A stretch of 64,000 nucleotides of DNA from Argopecten irradians (lineage: Eukaryota > Mollusca > Bivalvia > Pectinida > Pectinidae): the NCBI RefSeq assembly GCF_041381155.1, contig NC_091144.1:36523262-36587261 (forward strand), read 5' to 3'. Each line of letters opens with the position of its first letter. The first letter of the stretch is position 1. Shown here one piece after another: positions 1 to 64,000 of this stretch. The notes under the pieces are model-generated. The model was not told where the DNA came from. It worked only from the letters and a program-made list of their open reading frames with translations, and made no database searches. The position numbers and the translations under genes were made by a program.

Positions 1-417
1 TGAAACTGTGCTCTTGTCTGCATGGTTATCTTATTTTATTACCAAAACAAAATGATAATTCATAAATTTAACATTGATTTTTAAAATGTAAAAGATTTAT
101 ATTTGTAGAAACTTTAAAAATGAATAATGTAGGCCAACCAAAACTTATGTGATTGTCTCATGTTGTGTTCAGTAGATGTTATACTCAAGGGACGTAACTC
201 TTGATCCATGATATAAAAACATGCTTTCTGCTGATACACATCTGTTCTGCTGATATTCTTAAGTGCTAAATCTTGAATGGTTGATCCATTTAACTTTCTG
301 TTAACCTAGGTTAATTTATTTGTATTGTATGATGTAAAGACTATTCTCGATAAAATTCCATATTGTGCTATAATGAAAGATAAAATTACAACATAGTAAT
401 TATTAATTGCCTCACCT

Positions 418-782
418 TTAAAGATGCTCCACTGCTGACAAATGGTATTTTTTCACTATCAAAAAACAGGAGAAGTCGATTTAGTATTTGTCTTCGGTTA
501 AAAATGTTACTTACTATATACCTTTACCACCATTGAAAAGTCTGAGCTTCTAATTTTACTTCCAAGTTAAAAATATGAAAAAAGAATTAATTGCATCCCG
601 AAAAAAATCTGTGGCACTATATCTTTTGTGGAATGAAGTACTGATTGCGCATGCAACAAAGACAAAATTAATTATTTTATGGTATTTTTTGTGTTAATTA
701 AACATATATACATGATTAAACACCAATTACTGTTCAAATGATGAATATCATTTATGCTCTTTCGGCAGTGGAGCATTTTTAA
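418..782 (+). mobile_element. TTAA-flanked MITE, family M1, copy 1
   Basis: About 365 bp bounded by TTAA at both ends. The termini are inverted repeats: AGATGCTCCACTGCTGACA at the left and the matching GGCAGTGGAGCA at the right. The body shares landmarks with the other M1 copies, such as CACCATTGAAAAGT, TTAATTGCATCCCG and GATGAATATCATTTATGC. It has no coding capacity. The TTAA flanks point to a TTAA-targeting transposase (piggyBac-like is the best-known type), but the superfamily is inferred. Confidence 0.8.
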
Positions 783-1549
783 AGTTGGTGTCGAACAACA
801 TTCTAGTAGTTATAATAAACGAAAATCTACAATATACCAGTAGTAATTAAAACTTGTCTCCCCTTGAAAGTTGGTGTCGGAATAATATTCTAGTCACTGT
901 ATACTAAGCAAGGTTTCATTGGATCATAGTGGTTATTATGTGTTTTTCAACAAATTCTGAAGTCATCCTTATTTGTAGATTCATATAACTGCCGGGAATC
1001 TAACCATTTGTCACTTCCTGTACTGTACAATGTAAAATGAAGAATCTACTAGTTTTGATACAAATGCAGGATGCATCCATTTCAATGTTTTCGTCATCTT
1101 TCTGAATAGAAGGAAGAAATGATAATTGGATCAACCAGTTCATGTATCACTGATTGCTTTACCATCAGTGTTTTAAATAAAAGTATATCATTTTTGATAA
1201 AAAGAAACTTACATTTGTGTGTTACGGTGTTGTTTTTTAGCTTGCCTTTCAAGAGAGGGAGGTTTATGGAATCACCCTGGCGTCAGCCTTGGAAATCCCA
1301 GGTTAAGGTTTAGATACAAGTATTGAAATATGTTATCTGAAAAAGTTTTAAACTGACATTGATTTTTATATTGATATAGGATGATAAATGTGGTGGGTAA
1401 GAACAATTATTTTAAGGATGAAATGCTTTATTTTGAGAATTTCAAGAGGCCAATGGGCTGAAATCACCAGGTTAAAGTTTTGGCACAATTTATTGTTTAA
1501 AAAGTGTTAATAAATATTATGTTATCAATTTGGGATCAATTGGCTGTTA

Positions 1550-1935
1550 CCATATTAGCAACTTCTCTGCAACTAAGCATGGGATAGCACTCATAATGCA
1601 ATGGTAGCATCCTTATATGGTGGGGATTCAAAATTGTAAAAATGATAGGGCTGACCCCTTGGGGCCTTAGGCGCGGGGCCAAAAAATTTAATTAGGCTTT
1701 TATTTTCATATAAATTACCTCTTCTCTGAAACTATGTATTAGATAGCATATTCGTATGGTATATATAACATCATTATATGGTTAGGGTTCAAAATGAAAC
1801 AAATCGTGGGGTCAATTTGTCTTTGTGATTTTTGAATCACTATAATTTACAAAATTACAGAATTACTCAGGAAAAAAACCCAACAAAAAACAGGTGAGCG
1901 GTACAGGCCATCGATCTGAGCCTCTTGCTTTAATA
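1550..1935 (+). mobile_element. Helitron-like (Pearl/HINE-type) 3' fragment
   Basis: Two imperfect copies of a core of roughly 190 bp (the stretch beginning near AACTAAGCATGGGATAG and again near 1728) are followed by a terminal stretch GGTGAGCGGTACAGGCC and a final GCCTCTTGCTTT. This matches the 3' ends of the better-preserved copies at 29357-31630 and 51570-52710. The family assignment rests on that resemblance and on knowledge of bivalve Pearl-type elements. Confidence 0.5.
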
Positions 1936-3438
1936 AACGGGCGCTACATATCAGTAACGCATATCTTACCTTAAAGAGGAATAATTGATACTTTTTATAA
2001 TACATATATATACTGTTGGTTAGAAATTTGTCTAAGTTCCCTTTGTATAGGCCTACACATTTTCTAAAGCCGCTAACATGTTTGTTACTGTTTTTTCACA
2101 TGCGAAGTCGATCAGGTCACAGCATGCAATTACGTATACCGAAGGGTCAAGTGATATTTTCCGTAAATCGAGTTTCCATAAATTTCTTCGTATCGTTTCG
2201 GTTTGTATTTATCATGGATCACATTAATTATTTTTTTCTTTCATATTTTTTTCTTCGATACTTTACAGTTGGTCTCATCTTACCTGGCTTTAGTCAACAT
2301 CTTATGCAGAGAGAACGTGGTAATTTTCTGGTAAATGTTTGTGATTACAAAACAAACTGAACAGTTACGTACATTGTTCCTTTAAATCTATTAAATTATT
2401 CAAATAATTTTAATAAAAAAATCAGAGAAAATGATTCATATGAAAAGCAATCATATTCTTTTACAAATGCAACATTAACACACTAACACATTATGAGCAG
2501 ATAGACGAAATTTAGATCAATGTAACAATAACGTTAAAAAAGTGTATTTTTGAAAAAGGCGCAACAAGGTCACAAATTACGAAGAAAAAAAATAATGAAA
2601 TCGAACAAATTGACATGTTTGGAGGGCTATATTTCCGACATTTTTCTATATAATCACTTGAAATCCATAAATTTTGAAACAAAAGTTCATACAACATAGA
2701 TACGAAAAATTAAAGGCGTTGAAACATTTACCCTAAGAACAAAAAAAATAAATTCCGATTTTGATGTCCTATATCTCCGCCATTTTGAACCATATGACCT
2801 TGAAATTAGTCATTTTATGTGCCTGATAGCATGCTCTGTCATATGCACCAAATTTCGTTTTGACCTTAGCTTTGAACCGGTGGCGAACTCTTGACCTTGA
2901 CATAATCTCTGATAACATTGCAAGAGAAAAGCACGCGCAATGTCAGTATCTGTCTGAATAACAAAACGTGGACGATGAACAGCGTACAGTTGTGAAGTTA
3001 TGAGCGTTTGAATTTAGTTCGAAAAACTTTTTTTACGTCTGTGACCTTGACCTTGAACATTATTGTACAAAATCGAACGAAAATATTGTAACAAGACACC
3101 ATTTATTAATTCATTTATTTAATAATATTTTTTATTAATTCATTTATCTATATAATCTTCTGTTTCTGTTTTTGATGTTGTTGTTTTTGAAGTTTACAAT
3201 TTAAAAAGAAAGAAAAAAAAAATACACAAAAAAATATATATATTGGCCCTAACGGACCTCGAACACCTCCGATTGGAAATGCAAGCGTCTTGTAGACGTA
3301 GATTATGATCAAACGTTTATTTGATCCATTTCTATATACGGTCTTGCGCAAGTCTATGCGGAAGTTTACCTTGACAAAATCTCAACCTTCCAAAACACGA
3401 AAATCTAAATTAAGATTTAGCCGTGACACCCGTTAGTC

Positions 3439-6400
3439 ATGGGACTCTTCGGCAAGACACCGGAAAAATCTCCGAAGGAACTGGTAAATATTCACATCTT
3501 TAGTCGTCTGTGATGTTATCGATTACTCTCTAACTACGATGAAATGATTCCACAGAGAGATACTGACAATAGGGTTGTGAGATCTGCACTGTCTGACCAC
3601 AGGGCCCGTAACTACTGTTTATATTATAATATATATTTTCAGTCACTGAGTACGTTATATCCCATATAACGTACCCAGTGACTGAAAATATATATTATAA
3701 TATAAACAGTAGTTACGGCCCCTGTGGTCTGACGTCTGTTATTTCAAAATAAAGGGAGATGTTTTAGGTATTTTATGTGTCAATGGTGAAAATGTAAGAT
3801 AACAACTTCATTCACGTTATTCACTGTCATTCATAGTAAATAATGTTACACCATGTTACCCCCTAGCCTATACTAGTTAACGCGCAGCTGAACTTGAGAG
3901 CCACTGGCCAGATGATTTCTTATGTCTACTACCGTAGGACCTAGGATTTATAAGTAAGAAGGATTTGTGACTGTCTCTACACTTCTAACACCATATGATA
4001 CGCTTATGAACCAGGAATAAATACCATTTTTCTCATCAAAATACTTTTCTTATCAAGTCTTAAGAAACATGTTATGTACAATGTATATGATTATATGGGT
4101 GAAAGTAGATTACTTAGTATATTCTAAGGGAGATAATTGTAACTTATACGAGTTATTCCCCTTTATTGTAAATCACTTATAATAAAAGACATAATTGGGG
4201 AGTAGATAAAAAGACGTGGAACTGAAAGGACTCAACTTCTCATCTACGACATGGTGGAGAATCCAAATCCGGTTTGTTGCTGTAATACAAATATAATGTA
4301 ACATTTTATCTGTGTTTTGCCTATGTGGCCGGCGAGTTTTACTTGTCAGTCATGGCTCGCCGGCCAGACATCCAGACATTAGCCATGTTATACGAGTTAT
4401 TCCCTTTTAATGTAAATCTCTTATATTAATAAAAGACATAATTGGGGAGTAGATAAAAAGACATGGAACTGAAAGGATGTGTTTTCTTGTTTCTATCACT
4501 AAAATGTAGAGCGAGTTCCCTAGACTCAACCTCTCATCTACGACAAACACCAATGTAAAGCGTAATAAATTTCACAATGTCCTTGTGTAAGGACCGAAAA
4601 TTTGGATGAAACGTCTTAAATTTTCATTCGAAAAATAAAAGACAGCTCATGAAATGACGGCCCACTTCAGGAAGTAAGACGGTAACCTATGCGCCCTCAA
4701 GCTACATCAAAGGTTAATTGTGAGGGTGGACATCAAAGGAAAATCAGTCATCGTCCAATGTCACGGTCAGTGCACAAACACAGAACCTCTTGCAATGGAT
4801 TTGTCTAATACCCTGAATGACAAATCCTTCTCAGTTAAAAATTCTTGAGAAGGATGTAATAATGTTAATGTTTCAAAAGTGTCTCCTCTAAGTTGGAGTA
4901 ACAGTAAGTAGCTCTGGTCTCAAAAATCTTCCTTTGTGTTAATATAGAAGGAATCGTGGAAATTAATAAGAAATTTTTACTTGTAAGGACGAATTTGTGA
5001 ATCACATTACCAAATGTAGAATACGGGGAAAAAACACATATGATTCCTGTCGAGTGCCCCAACCAGGAATCGAACCTTGGTCTCCAGTGTGAAAAACTAT
5101 AGCTCTACCGACTGACTGAGCCTAAGAAGCATTACCGGTAGTCAGCTGAGTGACAGAGACCTATATTTAACACTATATACAAACCACAACAACCTGCTCC
5201 TTTTATACAAATAGGTCATAATAGTCCTGAAGATAGGCATAATTATCCCAATTTTAAAACTGTTTCAAACCATATTAAATTTCATTCGCTGTATGTCTCA
5301 CATCCTCGATACTCTAGAGGTTACTATCACTGCCATTATGTCCATTCTATGACATAAAAATGGAGGCTCTTAATGCGACAACAGTTGAAACAGGCACCGT
5401 AGTATAATCCTTTGAATACATTAAAAGAATCAAATAATGGCTGGTACACTGTTGACTGTACGGCTTTTAAGTTGGGCATCATTCTCTACCGATATGTAAT
5501 ATTCAAATTGAGACGTTGTATGTATGTAGTACACTGTAACCATAACATTATATTATAACCAGGCATATAAATTGTATATAGAAATACTGTCAACTTATTT
5601 ACAGTGTATGACCAACCTGGTAACTAGTATCATATATCTATTAAAGATTTTATCATTTTTTTTATCCCTTTTCAGGTCCAGGAGTGGAACGGTAAACTCC
5701 GAAAAGAAACTCATAACATTGATAGAAGCATTAGAAGTAAGTTTCTTCTCATTTTGGATGATCAGTTGTGTGCCACATCAAGCTACATGTATAATACAAG
5801 ACATCTGATTACACCAGTGCTGCAAAAGAAATGGGTACATAGATAAAATACCCATTAAAATCTGGCAATTACCACTAAAATTATAAAAACGTGTACTAGT
5901 CTAATTTTGTATCATTATGTTACTCAATTATTATGAGCGTTTATATCCAAAAATCAAATATCAAAAGAAATTTGGTAAATTAGAAGAATTCCAGTCATGC
6001 TGATTTTCCATTATAGATTTGAAGAAGTGAAAGAATTTTCAATTATCAAGCAGATTTAAGATCTCGGTGAATTCCTTATTAAAGAAACCCTTTTAATAAC
6101 AAAGTACTGCTAGTGGCTGTTTTTGAAAAAGAAAAAAATATATAAAATTGTAATTTGAGAAATTTATTTATCAATTTTAGCTATACAGAAGGAAGAGACC
6201 AAAGTAACTCGGGAGATCAAAGCATTGGCTAAGAAAGGCGATAAAGATGCCATTAAGATCCTGGCCAAGGAAGTTGTCAGGTCACGGAAAGCCGTTAACA
6301 GACTCTACGCCTCAAAAGCTCAAATCAATTCTGTTTCCATGCAGTTAAAGAATCAAGCAGGTAAATTATATCTCAAGGAAAACTTTGACAGGTGGATTAA

Positions 6401-9400
6401 TAGACGTACTGTAAAACAAATTTTTTTCACGGTTACTAATTTTCGCAATTTCCATTTCAAAACATTTTCGTTGAGATAAGTTTCGCTGATTTATATTGAA
6501 TGGGTTATCTTGGAAAATATCAATTTGCGGAGATAAACTTTTGCGAATTTTACATAATTGTGCAATTCGCGAAAATAGATTGCACGCAAAAGAAAATTGG
6601 TTTACAGTACTTTCTTTCATATGATAATGAAGTTGATATAAATGACTCTAGGGGAAGCTAAAACCTTTCTCTTATGATTATGGATATAGTAGTTTTCTTG
6701 TATCCCAACTTGTGGTTTGATTAGTTTAATGTCCTATAAACAGCCAGGTCAACTAGTCATTTAAGGATGTGCCGGTAGATTTTAATGGGGGATGGGGATG
6801 GGAAGCGGAATATGCAGTGAAAATACCACCAACCAGCGGTCAGTACCTACCCCATATTATGGGAATCAAACTCAAAATCTAGAGGCTTATGGTAATACAT
6901 AAGTCAAGATGGTCTGAGGCTGTATTATATGGCTACCCATGCAATATAAGGTTATTTTCAAATGTTTGATCTTTATGACTTAAGTGCCATCATTTACAAG
7001 CAGCTGGATTTGTGTTTAAATATCATGCCATTAAGGTGGCCATTTTTTATGGAGAATTAATACCTAAACACTGTTTTCTATTTAAGGATAAAAGTTAACA
7101 TTATGGAAAAGAACAAAATGATTTAAAAAGTGAATGCGGTTGTTGAGAAAAAAATTGGGATATCTCTATGTGGGGTGGGGAAATTGTAATAAGATTTCAT
7201 CATAATATATAACCCTTAGATAAAACCATCAAGGTCTCTTACATATGTACACGAGAAAGTCTAATAATAAAAAGTAAAATAATAGGACATTTTTGTACTG
7301 TTTACTCTTTTCGCCCCTGAAGACACATTTGGGCCCTTCTAAATCAAAGACAAGACCAGTCTATTATGAAATTTTGGGGTTAAAGTAAGTCCAGGTGACT
7401 GTGAAGTCGAGCAGACGGACATTGAAAAGGCGATATGTAAATGACATTGCTTTGTTGGTAGCCATGGTGAGGATATGTAAATGAGATTATTTTGTTGGTA
7501 GCCATGGTAAGGATATGTAAATGAGATTGTTTTATTGGTAGCCATGGTAAGGATATGTAAATGAGATTATTTTGTTGGTAGCCATGGTAAGGATATGTAA
7601 ATGAGATTACTTTGTTGGTAGCCATGATGAGGATATGTCAAAGAGAGTATTTTGTTGGTAGCCATGGTGAGGGTATGTAAATGAGATTATTGGTAGCCAT
7701 GGTGAGGGTATGTAAATGAGATTATTTTGTTGGTAGCCATGGTGAGGATGACGGGTGCCTTACAGAAGAGTGGTGAGGTAATGAAGAGTATGCAGGAACT
7801 GGTGAAGGTGGCTGACATCAGTAACACAATGCGAGAGATGTCCAAGGAGATGATGAAGGTAGGTCACTCACAAAACGATTGATAGCATTTAACTCATTCA
7901 CCCCTAAAACTAAATTGAGCTCTTTTAATTTAGAGGCTAGAAGAGATCATTATGAATTTTCAGGGGTCAGTGAGAGTTAAACATGTGCCATGTTTAAATG
8001 GTTGAAGAAAGCCAGAGTATACAGAGAAAAAACACCGACCAACAGTCGGTACCTGGCAACTGTCCACATGGGATTAAAACTCAAGATCAAGAGGTGGATG
8101 GCTTGTGGTAATATGTCGAGACATCTTAACTACTCGGTCACCGCAGCCCCTTTCACAAAAGGAACTATGCAAAAATCACCAGTACTTTATAAGATTAGCT
8201 AACCTAAAGTGTTTGGAATTTAATAACTTCTGTTCAAATAAACAAATTGCAGTTTCATAGTTGTTAATGATGTAATAATCTAATCAAATACTTGTCATGT
8301 TTTACATGACATTTAAAAATAGATATGATCTTTAAGATTTCTATATCCCATTGTCTTATGTTCTTATTTAATTGAAAAAAACCTCACAAATTCTTTGGTT
8401 TAAATTCTTCTCTGTGGAAAGTAAAAAGATTAATCTGAATATTTGAAATAGTCACGTATTCTATTGCTGGTCTAATGACCCAAGTGGGCAATGCAGGCCA
8501 TCTGGACCTTTGTAAAAATGCCATTTTATTTGACAAAAACAAGTATCTAGACAGGCCCAATAGACATTTGTAAAATATTCCATTTATTTGTACTGACACA
8601 GGCCCTCTGGACCTTTGAAAATGTCCCTTTATTTGTACTTATTAAGTATTTGCATAATATAAGAGTTATGTACCCCTGTGGGTAGGTATTGATTTCTCAG
8701 TCACATATTTCTGAGGGTAACATCATACTTTTCAGAGAAAACAATGCAAGTTTCACTCACAAAATAGCAAAACCTGCAAGGGAGGTAATTTTGTAATAAT
8801 TATTCAAATGTCCTTTTATGTGTACTTAGGCAGGCCCTCTGAACCTTTCTAAAAATGTTCTTTATTTGTTATTTGTATGTACTTAGGCAGGCCCTCTGAA
8901 CCTATGTAAAAATGTCCCTTTATTTGTACTTAGACAGGCCCTCTTGATTATTGTAAAAATGTTCTTTTATTTGTACTAAAACAGGTCTTCTGGACCTTTT
9001 CAAAAAAATGTTCTTTTATTTGTATCTAGGCTGGTATCATGGAAGAGATGATGGAGGATGCGTTTGAGAGTTTAGATGACCAGGATGATTTGGAGGAAGA
9101 AGCCGATAGTGAAGTAGACAAAGTACTGTTCGAATTAACAGCAGGTAAAAATTATTATTCATCACACATTTTTAGAGTCGAATCTAAAATAAGTTGCATA
9201 CATATCTGTCCAGCTAAGGGTTTATGCACAATACAAATTATTGGTCTGGTTAGACTTTACGAAAGATATGTCTTGTTCTGCATAACTCTGAAAAACATTC
9301 TTGAACCAGATAATTTTTATACAGTTTCATATATGTCTCTGTCAGTGTAATTAGAATAGGAAGGATAGAACCTGTAAAATAAATACATTCTTATTATCTC

Positions 9401-9652
9401 CCTTTTAATGATATTTCAATTCAAATTTATTATAGTAAGTATCATTACCCTTTTGTGACCCCACCACTCCTTATTCAAAATGTATTGATATCGACTATAC
9501 ATACCCGCTCAGGTACACTGGGTAAAGCTCCAGAGGCTGTCAACGATTCTCTTCCTGTGGACGAAGACGACAAGAAAATGGAGGCGGCAGCAAATTACTC
9601 CAGTGAGGAGGAGGAAGATCTCAAGGGTCGGCTAGAAGCATTACGGAGTTGA
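3439..9652 (+). CDS. CHMP3: Charged multivesicular body protein 3 (ESCRT-III subunit, Vps24 orthologue)
   Basis: ESCRT-III subunit. In this family it co-polymerises with CHMP2 on membranes to drive inward budding and scission (multivesicular bodies, cytokinesis) and recruits VPS4 and deubiquitinases. Coding exons: 3439-3483, 5676-5736, 6181-6360, 7737-7858, 9030-9144 and 9513-9652. All junctions are GT-AG and all phases agree, giving 220 residues against about 222 in human CHMP3. The start MGLFGKTPEKSPKEL is the family N terminus. The basic core helices include SRKAVNRLYASKAQINSV and MREMSKEMMK|AGIMEEMMED. The C terminus ends EDLKGRLEALRS, a good MIT-interacting motif (MIM1) preceded by an acidic stretch. 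Intron 3 ends in a 40 bp tandem repeat that copies the exon 4 acceptor; intron 1 holds a long palindrome. The identification is secure; exon edges are predicted. Confidence 0.95.
3597..3728. repeat. Near-perfect 65 bp-arm palindrome (foldback element)
   Basis: Left arm 3597-3660 and right arm 3664-3728 are reverse complements with only a few mismatches, separated by 3 bases. The arms run from ACCACAGGGCCCGTAACTAC to the matching GTAGTTACGGCCCCTGTGGT. It lies in CHMP3 intron 1 and would form a long hairpin in RNA or cruciform DNA. Confidence 0.85.
3945..4815 (+). repeat. Dispersed repeat family D, copy 1, with an internal duplication
   Basis: Shares with 22455-23345 and 27005-27385 the landmarks AGAAGGATTTGT, ATGAACCAGGAATAAA, GACAGCTCATGAAATGACGG, CCCACTTCAGGAAGTAAGAC and GTCAGTGCACAAACACA. 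Within it, a block of about 115 bp around ACGAGTTATTCCCCTTT (4140-4250) recurs at 4388-4545. No coding capacity is visible. The class is unknown. Confidence 0.6.
5040..5140 (-). repeat. tRNA-like SINE head
   Basis: On the - strand the sequence carries a box-A-like GGCTCAGTCAGTCGGTAGAGC and a box-B-like AAGGTTCGATTCCTGG. The outer acceptor strands do not pair properly, so this is read as a tRNA-derived SINE fragment rather than a tRNA gene. Confidence 0.5.
6717..6915 (-). repeat. tRNA-derived SINE, family S1
   Basis: In - orientation it shows the S1 layout: a degenerate tRNA-Leu/Ser-like head, a middle reading like CAGGTACTGACCGCTGG, and a tail of the type TTAATAGGACATTAAACTAA. It is diverged from the other copies and lies in CHMP3 intron 3. 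Confidence 0.6.
7303..7387 (+). mobile_element. About 90 bp palindromic MITE, family M2
   Basis: Contains CGCCCCTGAAGACACATTT, then AAATCAAAGACAAGACCAGT and a degenerate right end ATGAAATTTTGGGG. Family consensus termini are AACTCATTCACCCCTGAA and its reverse complement. This copy's right terminus is eroded. Confidence 0.65.
7432..7750 (+). repeat. 40 bp minisatellite copying the CHMP3 exon 4 splice acceptor
   Basis: Eight occurrences of GGTAGCCATGGTGAGG-like sequence begin at 7461, 7501, 7541, 7581, 7621, 7661, 7696 and 7736 (numbering the G of the GCC). The period is exactly 40 bp except for one unit of 35. The last occurrence is the real boundary, intron ...TTTTGTTGGTAG | CCATGGTGAGG exon, at 7736/7737. 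Every upstream unit therefore repeats the AG acceptor, its short T-rich tract and the first 11 exon bases. Two units also read GGGTATGT, a donor-like sequence, directly after the copied exon start. Confidence 0.9.
7889..7981 (+). mobile_element. M2 palindromic MITE
   Basis: Begins TTTAACTCATTCACCCCTAA and ends TTTTCAGGGGTCAGTGAGAG, the M2 inverted termini, around a diverged centre. It lies in CHMP3 intron 4. Confidence 0.75.
8000..8152 (-). repeat. tRNA-derived SINE, family S1
   Basis: In - orientation it begins GCGGTGACCGAGTAGTTAAG (box-A-like, tRNA-Leu/Ser type), followed by ATGTCTCGACATATTACCAC and a degenerate box B, then GGTACCGACTGTTGGTCGG. The typical AAACTAAACAAA tail is missing. Confidence 0.7.
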
Positions 9653-10088
9653 TCGTATTCATTGTTGTTTTCATTTCATTTTATCACCAATCATTGTCAT
9701 TTGTGAGCTTGAAAGTGCTGGACACAAAATTTTGATGCAAAAGAAATTCCAAGGTAATCATACTTAGGAATATCATAGGCATTTGATGACTTCCACTTAA
9801 CCCAGATACTATGAACAGTTTATTAATTTCTTATCAAAATAATATGATGGTGGAATAAGTCTTGGTCATATAGATAGAGGTTCTTACATGAATTGCTATG
9901 AAATTTATCAAACTCATTAAATAATTTGATATGCAACTAGCCTAAAGGCTTGTTACAATTCAAATTATTTTTAAATTTACAATACATTTTCAATTTGTTT
10001 ATATTGCAATGAGGCAAAATCTAGATTGATTGTGACAAATTGTGCTATTTTGGAATGGCTGAATGAGCCTAGTATGTAATCTTACACT

Positions 10089-10219
10089 TAAGCTTTTTAT
10101 ATCACTATTTCATCGGGGTATGAAAGAAATTTTGTTTGCAAACTATGTGAATTCGCGTAGCAAACAAAATTTATTTCATAACCCATTGAAATTATGAAAT
10201 AGTGACATCAATGCTTATA
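10089..10219. repeat. Foldback element
   Basis: Inverted arms CACTATTTCAT...GAAATTTTGTTTGC and GCAAACAAAATTTATTTC...ATGAAATAGTG enclose about 20 bp. It lies about 440 bp after the CHMP3 stop, possibly within the 3' UTR. Confidence 0.75.
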
Positions 10220-10978
10220 ATTAATTTTCCAGACTATTTGATAAAATAAAATGCATTTACATGTACGGATCCATTGGTTATCCAGTTTTATTACACATGC
10301 TTCTGACTATATTTAAGACATGGCTAAACGAGTCAGTTATGTGATAAAAATAAATCGTTGATTGTTACTTATTTTACTAAAGTCCATGACTTAAACATGT
10401 TTGAATTTAGATTTGCCACGATCTTTGTGTACATTATGTCAAGAATATTATTACTGCAGTTCATTTGTTGATGAAATTTAACATGAACAAATTCTTTGAA
10501 AATAACCTGATAATTATGTCCAATTAAAAAACATCCAATGAAAAATATAATAATACACGTCGTATAAATTTCTAGGTTTTGATTGTTATATGATTAATAT
10601 GCTTAATTATCATAAATTCTTATCTAATTTATTGCATGGAAGTGTGTGAAAGTTACGTATGCATGAGCTCATTTTTGTAAATATTATGTATATAATTGTT
10701 TATCTGTTCAAGAAGTGCCCGATATATACATATTATAGGTTACAGTATACTCTGAAATAACAGGGTATAGATATTTCTCTAGCTTTTCTATGTGTTGGTA
10801 TCCATGTACCTTATTGTATTTATAAAGCTCTTTTAGGCTTAAATTCAGTACTTTCAGTACTTTGATTACTAGTAAGTTATAGTACTTTCAGTACTTTGAT
10901 TACTAGTAAGAGATTAGATTCAAATCAAAACAAGATAATGTAAATATACTTATTTTATTTTTACTTTGTCTTTATCCT

Positions 10979-11066
10979 ATTCACCTTTGAAGATGCATTT
11001 AGATTCTTCAAAATCTAGGTCTGGAATATGTAGTCCGTTTTGAAATTTCAGTGGTCAGTGAGTTTA
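10979..11066 (+). mobile_element. M2 palindromic MITE, diverged
   Basis: Carries TATTCACCTTTGAAGATGCA at the left and TGAAATTTCAGTGGTCAGTG at the right, with an M2-like centre (AGATTCTTCAAAATCTAGG). The terminal inverted repeats are degenerate. Confidence 0.6.
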
Positions 11067-11235
11067 AGTGCTAATTTATGTACAACCCCAAAAGGTAAAA
11101 GATTATTATTTCTGGTAGGCCTATTGAATCTCGAAATTACACTATCAAAATATCTGCGCTAATATACCATAATTTAAACAGTTTTCGCAATTGTGCTAAA
11201 TTTTGACTATGCTAAATTAGGCCAAACAAAAAATA

Positions 11236-11448
11236 TGTCTGTTTAGTGTTACCCGACCGACCCTAATTTTTTACCACCGACCCTATTTTTTTTCCATTTT
11301 CTATGAAATTTTTTTTTTAAAGTTGCGATTTCGATCTCAGACTCCGGTTTCGGCCATTATTTTAGAGTAAAAGACACACAAAAAAAAACAAAAAAAACAT
11401 CCCTACCTACCGACCCTATTTTTGTGCCAATGTAACCCTAAACAGACA
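11236..11448. mobile_element. MITE with TGTCTGTTTAGTGTTAC termini
   Basis: The left end TGTCTGTTTAGTGTTACCCG pairs with the right end GTAACCCTAAACAGACA; inside, CGACCGACCCTA pairs loosely with CTACCGACCCTA. No coding capacity. The superfamily is not determined. Confidence 0.7.
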
Positions 11449-12077
11449 CTTTTTTTTTGGGGGGGGGGGGGCCTTAAGTATATTTACGGTATTTGTAACA
11501 AGTTACATTTGTATCAGTACTGAATCCTTTCAGTTGATAAATCATATAAATTATTTCTTTCTAATTTGAAATAATTTTATGACTATAAATTAAAAGGAAT
11601 TAACATATTCATGCAACAAAGGAAGGTACATGACTTTGTATTCAAACACAGACTGTTACATTTTCTGATAAAGACTCTGATGCTGTATTTACTGTAATAT
11701 TTGAATACTAAGGCACCCAGATATTCACGTGAGGGGGCGGGGGAATCTACTACAATGGGTCACGATAATCGTATATTTTGTCAAATGAATTCCTTAGTTA
11801 CTGACGATTTCACAGGATTTTTCTACTTGATCACTGTAGATACCATAGAATGTACATCTATAATTGATACAAATAAAACTTTTATGTAGACCAACCTCTG
11901 GATTTTTATTCTCTTTTATAGTTTGTAGCTAACACCAATATTACTATTGACAACGCAGGAGTCAATGGGCAGCTTGCTGGGGATTTTGGTGAGCCTCTCA
12001 GGGAACAACACATTTTGCTTGGGGGGGGGGGGGTGTTAGCTTATATCCCCTGATGGTTCTGTGCAACCTTGACCTTT

Positions 12078-12245
12078 TTGGTTTGGTTTATTTAGTTTAA
12101 TGTCCTTTTTACATCTAGGGTAATGTAAGGATGTGCCAGGTTTGTTGGTAGAGGAAAGCCGGAGTACCCAGGATTCAATCTTGTGACCCAGAGGTGAAGG
12201 GTAAAATATGTCGAGACATCTTGACCACTCGGCCACTTTGGTCGA
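12078..12245 (-). repeat. tRNA-derived SINE, family S1
   Basis: A fairly complete copy. On the - strand GTGGCCGAGTGGTCAAGATG is a clear box-A region of tRNA-Leu/Ser type, followed by TACTCCGGCTTTCCTC, CCAACAAACCTGGCACATCC and an AAACTAAATAAACCAAACC tail. Confidence 0.8.
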
Positions 12246-12283
12246 TTTCTGACCTTGACCATAAGAACATTACTTTACACTTT

Positions 12284-12443
12284 ATTTAAGGATTAACTTG
12301 AATAGAATTTTTATGTTATGGAGATATAACACAAAAATCTGAGTGTATTCTAAATAAACCGCGAAGCTCTTTATGATGAGAGTACACTCAGATTTTTGTG
12401 TTATATCTCCATAACATAAAACATCTATTCAAATTAATCCTTA
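12284..12443. repeat. Foldback element with about 65 bp arms
   Basis: Left arm from AAGGATTAACTTGAATAG through GGAGATATAACACAAAAATC matches the reverse complement of GATTTTTGTGTTATATCTCC ... CTATTCAAATTAATCCTT. The loop is about 27 bp. A short tandem duplication (AATTAATCCTTATAATTCA, about 36 bp) follows at 12431-12500. Confidence 0.8.
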
Positions 12444-13659
12444 TAATTCAATTTACTAAAGACAAATTAATCCTTATAATTCAATTTACTAAAGATAATA
12501 TCTTCAATACTCAAAATTCATTTTGGAATACTTTTGTCTATGTAATCATTACGCCGTCATCTCAGCCAATCAGAGGTAAAGTCACGAATGGCGACGCTAT
12601 TTTTTCCTTTATTGGCTGATAAAGTAAATGTTTAAGCCAATGAAAATGCTTGTAACAAGCAAAATTGAATTATATCAATATAGTTCAAAATATCAAAGTT
12701 TCCATCTCACTAAATATATAACTGGTATCCATCGAGAAACGAGGAATATCCTCTATGTAATGTCATTTCTGTGTAGGATTCTATAAATCAATGTATCAGA
12801 AAATGAAAGACTAATTAATTTATGAAGTGTTACTAAAGTGGAACTTACTCCTGCAGAAACTTCATAAATAAACTTTATTGTATTCAATTCTAAGAAATAA
12901 AAGCTTGAAGGCCATAAGAAATATATAAGTTAATAAAGGCAGTGTTTTATTCTAAGAAATATCCCACTTCTGACACCATGTCAGGTATTCATCACGCAAG
13001 ATGACTTCCAGTCCAACCACCTGTATTACCTCGCTCACTGGAGAGTTACACAAACATGGAGATTACAATATTAGCAGCAGAGCTGGATAAAATATATATA
13101 AATATATAAACCTATACATGTATACTGCACTCCTACAGAAACTTCATTAAAAACTTGATTGTATTCTATTCTAAGAAATAATGACCTTGAAAGTCATTAG
13201 AAATACATAAATTAATAAAGCCAAAATAGTTGTCATGGAGTACATGTTGTCTCGATATAAAACAACTCAGAATATTTTTTCTTTATTTAATCTCATGATG
13301 ATATAACAGGAAAATACACTTTAATTGGCAAAAGAAATCAGTCTTTTCTGACGACTGCATTGCAATGTGGCATGTCTAAATATTCAATGACCTACACTAC
13401 ACACAGATTAACCCATGTAACAAAATATTTCATCAACAGGTATATTTTTACAGGTGATTCCCAATGCTATCAAGTTCTACAAAATATACTCCTGGTTGCA
13501 AATTTAAAGGCAAATATATTAAATTCATATGTGTATATATGTAAACTTCTAAATATTCTGTGACAACAATAGTTCCTTGAAAAATACATTGAAGAGATAA
13601 TATTATTTCCTCTGTTTTAATTCTGGTGCTTTATTGTTATCCATAGTCAACCTTTAATT

Positions 13660-13872
13660 ACTAGCACCGTTAAACGGTTTGACTGGTTGGACCTAGTTGC
13701 CCGTTTATGAGTTAAAGACGGATCTGGTGATTTTATATTGTTTTATAGAAGAGCTTTGACAAAGACCTCACAGGCCTGTATATAAAATTGTAGGTCCCTC
13801 AGGATTTATGCGTGAAATATTGACTTTAACAAACGCTCAAACTGGTTGTTCTGAATAAACCAAAATGGCCTA
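13660..13872 (+). mobile_element. Dispersed element family M3, copy 1
   Basis: Contains GGTTTGACTGGTTGGACC, GGTGATTTTATATTGTTTT, CTCACAGGCCTGTAT and a final AATAAACCAAAATGGCC. It matches 25971-26170 and 62310-62523. The ends are loosely inverted (GGCCATTTTGGTT type). Non-coding. Confidence 0.7.
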
Positions 13873-13947
13873 ATAGTGCCCAAAATCACTATAACTCAAC
13901 AACTTAAACTTGTCTGAAAAGTTTAAAAAAATTGAATGGACAATACA

Positions 13948-14128
13948 GAGGTTTTGAGATACCAAAACAACATGGGTAAAGTACAATTTACTGTCAAGTA
14001 ATCCTACCTTCTGTTGATTGTGACGAAATTTTTTCATATAATTTTTGTGACATCACAATTACTGAAAGGTGAGACTTCTTGATGGTGAATTGTACTTTAC
14101 TCATATCGTTTGGTATCTCCAAACCCTC
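13948..14128. repeat. Foldback element with about 40 bp arms
   Basis: GAGGTTTTGAGATACCAAAA...GGGTAAAGTACAATT is inverted as AATTGTACTTTACTC...TTTGGTATCTCCAAACCCTC. Confidence 0.8.
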
Positions 14129-14286
14129 ACATTTTTAATTTCTAGAGGATACTAAATAAATTCAAATTTCACAAAATGTACAATGATAGCAATAGTTGTA
14201 ATCACAAACAACCTCTCATAACCAGCTGATTTCCAACCAATGTCAAAGTTTTTGTTAAAACATATCCAGAATATGATGGTCAATCT

Positions 14287-14400
14287 TTAAAGATGTTCTC
14301 TATCAAAAACAGGAGCAGATAATTTAGCATTTTTCTTTAGTTACAAAAGTTATTTACTTTACACCATTAACACCATTGAAAAGTTTGAGCTTCTAAGGTT
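14287..14400 (+). mobile_element. M1 MITE, left-end fragment
   Basis: Starts at TTAAAGATGTTCTCTATCAA and continues with the M1 landmarks CAGGAGCAGATAATTTAGCA and CCATTGAAAAGTTTGAGC, then loses similarity. There is no right terminus. Confidence 0.6.
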
Positions 14401-14837
14401 ACAAACATAAATAATAAGAGCAACGTCAGTCAAATAAAATTAGAATAATTAAACAAATTTACTTAATTAACATTTGAATTTCTCATTTTGTGTTAAAATT
14501 TTGAAATTTAGACCCACAAAAATAACCAGTTAAATGAATACATGACTAGGTATAGACTGCTATATTCTAGAAAAGCAGACAACAAAATGGCGATGCTTAA
14601 AGCAATTATGTTTATGTAATGGTCCCTTTATCACTTTCAAAACAACCTCGCCACAAAGATACCAAAATAGCACTTTTAATGAAACAACAAATAAACAATA
14701 ATCCTCTAAAAGAATCATGGTCAAAAGGTTAAATCATGATAACAATAAAATGTGACAAATAAATGTAAGAAATTAAGTACCGTACAAATCAAAATGAACA
14801 AATTGTGTATTTAAAAACTTCATATACATGTATATTG

Positions 14838-15830
14838 AACAAGAGGTCCATGAGCCTTAATGGCCATCTGACTATTGGCAAAATACTACATGGCCAAAGC
14901 ACAGGGACCTGTCATGAATTTCTAACCAAAAGTATAGATAATATTTATAATTTTTTTTTTAAAGTTACTGACTTTGTCCCAAGGCCTTTCTGCCTTCACA
15001 AGCATCTTCAGGCGGAATGGTGAAACCAAATATTCCGCCCGCAGATACCTGTGAAGGCAGAAGGGCCTTGCGACAAAGTCTGCAACTTTTTAAAAAAATC
15101 TTTTATTTCAATACATTCGTAAGGAACGATTTGATTTTTACTATATTACAATATATAGTTTTTTATATAAACACTGTTAGACAGAAATTCATGCCAGGTC
15201 CCTGTTGGCCTAAGTATACATAAATGAGGGAAACAATGTTTGATACAACTGAAACTAATGGACTGAAAATTCATTTTCTAGATCTTCCCTAACAATTAAG
15301 ACATTGTACACTAGTAACTCTTTAGTAGAAGTTATCTGAAATATTTGACCACTGTGACCTTGAAAGTAGGTCAAGGTCCTTCAAGTGAACAAACTTGAAG
15401 TGCTTTATTAAGCATACTACAGGCCAATATCTTCAGTCTTATACACCTTTCATATGTTATGAAGCTGTTGGAAGATATTTGCATACAAATATCTGACCTC
15501 TCTGTGACCTTGAAAGTAGGGAATCCCTTAATTCCAGCATACTACAAGGCCTTTATGTTATTTACAAAAAGTTGTTAAAATACATCATATGTCACTTATG
15601 TGAGCTTGAATGAAGGTCAAGGTCATTCATTAGAACAAACTTAGTAGCCCTTCATCCCAACATGCTTCAGGCCCTATATCAGGTCTCTAATCTCTTAGTT
15701 GTTGACACAAAGTCATTTAAAGATTTTAATAGCCTTTTTGACCCATGAAAACAGGTCAAGCTCATCTATTTGAATAAACTTTGTAGTCCTTTATCCCAAC
15801 ATCCTACAGGCCCAATATGAGTACCCTTGG
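14838..15830 (-). mobile_element. Helitron-like (Pearl/HINE-type) element
   Basis: Read on the - strand it ends with AGTCAGATGGCCATTAAGG and GGACCTCTTGTT, the family 3' end also seen at 32868, 49435 and 52710. Inside are several units of about 150 bp carrying 'gtgaccttgaaagtaggtca'-like text and CCCAACATGCTTCAGGCC. A foldback is nested at 14950-15098. Boundaries at the right are approximate. Confidence 0.55.
14950..15098. repeat. Hairpin with about 58 bp arms
   Basis: AAAGTTACTGACTTTGTCCC...CTTTCTGCCTTCACA...CAGGCGGAAT is mirrored by ATTCCGCC...TGTGAAGGCAGAAGG...CGACAAAGTCTGCAACTTT, with about 12 bp between. Several mismatches suggest moderate age. Confidence 0.75.
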
Positions 15831-16024
15831 CCTTTCGATTATTGAGAATAAGTTGATTAAATTAAGTTTTATGCATGGCAGACAGCACACAGCCGGGACG
15901 ACAATGAATGGTGTACGATGGCTTAAGATAATCCTGACCTTTCCTGACCTAATTTATAATAAGTTCCATTTTCTCAAGAGAGAATTGGTCAAACTGCAAA
16001 AGTCATTTCAATATAGCACATAGT

Positions 16025-16452
16025 TTAACTCTAGTTGTAATATGTAGTAGAGTACATGATTTCACATAGTAAAAAGTCGTAACAGTAGAGTTCTTGATTT
16101 CACTTTATAACTTCAGTCGTAACATACAGTCGAGTACATGATTTCACTTAGTAACAAGTCGTAACAGTAGAGTTCTTGATTTCACTTTATAACTTCAGTC
16201 GTAACATACAGTCGAGTACATAATTTCACTTAGTAACAAGTCGTTACAGTAGAATTCTTGATTTCACTTTATAACTTCAGTCGTAACATGCAGCAGAGTA
16301 CTTGATTTCACTTTTCCATTTTAGTTATAACATGCAGTCGAGTACATAATTTCACTTAGTAGCAAGTCGTAACAGTAGAGTACATAATTTCACTTAGTAG
16401 CAAGTTGTAACAGTAGAGTACATAATTTCACTTAGTAGCAAGTTGTAACAGT
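16025..16452. repeat. Minisatellite 3' of the ASB gene
   Basis: Alternating blocks of about 41 bp, of the form AGTCGTAACAGTAGAGT...TGATTTCACTT, repeat about ten times with higher-order pairs of about 82 bp. It ends 100 bp past the ASB stop codon and so may be in that gene's 3' UTR. Confidence 0.8.
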
Positions 16453-16551
16453 ATGGTACATGATCCCGCTAATTCATAATAATGAGATACATCAACAAGT
16501 CACATCCAACACACGAACTTATTAACAAATAATGAAAACAAATGTAATATC

Positions 16552-19500
16552 TCACAATCGGAACTCTTCTAAAGTCAAATGGAGGTATTCCTTTAGGGTA
16601 GAAGGGAGGGGAAGAGTATCAATTTTTCCGAGTCGCCGGACCCCGACAGTATCACGAATCACACATCTACAGTAGTGCTGTAAGGGCCGCGGATCCTTGC
16701 AAAGGTCACGGTACCATGACAACTTGGCGTATTGTTCATCGGACCGATTCAAATTCATAATTCCTTGATGACGTGGGTCCCGAGCACCAGGGGGCAAAAT
16801 ATGGGCTGACACAGCACCAAGAGATTCTAAGGTAGGTAGGTAAGCTTCACTCTTTACTATGGCATGTAGAATTGTTCTGTCTGAGTTTTTATTGCGGAGT
16901 TCGTATTGTAGAACGTTATCGCCTTGACGATTTAAGATTTTATATGATGCTCCGTAGGCTATCAACAACGCGGCGGCTTCGGGTCGTCGCTCCTGTAGCG
17001 AGGTTTCATGGAAACATACATAGTGAAGTGGGCTGTAACCTGAAACATACAAATCAATCAATTCAATTAATCGTTGAAATATGGTGTAGATACTGTAACA
17101 GGAGAGAAGCCGCCAGACCAGGACTCGAACCTGGAACCTCCAAACACTAGTCAAATGCTCCTTAGCTGAGCTACCTGATCACCAATTAGCAATGAATGAC
17201 CCAGTCCAATCCCACCACACTCCTCCCTCCTTTTTCAAAGTCTTCGCCCTAGAAGACATTCGAGACCCTTATACCACCACTGTGAGTATTTCAGTTGTGT
17301 GCCAATTTTGTAACAGGAGAGGAGAAAATGCAGCGACAAGACCGTGATTTGAACCCAGAACCTCTAGCTGAATGTTCTACCGCTGAGCAACCTGGTCACA
17401 GATGAATGACCCAGTCCAATCCCACAAAAATACATTAAAGTTAGTTCATTTTTTTGTTTGTTAATCATTTTGTTTGCTTTCCAAAAATAAAACTATTAAG
17501 ATAAACATACATTTTGTATTAGGGGGTGGAGAAAAGCCATGAAGGAAAACCATCGGTATATGGCAACTGCACCACATATGATTTGGACTTGTGACCCAGA
17601 AGTGGAAGGTTTGCAGTTAATATGTCGGGACTTCTTAACCACTCGGACAATGCAGTTTAAGTTTTCAAATAGAAAAATAAACAACAGGTGTCACACGACA
17701 TACCAAGAGATTCTGGGATGTTGACGTCCGTGTTGTAGCCATTCATGACTAATTGTCTCAACATGTCCATAGAGAAGGACTTGTTAGCCTGGACGACAAG
17801 ATGTAGAGGACTTAATCCGGCCATGTTCTTGTGGTTTACATCCGAGCCTCTCTTGAGTAACGATTCCACACAGGACAACATGCCGTTCTTCACACACTCA
17901 TGGAGGGGTGTATCACCTAAAATAAACATCAGTTAGTGTTATTCAAAACCACACACTCCTGTATTTGTTTTGATATGTTTAACGTCCTATTAACATCCAG
18001 GCCCTATTAGGACATGCTAGGTCTGTAATGTGTAGGAAAGCTAAAGTACCTGATGAAAAACCACCAGCCTATGTTCAGCACTTGGCAACTGCTTCACATG
18101 GGATTCAAACTCGCAACCACGAGGTGGAGGTCTTGTAGTATTATGTCAAAACATCTTAACCACTAAGGCCTCACAGTAGGGGAGTATCATATAAAACAAA
18201 GATCAAATATTGTTTTCAAAAATCAAAGTACTGTAAGTACTGAAGGAGGTGTAATTCAAAATCACATTTGCTAAAAAGCTTAAAGCTGACAATGCAAGTT
18301 AAAAACATTCAGTTGAAATTAAAAAAAATATATATTAACGAAATATTTTTTTTCAAAAATTGTTTCTGAGACATCCCCTAGTTATGACAGTGTGGTATCT
18401 AAGGAAGTGGCAGCCATTTTTCTTTTGCTCTGCTTAGTAACCTTCACTGGCCAACCCCCTATATAAAGCACGGGACACTTAACACACGTGTATCATTCCA
18501 AACATGTCTTGTCTTAGATACACATGGCCCGATATTGCAAATAACAATGTCAAATTGAAAATGAACACTGCACTCATCTGACAATATTTCATTGAAGTAA
18601 TAGATGAATGTGTTGTTAGCTATATCCCAACATATGTCCAATACGAACTAATAAAACACTTCAATATACACTAAGTTTTACACGTACATGTACAACGACA
18701 CGTGTGTGTCCTTGATAGTTATCGCTCCTTCGGGTGAGGTACGTAGTCACGTGTATATGGTCAGTTGAGTGCATCGGGTACGATGATATACGTGGAGATA
18801 TGTGGACGGATTATTGTTTGGATTTCTATTCACTTGCGTTGGAATTTTATTTTGAGAAGTATCTGAATGACAACTTAGAGGAGTTGACATGTTTTCATGC
18901 TAAAAAAAAGTCCCATATAGTTTTACAGGTGAGGGTTTTGTTTACCTATTTGTATGTGATATAACCTGTGGACTGCTAGGTGTATAGATACATGAATGAG
19001 CGCACGTGTGTCGATTCACGCGCTTTATATAGGGGTCGGTGAGTCGTCGGAATGTAAAACAAAAATGGCTGTCCTCAACCGGGGAATGTCTCATAAACGA
19101 TTCTTGAAAAAAAGAGTATACTTATTTAAAAAAAAAACATTTTAATAATTTAACTTGCATTGTCAGCTTTAATTTCATATTTACCACATAGCTTTAAAAA
19201 TGTTGGTTGATTGGAAACCAAACTTTACTTTATGTAAGCATGATTGCTACTACAAACTATGATTTGATTGCACAAAAGAAAAAGAAGAGATAATAGTCTA
19301 TAAAGAAGCATTTATACCGCAACATGAACATGGTTCTGTCGTCTGAACGTCAAATTGTCATCAATATTGATGTTGTCATCGACAATTCATACCTGTCTGT
19401 TTTGAAGGAAGAGATAAAATGTCCTTCCATATTGCATTGTTGAGATGAGCATGTACACAATCTTCAAAAGACTTCTGGGAGGCTATATACAGACTAGTGC

Positions 19501-22500
19501 GACCAAACTCATCGACCGCATTATAATCTGCTCCGTCCCAGATCAGCTTGGTAACACAGTCCACGTGATTATTGGCTGCAGCCAGATGGAGAGGAGTTGT
19601 CCCCCCTGCATGTGGAAAAGCTGAAATAAAAGATGAAGTTCAGATTGAGAAATTTTTCGTATAGATTTGCTATGCTCATCAGCCATTACAATAAATCGTT
19701 AATTGTTATTCTAGATTTTAAAGATACTAAAAACTTACCACAAATGTTTTGCATAAAATTTTTGACATTAGAAATGATGAATCCATCAAGAGTCAAAAGT
19801 CCAACTCATTCACCCCTAAAGACACAATTGAATGCCTCTGATTCAAAGGCTGGACCAGTTCATTATCAATTTTCAGGGGTGAATGAGTTAAACCATATAT
19901 TTATTTTGAAAATACCTGTATAGGATCCCTGTTTAGAAAATTTGGTTCCAACATTGCATAATGCTTCAGCATCGAGAAGTTTCTGCAGACATTCAGTGTG
20001 GCCCATTTCTGCTGCCATGTGTAATGCTGTTACATCAAAACGGTCTTTGGCGTTAATGTCAGCTGAAATGTAGAAATAACAAATTCCAGGGTTGTGGTCA
20101 AGAACAGCAAGCAATAGATAAAATTAGGGCTAGTTGGGTTTGGATTTCCAGAAGACTTTCAGGACTGTCAAAATTAAAACACACTTAAATATGAAATAAG
20201 GTGAATATTACATTTTTTACAGATAACATAGTTTTATTTTCACTGACAAGTAACGTATTAGCCCCAATAAGTACCAGTGATTTCTTTAAGTTCCAAACTC
20301 CATACAAATGAACAATTATCGCACATCTCAAATTTAACCATAATCAAAATCTTGGGCTGTTAATATGACAAGCTGCAAGTGGGAAGTGACAATATATTAA
20401 AGTGAGTGCAAAATGTTTTCTTCTAACTTTTAAGACATATTTGACCCTAAATTAACCTATAGAATTTAATCCCACAATTAAGTATTGCTATCTTCAGATT
20501 TGTACTAAAATGCCCAGAATTTTATCATATATACATATATATATATAGGCAGCTGGCTATAAACTAGGGCTGCAACAGGTACTTTTTGTCCTGGTCTGCA
20601 CGGTACCTGAATTTCAATACCCAACGGTCAACCTGTACCTGGTACTCGACATATATTACCGTATTTTTGCGCGTATAGTGCGCACCCGCGTATAGTGCGC
20701 AGGTACGTTTTTGAGTTTCATTTGGGAAAAAAAAAATATTAACAAAAAAAAATCTCAGTTTTTGTATCTTCGATCACAACATTTTGCATTGCCTCCAAAC
20801 ACTTTTGAAGAACAAAATCAAACGGTTCTTATTGTTTATCAGTGCTTAAAACAACCTTCTGTTTATTAAAATTAACTGGCGAGAGGAGTTTGACACGATG
20901 ATTGACACTTTGTTTACACAACGGCAGGCCTAGTTAGCTTGTGAATTGCCGGTGACACTATAATGAGGATATCAACAACGATGTTTTTACAATCAAATAA
21001 TTAACCATACCTTGTGTAATTCCAAGTGGTATCAATCAAGTCTATTGTGTATCTGATAGGCATTTAGATTTAATCATTGTCCAAGATATTAGCTGGAAAG
21101 CCGACTGAGTAGGCTAATCAACCACAGGTGGCCGCCATATTTGATTACTGACTGCACGCTTCCGTATTCTCAATTATTTCAATTAGTATTGAAATCAGGA
21201 TGATATCTTACAGAACCATTTCAAAAGATAGTAATAAGAGTAAATTTTACAGTCATACCATCATTTATAGTGCCGATTGGTCAGTGTTAAAGTAGGAAGG
21301 TTTTAGTTTCGTATTTAATTTGCTGGCTCTGCATGTGGGATTACACTCACTTCCGTAAACATTTGCAAGAACTTATTTATAAGGTAATCTGTCTAAAGTG
21401 ACGAATTAATTACACACTTATACATCGTTTCAAGCTCCAGGCTATATTCATTTAGCCATTTAGATTTGGAGATACCTTACTGAAGATTCACGATCGTAAC
21501 ATGAATCCGGTCATGAACACACGTGCTCTCAAAACGGACTTTCAAGGAATTAAAGATAAAAATTTCAAGAGATGTTTTCCTTTTATATTGAATATATACA
21601 TTGACAACTGACTTAAAGTTCCAAGTATTTAATCATAATTATTTCACGACAACGTGTACAAAATGTTACTGCATAGCTCGCGGGACCTGCCGGTCGGTGA
21701 TCATAACCCAGGACCTGGCCATGCCTTGTACCTGCGTATAGTGCGCGACCCCAAATTCTCACTTGATAAATTATGAAAAAAAGTGTGCACTATACGCGCA
21801 AAAATACGGTAACTTCATTTTGGTACAATATTGTTATATTTTTGTACCCATATGTAGCAATCCTTCGAGATTTGATGCCATTTGCATATTATAAGAATAT
21901 GATCGGGACATCCGAAAACTATAGCCAAATACTCTATCATTAAGCTATGTACTTGGTCATTGATGATGGACCCAGTCCAATCCCGCTACATTCCTCCCTC
22001 CTTTTTCAAAGTCTCCGCCCTCAAAGACATACAAGACCCTAATACCACCATCATGGGTATTTTAGTAGGGCACCAATTTTGTAATTATAGGAGAGGAGAA
22101 AATGTTACACGATACTGTGATTCAAACCCGGGACCGTAGCGGCAAGACCGAGATTCAAACCTAGGATCTCCAAACACTAGCTGAAAGCTCTACCACTGAG
22201 CTACCTGGTCACCCACCAGTGATCGACCCAATCCATTCCAGCTATATATCTATTGTTGAAAAGACCAAGGCACTTCTTGGTGTTATTTAATGCTTTGTAA
22301 GCAGTTGACCTAGGTGGCTCGATACCAAACAGTGTCGGCAAATTCTACGTTTTCATATAGTTGCGCTATGGCTGTACACCTGCAGACATCTATACCTGTC
22401 ATAATAATGCGTAAGTCTGGTGTCATATGGCCCGCCGGAGTATCTCGGGCCAAGGATTCATAATTGAGAAGGATTTGTTAGTCTCTTTACATTACTAAAG

Positions 22501-23795
22501 CCATGCGACACACCTATGAACTGGGAATAAAAACCATTTTATTAACAATTATTTGTCTCATCGAGTAAAATCAGAAACATATATACATAGAGATTGGAAA
22601 CTCCTTCTTTGTCTTTGTTGACGGGCAGAGGTACCTCCGGTTTATAGGCATTTTACCTTGGCTAACTTCTTTTAAGTGTGTTCTTTTAAACATGATATTT
22701 TTGCATCAACACAAAGTTTAAACATAATATCATGGTTTGATGTGATCAGTTTTCCCGATTGATGTTATTTAATATGATTTTTGAAAGCACGAAAATAAGC
22801 AATTTTACCTGGTTTTTTGAAAATCAGGCATTCAAAACCAGAAGTGCATTTTGTTTTATTAATAGATAAGTTGAAATATTATTTTTTTTTTTTTTTTATC
22901 TAAAATCGTACTCAAACCATCTGAAAATTTCTAAACTTTTAGAACATATCAAAGTTATTCTTTTATATTCAACTATTTAAGAGTTTATCTAAAAACCCCT
23001 AAGCACATACAGAGGTACATCTGCCGATCGTAAAATTGGAGGAGTTGCCAATCTCTATGTATAAATATGTTTCTGGTAAAATGAAACACCAGTGTAAAGA
23101 TTAATAAATTTCTACATCTAATTCATGTCTTAAGGACGGCAGATTTAGAAGAAATGTCATAATTTTTTATTAAAAAACATATGACATCTCATGAAAAGAC
23201 GGCTCGCTTCAGAAAGTAAGTGTCAAAACCTTGCACCCGCAAGCTACATCAAAGACTGGGCAAGCGGACATCAAAGTTGTCGCCCAACGTTACTCTCAGT
23301 GCACAAGCACAAAAGCACTCACGCATATTCGTCTAAAACCCCGAGTTACTTATCCTCCTCATCCACGTCCTTGCTTGAGCTAACCTACATGTAAGCAGTA
23401 AACAGCCCGATTCTAACACACTGACATGTATAGTACTCGTCTATTCAATTGCATGATTTCGTCTCACAGCGAGATGACGTTTTAGTTTTAGAGTTTAAAT
23501 TAAACAATATTTACCGCGTGTAAAAACCTGGCGTGTACTTACCTCCCTTTTCAATGAGATACTGAACGATCTGAGGATGTCCCTTAGCAGAAGCATTTTG
23601 TAAAGGGGTCGTGTAATTTTGTGATGCATAGAACAAATTCTTGTTGTATTCGTTTGCATCAGGAGATGCACCGAGTTCAGTTAAATTTTTGACTTCTTCA
23701 AAATCACCCTCTTTCGATGCCAACACTAACAAACGGTCGAGTTCAATGTCTTTTTGAATCATTTCGGAGCTTTTCCTTTTCCGAATGTGCGCCAT
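16552..23795 (-). CDS. Ankyrin repeat and SOCS box (ASB) family protein
   Basis: Predicted substrate-recognition subunit of an Elongin B/C-Cullin 5 ubiquitin ligase. Exons on the - strand: 23795-23543, 20062-19916, 19620-19393, 17916-17704 and 17039-16552. All are GT-AG and every junction is phase 1, giving 442 residues. Ankyrin repeats fill about residues 19-330; recognisable repeat starts include TTPLQNASAKGHPQIVQYL, VTALHMAAEMGHTECLQKLL, TTPLHLAAANNHVDCVTKL, DTPLHECVKNGMLSCVESLL and GYSPLHYVCFHE. The SOCS box is at about 397-436: BC box PLQHYCRCVIRDTVG, then the Cul5 box IDTLPLPSTLKEYL. Joining exons 1 and 2 gives the canonical EKGADINAKD repeat turn, which supports the model. The start MAHIRKRKSSEM is the only ATG opening exon 1 and has G at -3. 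The specific ASB subtype could not be decided. Confidence 0.9.
17100..17435 (-). repeat. Dimeric tRNA-like element, family S2, copy 1
   Basis: Two tRNA-like modules (about 17105-17180 and 17335-17405; on the - strand box A like TAGCTCAG and box B like GGTTCGAG or GTTCAAAT) flank a middle of about 150 bp containing CCTCCCTCCTTTTTCAAAGT. The same layout recurs at 21930-22240 and 24250-24605. The modules are too diverged to be working tRNAs. It lies in the last ASB intron. Confidence 0.7.
17524..17652 (-). repeat. tRNA-derived SINE, family S1, partial
   Basis: On the - strand it begins CCGAGTGGTTAAGAAGTCCC, then ACATATTAACTGCAAACCTT and CACTTCTGGGTCACAAGTCC, the S1 head. The tail half is diverged. 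It lies immediately downstream (on the + map, left) of ASB exon 4. Confidence 0.65.
17967..18170 (-). repeat. tRNA-derived SINE, family S1
   Basis: Full-length-looking copy in - orientation: GGTTAAGATGTTTTGACATA head, CACCTCGTGGTTGCGAGTTT box-B region, CAAGTGCTGAACATAGGCTGG middle shortened, and a TAATAGGACGTTAAAC tail. Confidence 0.75.
18290..19172. mobile_element. TTAA-flanked element with long terminal inverted repeats
   Basis: Termini TTAAAGCTGACAATGCAAGTT and AACTTGCATTGTCAGCTTTAA are perfect inverted copies. Inversion continues inward with gaps (for example TATATAAAGC and GCTTTATATA, ACACACGTGT and CACGTGTGT). About 880 bp, no recognisable transposase; short open frames inside have no family resemblance. 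It lies in the third ASB intron. Confidence 0.8.
19801..19890 (+). mobile_element. M2 palindromic MITE
   Basis: AACTCATTCACCCCTAAAGA at the left and TTTTCAGGGGTGAATGAGTT at the right form a clear inverted pair. It sits 26 bp from the donor of ASB exon 2. Confidence 0.85.
20657..21811. mobile_element. TA-flanked DNA transposon derivative, about 1.15 kb
   Basis: The left end TACCGTATTTTTGCGCGTAT and the right end ATACGCGCAAAAATACGGTA are perfect inverted repeats of about 27 bp. A subterminal GCGTATAGTGCGC motif recurs inside both ends. It is flanked by TA. No transposase reading frame is visible, so it is non-autonomous. It lies in the first ASB intron. Confidence 0.8.
21930..22240 (-). repeat. 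Dimeric tRNA-like element, family S2, copy 2
   Basis: Carries GACCCAGTCCAATCCCGC, CCTCCCTCCTTTTTCAAAGT and GGAGAGGAGAAAATG, then a tRNA-like module (on the - strand GACCAGGTAGCTCAGTGG). The left module is reduced to a remnant. Confidence 0.65.
22455..23345 (+). repeat. Dispersed repeat family D, copy 2
   Basis: Landmarks GAGAAGGATTTGT, TGAACTGGGAATAAAAACCA, ATGACATCTCATGAAAAGAC, CGGCTCGCTTCAGAAAGTAA and GTGCACAAGCACAAAAGC match the other D copies. A block at about 22565-23080 (from ATATATACATAGAGATTGG to CCAATCTCTATGTATAAATA) is inserted and has inverted ends, suggesting a nested element. Confidence 0.6.
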
Positions 23796-24249
23796 GACAC
23801 ATTACAAACTTCCGTAAAGCTGGGGACCGTTCCGTGTAGGGCCATGTGTTTTGAAAATGCAAATATGTCTAAATGACAGATATTTAGTGTTTGCTATAAA
23901 AGAATAAAAAGTTGTATCATAATTCGTTAATTTTATCAAAAATATTTTAATAAATGCTCTATTTTACCACTTGTAAGAATACATTATAAGATATTACCGT
24001 ATTGCTCCCTGAGGAAAGGTTTTTAGTTTTGGAGGTAGAAAAGTTAGCCCAAGATAACGGAGGCGGGAGTTAACCAGTTTAAAGAAGAAAGCACAGTAGA
24101 CCATCCGAAAATAGTAAATGTAGGCACCTATGAATTTAAAATGAAACTGCGATGAATTTATTTAAGTTTTCATAAAAACAAAACATTACTTGTCGTTCAA
24201 CCGACTTTAATATGAATTTAAGGCAAAGCCTCAGAAGAGCGCAGCTACA

Positions 24250-24605
24250 CATGTGTAACAGGAGAGGAGAAAATGTAGCGGCCAGACCGGGATTCGAACC
24301 CGGGACCCTCCGAATACTAGCCGAGTGCTCTACCGACTGAGCTACCTGGTCACCGATGATCGACCCAGTCCAATCCCGCTACACTCCTCCCTCCTTTCTC
24401 GAAGTCTTCGCCCTCGAAGACACACAAGACCCTTCCAAACACCACCACCGTGGGTTATTTAGTTGGGCGCCAATTCTGTAACAGGAGAGGAGAAAATGTA
24501 GCGGCCAGACCGGGATTCGAACCCAGGACCCTCCGAATAGTAGCCGAGTGCTCTACCGACTGAGCTACCTGGTCACCGATGATCGACCCAGTCCAATCCC
24601 GCTAC
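24250..24605 (-). repeat. Dimeric tRNA-like element, family S2, best copy
   Basis: Two nearly identical modules of about 120 bp (24250-24372 and 24480-24605) flank about 110 bp. On the - strand each carries GACCAGGTAGCTCAGTCGG (box A) and CGGGTTCGAATCCCGG or a one-base variant (box B, T arm). The acceptor arm pairs imperfectly and the anticodon stem has mismatches, so these are not scored as tRNA genes. The direct terminal repeats plus spacer could be a SINE dimer or part of a tandem array. Confidence 0.75.
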
Positions 24606-24693
24606 ACATGTAAAAGATTATATCTGTATCTGTTACGCCGCTATATCCCAATACTGGTAATTTTGCGGCGGGTGAGAGAGAGCGCAGAATTGG

Positions 24694-25005
24694 TTAGTAG
24701 CGCGTTTCGAGTGCTGATCTGAATGCCTCAATACTGCTGCAATGAACTACACTATTTTCCAGGTGGTTCCAATCTAGTATAGTTCTAGTGAAGAATGAGT
24801 TCTTGCATTGGTCAGTCTTTGGCGATTTAACTCTGAAGCCTCTGTCGTTGTTACATATTGATCTGTGAACGATGTTGATGGAATTAAAGTCACATAAGTC
24901 ACATATGTTCTTAGCAGTAATTTGTCTTCCCTGTTTTTTTGGTATAAGGTAATCTGATGGAGTTATAGCTGGCACTAACCCCTCCACGACCCTGTATAGA
25001 TATAC
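24694..25005 (-). pseudogene. Non-LTR retrotransposon (LINE) reverse-transcriptase C-terminal fragment
   Basis: An open frame of about 100 residues matches the end of LINE ORF2 proteins in style: VYLYRVVEGLVPA leads into SDYLIPKKQGR, and it ends with the signature NSFFTRTILDWNHLENSVV followed by SIEAFRSALE. The catalytic fingers and palm are absent; only the 3' end of the element survives, as is usual for 5'-truncated LINEs. The clade cannot be fixed from this piece. Confidence 0.75.
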
Positions 25006-25473
25006 CTGACATGCACATACTATATATAAAAGAATATTTCACTGACATGAACATACTATATATATATATCGATAGTTAGAAAGAATTCAAAATAATCCAA
25101 ATGGAATAGTTCAATATACTTCAATATTTTTTTTATCATATGTAGATGCTATAAAAAATATGCGCGAATCTATGCCGTCATCTTTGGCGTCAGGTTTTGT
25201 GACGTCACCGCTGACGGTGCTGTGCGCTTGAGAACATACACAGTTTATATTGGACCAATACATTTATTGCGTTGTTCTTGTAAATGTGTAAATTAAAACT
25301 ACTTACAGTAATTTTAAAACGTATAATGATAACACATTTAGTCTAGTACAGAAATTTCAAAACTCATCGTGCTGATAACGAGAATTAAATCATGGATGCC
25401 TACATGGAGGTCGAGACTTTCAAAATTCAATCCTACACACTGACAGCTTCAGTTTGCGGCCGCCATTTTGGGG

Positions 25474-26448
25474 AGGTTGTGCGTTGCTCCGGTACTACTC
25501 TCCCCAGTAAATATATATTTAACTAATGCAAATGCATAACAGGGGTTATTAAACATTTTTTATTGTTTTTTTTTGAATAATAATAATTACACTTTGAAAA
25601 TTAAAAGCTATAGAATGCAGTCAAAATATCCACCAAGGCGAAGATGAGCACAAGGAATCATGACGTCACATAACGTCAACAAATGGCGCGAAATCATAGG
25701 ATTCGCATACGCTGCACTCCAGGACTTGAATGGAGACAGAAAAATCCGAATCTTTGAGTTCACCATTTCTTTGAGTTTATGCTAGACAATCCTTTTATTT
25801 CTAAATTATGTCTTCTACATGAAATAGAAAATAAAATAAACAAGTAGAGCTTCGCTTTTCACATGCCATTCATGATTCATATTAAAACATCTGGCTGTGC
25901 CCTTTAATAAAGCCTTTCCTTCAGTCATATTATGAATCATGCATGGCATGGGAAGAGCGAAGCTCTCCTAGGGCCGTTTTTCGATTATGCGGTTTGACTG
26001 GTTGGACCTAATTGTTCATTTATTAGCTAAAGAAGGACCTGGTGATTTTATATTGTTTTCAGACAAGTTTTGACAAAGCCCTCACAGGCCTGTATCAAAA
26101 AATGCAGGTCTGTCAGGATTTATACTTGAAATAATGACTTTAACCAACCGTCGAACCGGCTGTTCCAAATGTTGATTTTCTGTTTCCATGCAGTGTCACA
26201 GGCCTGGGGTGCTGCGTATGAGAGTCCTATGATTTCGTGCCGTTTGTTGACATGATGTGACGTCATGATTCCTTGTACTCATCTTTGGCTGGTTGGATAA
26301 TTTGACTGTATTCCATAGCTTTTTATTTTCAAAAACATAATTATTAATATTAAAAAGAATAAAATATGTTTAAGTACTCCTGTTAATACACTTGCGTTAG
26401 TTAAGTATATTTACTGTGGAGAGCAGTACCAGAGCAAAGCACAATTGG
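25474..26448. mobile_element. Large foldback element with about 270 bp inverted arms
   Basis: The left arm (25474-25745) and right arm (26172-26448) are diverged reverse complements: GGTACTACTCTCCCCAGTAA versus TTACTGTGGAGAGCAGTACC, and AAGGAATCATGACGTCACAT versus ATGTGACGTCATGATTCCTT-like sequence. Its centre holds a second palindrome (25845-25968, AGAGCTTCGCTTTTCACATG and its inverse) and an M3 element (25971-26170). Both arms carry the palindrome TGACGTCA (CRE consensus) at 25661 and 26258. Confidence 0.75.
25971..26170 (+). mobile_element. Element family M3, copy 2 (nested)
   Basis: Matches 13660-13872: GGTTTGACTGGTTGGACCTA, GGTGATTTTATATTGTTTTC, CTCACAGGCCTGTATCAAA and GTCAGGATTTATACTTGAAA. 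It is inserted inside the 25474-26448 foldback. Confidence 0.75.
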
Positions 26449-26539
26449 AACAAACCGGAAGTACGAAAAAAAATTGGCCATTCATGCATGCAGGTCATTG
26501 ATCTCACTCTCAGTATGTATGTTTGCTTACGCACATGTT

Positions 26540-27385
26540 ACCGGAGCAGAGCTTCAATTTTCGACGCTCTTTGCGCGTCGAAAGAGCTTCGCTCTGATGA
26601 GAAGGATAAGTCACATTGGGTTTTAGACAAGAACGGCGCAGGAGCTTTTGTGATTTTCCTTTGCTATCTGCCGGTGCAGCCTTTGATGTAGCTTGTGGGT
26701 GCGAGGGTTGCCTTCTCTGAAGAGTGCTGTCATTTCATGAGCTGTGATGTTTTTTTAAACGAAAATTTAAGACATTTCTTTTAAATTTTCCATCCTGAAA
26801 GCAAGTGCTAAACGTTGTGAAATTTAATTTACTTTACATTGGTGTTTCGTTTGACTCGATAAGACAAGTATTGGTTGAGAAAAATGGTTTTTATTCCCGG
26901 TTCATAGGAGTCTCGCGTGGTGTTTAGTAGCATAAAGAGACGGTGACGAATCCTTCTCGCTTATAAATCCTTGAGTTCATCCATTTATTTGTTTGTTTTA
27001 AACTTTTAAGATTTATAAGTGAGAAGGATTTGTCACTGTCTCCACTACTAAACACCACGTAAGACGCCTATGAACTTGGAATAAAAACCATTTTCTCAAC
27101 AATTACTTGTCTTATCTATCAAAAGAAGCACCTATGTAAATCTTAATAAATCACAATATTTAATCCTTGGTGGAGGGAAAATTTAAAAGTAATATAAATT
27201 TTCATTAAAAAATATGACATCTCATGGAATGACAGCCCACTTCAGAACGCAAGACAGTATCCCTTGCACCCGCACCTACATCAATGGTTGCAGCAGTGGA
27301 TATTAAAGGAAAATCAGCCACAAATTGGTCGCCCAACGTAACAGTCGGTGCACAAACACAAAAGCGCTTGAAATGTATTCGTCCA
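26540..27385. repeat. Head-to-head inverted pair of repeat family D
   Basis: The + strand copy (27005-27385) and a - strand copy (about 26540-26965) face each other across about 40 bp. The pairing is visible as ACAAATCCTTCTC / GAGAAGGATTTGT type ends, TTTTTATTCCCGGTTCATAG versus TGAACTTGGAATAAAAACCA, and TCATTTCATGAGCTGTGATG versus CATCTCATGGAATGACAGCC. The arms are about 360 bp, with many differences. Confidence 0.7.
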
Positions 27386-28489
27386 AAAAGCTAAGTTGTT
27401 GTATAGAGTTGTTATGATGACAGCTAGCTAGAGATAACAGATTAATAAAATCTATTACCTGTAATGCTTCGGTTAGGATTATAATTATGTTACAAAATCT
27501 GAGCTCTCGACCGAGATAATCCAATCTCGATCACTTACAGTTAACAAATTTTTTTTTTCTCGTGCCTCTAAGATGTAACAAAACCCATCTACGGCATATA
27601 CGCGTTCAGAGTTCAAAATTATCCCGTCTTGGGCTTCTTGGTTCAAAGCAGGTTAACCAATTCATCTGTGCTTCGAATTCAGTCATTCTATGTAACATTA
27701 TACTCCGGTTATATCAAACAATAACGATGATTAATCGGTACATACTGTTTAAATAATTAAAAATAACAACCCAACAATTTATGGTTTGGTTTGGTTTGTT
27801 TATTTTTACGTCCTATTAACAGCCAGGGTCACAATTTATGGTAAATGACTGAATGCACATATTTTTATAATATTGATTATCTAAAGCGTGTGGCTTCATC
27901 GATTCGAGAGTATGACTTCGCATGTGCTGACTGTTAATGAATGAGGTAAAATTCTACCAAAAATTGTGTAAATGTACCAGACAAATCAGACAATACAGAA
28001 AAATCTAGCACTTGGTATCATGTGAGATTTCTCTGTTTGAGGTGCGAGTAAAACATGAAAGGTGTTCCAATGAGGAAAATGTTATCTCCCCTGTCCCGTC
28101 AAACATTAGATGTATTGTTATTTAAATGCTACTTGCGTGCATTGAATTCTGCTAGAAAACATTTTTATATTGGAATCCTAGTCTTATTGGTTTCCAGACA
28201 ACAGACATTGAAGACATAACTGAAAAAAATGTAAGGGTTAATTTACCTTTTAATTGCTTTTATGAATGTTTTTAATATCAATTTTAAAAATGTTAGGAAT
28301 ATTTTGTATTCTTCCGTGTGTGTGACTTTGAATATAACCTTGCACAACGCTGAGGAGTTTTATTGTGACTTCTTGCTTTAGGTTTGCTTATAAGAAGTTT
28401 TTTAACCTTACATTTAGGAATGATTTACATTGATTTATGTTACTGAGACATTTTTATCTATAAATTTGAGTTGTGCTCTATATATAGGA

Positions 28490-28630
28490 TCTTAAATGAG
28501 TGTTCATTTCATATGAGACTTTATGAAACAAGTTTTAAGAATTTTTTATTTTGGCGAGTCTTGGCATGTAAATATGAAACTTCAGGACAAGTTTCATAAA
28601 ATTTCATATGAAATGAACACTCATTTAAGA
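28490..28630. repeat. Palindromic element with about 45 bp arms
   Basis: TCTTAAATGAGTGTTCATTT...CATATGA and TCATATGAAATGAACACTCA...TTTAAGA are inverted copies. The inner parts ATGAAACAAGTTTTAAG and GACAAGTTTCATAAAAT extend the pairing. Confidence 0.8.
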
Positions 28631-29083
28631 TATTTTTTATCACATAACTACAACAACGTACATTTCGAAGAATCTCGCGTCAAAATGTATTGCGAAAATC
28701 CAGCGGTGGTCGCCATTTCATCCTGTCGCCTCAAAAACCTGACATCATTTTATTGTTTTGTCATGACGTCATTGAAGTATTAGTTCCAGCCAATGAAAAT
28801 TGTTTCAGGTCATATTACACTACTTAAATACGAAAAAATATTACACAGCAAAATCACCGGATAACAGACAGATTATATTGAGTTAATAAATTTCCCTTTG
28901 GCTAAGTCGGTAGAGCTATGGAACAGTAGGTTTAAACTTGACTGGCGGCACACTACTCTCGCTATTACACTAGCTAATCTGTTACATGGCCACATATCCT
29001 GGAATTCACAGACTGGCCAAAGTATTTGGTCCTTGACCCTGGAGTCTGACTTTATATTTGACAAACACTTCAACTAGTAGTAA

Positions 29084-31719
29084 TTAAAGATGCTCCACCG
29101 CCGACAAATGTTATTTTGTCACTATCAAAAACAGGAGCAGACAATTTAGTATTTTACTTTAGTTACAAAAGTTACTTACTTTACACCATTACCACAATTG
29201 AAAAGTTTGAGCTTATAATTTTTCTTCAAGTTAAAAATATGAAAAATAATAAATTGCATCCCGAAAAAATTCTGTGTCACTATTTCGTATATGGAATGAT
29301 ATATACTGATTGCGCAATTGCACCAAAGGCGAAATGAATTATTTTATATTATTTTTAGCTCACCTGGCCCGAAGGGCCGGTGAGCTTATGTCATGGCGCG
29401 GCGTCCGTCGTCCGTCGTCCGCGGCGTCCGTCGTCCGTCGTCCGTCCGTCGTCGTCGTCCGTCCGTCCGTCTGTCCGTCAACATTTCCTTTAAATCGCTA
29501 CTAGTCATAGAGTTCTGCATGGATTGTAACCAAATTTTGCCACAAACATCCTTGGGGGAAGGGGAACAGAACTTGTATAAATTTTGGCTCTGACACCCCG
29601 GGGGCAGGAGGGGCGGGGCCCAATAGGGGAAATATAGGTAAATCCTTTAAATCGCTACTTGTCATAGAGTTCTGAATGGAATGTAACAAAATTTGGCCAC
29701 AAACATCCTTGGGGGAAGGGGAACAGAACTTGTATAAATTTTGGCTCTGACCCCCCGGGGGTAGGAGGGGCGGGGCCCAATAGGGGAAATAGAGGTAAAT
29801 CCTTTAAATCGCTACTAGTCATAGAGTTCTACATGGATTGTAACTAAATTTTGCCACAAACATCCTTGGGGGAAGGGGAACAGAACTTGTATAAATTTTG
29901 GCTCTGACCCCCCGGGGGCAGGAGGGGCGGGGCCCAAGAGGGGAAATAGAGGTAAATCCTTTAAATCGCTACTTGTCATAGAGTTCTACATGGATTGTAA
30001 CCAAATTTGGCCACAAACATCCTTGGGGGAAGGGGAACAGAACTTGTATAAATTTTGGCTCTGATCCCCCGGGGGCAGGAGGGGCGGGGCCAAATAGGGG
30101 AAATAGAGGTTAATCCTTTAAATCGCTACTTGTCATAGAGTTCTACATGGATTGTAACTAAATTTTGCCACAAACATCCTTGGGGGAAGGGGAACAGAAC
30201 TTGTATAAATTTTGGCTCTGACCCCCCGGGGGCAGGAGGGGCGGGGCCCAATAGGGGAAATAGAGGTAAATCCTTTAAATCGCTACTAGTCATAGAGTTC
30301 TACATGGATTGTAACTAAATTTTGCCAGAAACATCGTTGGGGGAAGGGGAACAGAACTTGTATAAATTTTGGCTCTGGCCCCCCGGCGGCTGGAGGGGTG
30401 GGGCCCAATAGGGGAAATAGAGGTAAATCCTTTAATTCGCTACTAGTCATAGAGTTCTGCATGGAATGTAACCAAATTTGGCCAGAAATATCCTTGGGAG
30501 AATAAGAACTGAGTTTGTATAAATTTTGGCTCTGGTCCCCGGGGCAGGAGGGGCGGGGCCCAATAGGGGAATTATAGGTAAATTCTATAAATTGCTACTT
30601 AATTGTCCTAGAGTTTTGTATGGATTGTAACTAAATTTGGCCACAAACATCCTTCGGGGTAGGAGAACAGAACTTGTATAAATTTTGGCTCTGACCCTCA
30701 GGGGGCAGGAGGGGCGGGGCCCAATAGGGGAAATAGAGGTAAATTCTATCAATCGCTACTTGTCCTAGAGTTCTGCATGGATTGTAACCAAATTTGGCCA
30801 CAAACATCCTTGGGGGAAGGGGAACAGAACTTGTATAAATTTTGGCTCTGATCCCCTGGGGGTAGGAGAGGTGGGGCCCAATAGGGGAAATAGAGGTAAA
30901 TCCTATCAATTGCTACTAGTCGTAGAGTTCAGCATGGATTGTAACCAAATTTGGCCACAAACATCCTTGGGGGAAGAGGAACAGAACTTGTATAAATTTT
31001 GGCTCTGATCCCCTGGGGGTAGGAGAGGTGGGGCCCAATAGGGGAAATAGAGGTAAATCCTTTAAATCGCTACTAGTCATAGAGTTCTGCATGGAATGTA
31101 ACCAAATTTGGCCAGAAATATCCTTGGGCGAATAAGAACTGAGTTTGTATAAATTTTGGCTCTGGTCCCCGGGGGCAGGAGGGGCGGGGCCCAATAGGGG
31201 AATTATAGGTAAATTCTATAAATTGCTACTTAATTGTCCTAGAGTTTTGTATGGATTGTAACTAAATTTGGCCACAAACATCCTTGGGGGTAGGAGAACA
31301 GAACTTGTATAAATTTTGGCTCTGACCCTCAGGGGGCAGGAGGGGCGGGGCCCAATAGGGGAAATAGAGGTAAATTCTATCAATCGCTACTTCTCATAGA
31401 GTTCTGCATGGATTGTAACCAAATTTGGCCAGAAACATCCTTTGTGGAAGGGGAACAGAACTTGTATAAATTTTGGCTCTGACCCCCAGGGGGCAGGAGG
31501 GGTGGGGCCCAATAGGGGATTTAGAGGTTAATATTAAAATTCCTTTAGAAAAGAAACAATGAACCTGTATTCAGAAAATTATTTGGCATTACAAACCAGG
31601 TGAGCGATACAGGCCCTCTGGGCCTCTTGTTTTGTGTTAATTAGACATATATATACATGATTAAACACCAATTATTGTTCAAATGATGAATATCATTTAT
31701 CTTCTGTGAGCATCTTTAA
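29084..31719 (+). mobile_element. M1 MITE, copy interrupted by a Helitron-like element
   Basis: The left part begins TTAAAGATGCTCCACCGCCG at 29084 and runs to 29356. The right part resumes with TTTGTGTTAATTAGACATAT at 31631 and ends GAGCATCTTTAA at 31719. Together they match the uninterrupted M1 layout at 31987-32345. The intervening 2.27 kb is a later insertion. Confidence 0.85.
29357..31630 (+). mobile_element. Helitron-like (Pearl/HINE-type) element with about 157 bp core repeats
   Basis: The 5' end AGCTCACCTGGCCCGAAGGG forms a short palindrome (CCTGGCCCGAAGGGCCGG). A CG-rich GTCCGTCGTCC run follows, then about 13 tandem units of about 157 bp (for example AAATCGCTACTAGTCATAGA and GGGGCGGGGCCCAATAGGGG). 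The 3' end is GGTGAGCGATACAGGCCC and GGGCCTCTTGT. Insertion between T residues of the M1 host, the end palindromes and tandem core fit Helentron-associated elements as known from bivalves; no Rep/helicase is present. Confidence 0.65.
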
Positions 31720-31871
31720 GGCCACACCAATTTTGAAATACCCTAAGCGTCTTGAATACCCGCTCCTAAAATTATATTTCTTTGTTTCTTACTGTAGGCA
31801 AGGGAGAAAGCTAAGGTGGGAATCAGTCTGCGGAGCTGAGTGATCAGAGCCTGTCAGAACGTAGAAAACTG

Positions 31872-31895
31872 ATGGAATGCATGGAACCAATTTAA
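31872..31895 (+). promoter_or_regulatory. Possible upstream ORF in the 5' UTR of the MUS81-family gene
   Basis: An ATG at 31872 opens a seven-codon frame (MECMEPI, then TAA) ending 10 bases before the predicted main start at 31906. If the transcript includes this exon from about 31798 (after CTGTAG), the short frame could lower translation of the nuclease. Inferred only. Confidence 0.3.
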
Positions 31896-31905
31896 AGAAG
31901 ACAGA

Positions 31906-34900
31906 ATGGCGTGCAATAAGAAGTATAAGGATTTGGTATGTAAACAATTTCAATATTTAATATCACTTTATTTGAACAGGTGAAAATTAAAGATGCTCAG
32001 CCCCTGATAAATAGTATTTTTCTTCAATAAAAAGCAAGAGCATAGGAAATAGTATTTTTCTTCAGTTACAAAGTTACTTACTTTACACCATTACCACCAG
32101 TGAAAAGTTTAAGCTTCCAATTTTACTTCAAGATAAAAATATCAAAAATAATTAATTGCACCCTGAAAAAAATTCCGTGGCAAGTATGGAATGAAGTACT
32201 GATTGCATATGCATCAAAAGCAAAACAAAATTATTTAAATTTTATTTGTTTGTTAATTACATATATATATATACATGATTAAACACCTACTGTTGTTTAA
32301 ATGATGAGTATCATTTATGCTCTGTCGGCGGTGGAGCATCTTTAAAGTAGCTTAAATTTTTAAAGTACCAAGTTTGTTAAATGAATGACCTTGACCTTCA
32401 TTCAAGGTTCCAGGGATCAAAAAGACTAAAATCTTTTAAACAACTTGTTGTTAATAACTAAGAGGCCTAGAGATCTAATATATTTGGCGTGTAGCGTGTT
32501 TGCATAAAAGGTTACCAAGTTTATTCAAATGAATGACTTTGACCTTCACTCAAGGTCACAAGGGGAGATATGGGCTGAAATCTTTCAAAAATTAATGTCT
32601 TTTCAATAACTAAGAGGCCTAGAGACCTGATATTTGGCTGTAGCATGCTTGGGTCATTGGCTACCAAGTTCGTTCAATTGAATGTCCTTGACCTACTTTT
32701 AAGGTCACACTTGTTAAATAAATCATAAACTTACAACTCCTACTGATGAGTTAAATTGTCAGCTTATTTAATTCGTTTGTGTGAATATAAAGATTTTTGG
32801 CTATAATACTGTATACTTTAAATGTGTTGTACATGTATTGATGACCATTAAGGCCCTTGAGCCTCTTTTTGATTGAATTAAACAGTGGGGTTTGACTAAT
32901 TCAATTTTACATCTATGTGCCTCTTCGCTTCTAGTTTTCTGTACAGGAAACTAGTCTACATTTAAATTCAGAGTAATCTGGATTTTTCAGTTGCTCAATT
33001 GAATTCCTTTTGCAAAATCAGCCAGAAAAAATGCGGTGACTAATACATTGTAATTCAAAACATTTTTATTTGGCATTCAGAACTTTACTTTATTTCCAAA
33101 ACATTTTTGACACATCACACATCATAGATCAGTTCCTGGAGTTGCCATTTTAAACTCCTGATGGACATTTTAATCCTGCAAAAAACACATCCAAGTTCTA
33201 TTTCACAAGGAAAATCCTGAGTTGTAAATAATAGTCATTATCGTGTTGATCAGCCCGACTTGAATAACAACACTGCTATTTTCCCAAGATAAAAGAAAAT
33301 GAAAGTATTTACTTCATGTGTCACGTAGCTTCCATAATTTCTACCCACAATGCAATGCCATGCTGGTTTGTACTTTTTATCAAATTCTAGTTTCACAAAT
33401 GCTGCAATGTCTTTCTCTACAGAGTACATACCAACTCCTTCGACAGCACAGTCCACAGCAAACTCCTGCATTTCACGATCTATCATGTCCGAACATCTGA
33501 CCTTGGCCTTTTTTATCGTTATGGAATCAAGGTCAACAGCTTCTGCCATTTTTAGTCTGTTGTGACTTCAGGTTAATTTGAATTTACGAAAAAAAATTCA
33601 CTATGTATTGTGTTGCTTAATTATCCTGAAATTAAGAGAGAAAAATGTTCAAATTAGTATGGATTTGAATAGAACACGTTTCTTTTTTCAATCTTTATTC
33701 ATCCCTGAAATATTAAAATGAACTGTTCCAGCTTTAGTTTTTTGAAATTTCAAATGAGTCTATAGGAGGTTTATTTGGTCAAATATATATTTACAGACAA
33801 AGACTGCTCATTAAATTCATAGTGTATTACCTTCTTTTTTATCAGAATGACTTCCCTTTATTTTTGTCGTAATTACTTCCCTTTATTTTATCAGAATAAC
33901 ATCCATTTATTTCATCAGAGTTACTTCCCTTTATTATATCAGAGTTAATACCCTTCATTTTATCAGAATTTTATTTGATTAGAATTAATCCCCTTGATTT
34001 TATCAGAATTACTTCCCTTTATTTTATCAGAATTAGATCCCTTTATTTAATTTTTGTCCTATCAACAGCAGGACCATTTAAGTACATGCCAGGTTTGTTT
34101 TCTTTGAATTGTTGGAAAGCTGGAGTACCCAGAGAAATACCACTGCACCAACAGTTAGTCTGTGGCAACTGCCCCACATGGGATTTCAACTTGCAACCCA
34201 GAGTTGAGAGGTGGAAGGCTTTTGGAAATATCGGTACACCTTAACCACTTGGCCACCATGTATAAAACTTATATACAAACATTTTGTAAAAAGTTGTATG
34301 ATTGTGGTATGCAAATTAAAACAATTTGGGAATAAGATAAAGCCTACCTTGGTATTCACATCTGTACAACAACCAACTGTTTATATGTCTTCTTTAATAT
34401 TTGTGTTTGAAGACCAATTTTTCTTTGCTCACTGTGCAGTGGCTGTGGTAACCAAGTGGATAAAATGTCGCAATATGTTACAACAGTGACCTTTGGGTCG
34501 TGGGTTTGAATCTCATGTCAGGGCTTTTTTTCAACATGATTTGGGGCCGAAAAATCGGCCCCATTCCCCATGGCAAAACCTCTAAATTTTTCTTAATTCA
34601 AGCCTTAATTAAATTTCCCAAAATAAAAATTTCTTGAAAACTATCCAAAAATATTATATGAACTTAGTTGGTTAAGACTTTAAATATTTGTGAATTGGCT
34701 TCAGAAAAGTATATAAACTGCATTGGAAATCAAAAAATCTTATTCGTTATGCTTTATTTCATATTTCATAATTTTTCCCAAATTCTGGTTTTGTCTCACA
34801 TTTTCCCAAATTCAAAGCCATTGGCCCCATTCCCAAAGCAATGAGAAAAAGCCCTGCACGTAGGACAGTTGACAGGTACTGACTGCAGGTCAATGGTTTT

Positions 34901-37900
34901 TCTACAGGTATCCTTGCTTTCCTCTATCTCGTAAACCTGACACATCCTTATATGACCCTGGCAGTTCATAGGATGTTAAACCATTCAAACCAAAATTTGC
35001 CCCTCTAGGTGATCGTGAACATTAATTACAATACAGAACAATTACTGTAATATATATTTGAATTTGTCCTCCTTCTATGTTGCATTTCTTGGCTTGTAAA
35101 TATGTTTCTCTACACAATGTATTTTGTAAAGAGTCTAATAAAATTTAAAGTTTGAATTTTTTGCATCATAAGAATTATATAGCTATAATGTAAATTATTA
35201 CTTGTAAAAGAATCATATTTATATATACCTTGTTGCTGAAGTTAAACTGCTAGATGCGTGTCCATTTTGCTTCTTGAAGATAGGCACACCATGAAATTAT
35301 CTACGTTATTCCTTTCCAAATATATTTTTCATCTTTTCCTTTTTCAATGCCTTTGTGTTATAACTTAATCCGTGTTTTTCCCGATTTTCTTAATCGCTGA
35401 TTTTGATGTCAATAGATCAGTGATATAAAAACATAATCCGTAAAATACCAGCTAATTTAACTTCCAAATATTGAATGAAAATTCAAATAGCACAGGAAAA
35501 CCTAAGAGATAAATCAAGAACTCTTTTCTGCTAACGCAAGATCTGACCAAAGTTCATAATGCTGAGTATACAGTTATCTGTCAGAATTATATCTGAAAGT
35601 ATAGTCCTTTTATTTTAATGATAATGAAAAGTTGTTATTATTTTATATCCAAAGAATTTACTAACTTTTAAAAGATTACCTCAATTTAATGTTACTCATT
35701 TTGAATTTAAAAGATGTTTTAATGGTTATGAGGGCAGATTTGAGTTTGTATGCTACTGTGAATGTTTTTATCTGAACTGTGTAAGCTGACTGTTTATAAA
35801 ATGGTACAGAGGCTGGAGACAACTCTCCATGACAATGTCTGTTGTGTATTATAAGATGGATAGAATGTGCTTATCAGTGATTCTCAGTCTCTGGTATATA
35901 TCACAATATACAATGTATATCTAACACCTAGTCAGTAGATATTATATATACACAAACACACACAGAGTGATATATTGGTATGAAAATTGATTTTATGAAT
36001 GGAATTTTTGGCTGAAGAAGTTTCGCATCACCTAGTTTTTATGGGCTTTTTAAAGATAAATATGTTGGTTATCATTTGTCAAAATCTGATTGTGATAAGA
36101 AATAGATTAGCTGATATTAAAGTCTGATTTGATTATACTGATAGTGATAATTATGAACATGTGAAGAAGCTAGGGGTCAAAGGTCTGGAGTTTGAATCCC
36201 CAATGAGTTACTTTACAGTAGGCCTGAATGTAAATATTGATATAGTGTATAACTGTATAACTGAAAGAAATGTTATACTTGGATCCTGGTTATTTCTTGA
36301 TCAATATATTCTCTTATTCACCCTTTTCCCCCACAGTGACCTCTAATGACCCACGCCACCCCCTTTACCCTCCTTGACTTTTTCCCCCACACACCTTCTC
36401 AAACGGCGTGGGTGGGAATGAAGGTCATTAGAGGTCACAAAACTCTCCTTGACCTCCACTCACCTTTACCTCCTTTACCTTTCACCCCTTCAACACTCTA
36501 TGACCTCTAATGGCTCCTACTCCCATTACAGCCCTTGACCCTTCCCCCACACACCGTCTGACCTACCCCCTTACTCTCCGTGGTCCTTTCCCTACCTATC
36601 TGAAATACTCAGCCCCAGCCCCTCCCCTTTGTATCCTGTACCTCCAAAACAAATCACTTGTATCCACATTCCCTACCTCTGCATTCATAATAATACTGTT
36701 ACCATATGTTTTCCTCTTGTCCCTAATACTTCCAGATCTCACCCTCAATATTTGTAAAACCTTCCTTTCCTCTCCATTCCCCTACTATGACATTACTAAT
36801 ATGTACTGCTCCCCATCCCTTACCTCTGAAGCCCCCCACCCCTTTACCTCTGAAGCACATTATCCTTTTACCTCTGAAGCACCCCCCACCCCTTTACCTC
36901 TGAAGCACCCCTACCCCCTTTACCTCTGAAGCACCCCCACCCCTTTACCTTTGAAGCTCCTCCACCGCCTTACCTCTGAAGCTCCCTACCCCCTTACCAT
37001 GAAGCTCCCCCACGCCCTTACCTCTGAAGCTCCCCCTCCTCCTTACCTCTGAATCTCCCACCCCTTTACCTCTAAAGCTTCCCCACCCCCTTGTCTCTGC
37101 AGCTCCCCCGGCCCCCTTACCTATAAAGCTTCCCTACTCCTTTTTCATTGCATCTTCCTCACCCTGTTACTTTTGAAACCTCCCCACCCTCTTACCTTTG
37201 AAGCCTCCTAACCCCTTACCTCTGAAGCTCCCCCACCCCCTTACCTCTAAAGCTTCCCGCCCCCTTGTCTCTGAAGCTCCCCCACCCCCTTGTCTCTGAA
37301 TCCCCCACCCCCTTACCTCTATAGCTTTCCCACCCCCTTGTCTCTGCAGCTCCCCCGGCCCCCTTACCTATGAAGCTCCCCTACTTCTTTTTCATTGCAT
37401 CTCCCTCACCCTGTTACTTTTGAAACCTCCCCACCCTCTTACCTTTGAAGCTTCCTAACCCCTTGTCTCTGAAGCTCCCCCACCCCCTTGTCTCTGAATC
37501 CCCTACCCCTTACCTCTGAAGCTCCCCCACTCCCTTGTCTCTGAATCCCCCACCCCCTTACCTCTGAAGCTCCCCTACCCCCTTGTCTCTGAATCCCCCA
37601 CCCCCTTACCTCTAAAGCTTCCAGCCCCCTTGTCTCTGAAGTTCCACCACCCCCTTCTCTCTGAATTCCCCCCCCACCCCCTTACCTCTGAAGCTCCCCT
37701 ACCCCCTTGTCTCTGAATCTCCCACCCCCTTACCTCTAAAGCTTCCCTACCCCTTGTCTCTGAAGCTCCCCTACCCCCTTTCTCTACGACCTAACAGTGA
37801 CAGGTTACTGTGCTGTATATACACACCGACTGCTACTGAGCTACATTTATCACAGCTAATTAGGGTTGACATAGGTGGCAATCCTGGATGGCATGCTGTA

Positions 37901-40900
37901 AAACCTTAACTGCTTAGTGTTTTCTATGGACACTTAGATCTTCCTATGCATAAATTAATGTACTGTCTGCACTGTTTACTGGAGAACTTGCCTATGATAA
38001 ACAGCTGTAATTTTTCAGTCAAATTAATTCATATTTTTTATATTTTTGCTTACCCAATATTTCTTGATATTAAATCCCCCAAAAAACTACTCTATGATTG
38101 TTCCATTCATGAAATACCAATCAACAACACAAAATTATATTTTGGTAAAAAAACTGCACATATTCTATATGCTTTAATTTTAACAGTATGAATTAACAGA
38201 ATGAGGCCAGTTCGTTAATGTGATATGTATAATTAGAGAGACTGTTAATTACTTGGCATGTGTATCTCTTTGGTAGGTATGTCGTTTCTCAGCTGTCACA
38301 GCAACACATACCGGGCCGGTTGATTTTCAGATGTAGGGTACGATAGCTTGTTAGCAGGTCATTACTTGGTACAATACACAAGTGAATCTACCCCTGTAAG
38401 ATGGTATTCAAGACATGAATGTTCATGAATGATTCATGAACTTTCAAGAATATTAGCAGATTGTGGTTCATGAAAATGACTCTCATTAACTCTTCATGAA
38501 GTTTTATGAATCCATGAAACATGATTGTTCATGATCAATGTGCCATTGACAGAATTAATGGTTAAAAAAGCACTGCAATCAATTATTTTTAATTCTTAAG
38601 ATGCTCCACCGCTGACAAATGGTGTTTTTTCACTATTAAACACAGGAGCAGACGATTTTGTATTTTTCATCAGTTACCATTGAAAAGTTTGAGCTTCTAA
38701 TTTTACTTCAAGTTAAATATATAAAAAATAATTAATTGCATCCCGAAAAAATTCCGTGCCGCTATATCCTATATGGAATGAAGTACTATTTCGCATGCAC
38801 CAAAGGCGAAATAAATTATTTTATATCATTTTTTTGTGTTAATTAGACATATATATACACAATTAAACACCAATTATTATTCAAATGATGAATATCATTT
38901 ATACTCTGTCGGCGGTGGAGCATCTTTAACTCAAAAGTCAAGTGATATGATGTAAATATTTCAGGAAAAGAATGTTGTCCTACTCTAGTTATTTCCCCTT
39001 TGTTTGTCTTAATAATATCATACATTAACACATTCACCCCTGAAGACACACTTAGACTCTTCTTAATCATAGACTAGACCAGTCCATTATGAAGTTTCAG
39101 GGGTGAATGAGTTAAGAAACTTTTCATAATTGTGAGATGTTTCAAGTTGCATGTGGTTTAAAGACTACATTTAACAGTTATAACCCAAGAACAAAATTAA
39201 CGAAAAAATAACCATAAGATTTATTTTATATCAAGTATCAACATTAACATTTTAAAGCATAAAATTAAAAATTAAAAGCATCACAAAGAAAAAAAATAAT
39301 GCTAAATATGTAAAATATTGTCTCTGAGAGTTGTCTCCCCTTATTAAAAAACATTATCAAAGTAAATTGTGTATAAATCTGCTTAATGCATATACAGGTG
39401 TATACATCTACATTAATGTTTGTATCTGAAAATGTTTGCAGTTTTGAAACATGGAAATGTTTTTGGAAGGAAGTGCTTTAATGCGTTCAAGTTAATGAGG
39501 TTAAAGGCCCACTACCTTTCCGGAGCAAAACATAAAGGTTTCTTAAGGAACATTAATAACATCAGAAAATATATATATACTGATGGCCTAAGATGAGGCT
39601 ACAACACCTAATATATGCGAGATTTTCTGTGTAATATATGAAAACAGTGGAGAGTCATTTCGTTGTTTTGCTGTCTGGCGCAGTGAAAATCAACTTGCAC
39701 ACGGTACTTAGGACGACGGCAGGAAACATAAGATGACCCGTGTTATGAAAATTATGTTTTAATTAAATTGTTCAGAAGGTGATGATAAATGCAGTATTAA
39801 CAGTAAGCTAATAACTTTTGCGACTCTACAAAATTATCGATCTTGTTTTACATTCCCATTTTAAAAATTAAAAGCCGTTTTGGAAAGGTAGTGGGCCTTT
39901 AACTGTAATATCTTGCCTTCAGTTTTGAAGTTTGGATCAAAATTGCTGTGTTATAGAATTAAATCAAATATACTATTAGTCCCAATATTGAAGATTCATA
40001 TCAATCAAACTACAGGTGAAATTTTAAAGCCATGAAATAAAACCATGTCACAATGTTACTGTAATCCAATCAGAGTAAGTTTTAACTCATTCATCCCTGA
40101 AATTTCATAATGGACTGGTCTAGTCTTTGATTGAGAAGAATCTAAATGCATCTTCAGGGGTGAATGAGTTAAAATATATCCCAACCACAATCCATGTACT
40201 GAAGCAGCATCAAAAACACATCACAGGCACAGTGTTGAAGCTGTGAACTTAGATCAGTTGAAGTACCAGGTAATGGTAGGTCTTGAAGTTATAGTTGATG
40301 TTGAATTATTGAATTGAAGTAATATCTTGGTTGTCTTGAAGTTACAGTTGATGTTGAACTATTGTTGAAGTACTTGAAGTTACAGTTGATGTAGAATTAT
40401 TGAACTGAAGTAATATCTTGGTTGTCTTGAAGTTACAGTTTATGTTGAATTATTGAAATGAAGTAATATCTTGGTAGTATTGAAGTTAAGTTTATGTTGA
40501 ATTATTGAATTGAAGTATTGAGTATTGGTAGTCTTGAAGTTACAGTTGGTGTGGAATTTATAATAGTTGGTAATGTCCTGGTAGTCTTGAAGCTACAGTT
40601 GATGTTAAATAAAAGTTGAAGTAATATCCCAGTAGTCAAAATTGATGTTTAATTAATGTTGAAGTAATATCCATGTAGTATGAATTCAAGTTGAAGTAAT
40701 ATCCCCGGTAGTCTTGAAGTTACAGTTGATGTTGAATTAAAGTTTAAGTTTTAAAGCATTAAAATCAAATGAAGCTGAAATTACAGTTCTGAAGCAATAT
40801 TGCGAACACTTTTAGTTCAGATGATAATTATAAATGATTGATGCAATTCACACAACTTTAAAGTAATGTCACAAAATGTTGTAATAAGAAGCATGGTAGA

Positions 40901-43900
40901 TATGAAGAAAGTTGTGGTTGAAATCGCTCCACCATTGTAGTATTAAATTTTTTAGCACGAAATCAGAGTTGAAGTGATCGAGCCAAGTAAGCGTTGACGT
41001 GCAAATTCCTAATTTCCTCACATAGTAACACAGAAACAGAGGAATCGGCACTTTTTTGCGCATCAAAGATACTGCAAAAATAGTGTTAACTAGTAGAGGG
41101 ACCCGCATCAATTAAGCATTAGTGCGTAACAAAATTAACACAATATTATTTTAACAAATTTCATGAAAAGAGAGGCAACTTTTTCCTGAATTATTATCCT
41201 GATTTAAACAGAAGGAAAGCCATTGGTCCTAGATAGAAGTACACAAAATGTTTCGTCTCGTGAGTTACGTAACTTCCAAAGTTACGACCTACCACACAAT
41301 GCCAGGTGGGGTTGTACTTTTTGTCGAAGGCCTGTTTGATGTACGCGGCGACATCTTTCTCAATTGTGTACTTATCCACTGCATCGGACGCACAGTCGGT
41401 AGCGTACTTCTGCATTTCGTCAGACATGTCACAGTTCTTGACGACGACTTTTTTATCGGTGACACCTAAGGTCTCCGCTGGAACAGCTCCTTTCACGACA
41501 GCCATTTTTTTTAAACAGGAAAAGTTTGAATATTTACGTCTGATTCAGGATTTTCGTGAATCGTAGTCAATATTTGATTCTATCAGTTTGCTGCAAGTCT
41601 CCACAAGCGTCTGATAGTCTGTTGATAAAATTCTTCATGAAGTTCCATTTACTAAATGCTTTATGGAACTTTTGCGTTACAAAATAAAATCACTTTTCTA
41701 TCCACTTCTGAGGAGAACAGCAGTGTTAAATTCCCGTTAATGTCCAGTTATGTGGTAATGACGGTCTTAATGAAACTACCAGAAGAATGATGATTGACAG
41801 TTGATATAAGCAGCCGGCCAATCTTTGCACCAAACTCTTGAGTATTTCTATAACATCACCCTGTTAGTACTGATGCAGCTTGTGTACTACTGCCTACAGT
41901 GCTATTGTCTGTGGGGAAATACACATACAGGAAACATGTATATACCCAGGAAGTAACTTAGGGCTAGGTATATATACCTGTGTCTATTAGCCACGGCTCA
42001 TAGCTGATGGGGTTGACTAGGCTAAAGAGAATGAGACTACTACACTATAGAGATGTGTACAGAGTCAGAATTACATTACTTAGCTAAAAGTCCCCCTACC
42101 CCCTCCCCATCCCCACCCCCACCCCCCTACCAATTACCAAAACACTATACACCCACCTGAATTCTAGTTCTCTAAAGCTGTTTTCCTACACACCAAATCT
42201 TGTGTGTACCCTCACCAAAAACTCTTCAGCTTTTAAGTAATTTCAAATACTCTATTGTTGCTGTTATTTGCGGAGGATTTTAAAAAATTTCTTTAATCTC
42301 ACATTAAGTTATTTTCTGCGAACTAAAATATCAGCAAATCGAATGGGAATAATGACAATTTAACCTGCAAAGGTTATACTAGTGTTGAAAGTTGACAAAC
42401 ACACAAACATTTCTCATTTGCAAAATATTTACATTGCCACTACACACACTAACACGCACCACTGGATATGCTTAAGACACCCAATGTATGTTAGAACACA
42501 ATGCATGTCAAATATATGACAACCAATACTTAATTAGCATCAAATAGGAGACTAAAATTTTCTTGCGAAATTAAACATCTACAGTCAAACCTGCCTGAGC
42601 GACCACCTCTGTATAAAGACCTTCCTTCAAGTCCCTAATAGCCATTTATAACACAATTTGACCTGTGTATAAAGACCACCTGGCTATAAAGACCATTCTT
42701 CATCTGTCCCCTTTGGTGGTCTTTATAGACAGGTTGAAATGTATAGTACAGTATTGACTTGATATTCCAATACCACTCCAAGCTTGTTGTTTTTATTATT
42801 TTAAAAATATTTTAAAGATGCTCCACCGCTGACAAATGGGTTTTTTTTCAGAAAACAGGAGCAGACGATTTAGTATTTTTCTTCAGTTGCAAAAGTTACT
42901 TACTTTACACCATTACCACCATTGAAAAGTTTGAGCTTCTAATTTTACTTTAAGTTAAAAATATGAAAAATAATTAATTGCATACCGAAAAAAATCTGTG
43001 TCACTATATCCTATATGGAATGAAGTACTATATTTATATAGCTAGTTGTGCATACACCAACGGCAAAATGAATTATTATATATTAATTTTTCTGTTAATT
43101 TGACATATATACACAATTAAACGTCAATTATTGTTCAAATGATGAATATCATTTATGCCCTGTCAGCGGTGGAGCATCTTTAAAGGGACAATTAATTCTA
43201 CGAGAACATTAAAATTTGTATATATATCGGAAAACCCCCAGTTCTAATGGAAATTAGATCAGTCGGTTTTACTGTGATATGTCAGAAAATCCCATGGTGG
43301 TGAAATGCGTGTGAAATGTTCAAACTCACTCGCTGTCTGCCATTACACATTGTGGTCGAATATCTTGTATGCCGAACCCAGTCCCTTGCTCGTAGAGTAA
43401 TGCTACTTTTGTCTAGAACAGCTCAAATCGCTCTGATAGAAGTGTGTTTACCTTATTAGGTGAATTGTCTTGCCTAAAAAATCATTATATCACCTCCACA
43501 GCGGTTATGTAGTTCATTTGTTTAATGTGCGTGACTTTGGCTCGGATATTGGTACAGCGTACATATTGTACCTGCTTAATCGTATTGATCAACGATTTGT
43601 AATTACAACGGTATCAATTAAAATACTAAACAATGACGTGGAATTTGTCAATATCTAATGTTATGTTTCATAAGAAATGTAGAACAATATATTTATGCCA
43701 TATTTTGCTTCTTGGTTATGTAAAAGAATTAGCCTGAGTGAATTGTCCCTTTAATAGAAAAAAAAAGTATTTTTCTCTAGTTACAAATGTTGCTTACTTT
43801 ACACCATTACCACCATTGGAAGTTTGAGCTTCTTATTTTGCTTCAAGATAAAAATGTGAAAAATAATTAATTGCATCCCGAAAAAGTCTGTGCCACTATG

Positions 43901-46900
43901 TCCTATATATATGGAAAGAAGTACTGATTGCATATGTACCTAAAGCAAAAGATATTATTTCATATTATTTTTCTGTTAATTAGATATATTCAGATATATA
44001 CATGATAAATATAAGACTAATTATTGTTCAAATGATGAGTATGGTTTATGCTATGATGACAGTGGAGCACATTAAAATGTCATGATAAAAACCTTTCAAA
44101 AGTACTACATCTGCATTTTCAACTGTTTTTTCTAATCTATAATAAGTACCTAGAGTACACATCTCAAAACCTCTGAATTATTTTCTACATCCGTACAGCT
44201 TCTATAGCTGCATGACGTATCTCTAGATCTCTGACACGAAAACTATCTATATATACCCCATGCCATGATCTTATCTGATAGATCCTGTGTTTCTGACATC
44301 ATCTGAACAAGTCTACAGTGTATAGATTCATGAATAGGATAATTTTAACACATTAAAACACCTGTTAAGATATATACTATTCAATTCATTTTCTGAGCTA
44401 GTCAGTTAAACACAAGCCATCCGCCTCTGAGTTTGAATCCCATGGTAGGCAGTTGCCAGATAATGATCATTGGTTGGTGGTTTTTCTCCAGGTACTCCGG
44501 CTTTTCTCCACCAACAAACATGGCATGTCCTACATGGCGATGGCTGCTAATAATATAATAGGTTGTTAAACTAATTATCCCAAACCATGTTATAGCCTTC
44601 CTCCCATAGACTTTAAAAGTGTTGGGGTAAGTTTATTGAAAAGCTTAGAAGTCAATTTTTACTGAATGTCTATGGGGTTTAATGACAAAAAATCTGGAAA
44701 CAGTTTAACATGTTTTCCGACCGACAGGAATGATGTATAGGGCTTGTTTGCTGTTAGATATAAAGTATACACATTCATTGTACTCTATTATATGTGGCAC
44801 TTACCACAGAACTCCACAGAATTTACTGAGGAACGTCTGACATTACCAACACATGTAAGCAGTGTGCTAGTGTAGCAACGAAACACGATCGAGGTGTGTG
44901 GGAGTTCTCGGTATTTTAACATCATCTTTGTTACGACTCATTATTGTCACTTAGCGGAATGCTGATGATCGGGAGGATGACTTAATTACGTTGGTTACCA
45001 TTTTAATGTGGTTTGTTTCCTTTACGTAACTCTGTCAGACTTTCTAAAAATAGAACTTGTGTTCTGTAATTTTTGCATATTTTTTTCAATAATCCATAGT
45101 AGTAATAAAATTATGTATTGTGATCTATTTAAAGCTATAGCAGTTTCTTTAAGTTTCTGATAATTAGGCAACCTGAATATTAAGACACCTGTGTAGTATG
45201 ACACATGCTTGTCTTTCTGTTAGCAATGGGATGTCACATTACCCAGGTTTGACTGTAGGTTGTTTAACGTTTCATATTAATCACTTTCGTAGATATTGAT
45301 TATGTGGTTTACAACATGGGGTAAATAACATGCTAGCAGCATGTTGGGAACTTTTGTTACAACAGTTCACATTTTAACATGCGATCATCATTAGAGAGCT
45401 GAAGTGTTAGCAGACATCTTTCTTTCATCCTCTAAGTTTGTTTATGATAAAATGGTTAACAGATTGAGCTCAATGGTCCCAGAAGGTTTTGATGCATAAT
45501 GCACTTTTGTTTATGTATTATATTACATACAACTTTCACGATTGATTTTCTTATACCCACCTCCCCTCTAACAAAAAATGGTTTCTTCTTTTTCTATAGT
45601 CTGATCGGCCTATTAAGTTTTTAAGGGGGAAGTTTGATGAATAAGGCACTTTCAGGATTGATTTTCTGATACCCACCTCTCCTCTAACACAAAATGGTTT
45701 CTTCTTCTTCTATAGTATGATCGGTCTACTATGTTTTAGGGGGGAGTCTGCACAGAGATTTACTATCTCCTGTAGCTATTTACAAGTGTTTGTGAATTGA
45801 TTTTGTGGCACATAATAAGAATACAGAGTTATTTCCTCTTCTTATTAAAGTGAGTTCAAGGTGAAACTATATTTAGATTCAAGTTTACCATCTTTTGGCT
45901 TGCTCCGATGTTTGCCTATGTTCAATCTTGCTATTCAGAAAAGAAGACGTTTATATGTTATTCTTTGGAATGTTTTTGCCAATTCTGAAGAAGTAAAATA
46001 AGATTTAACAACGATGTAAACTGAAAACGAAAATAAAGTCATCAAAAAATAAAGCAGTTCAGCATGACTAACATTGCGTCTTTAATACTGTTGGCACGTA
46101 AACAAATCGCTCAAATTTATTAGTGAAACGGAATGTTGTTATAAAGCCTATAGGAGATAGAGGTTGTGTGTATTTAAAAGGGCTTGATTTAGTGCTTTTG
46201 AACAGTAAACAATAATATCTGTTTTCTTGTCTCCCTTTTAAGTCCACTACCATCATCACCACTGAAATAAGGAAGGGAGGGTTGGGGGGGGGGGGGGTGG
46301 AGGAGGTGCATAAAGGATATTCTATATCAGTCCAGCTGTATCTTATACATCTAATCTTAGCTCAAATCCCATCTCATCCCATATCCTATCCCATCTCATT
46401 CCGCATCCCATCTTATCCTTATTCCATATCTCATATATTGTAAGTTATGGAATCATACATCTCTTACCTCATCTCATATCCCATCTCATTTCATCACATC
46501 TGCCATCTCATTTATCTCATTTGCCATCTCATTCAATTCATATTCCATCTTATTCATCTCATCTCATTTCATCTCATCTCCCATCTCATTCATCTCATAT
46601 CCCATTTCATTTCATCTCATCTTCCATCTCATTTCATCTCGTCTCTCATCTCAATTCATCTCATCTCCCATCTTATTTCATCTCATCTTTTATCTCATTC
46701 ATCTCATATCCCATCTCATTTCATCTCATCTCCCATCTCATCTCATCTTATATCCCATCCCATCTCCCATCTTATCCCATATTCCATCCTATCTCACCCA
46801 TATCTCATCTCTTATCACATCTTGTCCTATATCCCATCTCATATCCGATCCCATCTTATCAGACTTGGGTGGGATTGAATGGTTTCAGTTCATTTTTCAC

Positions 46901-49900
46901 CTCACTTGTGTCCAACTATATATTTGATTAACTTTGAGGGGAAATCTAGGCCTCTTGTTTTGGAGTATTCTCTGAAACTTGATAGAGTTAAGACTTTAAA
47001 CTGAGTGACTGATATTTCAGAGATACCTGTTCATTCGAGGACTGCTTCATCACGAGGCCAAACAAAGAAGAGTCCACTACCTCAAGTCTGCGGCTGAGTG
47101 TACATCGCGAGCAATTGTATCCTTGGAACTGTGCGAACATCCAATCAAGTCTGTCCACCAAGCCGAACAAACTACAAGGGGTAAGTACTGTCCCGACAAA
47201 GCGTTGTTATTTTTCGGGTTGATCCGTCATCTTGAAAACACATTTTGAACTTCTTCTCAAGTTCTACCGGTGCGATTTGGCTGAAACTTACCTGAAATGA
47301 TCCTGAGATGGTCCTGACAAAGTGTTGTTATTTTTTCGGGTTGATCCGAAATCCAAGATGGCCGCCACAGCCGCCATCTTGAAAACACATTTTGAACTTC
47401 TTCTCAAGTTTGCATGAAATGATCCTGACATCGTCCCGACAAAAGTAATGTTATTTTGGGTCGATCCGAAATCCAAGATGGCCGCCACAGCCGCCATCTT
47501 GAAAACACATTTTGAACTTCTTCTCAAGTCCTACCAGTGCGATTTGACTGAAACTTGCATGAAATGATCCTGACATAGTCCCGACAAAGTGTTGTTATTT
47601 TTCGGGTCGAACCGAAATCCAAGATGGCCGCCACAGCCGCCATCTTGAAAACACATTTTGAACTTCTTCTCAAGTTCTACTGGTGCAATTTGGCTGAAAC
47701 TTGCATGAAATGATCCTGACATGGTCCGACAAAGTGTTGTTATTTTTTGGGTCGATCTGAAATCCAAGATGGCAGCCACAGCCGCCATCTTGAAAACACA
47801 TTTTGAACTTCTTCTCAAGTTCTAACGGTACGATTTGGCTGAAACTTGCATGAAAAGATCTTGACATGGTCCCGACAAAGTGTTGTTATTTTTCGGGTCA
47901 ATCCGCAATCCAAGATGGCCGTCTCAGCTGCCATCTTGAAAACACATTTTGAACTTCTTCTCAAGTTCTACTGAAGGGATTTGGCTGAAACTTGCATGAA
48001 ATGATCCTGACATGGTCCCGACAAAGTGTTGTTATTTTTCGGGTCGATCTGAAATCCAAGATGGCCGCCACAGCCGCCATCTTGAAAACACATTTTGAAC
48101 TTCTTCTCAAGTTCTAACCGGTGCGATTTGGCTGAAACTTGCATGAAATGATCCTGACATCGTCCCGACAAAGTGATGTTATTTTTTCGGGTCGATCCGA
48201 AATCCAAGATGGCCGCCACAGCCGCCATCTTGAAAACACATTTTGAACTTCTTCTCAAGTCCTACCAGTGCGATTTGACTGAAACTTGCATGAAATGATC
48301 CTGACATGGTCCCGACAAAGTGTTGTTATTTTTCGGGTCGAACCGAAATCCAAGATGGCCGCCACAGCCGCCATCTTGAAAACACTTTTTGAACTTCTTC
48401 TCCAAGTTCTACCGGTGCAATTGGCTGAAACTTGCATGAAATGATCCTGACATGGTCCCGACAAAGTGTTGTTATTTTTCGGGTCGATCTGAAATCCAAG
48501 ATGGCAGCCACAGCCGCCATCTTGAAAACACATTTTGAACTTCTTCTCAAGTTCTAACGGTACGATTTGGCTGAAACTTGCATGAAAAGATCTTGACATG
48601 GTCCCGACAAAGTGTTTGTTTATTTTTCGGGTCAATCCGCAATCCAAGATGGCCGTCTCAGCTGCCATCTTGAAAACACATTTTGAACTTCTTCTCAAGT
48701 TCTACCGAAGGGATTTGGCTGAAACTTGCATGAAATGATCCTGACATGGTCCCGACAAAGTGTTGTTATTTTTCGGGTCGATCTGAAATCCAAGATGGCA
48801 GCCACAGTCTCCATCTTGAAAACACATTTTGAACTTCTTCTTTGAAGTTCTACCGGTGTAATTTGGCTGAAAACTTTCATGAAATGATCCTGACATGGTC
48901 CCAACAAAGTGTTGTTATTTTTCGAGTTGATCCAAAATCCAAGATGGCCGCCACAGCCGCCATCTTGAAAACTCATTTTGAACTTTTCAATTTCTACCAG
49001 TGTGATTTGGCTGAAACTTGCATGAAATGATCCTGACATGGTCCCGACAAAAGTGTTGTTATTTTTCGGGTCAATCCGAAATCCAAGATGGCGGTCACAG
49101 CCGCCATCTTGAAAACACATTTTGAACTTCTCCTCAAGTTCTACCGGTGCGATTTGGCTGAAACTTGCATGAAATGATCCTGACATGGTCCCGACAAAGT
49201 ATTGTTACATCTCTGGTTGATCCCAAAATCGAAGATGTACTACCATGACACTATATATCTAATTAATTTCCCTATATTTAAAGGCCCTTGGGCCTCATTG
49301 TTTGGAAATAAAATTTGTTAAAAGAAATTGAAAATGATCCTGACATGATCCTGTACAAAGTGACCACCATATATTATTTAATTTTACTATTGTCAGGGTA
49401 GTCAGATGACCGTTAAGGTCCTTTGGGCTCTTGTTAATTGTTGCTGATTAAATTTTGCTACATTCATTGTCAAGTTAATTTCTGTGAACTTTTAAAATAC
49501 CCGCATACACAATGGAAAGATTGACAAGAATGTTATCTTTTATAGCACATTACTGTTAAAAAAATTGACAGTGTGTGAAAATTTGTCTCCGAAGAGAAAA
49601 TCGCGAAAATTTCTCCTCCCAAAAAATCAAACAACTAATACAGTATTTTACATGATGTGATAATTGCTCACTGTTATCTGTACATTAGAATTTTATGTTT
49701 GTACATTTTATTGTATTTGATTAATAGATTAAACAAATAATGATTATCATAAATAGATCGGTGGGGAGACCAAAAAGCGACTCCAGACCTATAATGCTGA
49801 AGGCCAGTTTGATGATAGTCCACCTAAAGTGGGCAAGTTTGTCAGCTCTGCTGGAGCTATACTGCTAGCTTTACTGGAATCCACAGAGAAAGCCTTGGCA

Positions 49901-52900
49901 GAGAACCACAGGTCAGTTACACACATAGGGATCTGACCAGATTCTGAGAGATTCTGGTTTACAGAGAGATCTGATCAGTGAGAGATTCTTGTTTACAGAG
50001 AGATCTGATCAGTGAGAGATTCTGATTTACAGAGATGTGATCAGTTATAGATTCTGGTTTACAGAGAGATATGATCAGTGAGAGATTCTGGTGATCACTG
50101 AGAGAAGCTGGTATTACAGAGAGATCTGATCAGTGAGAGATACTAGTACTGGTTTACACAGAGATGTGATCAGTGAGAGATACTAGTTTACAGAGAGATA
50201 TGATCAGTGAGAGATTCAAGTTTACTGAGTCTGATCACTGAGAGAATCTGGTATTACAGAGAGATCTGATTAGTGACAGATACTAGTACTGGTTTACAGA
50301 GAGATGTGATCAGTGAGAGATTCTGTTTTACTGAGAGATCTGATTTGCGAGAGATTTCAGAGATCTGATTTGCGAGAGATTTCATAGAGATCTGATCAGG
50401 GAGAGATTCTTGTGTACAAGAGAGATTCTGGTCAGAAATACGTTAGTAACAGTGCAATTCTCTTTACTGGTTATTCTGTTTTGCATATCACAGAGTTACC
50501 TCCCTTGCAGTTATATATCCAATGTGACATCATTATTTTTGGGAGTGGAACTCTCATCATTTTGTTTGGAAAGTACAGTACATTATAATCAATTGCTACC
50601 GACAAGGCCAGGTAATTCTGTAATATACAAACACAACATACCTTTTAAAGAACTTATGATATATATACCTCATTAATTTTGTTTAAAATTACTTATTTGT
50701 ATATTCCGAATACCTTGGTTAAGTATTTTGTGTTGATGTGAGATCTGCTGAAGGCTTTATGATTTATCTTGGTTTATAACATTGTATACGATTTAACTTT
50801 GTATGTTACCAGGGAAGATGAAGTGGTGCTGGTCCAGGAGTCTGAGGTCAAAGGCCGTGCCTGTCAATTATCTGAAGAACCATTCCTAAAAGATCATGAT
50901 GATGGTAAGTGGAGGAGTCTCATTTCTGTACAAGCCCTTTGTACTTCTTGTTCTGTGACATGTCTGTACTTTAGGGATGTGGGGTTTGTGATGTGTACAG
51001 GCCTTTTGTACCCCTTGTTCTGTGACATGTCTGTACTTTCGGGATTTTTGGTTTGTGATGTGTACAGGCCTTTTGTGCCCCTTGTTCTGTAACAGGTCTA
51101 GATCTGTTCTTTAGGGATGTGTGGTTTGTGATGTGTACAGGCCCTTTGTACCCCTTGTTCTGTGACATGTCTGTACTTTCGGGATTTTTGGTTTGTGATG
51201 TGTACAGGCCTTTTGTGCCCCTTGTTCTGTAACAGGTCTAGATCTGTACTTTAGGGATGTGTGGTTTGTGATGTGTACAGGCCCTTTGTACCCCTTGCTC
51301 TGTGACAGGTCTGTATTTCACAGGGATGGGTGGTTTGTGATGTGTACAGGCCCTTTGTACCCCTTGTTCTGTGACAGACATGTACTTTCGAGATGTGTGG
51401 TTTGTGATGTGTACAGGCCCTTTGTACCCCTTGTTCTGAGACAGGTCTGTACTTTAGGGATGGATTGTTTGTGATTATGTACAGGCCCTCTGTACCTTTT
51501 GTTCTGTGACAGGTCTGTACTTTAGGGATGGATTGTTTGTGATATGTACAGGCCCTCTGTACCTTTTTTAGGTCATCTGACCCGAAGGGTCAGGATGACC
51601 TATAGTCGTCATGTTTCGTCCGTCGTCGTCCGCCGTCGCCGCCGTCCGCCGTCCGCCGTGCGTTAACATTTCACATTTTGAAAACTTCTTCTCAAGTTTC
51701 TACCGGTGCGATTTAGCTGAAAACTTGCATGAAATGATCGTGACATGGTCCCGACAAAGTGTTGTTATTTTTTCGGGTCGATCTGAAATCACAGATGGCC
51801 GCCACAGCCGCCATCTTGAAAACACATTTTGAACTGTCTTCTCAAGTTCTACCGGTGCGATTTGGCTGAAACTTGCATGTGAAATGATCCTGACATGGTC
51901 CCGACAAAGTGTTGTTATTTTTCGGGTCGATCTGAAATCCAAGATGGCCGCCACAGCCGCCATCTTGAAAACACATTTTGAACTTCTTCTCAAGTTCTAC
52001 CAGTGCAATTTGGCTGAAACTTGCATTGAAATGATCCTGACATGGTCCCGACAAAGTGTTGTTATTTTTCGGGTCGATCTGAAATCCAAGATGGCCGCCA
52101 CAGCCGCCATCTTGAAAACACATTTTGAACTTCTTCTCAAGTTCTACCGGTGCAATTTGGCTGAAACTTGCATGAAATGATCCTGACATGGTCCCGACAA
52201 AGTGTTGTTATTTTTCGGGTCGATCTGAAATCCAAGATGGCCGCCACAGCTGCCATCTTGAAAACACATTTTGAACTTCTTCTCAAGTTCTATTAGAGCG
52301 ATTTGGCTGAAACTTGCATGAAATGATCCTGACAATGGTCCCGACAAAGTGTTGTTATTTTTCGGGTCTATCCAAAATCCAAGATGGCCGCCACAGCTTC
52401 CATCTTGAAAACACATTTTGAACTTCTTCTCAAGTTCTACCGGTGCGATTTGGCTGAAACTTGCATGAAATGATCCTGACATGGTCCTGACAAAGTGTTG
52501 TTTTTCGGGTTGATCTGAAATCCAAGATGGCCGCCAAAGCCGCCATCTTGAAAACACATTTTCAACTTCTTCTCAAGTTCTACCAGTGCGATTTGGCTGA
52601 AACTTGCATGAAATGATCCTGACATGGTCCTGACAAAGTGACCCATATGTAATTAATTTTACTATTGCCAAGGTAGTCAGATGACCGTTGTGGCCCTTTG
52701 GGCCTCTTGTTCTGTGACAGGTCTGTGCGCTGCCTGGTGGAGAATGGAGGTACTAATTAAAAGAGACTTGGTGAAGAGGAGGATATTGAACAAACAGCCT
52801 GTGTACCAGCTGCTTCCCCTGGGTATGGAGGCTGCCCGCCTCCTAAAAACACATTTCACCTACCCTGTAGGCACGGGTAAGATCCTCTTTAGTTCAACAC

Positions 52901-55900
52901 TTATTTGTAATTTAATCTCAGTAGTGTGAAGCCTTGTGTTAAATCTCTGTGGACCGGCACCAAATTTCTATAAAAAAAAACTAATAACACTGATTTAAGT
53001 CAACACTTCAGAAACTTTGTTAATACAATGTCTAGTACAGGAAATATTTAAAAAAAAAAAAAAAAAAAAAAATTCTTCAGAGAAGATGCCATTTCAACCA
53101 ACTTCCGATACTCAATACTTGTCTAACAGTCGCTTCAGACATGATTTTAAAAACTAAGGCAGTTGGTGTCAAATTTTTCCAAACATGTCCATCAGACTGG
53201 CACATTTCACGATGTCTGGTTTTATTTTTCAAAATGAAAATTTATACCAACTAATTTTTCACTAATTTAAAATATAAAAAAAAAATCTAACTAAAAATTA
53301 TACAAACATATAGTCATGAGAGGAAAACACATTTATTTAGTAGTCAAAATAAATTTAAAAACTATTATATTGAAAATTGTGTCGTTGTTTTCTAGTTTCA
53401 AATGTTTCCTTTATTTTGTAATTTCACCAGTTTTACTGTTGTTTTTTTGAAAACCCTCGTTATTACACAATATATCATGTTTAGACCAATAAGATGTCTG
53501 AGATATGGAATGAAGCGTTCTGGATACTAAGATTTAAGTGGTATTGCCTAAACCATGTGACTTGATGCTACCTGATGAACAATCCTTCGTTGAGAACTAT
53601 CAGTCTTCTGGAGTTTTAAGAGTCGGCAGTGATATATTAATTAAGGATTACCAATAGAAAATGTGTCTGTTGTTATCTGTTTTGACGATTTAAAAAAATA
53701 TATGTCTCTGCTTCCGTTATTTGAAAGTGGATTGTTTTAGATTAGTTTTGATTTATGTGGGTGTTTTTCTCGACAAAAGGATTTTTTCCACTTACAAAAG
53801 ATAAATTTAATCGCCTTATTCCTAAAGGTTACAATATAACAGCCTCTGATATGATTGTGTTATTTTAGAGAACCAATAAAAAGAATTGAGAAAACTTAAC
53901 ATATAAACATAGTTCTGATAGTCACCTCTTATTTCACAATATTCAACGGCGTCTAGCGTGCCGAAATGTTTAGGGTATGATTAACATTGAGTCTTTCAAA
54001 TTCCTCCATCGTTCAAAGGTCAAGGAAACACCTTCACTTCCTTCCTGAGGAGATCGGGCATGTACCAAAGATAGATATTCACTTGGGCTTATCCAGAAAC
54101 ATAATTGTTGCGACCTAGATGAATTCTTAGGTCTACGGCTTTTCCTGCAATACATTTCTCTAAGGCGTTGTCAATGTCTTTACAATACCAAACTTTTGTC
54201 CATTGTTGTGGACTGAGAGTAACACCCTTCTTTGTTGGATATAATGTTCCTCTTTCACTCGTGTCATAAAGTCTTGACATGAATAAGGGACTTGTTTGCC
54301 GTTACAAAACAATCGTTTCCTATGTCCAGTCTACAGTAATCGCCATTGGTTCGTCTCTGCACAAGATCTGTTTTCTCTTGTTCAAAGGCTATGACAGGGT
54401 CCAGTTTGTCAATTGCCAAACCAGTACCTTCGACGGTATCTCCATATTTTGTTTATATGCTGTCTTACTGTGTCAATATATGTGTTTCCATGTCTCTTGT
54501 CAACGATAAATACAAGAGAATAATGAACACTTTCATATGAAGATGGACTCTTTATACAGACACTGTGATGATGAAATACGATGTACACGTTACCACTAAA
54601 ATTATAGGGGCAGTTCTATCCCTACACATGGGGTACTCTCCTACTGGCTCAAAACTTATAGGGGCAGCTCTGATCCTACCCCTATCTACTGATTCTAAAA
54701 TTAAAGGGACAGTTCTGACCCTACTCATAATAGGGGCAGTTCTGACCCAACACTTAACTGGCTCTAAAATTATAGGGTCAGACTATCCCTACTGACTCTA
54801 AAATTATAGGGCCAGTTCTGACCCCACTCATACATATATGCTGTTATTATGGCCAGATTGAAGATAGCAAGTAAGTTAATTTTTCAGAAAATATATAACA
54901 CCTATGGGCATGCTACCCAAAGATGCTCCAACGCTGGCGGATGGTAATTTTCACTATCAAAAAGAAGAGCACACAAATTGGCATTTTTCTTCAGTTACAA
55001 AAATTATTTACGTTACACCATTAGTTTTATTTTATAAGTTTGAGATACTTATTTTACTCCAAGATAAAAATATTAAAAATAATTAACTGCATTCTGAAAA
55101 AATGTACGACACTAAGTCCTATTATGGATTGACATACTAATTGTGCATTCACCAAGAGCGAAATATTTTATTTCATACCGTATTCGACCAAATAAGCGCC
55201 CAGGGTGTTTTAAAATTTTAAAAAATCATAATTAAAAGATGCTGATAAGAAAAAATCATTGCAAATCTATACAGTTTTGTGTAGTTTGGGTCTTTATTTA
55301 TGCTTTGGCAATTGAAATTGAGGCCTCAAAGGGGCGCTTATAGAGATATGGGCGCTTATTGAGTCGAATACGGTACATATTTTTGTGCTTATTAGACACA
55401 TATACACAGGATTAAACATCCATTATTCTTCAAATAAAGGGTATTGTTTATGCTCTATCGGCGATGGAGCAACTTTAATGATATATATTATGATGAATCT
55501 ATTTTGACAGACCCAAATCAGAAAACTGTTAAACGTGAAGAAGGACAAGAAAACTTCCTGTATACGAACGACAGCGGCCATGATGGGTAAATTGTTTTAT
55601 CATTAAATCATTGTCAGTTAGAACTGAAATTTTTAAAACAATGCTTGGTTGTTCCAGAATACATTGGAAAAATTATCACATGTATTTGACACTTTAAATA
55701 CTGTAAATCTGATTTAAATTTAAGCGAGAGAAATTTACAGTAATTAAAGAAGGTTGCTTGGTGTGAAAATTCCAGAGGGTAATATTTTGTACATGTATAA
55801 ACTTGGTTGGATATAATTCAGAAAGTGTATCTATTGCGAAAATAACATCACCACAAGTTTTTATGGATGTCAGTTTGCCAACTTTGTCATTGTATCACAA

Positions 55901-58900
55901 AATAAGTACATGTATACAGTACTTTGATTACAACTTTGATTGCAGGGTAATATTACAGGTTGACCACAGAGAACTTGGTGGAGATCGCCTCAGTCTAAGT
56001 CAGGTAAGTCATAAATACCTGTAATTCTATCTGACTTACAGAACTTGATGGGGAGCGCCTCGGTCTGAGTCAGGTAAGTCATAAATACCTGTAATTCTGT
56101 CTGACCCAGAGAACATGGTGGAGATCGCCTCAGTCTAAGTCAGGTAAGTCATAAATACCTGTAATTCTATCTGACTTACAGAACTTGATGGGGAGCGCCT
56201 CGGTCTGAGTCAGGTAAGTCATAAATACCTGTAATTCTGTCTGACCCAGAGAACATGGTGGAGATCACCTCGGTCTGAGTCAGGTAAGTCATAAATACCT
56301 GTAATTCTGTCTGACTTACAGAACTTGATGGGGAGCGCCTCGGTCTGGGTCAGGTAGGTCATAAATACCTGTAATTCTATCTGACTCAAGGAACTTGGTT
56401 GGGAATACCTCGGTCTGAGTCAGGTAAGTCATAAATACCTGTAATTTTATCTGACCCAGAGAACATGATGGAGATCGCCTCGGTCTGAGTCAGGTAAGTC
56501 ATAAATACCTGTAATTCTGTCTGACTTACAGAACTTGATGGGGATCGCCTAGGTCTAAGTCAGGTAAGTCATAAATACCTGTAATTCGGTCTTACCCAGA
56601 GAACATGGTGGAGATCGCCTCGGTCTAAGTCAGGTAAGTCATAAATACCTGTAATTCTATCTGACCCAGAGAACTTGGTGGTGATCGCCTAGGTCTAAGT
56701 CAGGTAAGTCATAAATACCTGTAATTTTATCTGACCCAGAGAACATGATGGAGATCGCCTCGGTCTGAGTCAGGTAAGTCATAAATACCTGTAATTCTGT
56801 CTGACTTACAGAACTTGATGGGGAGCGCCTCGGTCTGAGTCAGGTAGGTCATAAATACCTGTAATTCTATCTGACTCATGGAACTTGGTTGGGAATACCT
56901 CGGTCTGAGTCAGGTAAGTCATAAATACCTGTAATTCGGTCTCAGTCAGGTAAGTCTTAAAAACCTGTAATTCTGTCTGACCCAGGGAACTTGGTGGGGA
57001 ATACCTCGGTCTGAGACAGGTAGGTCATAAATACCTGTAATTCTGTCTGACCCAGGGAACTTGGTGGGGAATACCTCGGTCTGAGACAGGTAGGTCATAA
57101 ATACCTGTAATTCTGTCTGACCCAGGGAACTTGGTGGGGAGCGCCTCGGTCTGAGTCAGGAAAGTCATAAATGCCTGTAAATCTGTCAGACTCATTTCCA
57201 TTAGAACTAATAGCTGGCTGGTTCCATTGGTTTGTTGGTTTCTACTGAATGCACTGTCAACAACAAATTTCTGAAATTGAATTAATTACATATACAGGCT
57301 AATCTCTCTTTGAAGATTCAAGGGACAAAGAAAAAATGGTGTTTACTCATTCAACCCTCACAATTCATAATGGACTGGTCTAGTCTTTGATTAAGAGGAA
57401 CCTAAATGTGTCTTTAGGGGTGCATGAGTTAATTATCAGATTGAGTTTATATTGACAGGGAAGGATCTTTCTAAATGAAATCATTTGGGGAACTAAATGA
57501 AATCATTTGGGGAATATGCAATTACCCCATGTATTAAATTGAAACTGAAGACGAATAAAGGATCCCTTTTTTCATTTGACTGATTGCATCAATATCCCAA
57601 ATCCTGGTGTCCATATTGAATGTCTTGGAGGGGAGACAACTCTCAAAGATTCAATTTTACTTTACAGTTGTGTGACTTGCTGTCGGTGGAAGGGTTGACG
57701 TACAGAACACAACAGCTAAAAATTGGAGACTATCAGTGGGTGTGGCGATGTGACGGACAAGAGCATATCCTTCCATGTGTGGTCGAGCGTAAACGTGTAG
57801 GTAAGTGTAAGACTTGTTAACTACTGTACATTGTACCCATTAAATTACTGTTAAGGTTTAAGACCCGGTTTAAACTAGTGTTTTTTTGGATCACCTGACC
57901 TCAAGGAGCTTATGTCATGGCGCGGTGTCCATCATCCGTCTGTCAACATTTCCTTTAAAACGCTACTAGTCATAGAGTTCTGCATGGATTGTAACCAAAT
58001 TTGACCAGAAACATCCTCAGGGGAATGGAAACAGAGTTTGTATAAATTTTGGCTCTGACCCCATGGAGCAGAAAGAGTAGGGCCCAACAGTGAAAATAGA
58101 GGTATATCTTTAAAAAAAAATTGGGGATTATATTTATCCTGTTACCTTAGCTTCTCTACTTAGCAACCAATATTGTTCCAAAAGCATAAAAATAGCTACT
58201 ACAGAGGGAAAAATATGTAAATATAAGGATTGAAAAGTATTTTTATGGTGTTTACAGTGGTATGAATGCAATTGGATACAATGGGGTTAGCGCTACATGT
58301 ATAATATGACTGTATTCAACCACATGCATACCACCGTAAACAAAACAAAACACTTTGCAATCTTATGTAACCATGAATATTTTGTAAGCATGATCATTTC
58401 AAAAAATATTTTAATGTATCACTTCAGATGACATGGCGAGAACTCTGAAAGAGGGGCGGTTCTGGACTCAGGTAACCAAGATGAAGGGGTTTAAGTCGGA
58501 GTTTGAGGAGAAGGGCGTGGCTTGTGTTGTACACTACCTCGTGGAAGGGAACCCCGAAAATTATGTGGTCAGGTGTGGTGACGGCTGTCAGGGAATTGGT
58601 CGATGTGGATATCCCTCCTTACAACAAGTCAAGGTGCTTACTGTAATGTTCTTTGTGATCGCTGGAAGAAAAGTCAAATATTTCCGACGATTTTGTGAAA
58701 TAAATTCCAGATAGTCTGCACCTTAGAAATTTATGTGAAGAGTGTACTAATAATGGCATGTCAGTGTGTTATAATGATTTCATTTGAAAATTAACCACAC
58801 AGGTATATTTTGTAAAGTTATTATTAATTTGGACGTAGGCTTCAAATGCAAGAAATCAGCTCACTTATAAATATTTGGCCACTAGCTATACCTTTGCTGT

Positions 58901-61495
58901 TTTCTGTATATTTGAAAGAGCTTACTACATTAAGCTCATATATTTTTCAAATTTTATAATAGTTTCCACAGATAGCTTGCAATGGCTGATTACAGGCGTT
59001 ATGCATCTTCTGATATAACAAATGTATTATGCAATATGCAGGAAATTACAGTACGCAATCTGACGATGTTTGATTTGATAAAAGAAAAAGCACTGAAGCA
59101 TTTCACATCATGCTTCAATGACATTACTGTAGAATTTTCTAACAAAATTATCAACTAAACCAAAATTAGAATCATCAATGTTTATCAAATATTCAATATT
59201 TACAACTAAAATTTAGACAGGATATCATCCTATATATAATTACGTATTGTGTTTTGTGATGTTTCTGTCAGTGTGCATTCCGAGACCTGGCAGGAGATAA
59301 AGATTTGGTTACCCAGGCAACCGATGACCTTCAGGATACAGTGGCTGTCATTGCATCTTTAACCTCTGACCTTCAGCAGAGGTAAGTGACCTTCACCTTT
59401 ACCAGGTTTGTTATTGAGGGAAAGCCTTGGGATACCTGGAGAAAGACAATTGAACAGCGGTCAGTACCTGGCGACTGCCCCCACACAAATCAGATGTGGA
59501 GGGCTTGTGGTAATGTCAGGAAATCTTAACCACTTGCCCACCGCAGTCTCCCTCACACTCCACAAAAAAATGAATTAGACGAAAAATGTTCAGAATTTCT
59601 TGTATTCTTTGCTTTTCACTCAAGTTCTGTATTGATTCAATTTTACAATTATATGTTTTAGAACAAGAAAAGGAGATTTTGATCAGCTTGTTGCCATGGA
59701 ACTTGAACAACCCTCCGAGTCTAGGACAAAAGCTACAACAACTCCAAAAGATGTAGGACCCAAAGGTTCAAAGGTCACCATGAAAGCAGATACCGTGTGT
59801 GTAGATAGTGACAGTAAGGACTCACTTGACGCTGGATTACGTCATCAAAGGTCATTGGGGTCAAAGGTTAAACAGACAGAAAGGTCACCAAAGGATAATT
59901 CCAGAGAGTGTTCGTTGTTGTCTAAAGTGGGATACCCTAAGGAAAATACACCGCCACAAAGTTGCAAGATTTCTGGTACTCGATGGACACAAAAATGTGA
60001 GGTCAATTATGATGGTGATCATGATGTTGATCTTGACACTTATCGAAGTATAGGTATAAATTCACCTGAGAAACCCAAGTGTCCACAAATTTCAAATAAC
60101 ACATATTCTAGTCGAGTATTTCAGAAAAAATCAGTTTCTAATTTAAACATGTCTGGTTCCAGTAAGAAGACTTTCTCACATGAAAAGCAGGTAATACTTG
60201 GAAGGAGTCCACCTGAATTGACACGGAGACGAGAGTTACCTCCCCTAGAGCCCCTGGTACAGTATCATTGTGCGGGTTCCTATTCTGGCCCCTCCCCTTC
60301 TAAGAGGTCTCGTGAGACCTCAGTGACTGCCTACAAACCTAAGATGACTAGTTATTCTAACAGCGACGTTGGTTACAGGTCATTTATACATGATGAGACC
60401 GATTCATATGAGGAGGAGATAACTCCGTCTTATAGACCGAAAGTTTCCTCGGATCGAAATTCAAGGGATGATTATCAGTCAAAGAACACAGCCAAGAGAG
60501 ATTTCTCAACTGCAGGGAAATATCGGCCTAAAGTGTCCGTTGATCAAAGACAAAGTGATGAGTTCAGATCAAGTACGACATTTCACTCACCTGAACATGA
60601 TAGACTTAAAACCAACACTTACCGACCAAAAGTCGTGTCTCCTAGTAATGAAAAGGGTGTGTACAAATCAAATGTGTCAAGTTTTTCATATGGAAGTGAA
60701 TTTGACGACTATTCCCATTCAGAGAAAGCCTATCGACCTCAATTGTCAACCACACAGGATAATAGGCAAATGCATGAGCCAAAATCTCCTGATCAACACG
60801 TAGAAGATTTGTTTAACCAAAATAGCTGCAGAATTGATTCCCATGATATCACAAAGACTAGTGCTAGAGGTTCCGGCGTTTACAAATCACCTGTTAATGA
60901 TTTTGGAAAAAGAAAAATGATAAATCTAAATATGTCTAAGCAGACCAAATATGTTGGTCAGCAAATTACAGGAAAAAGTTCTGGAAAGATTAAATCTACA
61001 TGTAAGGGGACAAAAGTTTCTGAAAGTGATGATTGGATGAGAGGGGACAGTTTTAATAGGACAAGTGATGTGAATGCCGCTGTGGGACGCAAATCTCTTC
61101 TAAGGGAGACAACTCTAATGGAGGCCGGTTCGGATAGTGATAGTTTACCCTGTGTTGGATTGGACGATTACAACTCAGATGACCTCCCAGATCCAACATG
61201 GCCGCCACCCTCAAGTAAAGGTCAGAGGTTACAACCCGTACATGGTTCGCAGAAGTTATCGTCAGATGATCTGCAAACAAAATGTAGATTTGAAAGCTCG
61301 GATCATTACGGTAGGGTTTCAAAAGAAACACAGGGGCATCTACAAGGAAAATCTAGTCAGTATGAAGATGAAATCTGTTTAGTTAAATCCGTGCTGCCCC
61401 ATGTATCACGGACAGAAATTCTGTCTGCATTGAGATATCACAGTGGAAATGTGGACTTATGTGTTACAAGTTTGCTGGAGAACGATTCTCAGTGA
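31906..61495 (+). CDS. MUS81: MUS81-family structure-specific endonuclease with C-terminal CUE-like domain
   Basis: Predicted nuclear nuclease cutting branched DNA, normally with an EME partner. Coding exons: 31906-31935, 47021-47180, 49757-49911, 50813-50904, 52721-52876, 55511-55586, 55946-56003, 57668-57800, 58428-58633, 59272-59381 and 59662-61495. About 1002 residues against about 550 in human MUS81. Order: N-terminal HhH (about 11-90, [26 protein letters not shown]), winged helix (about 145-200, [19 protein letters not shown]), ERCC4 nuclease (about 223-391). Metal-site residues are present: VDHRE, then GDYQWVW and [19 protein letters not shown], fitting GDXnERKX3D. The usual C-terminal (HhH)2 is not seen; a disordered tail (about 392-955) ends in a CUE/UBA-like fold (about 960-1000, [19 protein letters not shown]). 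All junction phases agree except exon 2 to 3, where one extra base at the AAA of 47169-47171 breaks the frame of the expected [15 protein letters not shown]. The first exon is the least certain. Confidence 0.8.
31987..32345 (+). mobile_element. M1 MITE, complete copy
   Basis: TTAAAGATGCTCAGCCCCTG at the left, TGTCGGCGGTGGAGCATCTTTAA at the right (shown in parts: TGTCGGCGGTGGAGC and ATCTTTAA). The left inverted repeat is eroded. It starts 51 bp after the donor of the first coding exon of the MUS81-family gene. Confidence 0.8.
32346..32868 (+). mobile_element. Helitron-like element fragment, 3' end
   Basis: Two to three diverged units of about 150 bp, each with a 'gaatgaccttgaccttcat'-like stretch and TAACTAAGAGGCCTAGAGA, end in GACCATTAAGGCCCTTGAGC and CTCTTTTTG. 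It is the same family as 14838-15830 in opposite orientation. Confidence 0.55.
33250..33549 (-). CDS. LC8-type dynein light chain, divergent paralogue
   Basis: Single uninterrupted frame of 99 residues. LC8 is a small dimeric hub protein bound to dynein intermediate chain and many other partners through a groove that accepts short TQT-like motifs. The core is clear: [20 protein letters not shown], then [16 protein letters not shown] and [15 protein letters not shown] at the C terminus. Human DYNLL1 has 89 residues; the extra 10 are an N-terminal extension ([10 protein letters not shown]). Changes from the usual sequence (KPAW for [14 protein letters not shown] for THETKHFIYF) fall in and near the groove and may alter partner choice. 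Possible poly(A) signals (AATAAA on the - strand) are at 33065-33070 and 33089-33094. It lies inside the first coding intron of the MUS81-family gene on the opposite strand. Lack of introns could mean retrocopy origin, but no poly(A) tract or target duplication was seen. Confidence 0.9.
33838..34040. repeat. Short minisatellite, about 25 bp unit
   Basis: About eight units of TTATTTTATCAGAATTACTTCCC type, variable in length. Confidence 0.75.
34047..34257 (-). repeat. tRNA-derived SINE, family S1
   Basis: On the - strand: GTGGCCAAGTGGTTAAGGTG (box A), a box-B region CTGGGTTGCAAGTTGAAATC, GTACTCCAGCTTTCCAAC, and a TGTTGATAGGACAAAAATTA tail. Confidence 0.75.
34432..34985 (+). repeat. S1 SINE split by a hAT-like MITE
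   Basis: The head (34432-34518: GGTAACCAAGTGGATAAAAT, then GGGTCGTGGGTTTGAATCTC) and the body/tail (34857-34985: GACAGTTGACAGGTACTGAC, TGGTTTTTCTACAGGTATCC, CAGTTCATAGGATGTTAAAC) are colinear with intact S1 copies but separated by 338 bp of foreign sequence. Confidence 0.75.
34519..34856. mobile_element. hAT-like MITE inserted in a SINE
   Basis: Termini CAGGGCTTTTTTTCA and GAGAAAAAGCCCTG are inverted repeats of the CAGGG type common to hAT elements. Subterminal GGGGCCGAAAAATCGGCCCC and TTGGCCCCATTCCC recur at both ends. No transposase. Target duplication is short and imperfect (CATGT/CACGT). Confidence 0.7.
35000..36320. other. Intronic stretch with no recognised feature
   Basis: AT-rich sequence between the split SINE and the pyrimidine-rich tract. 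I saw no coding exon, repeat family member or RNA gene in it. Confidence 0.5.
36337..37790. repeat. Pyrimidine-rich minisatellite, about 1.4 kb
   Basis: Begins with an inverted pair (GTGACCTCTAATGACC at 36337 and GGTCATTAGAGGTCAC at 36422), then dozens of roughly 20-25 bp units of the form CCCCTTACCTCTGAAGCTCC. The + strand is almost free of G apart from the GAAG step. Open frames across it are low-complexity artefacts. Confidence 0.85.
38400..38540. repeat. Cluster of TTCATGAA palindromes
   Basis: Within about 140 bp TTCATGAA or TCATGAA occurs at least seven times, in text such as GTTCATGAATGATTCATGAA. No regular period is evident. Confidence 0.6.
38596..38929 (+). mobile_element. M1 MITE, complete copy
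   Basis: TTAAGATGCTCCACCGCTGA at the left and CGGCGGTGGAGCATCTTTAA at the right, with all M1 landmarks between them. Confidence 0.85.
39028..39114 (+). mobile_element. M2 palindromic MITE
   Basis: TTAACACATTCACCCCTGAA at the left and TTTCAGGGGTGAATGAGTTA at the right, with the centre ATAGACTAGACCAGTCCATT. Confidence 0.85.
39501..39902. mobile_element. TTAA-flanked MITE, GGCCCACTACC family
   Basis: The left end TTAAAGGCCCACTACCTTTC and the right end GAAAGGTAGTGGGCCTTTAA are exact inverted copies. About 400 bp, non-coding. Confidence 0.85.
40083..40172 (-). mobile_element. M2 palindromic MITE, reverse orientation
   Basis: TTAACTCATTCATCCCTGAA at the left and TTCAGGGGTGAATGAGTTAA at the right. 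The centre (GGACTGGTCTAGTCTTTGA) is inverted relative to 39028-39114. Confidence 0.85.
40270..40760. repeat. Minisatellite, about 53 bp unit
   Basis: About eight irregular units of GTCTTGAAGTTACAGTTGATGT plus TGAATTATTGAATTGAAGTA-like sequence (given in two parts). It lies downstream, in - orientation, of the 41194-41505 dynein light chain and may reach its 3' UTR. Confidence 0.75.
41194..41505 (-). CDS. DYNLL: LC8-type dynein light chain
   Basis: Single uninterrupted frame of 103 residues. Role as in the LC8 family: dimeric light chain of cytoplasmic dynein and general dimerisation hub. The core is very close to DYNLL1/2: [20 protein letters not shown], then [40 protein letters not shown] and [19 protein letters not shown] 14-residue N-terminal extension ([14 protein letters not shown]) precedes the usual start. 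An internal ATG near the canonical start is not present in the right place, so the upstream ATG at 41505 is chosen. The residues that bind partner strands ([17 protein letters not shown]) are all kept, in contrast to the paralogue at 33250-33549. It is also nested in the MUS81-family first intron, on the opposite strand. Confidence 0.93.
42581..42741. mobile_element. MITE with ACAGTCAAACCTG termini
   Basis: The left end ACAGTCAAACCTGCCTGAGC pairs with the right end AGACAGGTTGAAATGT. Internal TATAAAGACCACCTGGCTAT is repeated and inverted as GGTGGTCTTTATAGAC. Confidence 0.65.
42812..43183 (+). mobile_element. M1 MITE, complete copy
   Basis: TTAAAGATGCTCCACCGCTG at the left and GTCAGCGGTGGAGCATCTTT at the right. 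Its right TTAA is shared with the element that begins at 43180. Confidence 0.85.
43180..43754. mobile_element. TTAA-flanked MITE, GGGACAATT family
   Basis: The left end TTAAAGGGACAATTAATTC and the right end GAATTGTCCCTTTAA are inverted copies. About 575 bp, non-coding. It separates the M1 copy at 42812 from a left-truncated M1 copy at 43755. Confidence 0.75.
43755..44078 (+). mobile_element. M1 MITE, left-truncated
   Basis: Begins inside the element (AGTATTTTTCTCTAGTTACA) and runs through CCATTACCACCATTGG and TTAATTGCATCCCG to a degenerate right end GACAGTGGAGCACATTAA. Confidence 0.7.
44400..44575 (+). repeat. tRNA-derived SINE, family S1
   Basis: GAGTTTGAATCCCATGGTAG (box B), GGTGGTTTTTCTCCAGGTAC, TCCGGCTTTTCTCCACCAAC, and a GTTGTTAAACTAATTATCCC tail. 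The head (CTAGTCAGTTAAACACAAG) is degenerate. Confidence 0.75.
45528..45750 (+). repeat. Tandem duplication, about 120 bp
   Basis: TTTCACGATTGATTTTCTTA...CCACCTCCCCTCTAACAAAA...TATAGTCTGATCGGCC (45534-45612) is repeated at 45650-45727 with few changes. Confidence 0.75.
46320..46865. repeat. (ATCTC)n-type microsatellite
   Basis: About 540 bp of CATCTCATTTCATCTCATCT-like text on the + strand with higher-order variants (CCCATCTCATT). The long open frames across it are simple-repeat artefacts. Its 3' end is about 155 bp upstream of coding exon 2 of the MUS81-family gene. Confidence 0.9.
47187..49435 (+). mobile_element. Helitron-like element(s) with about 147 bp tandem core
   Basis: Thirteen to fourteen tandem units; each has GTGCGATTTGGCTGAAACTT, GATCCTGACATGGTCCCGAC, TTTTTCGGGTCGATC and CAAGATGGCCGCCACAGCCG|CCATCTTG. 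The array begins 6 bp after the donor of exon 2 (GTAAGT at 47181). Two family-type 3' ends follow: AAAGGCCCTTGGGCCTC near 49280 and GTCAGATGACCGTTAAGGTC...CTCTTGTT at 49435. The 5' palindrome seen in other copies is missing. The frames across the array are repeat artefacts. Confidence 0.65.
49925..50425. repeat. Minisatellite downstream of exon 3 donor, about 35 bp unit
   Basis: About 14 irregular units of ACAGAGAGATCTGATCAGTG plus AGAGATTCTGGTTT, starting within about 15 bp of the donor at 49912. Unlike three other minisatellites here it does not clearly copy the splice site itself. Confidence 0.8.
50935..51560 (+). repeat. 67 bp minisatellite copying the acceptor of MUS81-family exon 5
   Basis: Nine units with TTCTGTGACAGGTCTGT-like sequence at 50951, 51018, 51085, 51158, 51225, 51298, 51367, 51434 and 51502. 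The real boundary reads TTCTGTGACAG | GTCTGTGCGC at 52720/52721. The remainder of each unit is GTGATGTGTACAGGCCCTTT and GTACCCCTTG. A Helitron-like element (51570-52710) now separates the array from the real exon. Confidence 0.88.
51570..52710 (+). mobile_element. Helitron-like element inserted 10 bp upstream of exon 5
   Basis: The 5' end AGGTCATCTGACCCGAAGGG with palindrome, followed by TCAGGATGACCTATAGTCGT and a CCGTCGTCGTCCGCCGTC run. Six to seven core units of about 147 bp follow, nearly identical to those at 47187-49435. The 3' end is GTCAGATGACCGTTGTGGCC...CTTTGGGCCTCTTGT. It is flanked by CTTTTTT on the left and TCTGTGACAG plus exon on the right, so both ends are visible and the element looks whole as a non-autonomous copy. 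Confidence 0.75.
53960..54510 (-). pseudogene. Broken PC4 (transcriptional coactivator p15)-like gene fragment
   Basis: The - strand encodes pieces with the look of a PC4 C-terminal DNA-binding domain: [20 protein letters not shown] with [14 protein letters not shown] nearby, preceded by a [18 protein letters not shown] strand pair. A second, similar module ([15 protein letters not shown]) follows. The pieces lie in more than one frame, so it is not a working gene; at least two breaks are evident. It sits in an intron of the MUS81-family gene in antisense orientation. The source, whether a retrocopy of a host gene or cargo of a mobile or virus-like element, cannot be told. Confidence 0.55.
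54590..54830. repeat. Short minisatellite
   Basis: Six to seven irregular units of AAAATTATAGGGGCAGTTCT followed by GACCCTAC-like text. Confidence 0.7.
54917..55478 (+). mobile_element. M1 MITE containing a nested MITE
   Basis: Left end CAAAGATGCTCCAACGCTGG (TTAA eroded) and right end GGCGATGGAGCAACTTTAA, with M1 landmarks in between (TTACACCATTAGTTTTAT, TTAACTGCATTCTG). A 200 bp element at 55176-55375 interrupts it. The right end lies 32 bp before exon 6. Confidence 0.75.
55176..55375. mobile_element. TA-flanked MITE nested in M1
   Basis: TACCGTATTCGACCAAATAA at the left and TTATTGAGTCGAATACGGTA at the right are inverted. Subterminal GCGCCCA and TGGGCGC also pair. The TACCGTATT start is shared with the 1.15 kb element at 20657-21811, suggesting related families. 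Confidence 0.8.
55968..57180 (+). repeat. 70 bp minisatellite copying the donor of MUS81-family exon 7
   Basis: The real exon 7 end GAACTTGGTGGAGATCGCC...AGTCAG | GTAAGTCATAAATACC (56003/56004) is followed by 17 further copies of the same exon end plus donor. GTAAGT or GTAGGT lies at 56074, 56144, 56214 and so on every 70 bp to 56914, then 56951, 57021, 57091 and 57161. Most keep a full CAG|GTAAGT; a few read GTAGGT and the last is GAAAGT. The copied exon end encodes [11 protein letters not shown], part of the ERCC4 metal-binding segment. Confidence 0.92.
57344..57432 (-). mobile_element. M2 palindromic MITE
   Basis: TACTCATTCAACCCTCACAA at the left and TCTTTAGGGGTGCATGAGTT at the right, centre GGACTGGTCTAGTCTTTGA. 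Same orientation as 40083-40172. Confidence 0.75.
57884..58115 (+). mobile_element. Helitron-like 5' fragment
   Basis: GGATCACCTGACCTCAAGGA, GCTTATGTCATGGCGCGG and CATAGAGTTCTGCATGGATT match the 5' end and first core unit of 29357-31630. The 3' end is missing. Confidence 0.6.
59400..59550 (-). repeat. tRNA-derived SINE, family S1
   Basis: On the - strand: GCGGTGGGCAAGTGGTTAAG (box A), TTTCCTGACATTACCACAAG, CAGTCGCCAGGTACTGACCG. It lies in the last intron of the MUS81-family gene, immediately after the exon 10 donor. Confidence 0.75.
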
Positions 61496-61876
61496 TGTGT
61501 ATTAGACTGAAACAAAAATAAGGTGAAGGAAAACTAGGTCACAGTAACCATATTTGACTGTTTAATACTTGACCACTTCATCTGAATTTGAAGTTTGAAA
61601 CCCACAATTGGTATTTACCTAGTAGTGACTATTAGTTGAAGATTTTTCTCTGTGGACTGAGTGCTGTTTCAAAAGGATTGAGATATTACCAAACAAAATC
61701 AAACTTACATCTCTTTATTTGACAGTTATTAAATATCAAAATAGTGAGATGTAAAGATTTTTTCTAGGGGTTCTTATCAATATATTTTACTTTCAAAGAA
61801 GCTTTTTAGGCTTAGATTGCTAAACTTTTGACGTTTTCCTTAAATTTTACTTTTTTAACTATTTAATTTTTATTGA

Positions 61877-61882
61877 AATAAA
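61877..61882 (+). terminator. Candidate polyadenylation signal of the MUS81-family gene
   Basis: AATAAA in an AT-rich context, followed within 40 bases by a T-rich run (CATTTTTTTCTTCTGG). Position fits a 3' UTR of about 400 bases; not verified by transcript data. Confidence 0.45.
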
Positions 61883-62309
61883 GGAGCATTTTTTTCTTCT
61901 GGTTCATTTTTTTAAATACTGATGTAATATTTATGATAAAATAAAATAATTTTCTGAATTTTTTTTTAACAAAGATTACTGATTATTTATATTTCTTATT
62001 TTAAAAAACTTTTTAAACCGTAGTGCTAATTGCATATTTTAAAATGCTAAATAACAAATTCTCACAAAGTATGCCATTTCAAAAGAATAAGACAAATATT
62101 ACATGCAATACATAGCATAGTTACTAGTTGAACTTCATCTTGAATTCATTTTTAATGAAAACACATTTGAATATATTTCATTTTTGTCTAAAAAAAAAAA
62201 AATTTGCAGATTTTTCTCAATCAATAAGAAATTTAAAGTATTGAAATATCTTCTCCGTATATACATATTAATATGTGAGCCCCCCTATCTTGACGGCAAA
62301 GCATACTTA

Positions 62310-62523
62310 GGCCATTTTTGGTTATACAGTTTGACTGGTTGGACCTAGTTGTTTGTTTATTAATCAAAGACGAACCTGGTGATTTTATATTGTTTTCAGA
62401 CGAGCCTTGACAAAGCCCTCACAGGCCTGTATCAAGAAATGCTGGTCCGTCAGGATTTATACTTGAAATACTGACTTTAACAAACGGTCGAACCAGTTGT
62501 TCCGAATAAACGAAAACGACCAT
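62310..62523 (+). mobile_element. Element family M3, copy 3
   Basis: GGCCATTTTTGGTTATACAG at the left, then GTTTGACTGGTTGGACCTAG, GATTTTATATTGTTTTCAGA and a right end AATAAACGAAAACGACC that is loosely inverse to the left. The flanking text CTATCTTGACGGCAA and GTGTAGTTTCATAGTTGTCC recurs at 62590-62640. Confidence 0.75.
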
Positions 62524-62742
62524 AGTGTAGTTTCATAGTTGTCCTAGAGTTATCTCTCTTACGAAGAATTTTCAAACAGGTATGTGAGGCCCCCTATCTT
62601 GACGGCAATGCATACATGGTGTAGTTTCATAGTTGTCCTCCTTATAATAATAACAACATTTTCTAATGATATCTTACATACATTCATGTAAAAATAGTTC
62701 TCAAATTTACTTTTTACAATTTGTAGAATGAAGAACGCAATA

Positions 62743-64000
62743 TATTTTATGCAATTTTTTTTTGCATGTCTGTTTTCAATAGCATGATTATGGAATTCTG
62801 TAGAAACAGTCTACGGCACAATTTTATTTAAAACTTGCGTAATACTACTAGTTGTCTCTCTTAAATATGCTTTTTTGTGATTTGAAAAGGTCCAAAGGAC
62901 CTGAATTCTTTGTGTTCAATTTTGATTTAAATAACCTGCACAAACATGCCAAAATGGGAATCGTTTGTGAAATATTCTAAATTTCTTATTCATAAATCAT
63001 TTGAGTAGATAATATATGTTATACCTTAGCATTACCATTTTTTTTAACAGAAAAATTAGTTTGAAATAATCATTTTTACAAATAAGTAATACTTTTGTAA
63101 AAAATCGAAAACGAAACATTGCTTTTTGTCATCTCATTTCACCCTGTTAAAAGGTTTGTTCACGTTTTTACCCTGCATTAAAATACTCTCCGGACATTAT
63201 CTGCCTACCAGGTATGTGTAAATTAGTTTTACAAGTAAATTCCAGGAAAAAAGTTTTTGGGCGAGTTGAACATAGTGAAAGCAGCTAGCCATGAGGCACT
63301 TCTTTGTTAATATGCACCTAGTGCATTTCCATTTTAAGATTTCAGCGTCCAATTTAAGTGAAAATTGGTGTAGAATAATAATTTGTTGGCCATGTTAACG
63401 AAAAAGACCTTGTAGTAGTTGAGAGAAATTTTGTTATCGTCAGATTTAGGTGAAAATTGGTTATATTGGGGTTATGAAGTATGCTGAATAACATGGGGAA
63501 AAAGTTCCAAAATTCTTGGTTTCCATGGTAAAAAAAATTGGCAGGTGATGTTTGATCCTGATTGATAAAAATTTGTACTTATGTGATACTGTAATGATAT
63601 TTTATGCAATTTTTTTTTGCATGTCTGTTTTCAATAGCATGATTATGGAATTCTGTAGAAACAGTCTACGGCACAATTTTATTTAAAACTTGCGTAATAC
63701 TACTAGTTGTCTCTCTTAAATATGCTTTTTTGTGATTTGAAAAGGTCCAAAGGACCTGAATTCTTTGTGTTCAATTTTGATTTAAATAACCTGCACAAAA
63801 CATGCCAAAATGGGAATCGTTTGTGAAATATTCTAAATTTCTTATTCATAAATTATTTGAGTAGATATATATGTTATACCTTAGCATTACCATTTTTTTT
63901 AACAGAAAAATTAGTTTGAAATAATCATTTTTACAAATAAGTAATACTTTTGTAAAAAATCGAAAACGAAACATTGCTTTTTGTCATCTCATTTCACCCT
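62743..64000 (+). repeat. Direct duplication of at least 400 bp, 855 bp apart
   Basis: About 62743-63145 recurs at 63598 to the window end with only a handful of substitutions and one-base indels (for example GAATTCTGTAGAAACAGTCT and CCAAAGGACCTGAATTCTTT in both). The spacing of 855 bp would be the unit length if this is a tandem array; the window ends before this can be seen. Confidence 0.85.

What the first reader, a model, noticed from the sequence alone, without database searches (positions are those of the whole stretch)
31906..61495. MUS81-family nuclease that has lost the C-terminal (HhH)2 and gained a CUE-like ubiquitin-binding end
Seen: the exons encode, in order, an N-terminal HhH, a winged helix and an ERCC4 domain with an intact GD...ERKRVDD active site, but residues after the ERCC4 fold go straight into a disordered tail and end in a CUE/UBA-like module. 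Known: MUS81 ends in tandem HhH that bind DNA and pair with EME1/EME2. Inference: this may be a distinct MUS81 paralogue tethered to ubiquitinated chromatin or replication factors instead of a classical EME heterodimer. I know of no described animal MUS81 with this layout, but I cannot search.
Basis: partly seen in the sequence, partly recalled or inferred. Interest (0 to 1): 0.78.

Follow-up and report, generated by a model that had tools for sequence, protein, structure and literature searches.

The report
MUS81-like nuclease with ubiquitin-binding tail
An animal genome carries, besides its ordinary MUS81 DNA-repair scissors, a second, very diverged gene for a similar nuclease that ends in a predicted ubiquitin-binding module instead of the usual DNA-binding end, which could let a ubiquitin mark say where to cut.

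Summary
The core of the finding holds. On the + strand, phase-matched exons at 55946-59381 encode an ERCC4 nuclease domain (Pfam 63 bits over the whole profile) with its catalytic motifs (VDHRE, GDY, ERKRVDD). The next exon (59662-61495) joins in frame and adds a 611-residue tail that looks disordered and ends in a CUE domain (31 bits alone; modelled as three helices). A winged helix related to MUS81's precedes the nuclease (exons 49757-52876). No (HhH)2 was found in the window or 20 kb downstream. The same genome has a canonical MUS81 with HhH, winged helix, ERCC4 and (HhH)2, plus EME1, XPF, FANCM and FANCD2. In a small tree the new domain groups with MUS81 against XPF/Hef/FANCM but outside the three sampled MUS81s, and by eye it shares no intron with the genome's own MUS81, so it is not a recent copy.

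Not confirmed: the N-terminal HhH and the 5' exons from 31906 (no Pfam hit, poor splice sites, undistinguished rank). The true 5' end is unknown, and no transcript or relative in another animal could be examined.

Best reading: a catalytically intact MUS81-like nuclease recruited by ubiquitin. Function is inferred. New variant of a known kind.

The parts
49757..49911 (+). Exon: [13 protein letters not shown]... (possibly the end of an N-terminal HhH, unproven) and first helix of the winged helix ([22 protein letters not shown])
   Evidence: Donor CCACAG|GTCAGT score 5.2, acceptor weak (-3.4); part of the spliced winged-helix match of 14.1 bits
50813..50904 (+). Exon: second helix of the winged helix
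   Evidence: Acceptor 3.1, donor 5.7 and best total score of the exon scan; phase fits both neighbours
52721..52876 (+). Exon: end of the winged helix ([13 protein letters not shown]...[15 protein letters not shown])
   Evidence: The open-frame piece 52657-52926 ranks 1 of 2435 scored with a two-sequence MUS81 winged-helix profile, 11.3 bits, next 5.0
55511..55586 (+). Candidate linker exon (uncertain)
   Evidence: One of three candidates with the phase required between exons 52721-52876 and 55946-56003; no homology evidence
55946..56003 (+). Exon with first catalytic motif VDHRE of ERCC4
   Evidence: Acceptor 3.1, donor 8.6; continuous frame with the following exons; lies at the start of the Pfam match
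57668..57800 (+). Exon with catalytic motifs GDY and ERKRV(D)
   Evidence: Pfam ERCC4 63.2 bits over the joined exons; ranks 1 with a MUS81 ERCC4 profile, 15.6 bits
58428..58633 (+). Exon: middle of ERCC4 ([12 protein letters not shown]...) with extra residues compared with MUS81
   Evidence: its donor is weak (2.0)
59272..59381 (+). Exon: last helices of ERCC4, ending in donor GCAGAG|GTAAGT
59662..61495 (+). Terminal exon: 611-residue tail with five YRPK-type repeats, stop at 61493-61495
   Evidence: 619-codon open frame, the longest of the 25 listed; continuous with ERCC4; mean hydropathy of its first 561 residues 0.372, below the 0.422 boundary for folded proteins at that charge
61382..61483 (+). 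CUE domain
   Evidence: PF02845 29.8 bits in the whole-genome search, 31.1 bits; model and fold comparison
55967..57191 (+). 70-base minisatellite that copies the end of the VDHRE exon with its splice donor
   Evidence: Tandem repeats; 17 donor-like sites including the exon's own; 18 matches in the genome, all at this locus

Best explanation
This is a second, anciently diverged MUS81-like gene. It encodes a winged helix, an ERCC4 nuclease domain with its catalytic motifs, a long flexible tail and a terminal CUE domain (shown by sequence; the joining of the exons rests on phase and splice signals, not on transcripts). Most likely it works as a structure-specific DNA nuclease: the ERCC4 core cuts, the winged helix holds duplex DNA near the junction, and the CUE domain on its flexible leash docks on mono- or poly-ubiquitin of chromatin or repair proteins such as FANCD2 or PCNA (inferred). 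Ubiquitin docking would take the place of targeting by (HhH)2 and of part of the EME contact. The nuclease domain may pair with itself, as archaeal XPF and Hef nuclease domains do (inferred, from recall).
For: ERCC4 63.2 bits with VDHRE, GDY and ERKRVDD. CUE 31.1 bits and a CUE/UBA-type model (best Foldseek match is the EDD UBA domain crystallised with ubiquitin, 33% identity, E 0.059). Winged helix, in which the Leu, Gly and Ala that PMC3834828 names as structural (L205, G209, A213; passages) are matched by eye in [11 protein letters not shown]. Tree: window with MUS81 against XPF/Hef/FANCM, support 98. Canonical MUS81, EME1, XPF, FANCM and FANCD2 are in the same genome. Precedent: SLX4, FAN1 and SNM1A link nucleases to DNA damage through ubiquitin-binding UBZ domains (PMC6213728, passages).
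Against: No transcript, protein or relative in another species was seen, so expression and selection are untested. The tail could be a separate single-exon gene: its frame agrees with the ERCC4 exon, but that happens by chance one time in three, and the acceptor in front of it is weak (0.1). CUE domains do not always bind ubiquitin, and the MFP motif (recalled) reads VLP here. FAN1's UBZ is dispensable for its crosslink repair (PMC6213728), so a ubiquitin-binding module need not be the targeting device. The domain's percent identity does not single out MUS81 (31% to archaeal XPF). The 5' end, and therefore the start of the protein, is unknown.
Confidence: 0.55

Rival explanations
1. Two neighbouring genes were fused by eye: an ERCC4 gene that ends after its last helix, and a separate intronless gene for a CUE protein starting at MELEQPSES (near base 59696).
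For: The intron is only 280 bases; read without splicing, the ERCC4 frame meets TAA directly after GCAGAGG; the tail frame has an ATG near its start; its acceptor is weak (0.1).
Against: A strong donor (7.8) lies within a few residues of the end of the ERCC4 match, and TTTTAG precedes the tail frame in matching phase. No copy or relative of the tail elsewhere in the genome (five matches, all this locus), so no stand-alone version is known here.
Confidence: 0.12
2. A MUS81-like gene that is decaying or badly spliced: the ERCC4 part is a relic and the minisatellite with many donor copies disrupts splicing.
For: 17 near-identical donor sites in tandem, the first being the exon's own, directly after the catalytic exon; the domain is very diverged (26 to 30% identity to three MUS81s); 5' exons were not found.
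Against: The catalytic motifs are kept, frames are open over all eight located exons, and the 619-codon tail frame is intact.
Confidence: 0.13
3. A nuclease whose CUE domain is used for something other than targeting by ubiquitin on DNA, for example binding NEDD8, self-association or turnover of the enzyme.
For: CUE-related ends of the RNases N4BP1 and KHNYN bind ubiquitin-family proteins (search listing and abstract starts only; the NEDD8 detail is recalled); AUP1 and TOLLIP CUE domains, the nearest PDB sequences (E 0.25 and 0.076), work outside DNA repair (recalled).
Against: The pathway that reads ubiquitin at crosslinks is present in this genome (FANCD2), which fits but does not prove targeting.
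Confidence: 0.2

Closest known systems
MUS81 (crossover junction endonuclease, XPF/MUS81 family)
   Same: Winged helix followed by an ERCC4 nuclease with GD and ERKRxDD motifs
   Different: No (HhH)2 found; 611-residue tail with a CUE domain instead; ERCC4 only 26-30% identical to three MUS81s; extra residues in the middle of ERCC4; by eye no intron shared with the MUS81 of the same genome; N-terminal HhH not established
FAN1, SNM1A and the SLX4 scaffold (ubiquitin-guided repair nucleases)
   Same: Nuclease activity joined, directly or through the scaffold, to a ubiquitin-binding module (PMC6213728, passages)
   Different: Their modules are UBZ zinc fingers and their nuclease folds differ (VRR-NUC, MBL-type and GIY-YIG, recalled); here a CUE domain follows an ERCC4 nuclease
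N4BP1 and KHNYN (RNases with CUE-related ends)
   Same: Nuclease with a C-terminal CUE-related binder of ubiquitin-family proteins (titles and abstract starts; position recalled)
   Different: NYN RNase fold (recalled); no ERCC4 or winged helix
TOLLIP and AUP1 CUE domains
   Same: Nearest solved CUE sequences (E 0.076 and 0.25)
   Different: Not attached to a nuclease (recalled)

Membership tests
MUS81 | ERCC4 nuclease with intact catalytic motifs | tested here: met
   Pfam ERCC4 63.2 bits over the full profile; VDHRE, GDY, ERKRVDD
MUS81 | ERCC4 groups with MUS81 rather than XPF/Hef/FANCM | tested here: met
   Support 98 for window plus three MUS81s against five others, nine sequences in all; but the three MUS81s exclude the window with 95, and percent identity alone does not decide (31% to archaeal XPF)
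MUS81 | Winged helix before the nuclease | tested here: met
   Rank 1 of 2435 scored pieces, 11.3 bits; 14.1 bits against at most 7.5 in shuffles; but below Pfam detection (0 families at E <= 10)
MUS81 | N-terminal HhH (HHH_8) | tested here: inconclusive
   No Pfam hit; candidate exon ranks 7 of 2454; 5' exons not located
MUS81 | C-terminal (HhH)2 | tested here: not met
   Nothing above 4.7 bits in the window or 3.9 bits in 20 kb downstream, controls found; only ERCC4 and CUE in the joined protein; ERCC4 exon is followed in phase by the tail exon and stop. Caveat: a MUS81 ERCC4 profile finds only one of this gene's ERCC4 exons clearly, so a diverged (HhH)2 in exons elsewhere could be missed
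MUS81 | Heterodimer with EME1 or EME2 | not testable with these tools
   EME1 is in the genome; pairing needs an experiment
EME1/EME2 | Inactivated nuclease motifs | tested here: not met
   Catalytic motifs intact
XPF/Hef/FANCM | ERCC4 of XPF type | tested here: not met
   Tree; ERKRxDD is shared with the MUS81 sequences, while XPF and Hef sequences read ERKS or ERKT
CUE domain | Profile match over the curated cut-off and three-helix fold | tested here: met
CUE domain | Binds ubiquitin | not testable with these tools
   Needs a binding assay

The most novel reading that the evidence does not exclude
An ancient, so far undescribed branch of the XPF/MUS81 family in animals: a MUS81-like nuclease that does without (HhH)2 and reads ubiquitin itself, so that one polypeptide both recognises the ubiquitin mark and cuts the DNA.
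Probability: 0.35. Interest if true: 0.72.

Novelty: new variant of a known kind. Interest (0 to 1): 0.52.

Why it matters
MUS81 is normally brought to DNA junctions by partners (EME1/2, SLX4) and by (HhH)2. A relative that carries its own ubiquitin reader in place of (HhH)2 would be a natural experiment on how much of MUS81's specificity lies in its C-terminus, and would give the crosslink and fork-repair field a one-protein version of ubiquitin-guided cutting. In the held library, searches for MUS81 with 'CUE domain' (2 papers, both yeast screens that name MUS81 once) and for 'ERCC4 domain' with 'CUE domain' (0 papers) gave nothing on such a protein; most subscription journals and the sequence databases of animals were not searched.

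Tried and rejected
N-terminal HhH: tried with Pfam, a three-sequence MUS81 HhH profile on 2996 open-frame pieces of both strands, shuffles, an earlier pairwise scan and a phase-aware scan of 245 candidate exons in front of exon 49757, with 508 from the reverse complement as null (best 2.8 against 1.5 bits, no candidate convincing). Rejected as unproven. The top piece (41208-41336, 8.1 bits) lies antisense to a dynein-light-chain frame and I take it as chance.

Relatives elsewhere: none in viral contigs (13 pattern matches, 0 confirmed) or prokaryote genomes (46 pattern matches, 0 confirmed), as expected for an animal gene; NCBIfam gives only weak Hef/Xpf/Rad1 matches far below cut-off. No paralogue in the own genome by protein search (five matches, all this locus; the canonical MUS81 was not among them, so that search reaches close copies only). 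No collection of other animals was available, so conservation and selection could not be tested.

Weak points of my own work. The first Pfam scan used a draft that lacked the VDHRE exon and had two other residues at one junction; one search repeats it on the final model (63.2 instead of 70.3 bits). The CUE comparison read minus-strand hits on the wrong strand, so only L022, L024 and L027 mean anything there. Intron positions were compared by eye. The winged-helix, HhH and (HhH)2 profiles were built from one to three sequences.

Full report
Setting. The window is C11:36523262-36587261 of an unnamed 845.8-Mb genome in 1508 contigs, an animal by its gene content (inference). The finding concerns the + strand.

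Gene model. Reading the strand exon by exon gave a chain with matching phases: 55946-56003, 57668-57800, 58428-58633, 59272-59381 and 59662-61495, all with AG acceptors and GT donors, the donor of 58428-58633 (2.0) and the acceptor of the last exon (0.1) being weak. Joined, they read without a stop from [10 protein letters not shown] to the TGA at 61493-61495. Upstream, 49757-49911, 50813-50904 and 52721-52876 also chain in phase. Between 52876 and 55946 the phase requires one more exon; 55511-55586 is one of three candidates. No ATG lies in frame in exons 49757-49911 or 50813-50904, so if they are coding the gene begins further upstream.

Nuclease. The catalytic motifs VDHRE, GDY and ERKRVDD are present. 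By phmmer the only matches in the PDB below E 0.01 are four MUS81 sequences (E 0.00038-0.0006). In a nine-sequence tree the window groups with three MUS81s (own, zebrafish, human) against XPF (own, human), Hef, archaeal XPF and FANCM with support 98, while those three MUS81s form a clade without the window with support 95 (branches are long, two MUS81 rows lack about the first 20 columns, and branches inside the XPF side have support 52-56 except the XPF pair). Identity is 26% to the own MUS81, 29 and 30% to zebrafish and human MUS81, but also 31% to archaeal XPF, so identity alone does not decide.

Winged helix. A profile of two MUS81 winged helices (own and human) ranks the piece 52657-52926 first of 2435 scored pieces (2996 given) with 11.3 bits, the next being 5.0; the piece with the first helix ranks 36 with 1.5 bits. 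The three exons joined score 14.1 bits; of 2000 shuffles 1809 were scored, the best at 7.5. Pfam reports no family at E <= 10, so the domain is diverged. The Leu, Gly and Ala named as structural in human MUS81 (PMC3834828, passages) are matched by eye in [11 protein letters not shown].

(HhH)2. With human-only and human-plus-own profiles, the canonical MUS81 locus gives four pieces (32.5, 27.6, 18.2, 9.7 bits with the human-only profile), the EME1 locus one above its background (9.5, next 6.0), the window at most 4.7 and the 20 kb beyond it at most 3.9 over both profiles. The whole-genome search with Pfam EME1-MUS81_C reports two places on C5 and one, below cut-off, on C3, and none on C11. Between the last ERCC4 exon and the tail exon lie 280 bases, and the joined protein holds only ERCC4 and CUE by Pfam. 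Sensitivity is limited: a MUS81 ERCC4 profile finds only one of the window's ERCC4 exons clearly (15.6 bits; two others rank 15 and 25).

Company in the genome. Canonical MUS81 on C3, EME1 on C5 (PDB matches to EME2 and EME1 at E 4e-13 to 8e-13), XPF on C6 (E 5e-60), FANCM on C3 (E 1e-45) and FANCD2 on C12 (13 matches) are present; SLX4 only as two matches below cut-off. By my reading, none of the four introns in or at the end of the window's ERCC4 domain coincides with one of the own MUS81, which argues against a recent duplication.

How it may work. Shown by sequence: the order winged helix, ERCC4 with its catalytic motifs, long tail, CUE. Inferred: that it cuts branched DNA, that the winged helix binds duplex DNA as in human MUS81 (PMC3834828, passages), and that the CUE end brings it to ubiquitin-marked sites. 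The last step has precedents in SLX4, FAN1 and SNM1A, though FAN1's UBZ is dispensable for crosslink repair (PMC6213728, passages). In human MUS81 the N-terminal HhH carries SLX4 binding (PMC5344696, passages); whether that contact exists here is open because the HhH is unproven.

Novelty. The library holds no paper with both 'ERCC4 domain' and 'CUE domain'; MUS81 with 'CUE domain' gives two yeast screens. Searches on MUS81 with molluscs and paralogues, with ubiquitin-binding domains, with invertebrate duplications, or with bivalves showed nothing on such a protein in their listings (of these papers only PMC6213728 was opened, for passages). I could not search animal protein databases, where orthologues may already lie under automatic names. 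I rate it a new variant of a known kind.

Noticed in passing
55967-57191: A 70-base minisatellite has grown from the end of the catalytic VDHRE exon and its splice donor: 17 near-identical (C/T)AG|GTA(A/G)GT sites in tandem, counting the exon's own; 18 matches in the genome, all here. Many competing 5' splice sites could affect splicing of this gene.
   Followed up: partly
59662-61495, tail residues about 223-380: Five repeats, 30-37 residues apart, beginning [ASKT]Y[RK]P[KQ] (AYKPKM, SYRPKV, KYRPKV, TYRPKV, AYRPQL), possibly docking motifs.
   Followed up: no
   Followed up: partly
6159-6479, 9030-9350 (+) and 16552-17178 (-): Neighbouring frames: Snf7 family (42.9 bits over cut-off, and 20.5 bits below it; CHMP3-like by recall) and a SOCS-box protein with weak ankyrin matches (58.6 bits).
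   Followed up: partly
47410-49237 and 51672-52640: Two arrays of what looks by eye like the same unit of about 146 bases, 12.5 and 6.6 copies, in the span of the gene; another array of 157 bases, 13 copies, at 29486-31532.
   Followed up: no
L010 and L011 (C5:39.664-39.681 Mb): The EME1 gene of this genome carries long retroelement-like frames (gag/pol type by eye) in what looks like an intron. Only observed.
   Followed up: no
L030:1435-2853: A RING-finger frame with weak B-box matches (TRIM-like by recall) about 14 kb downstream of the gene.
   Followed up: partly
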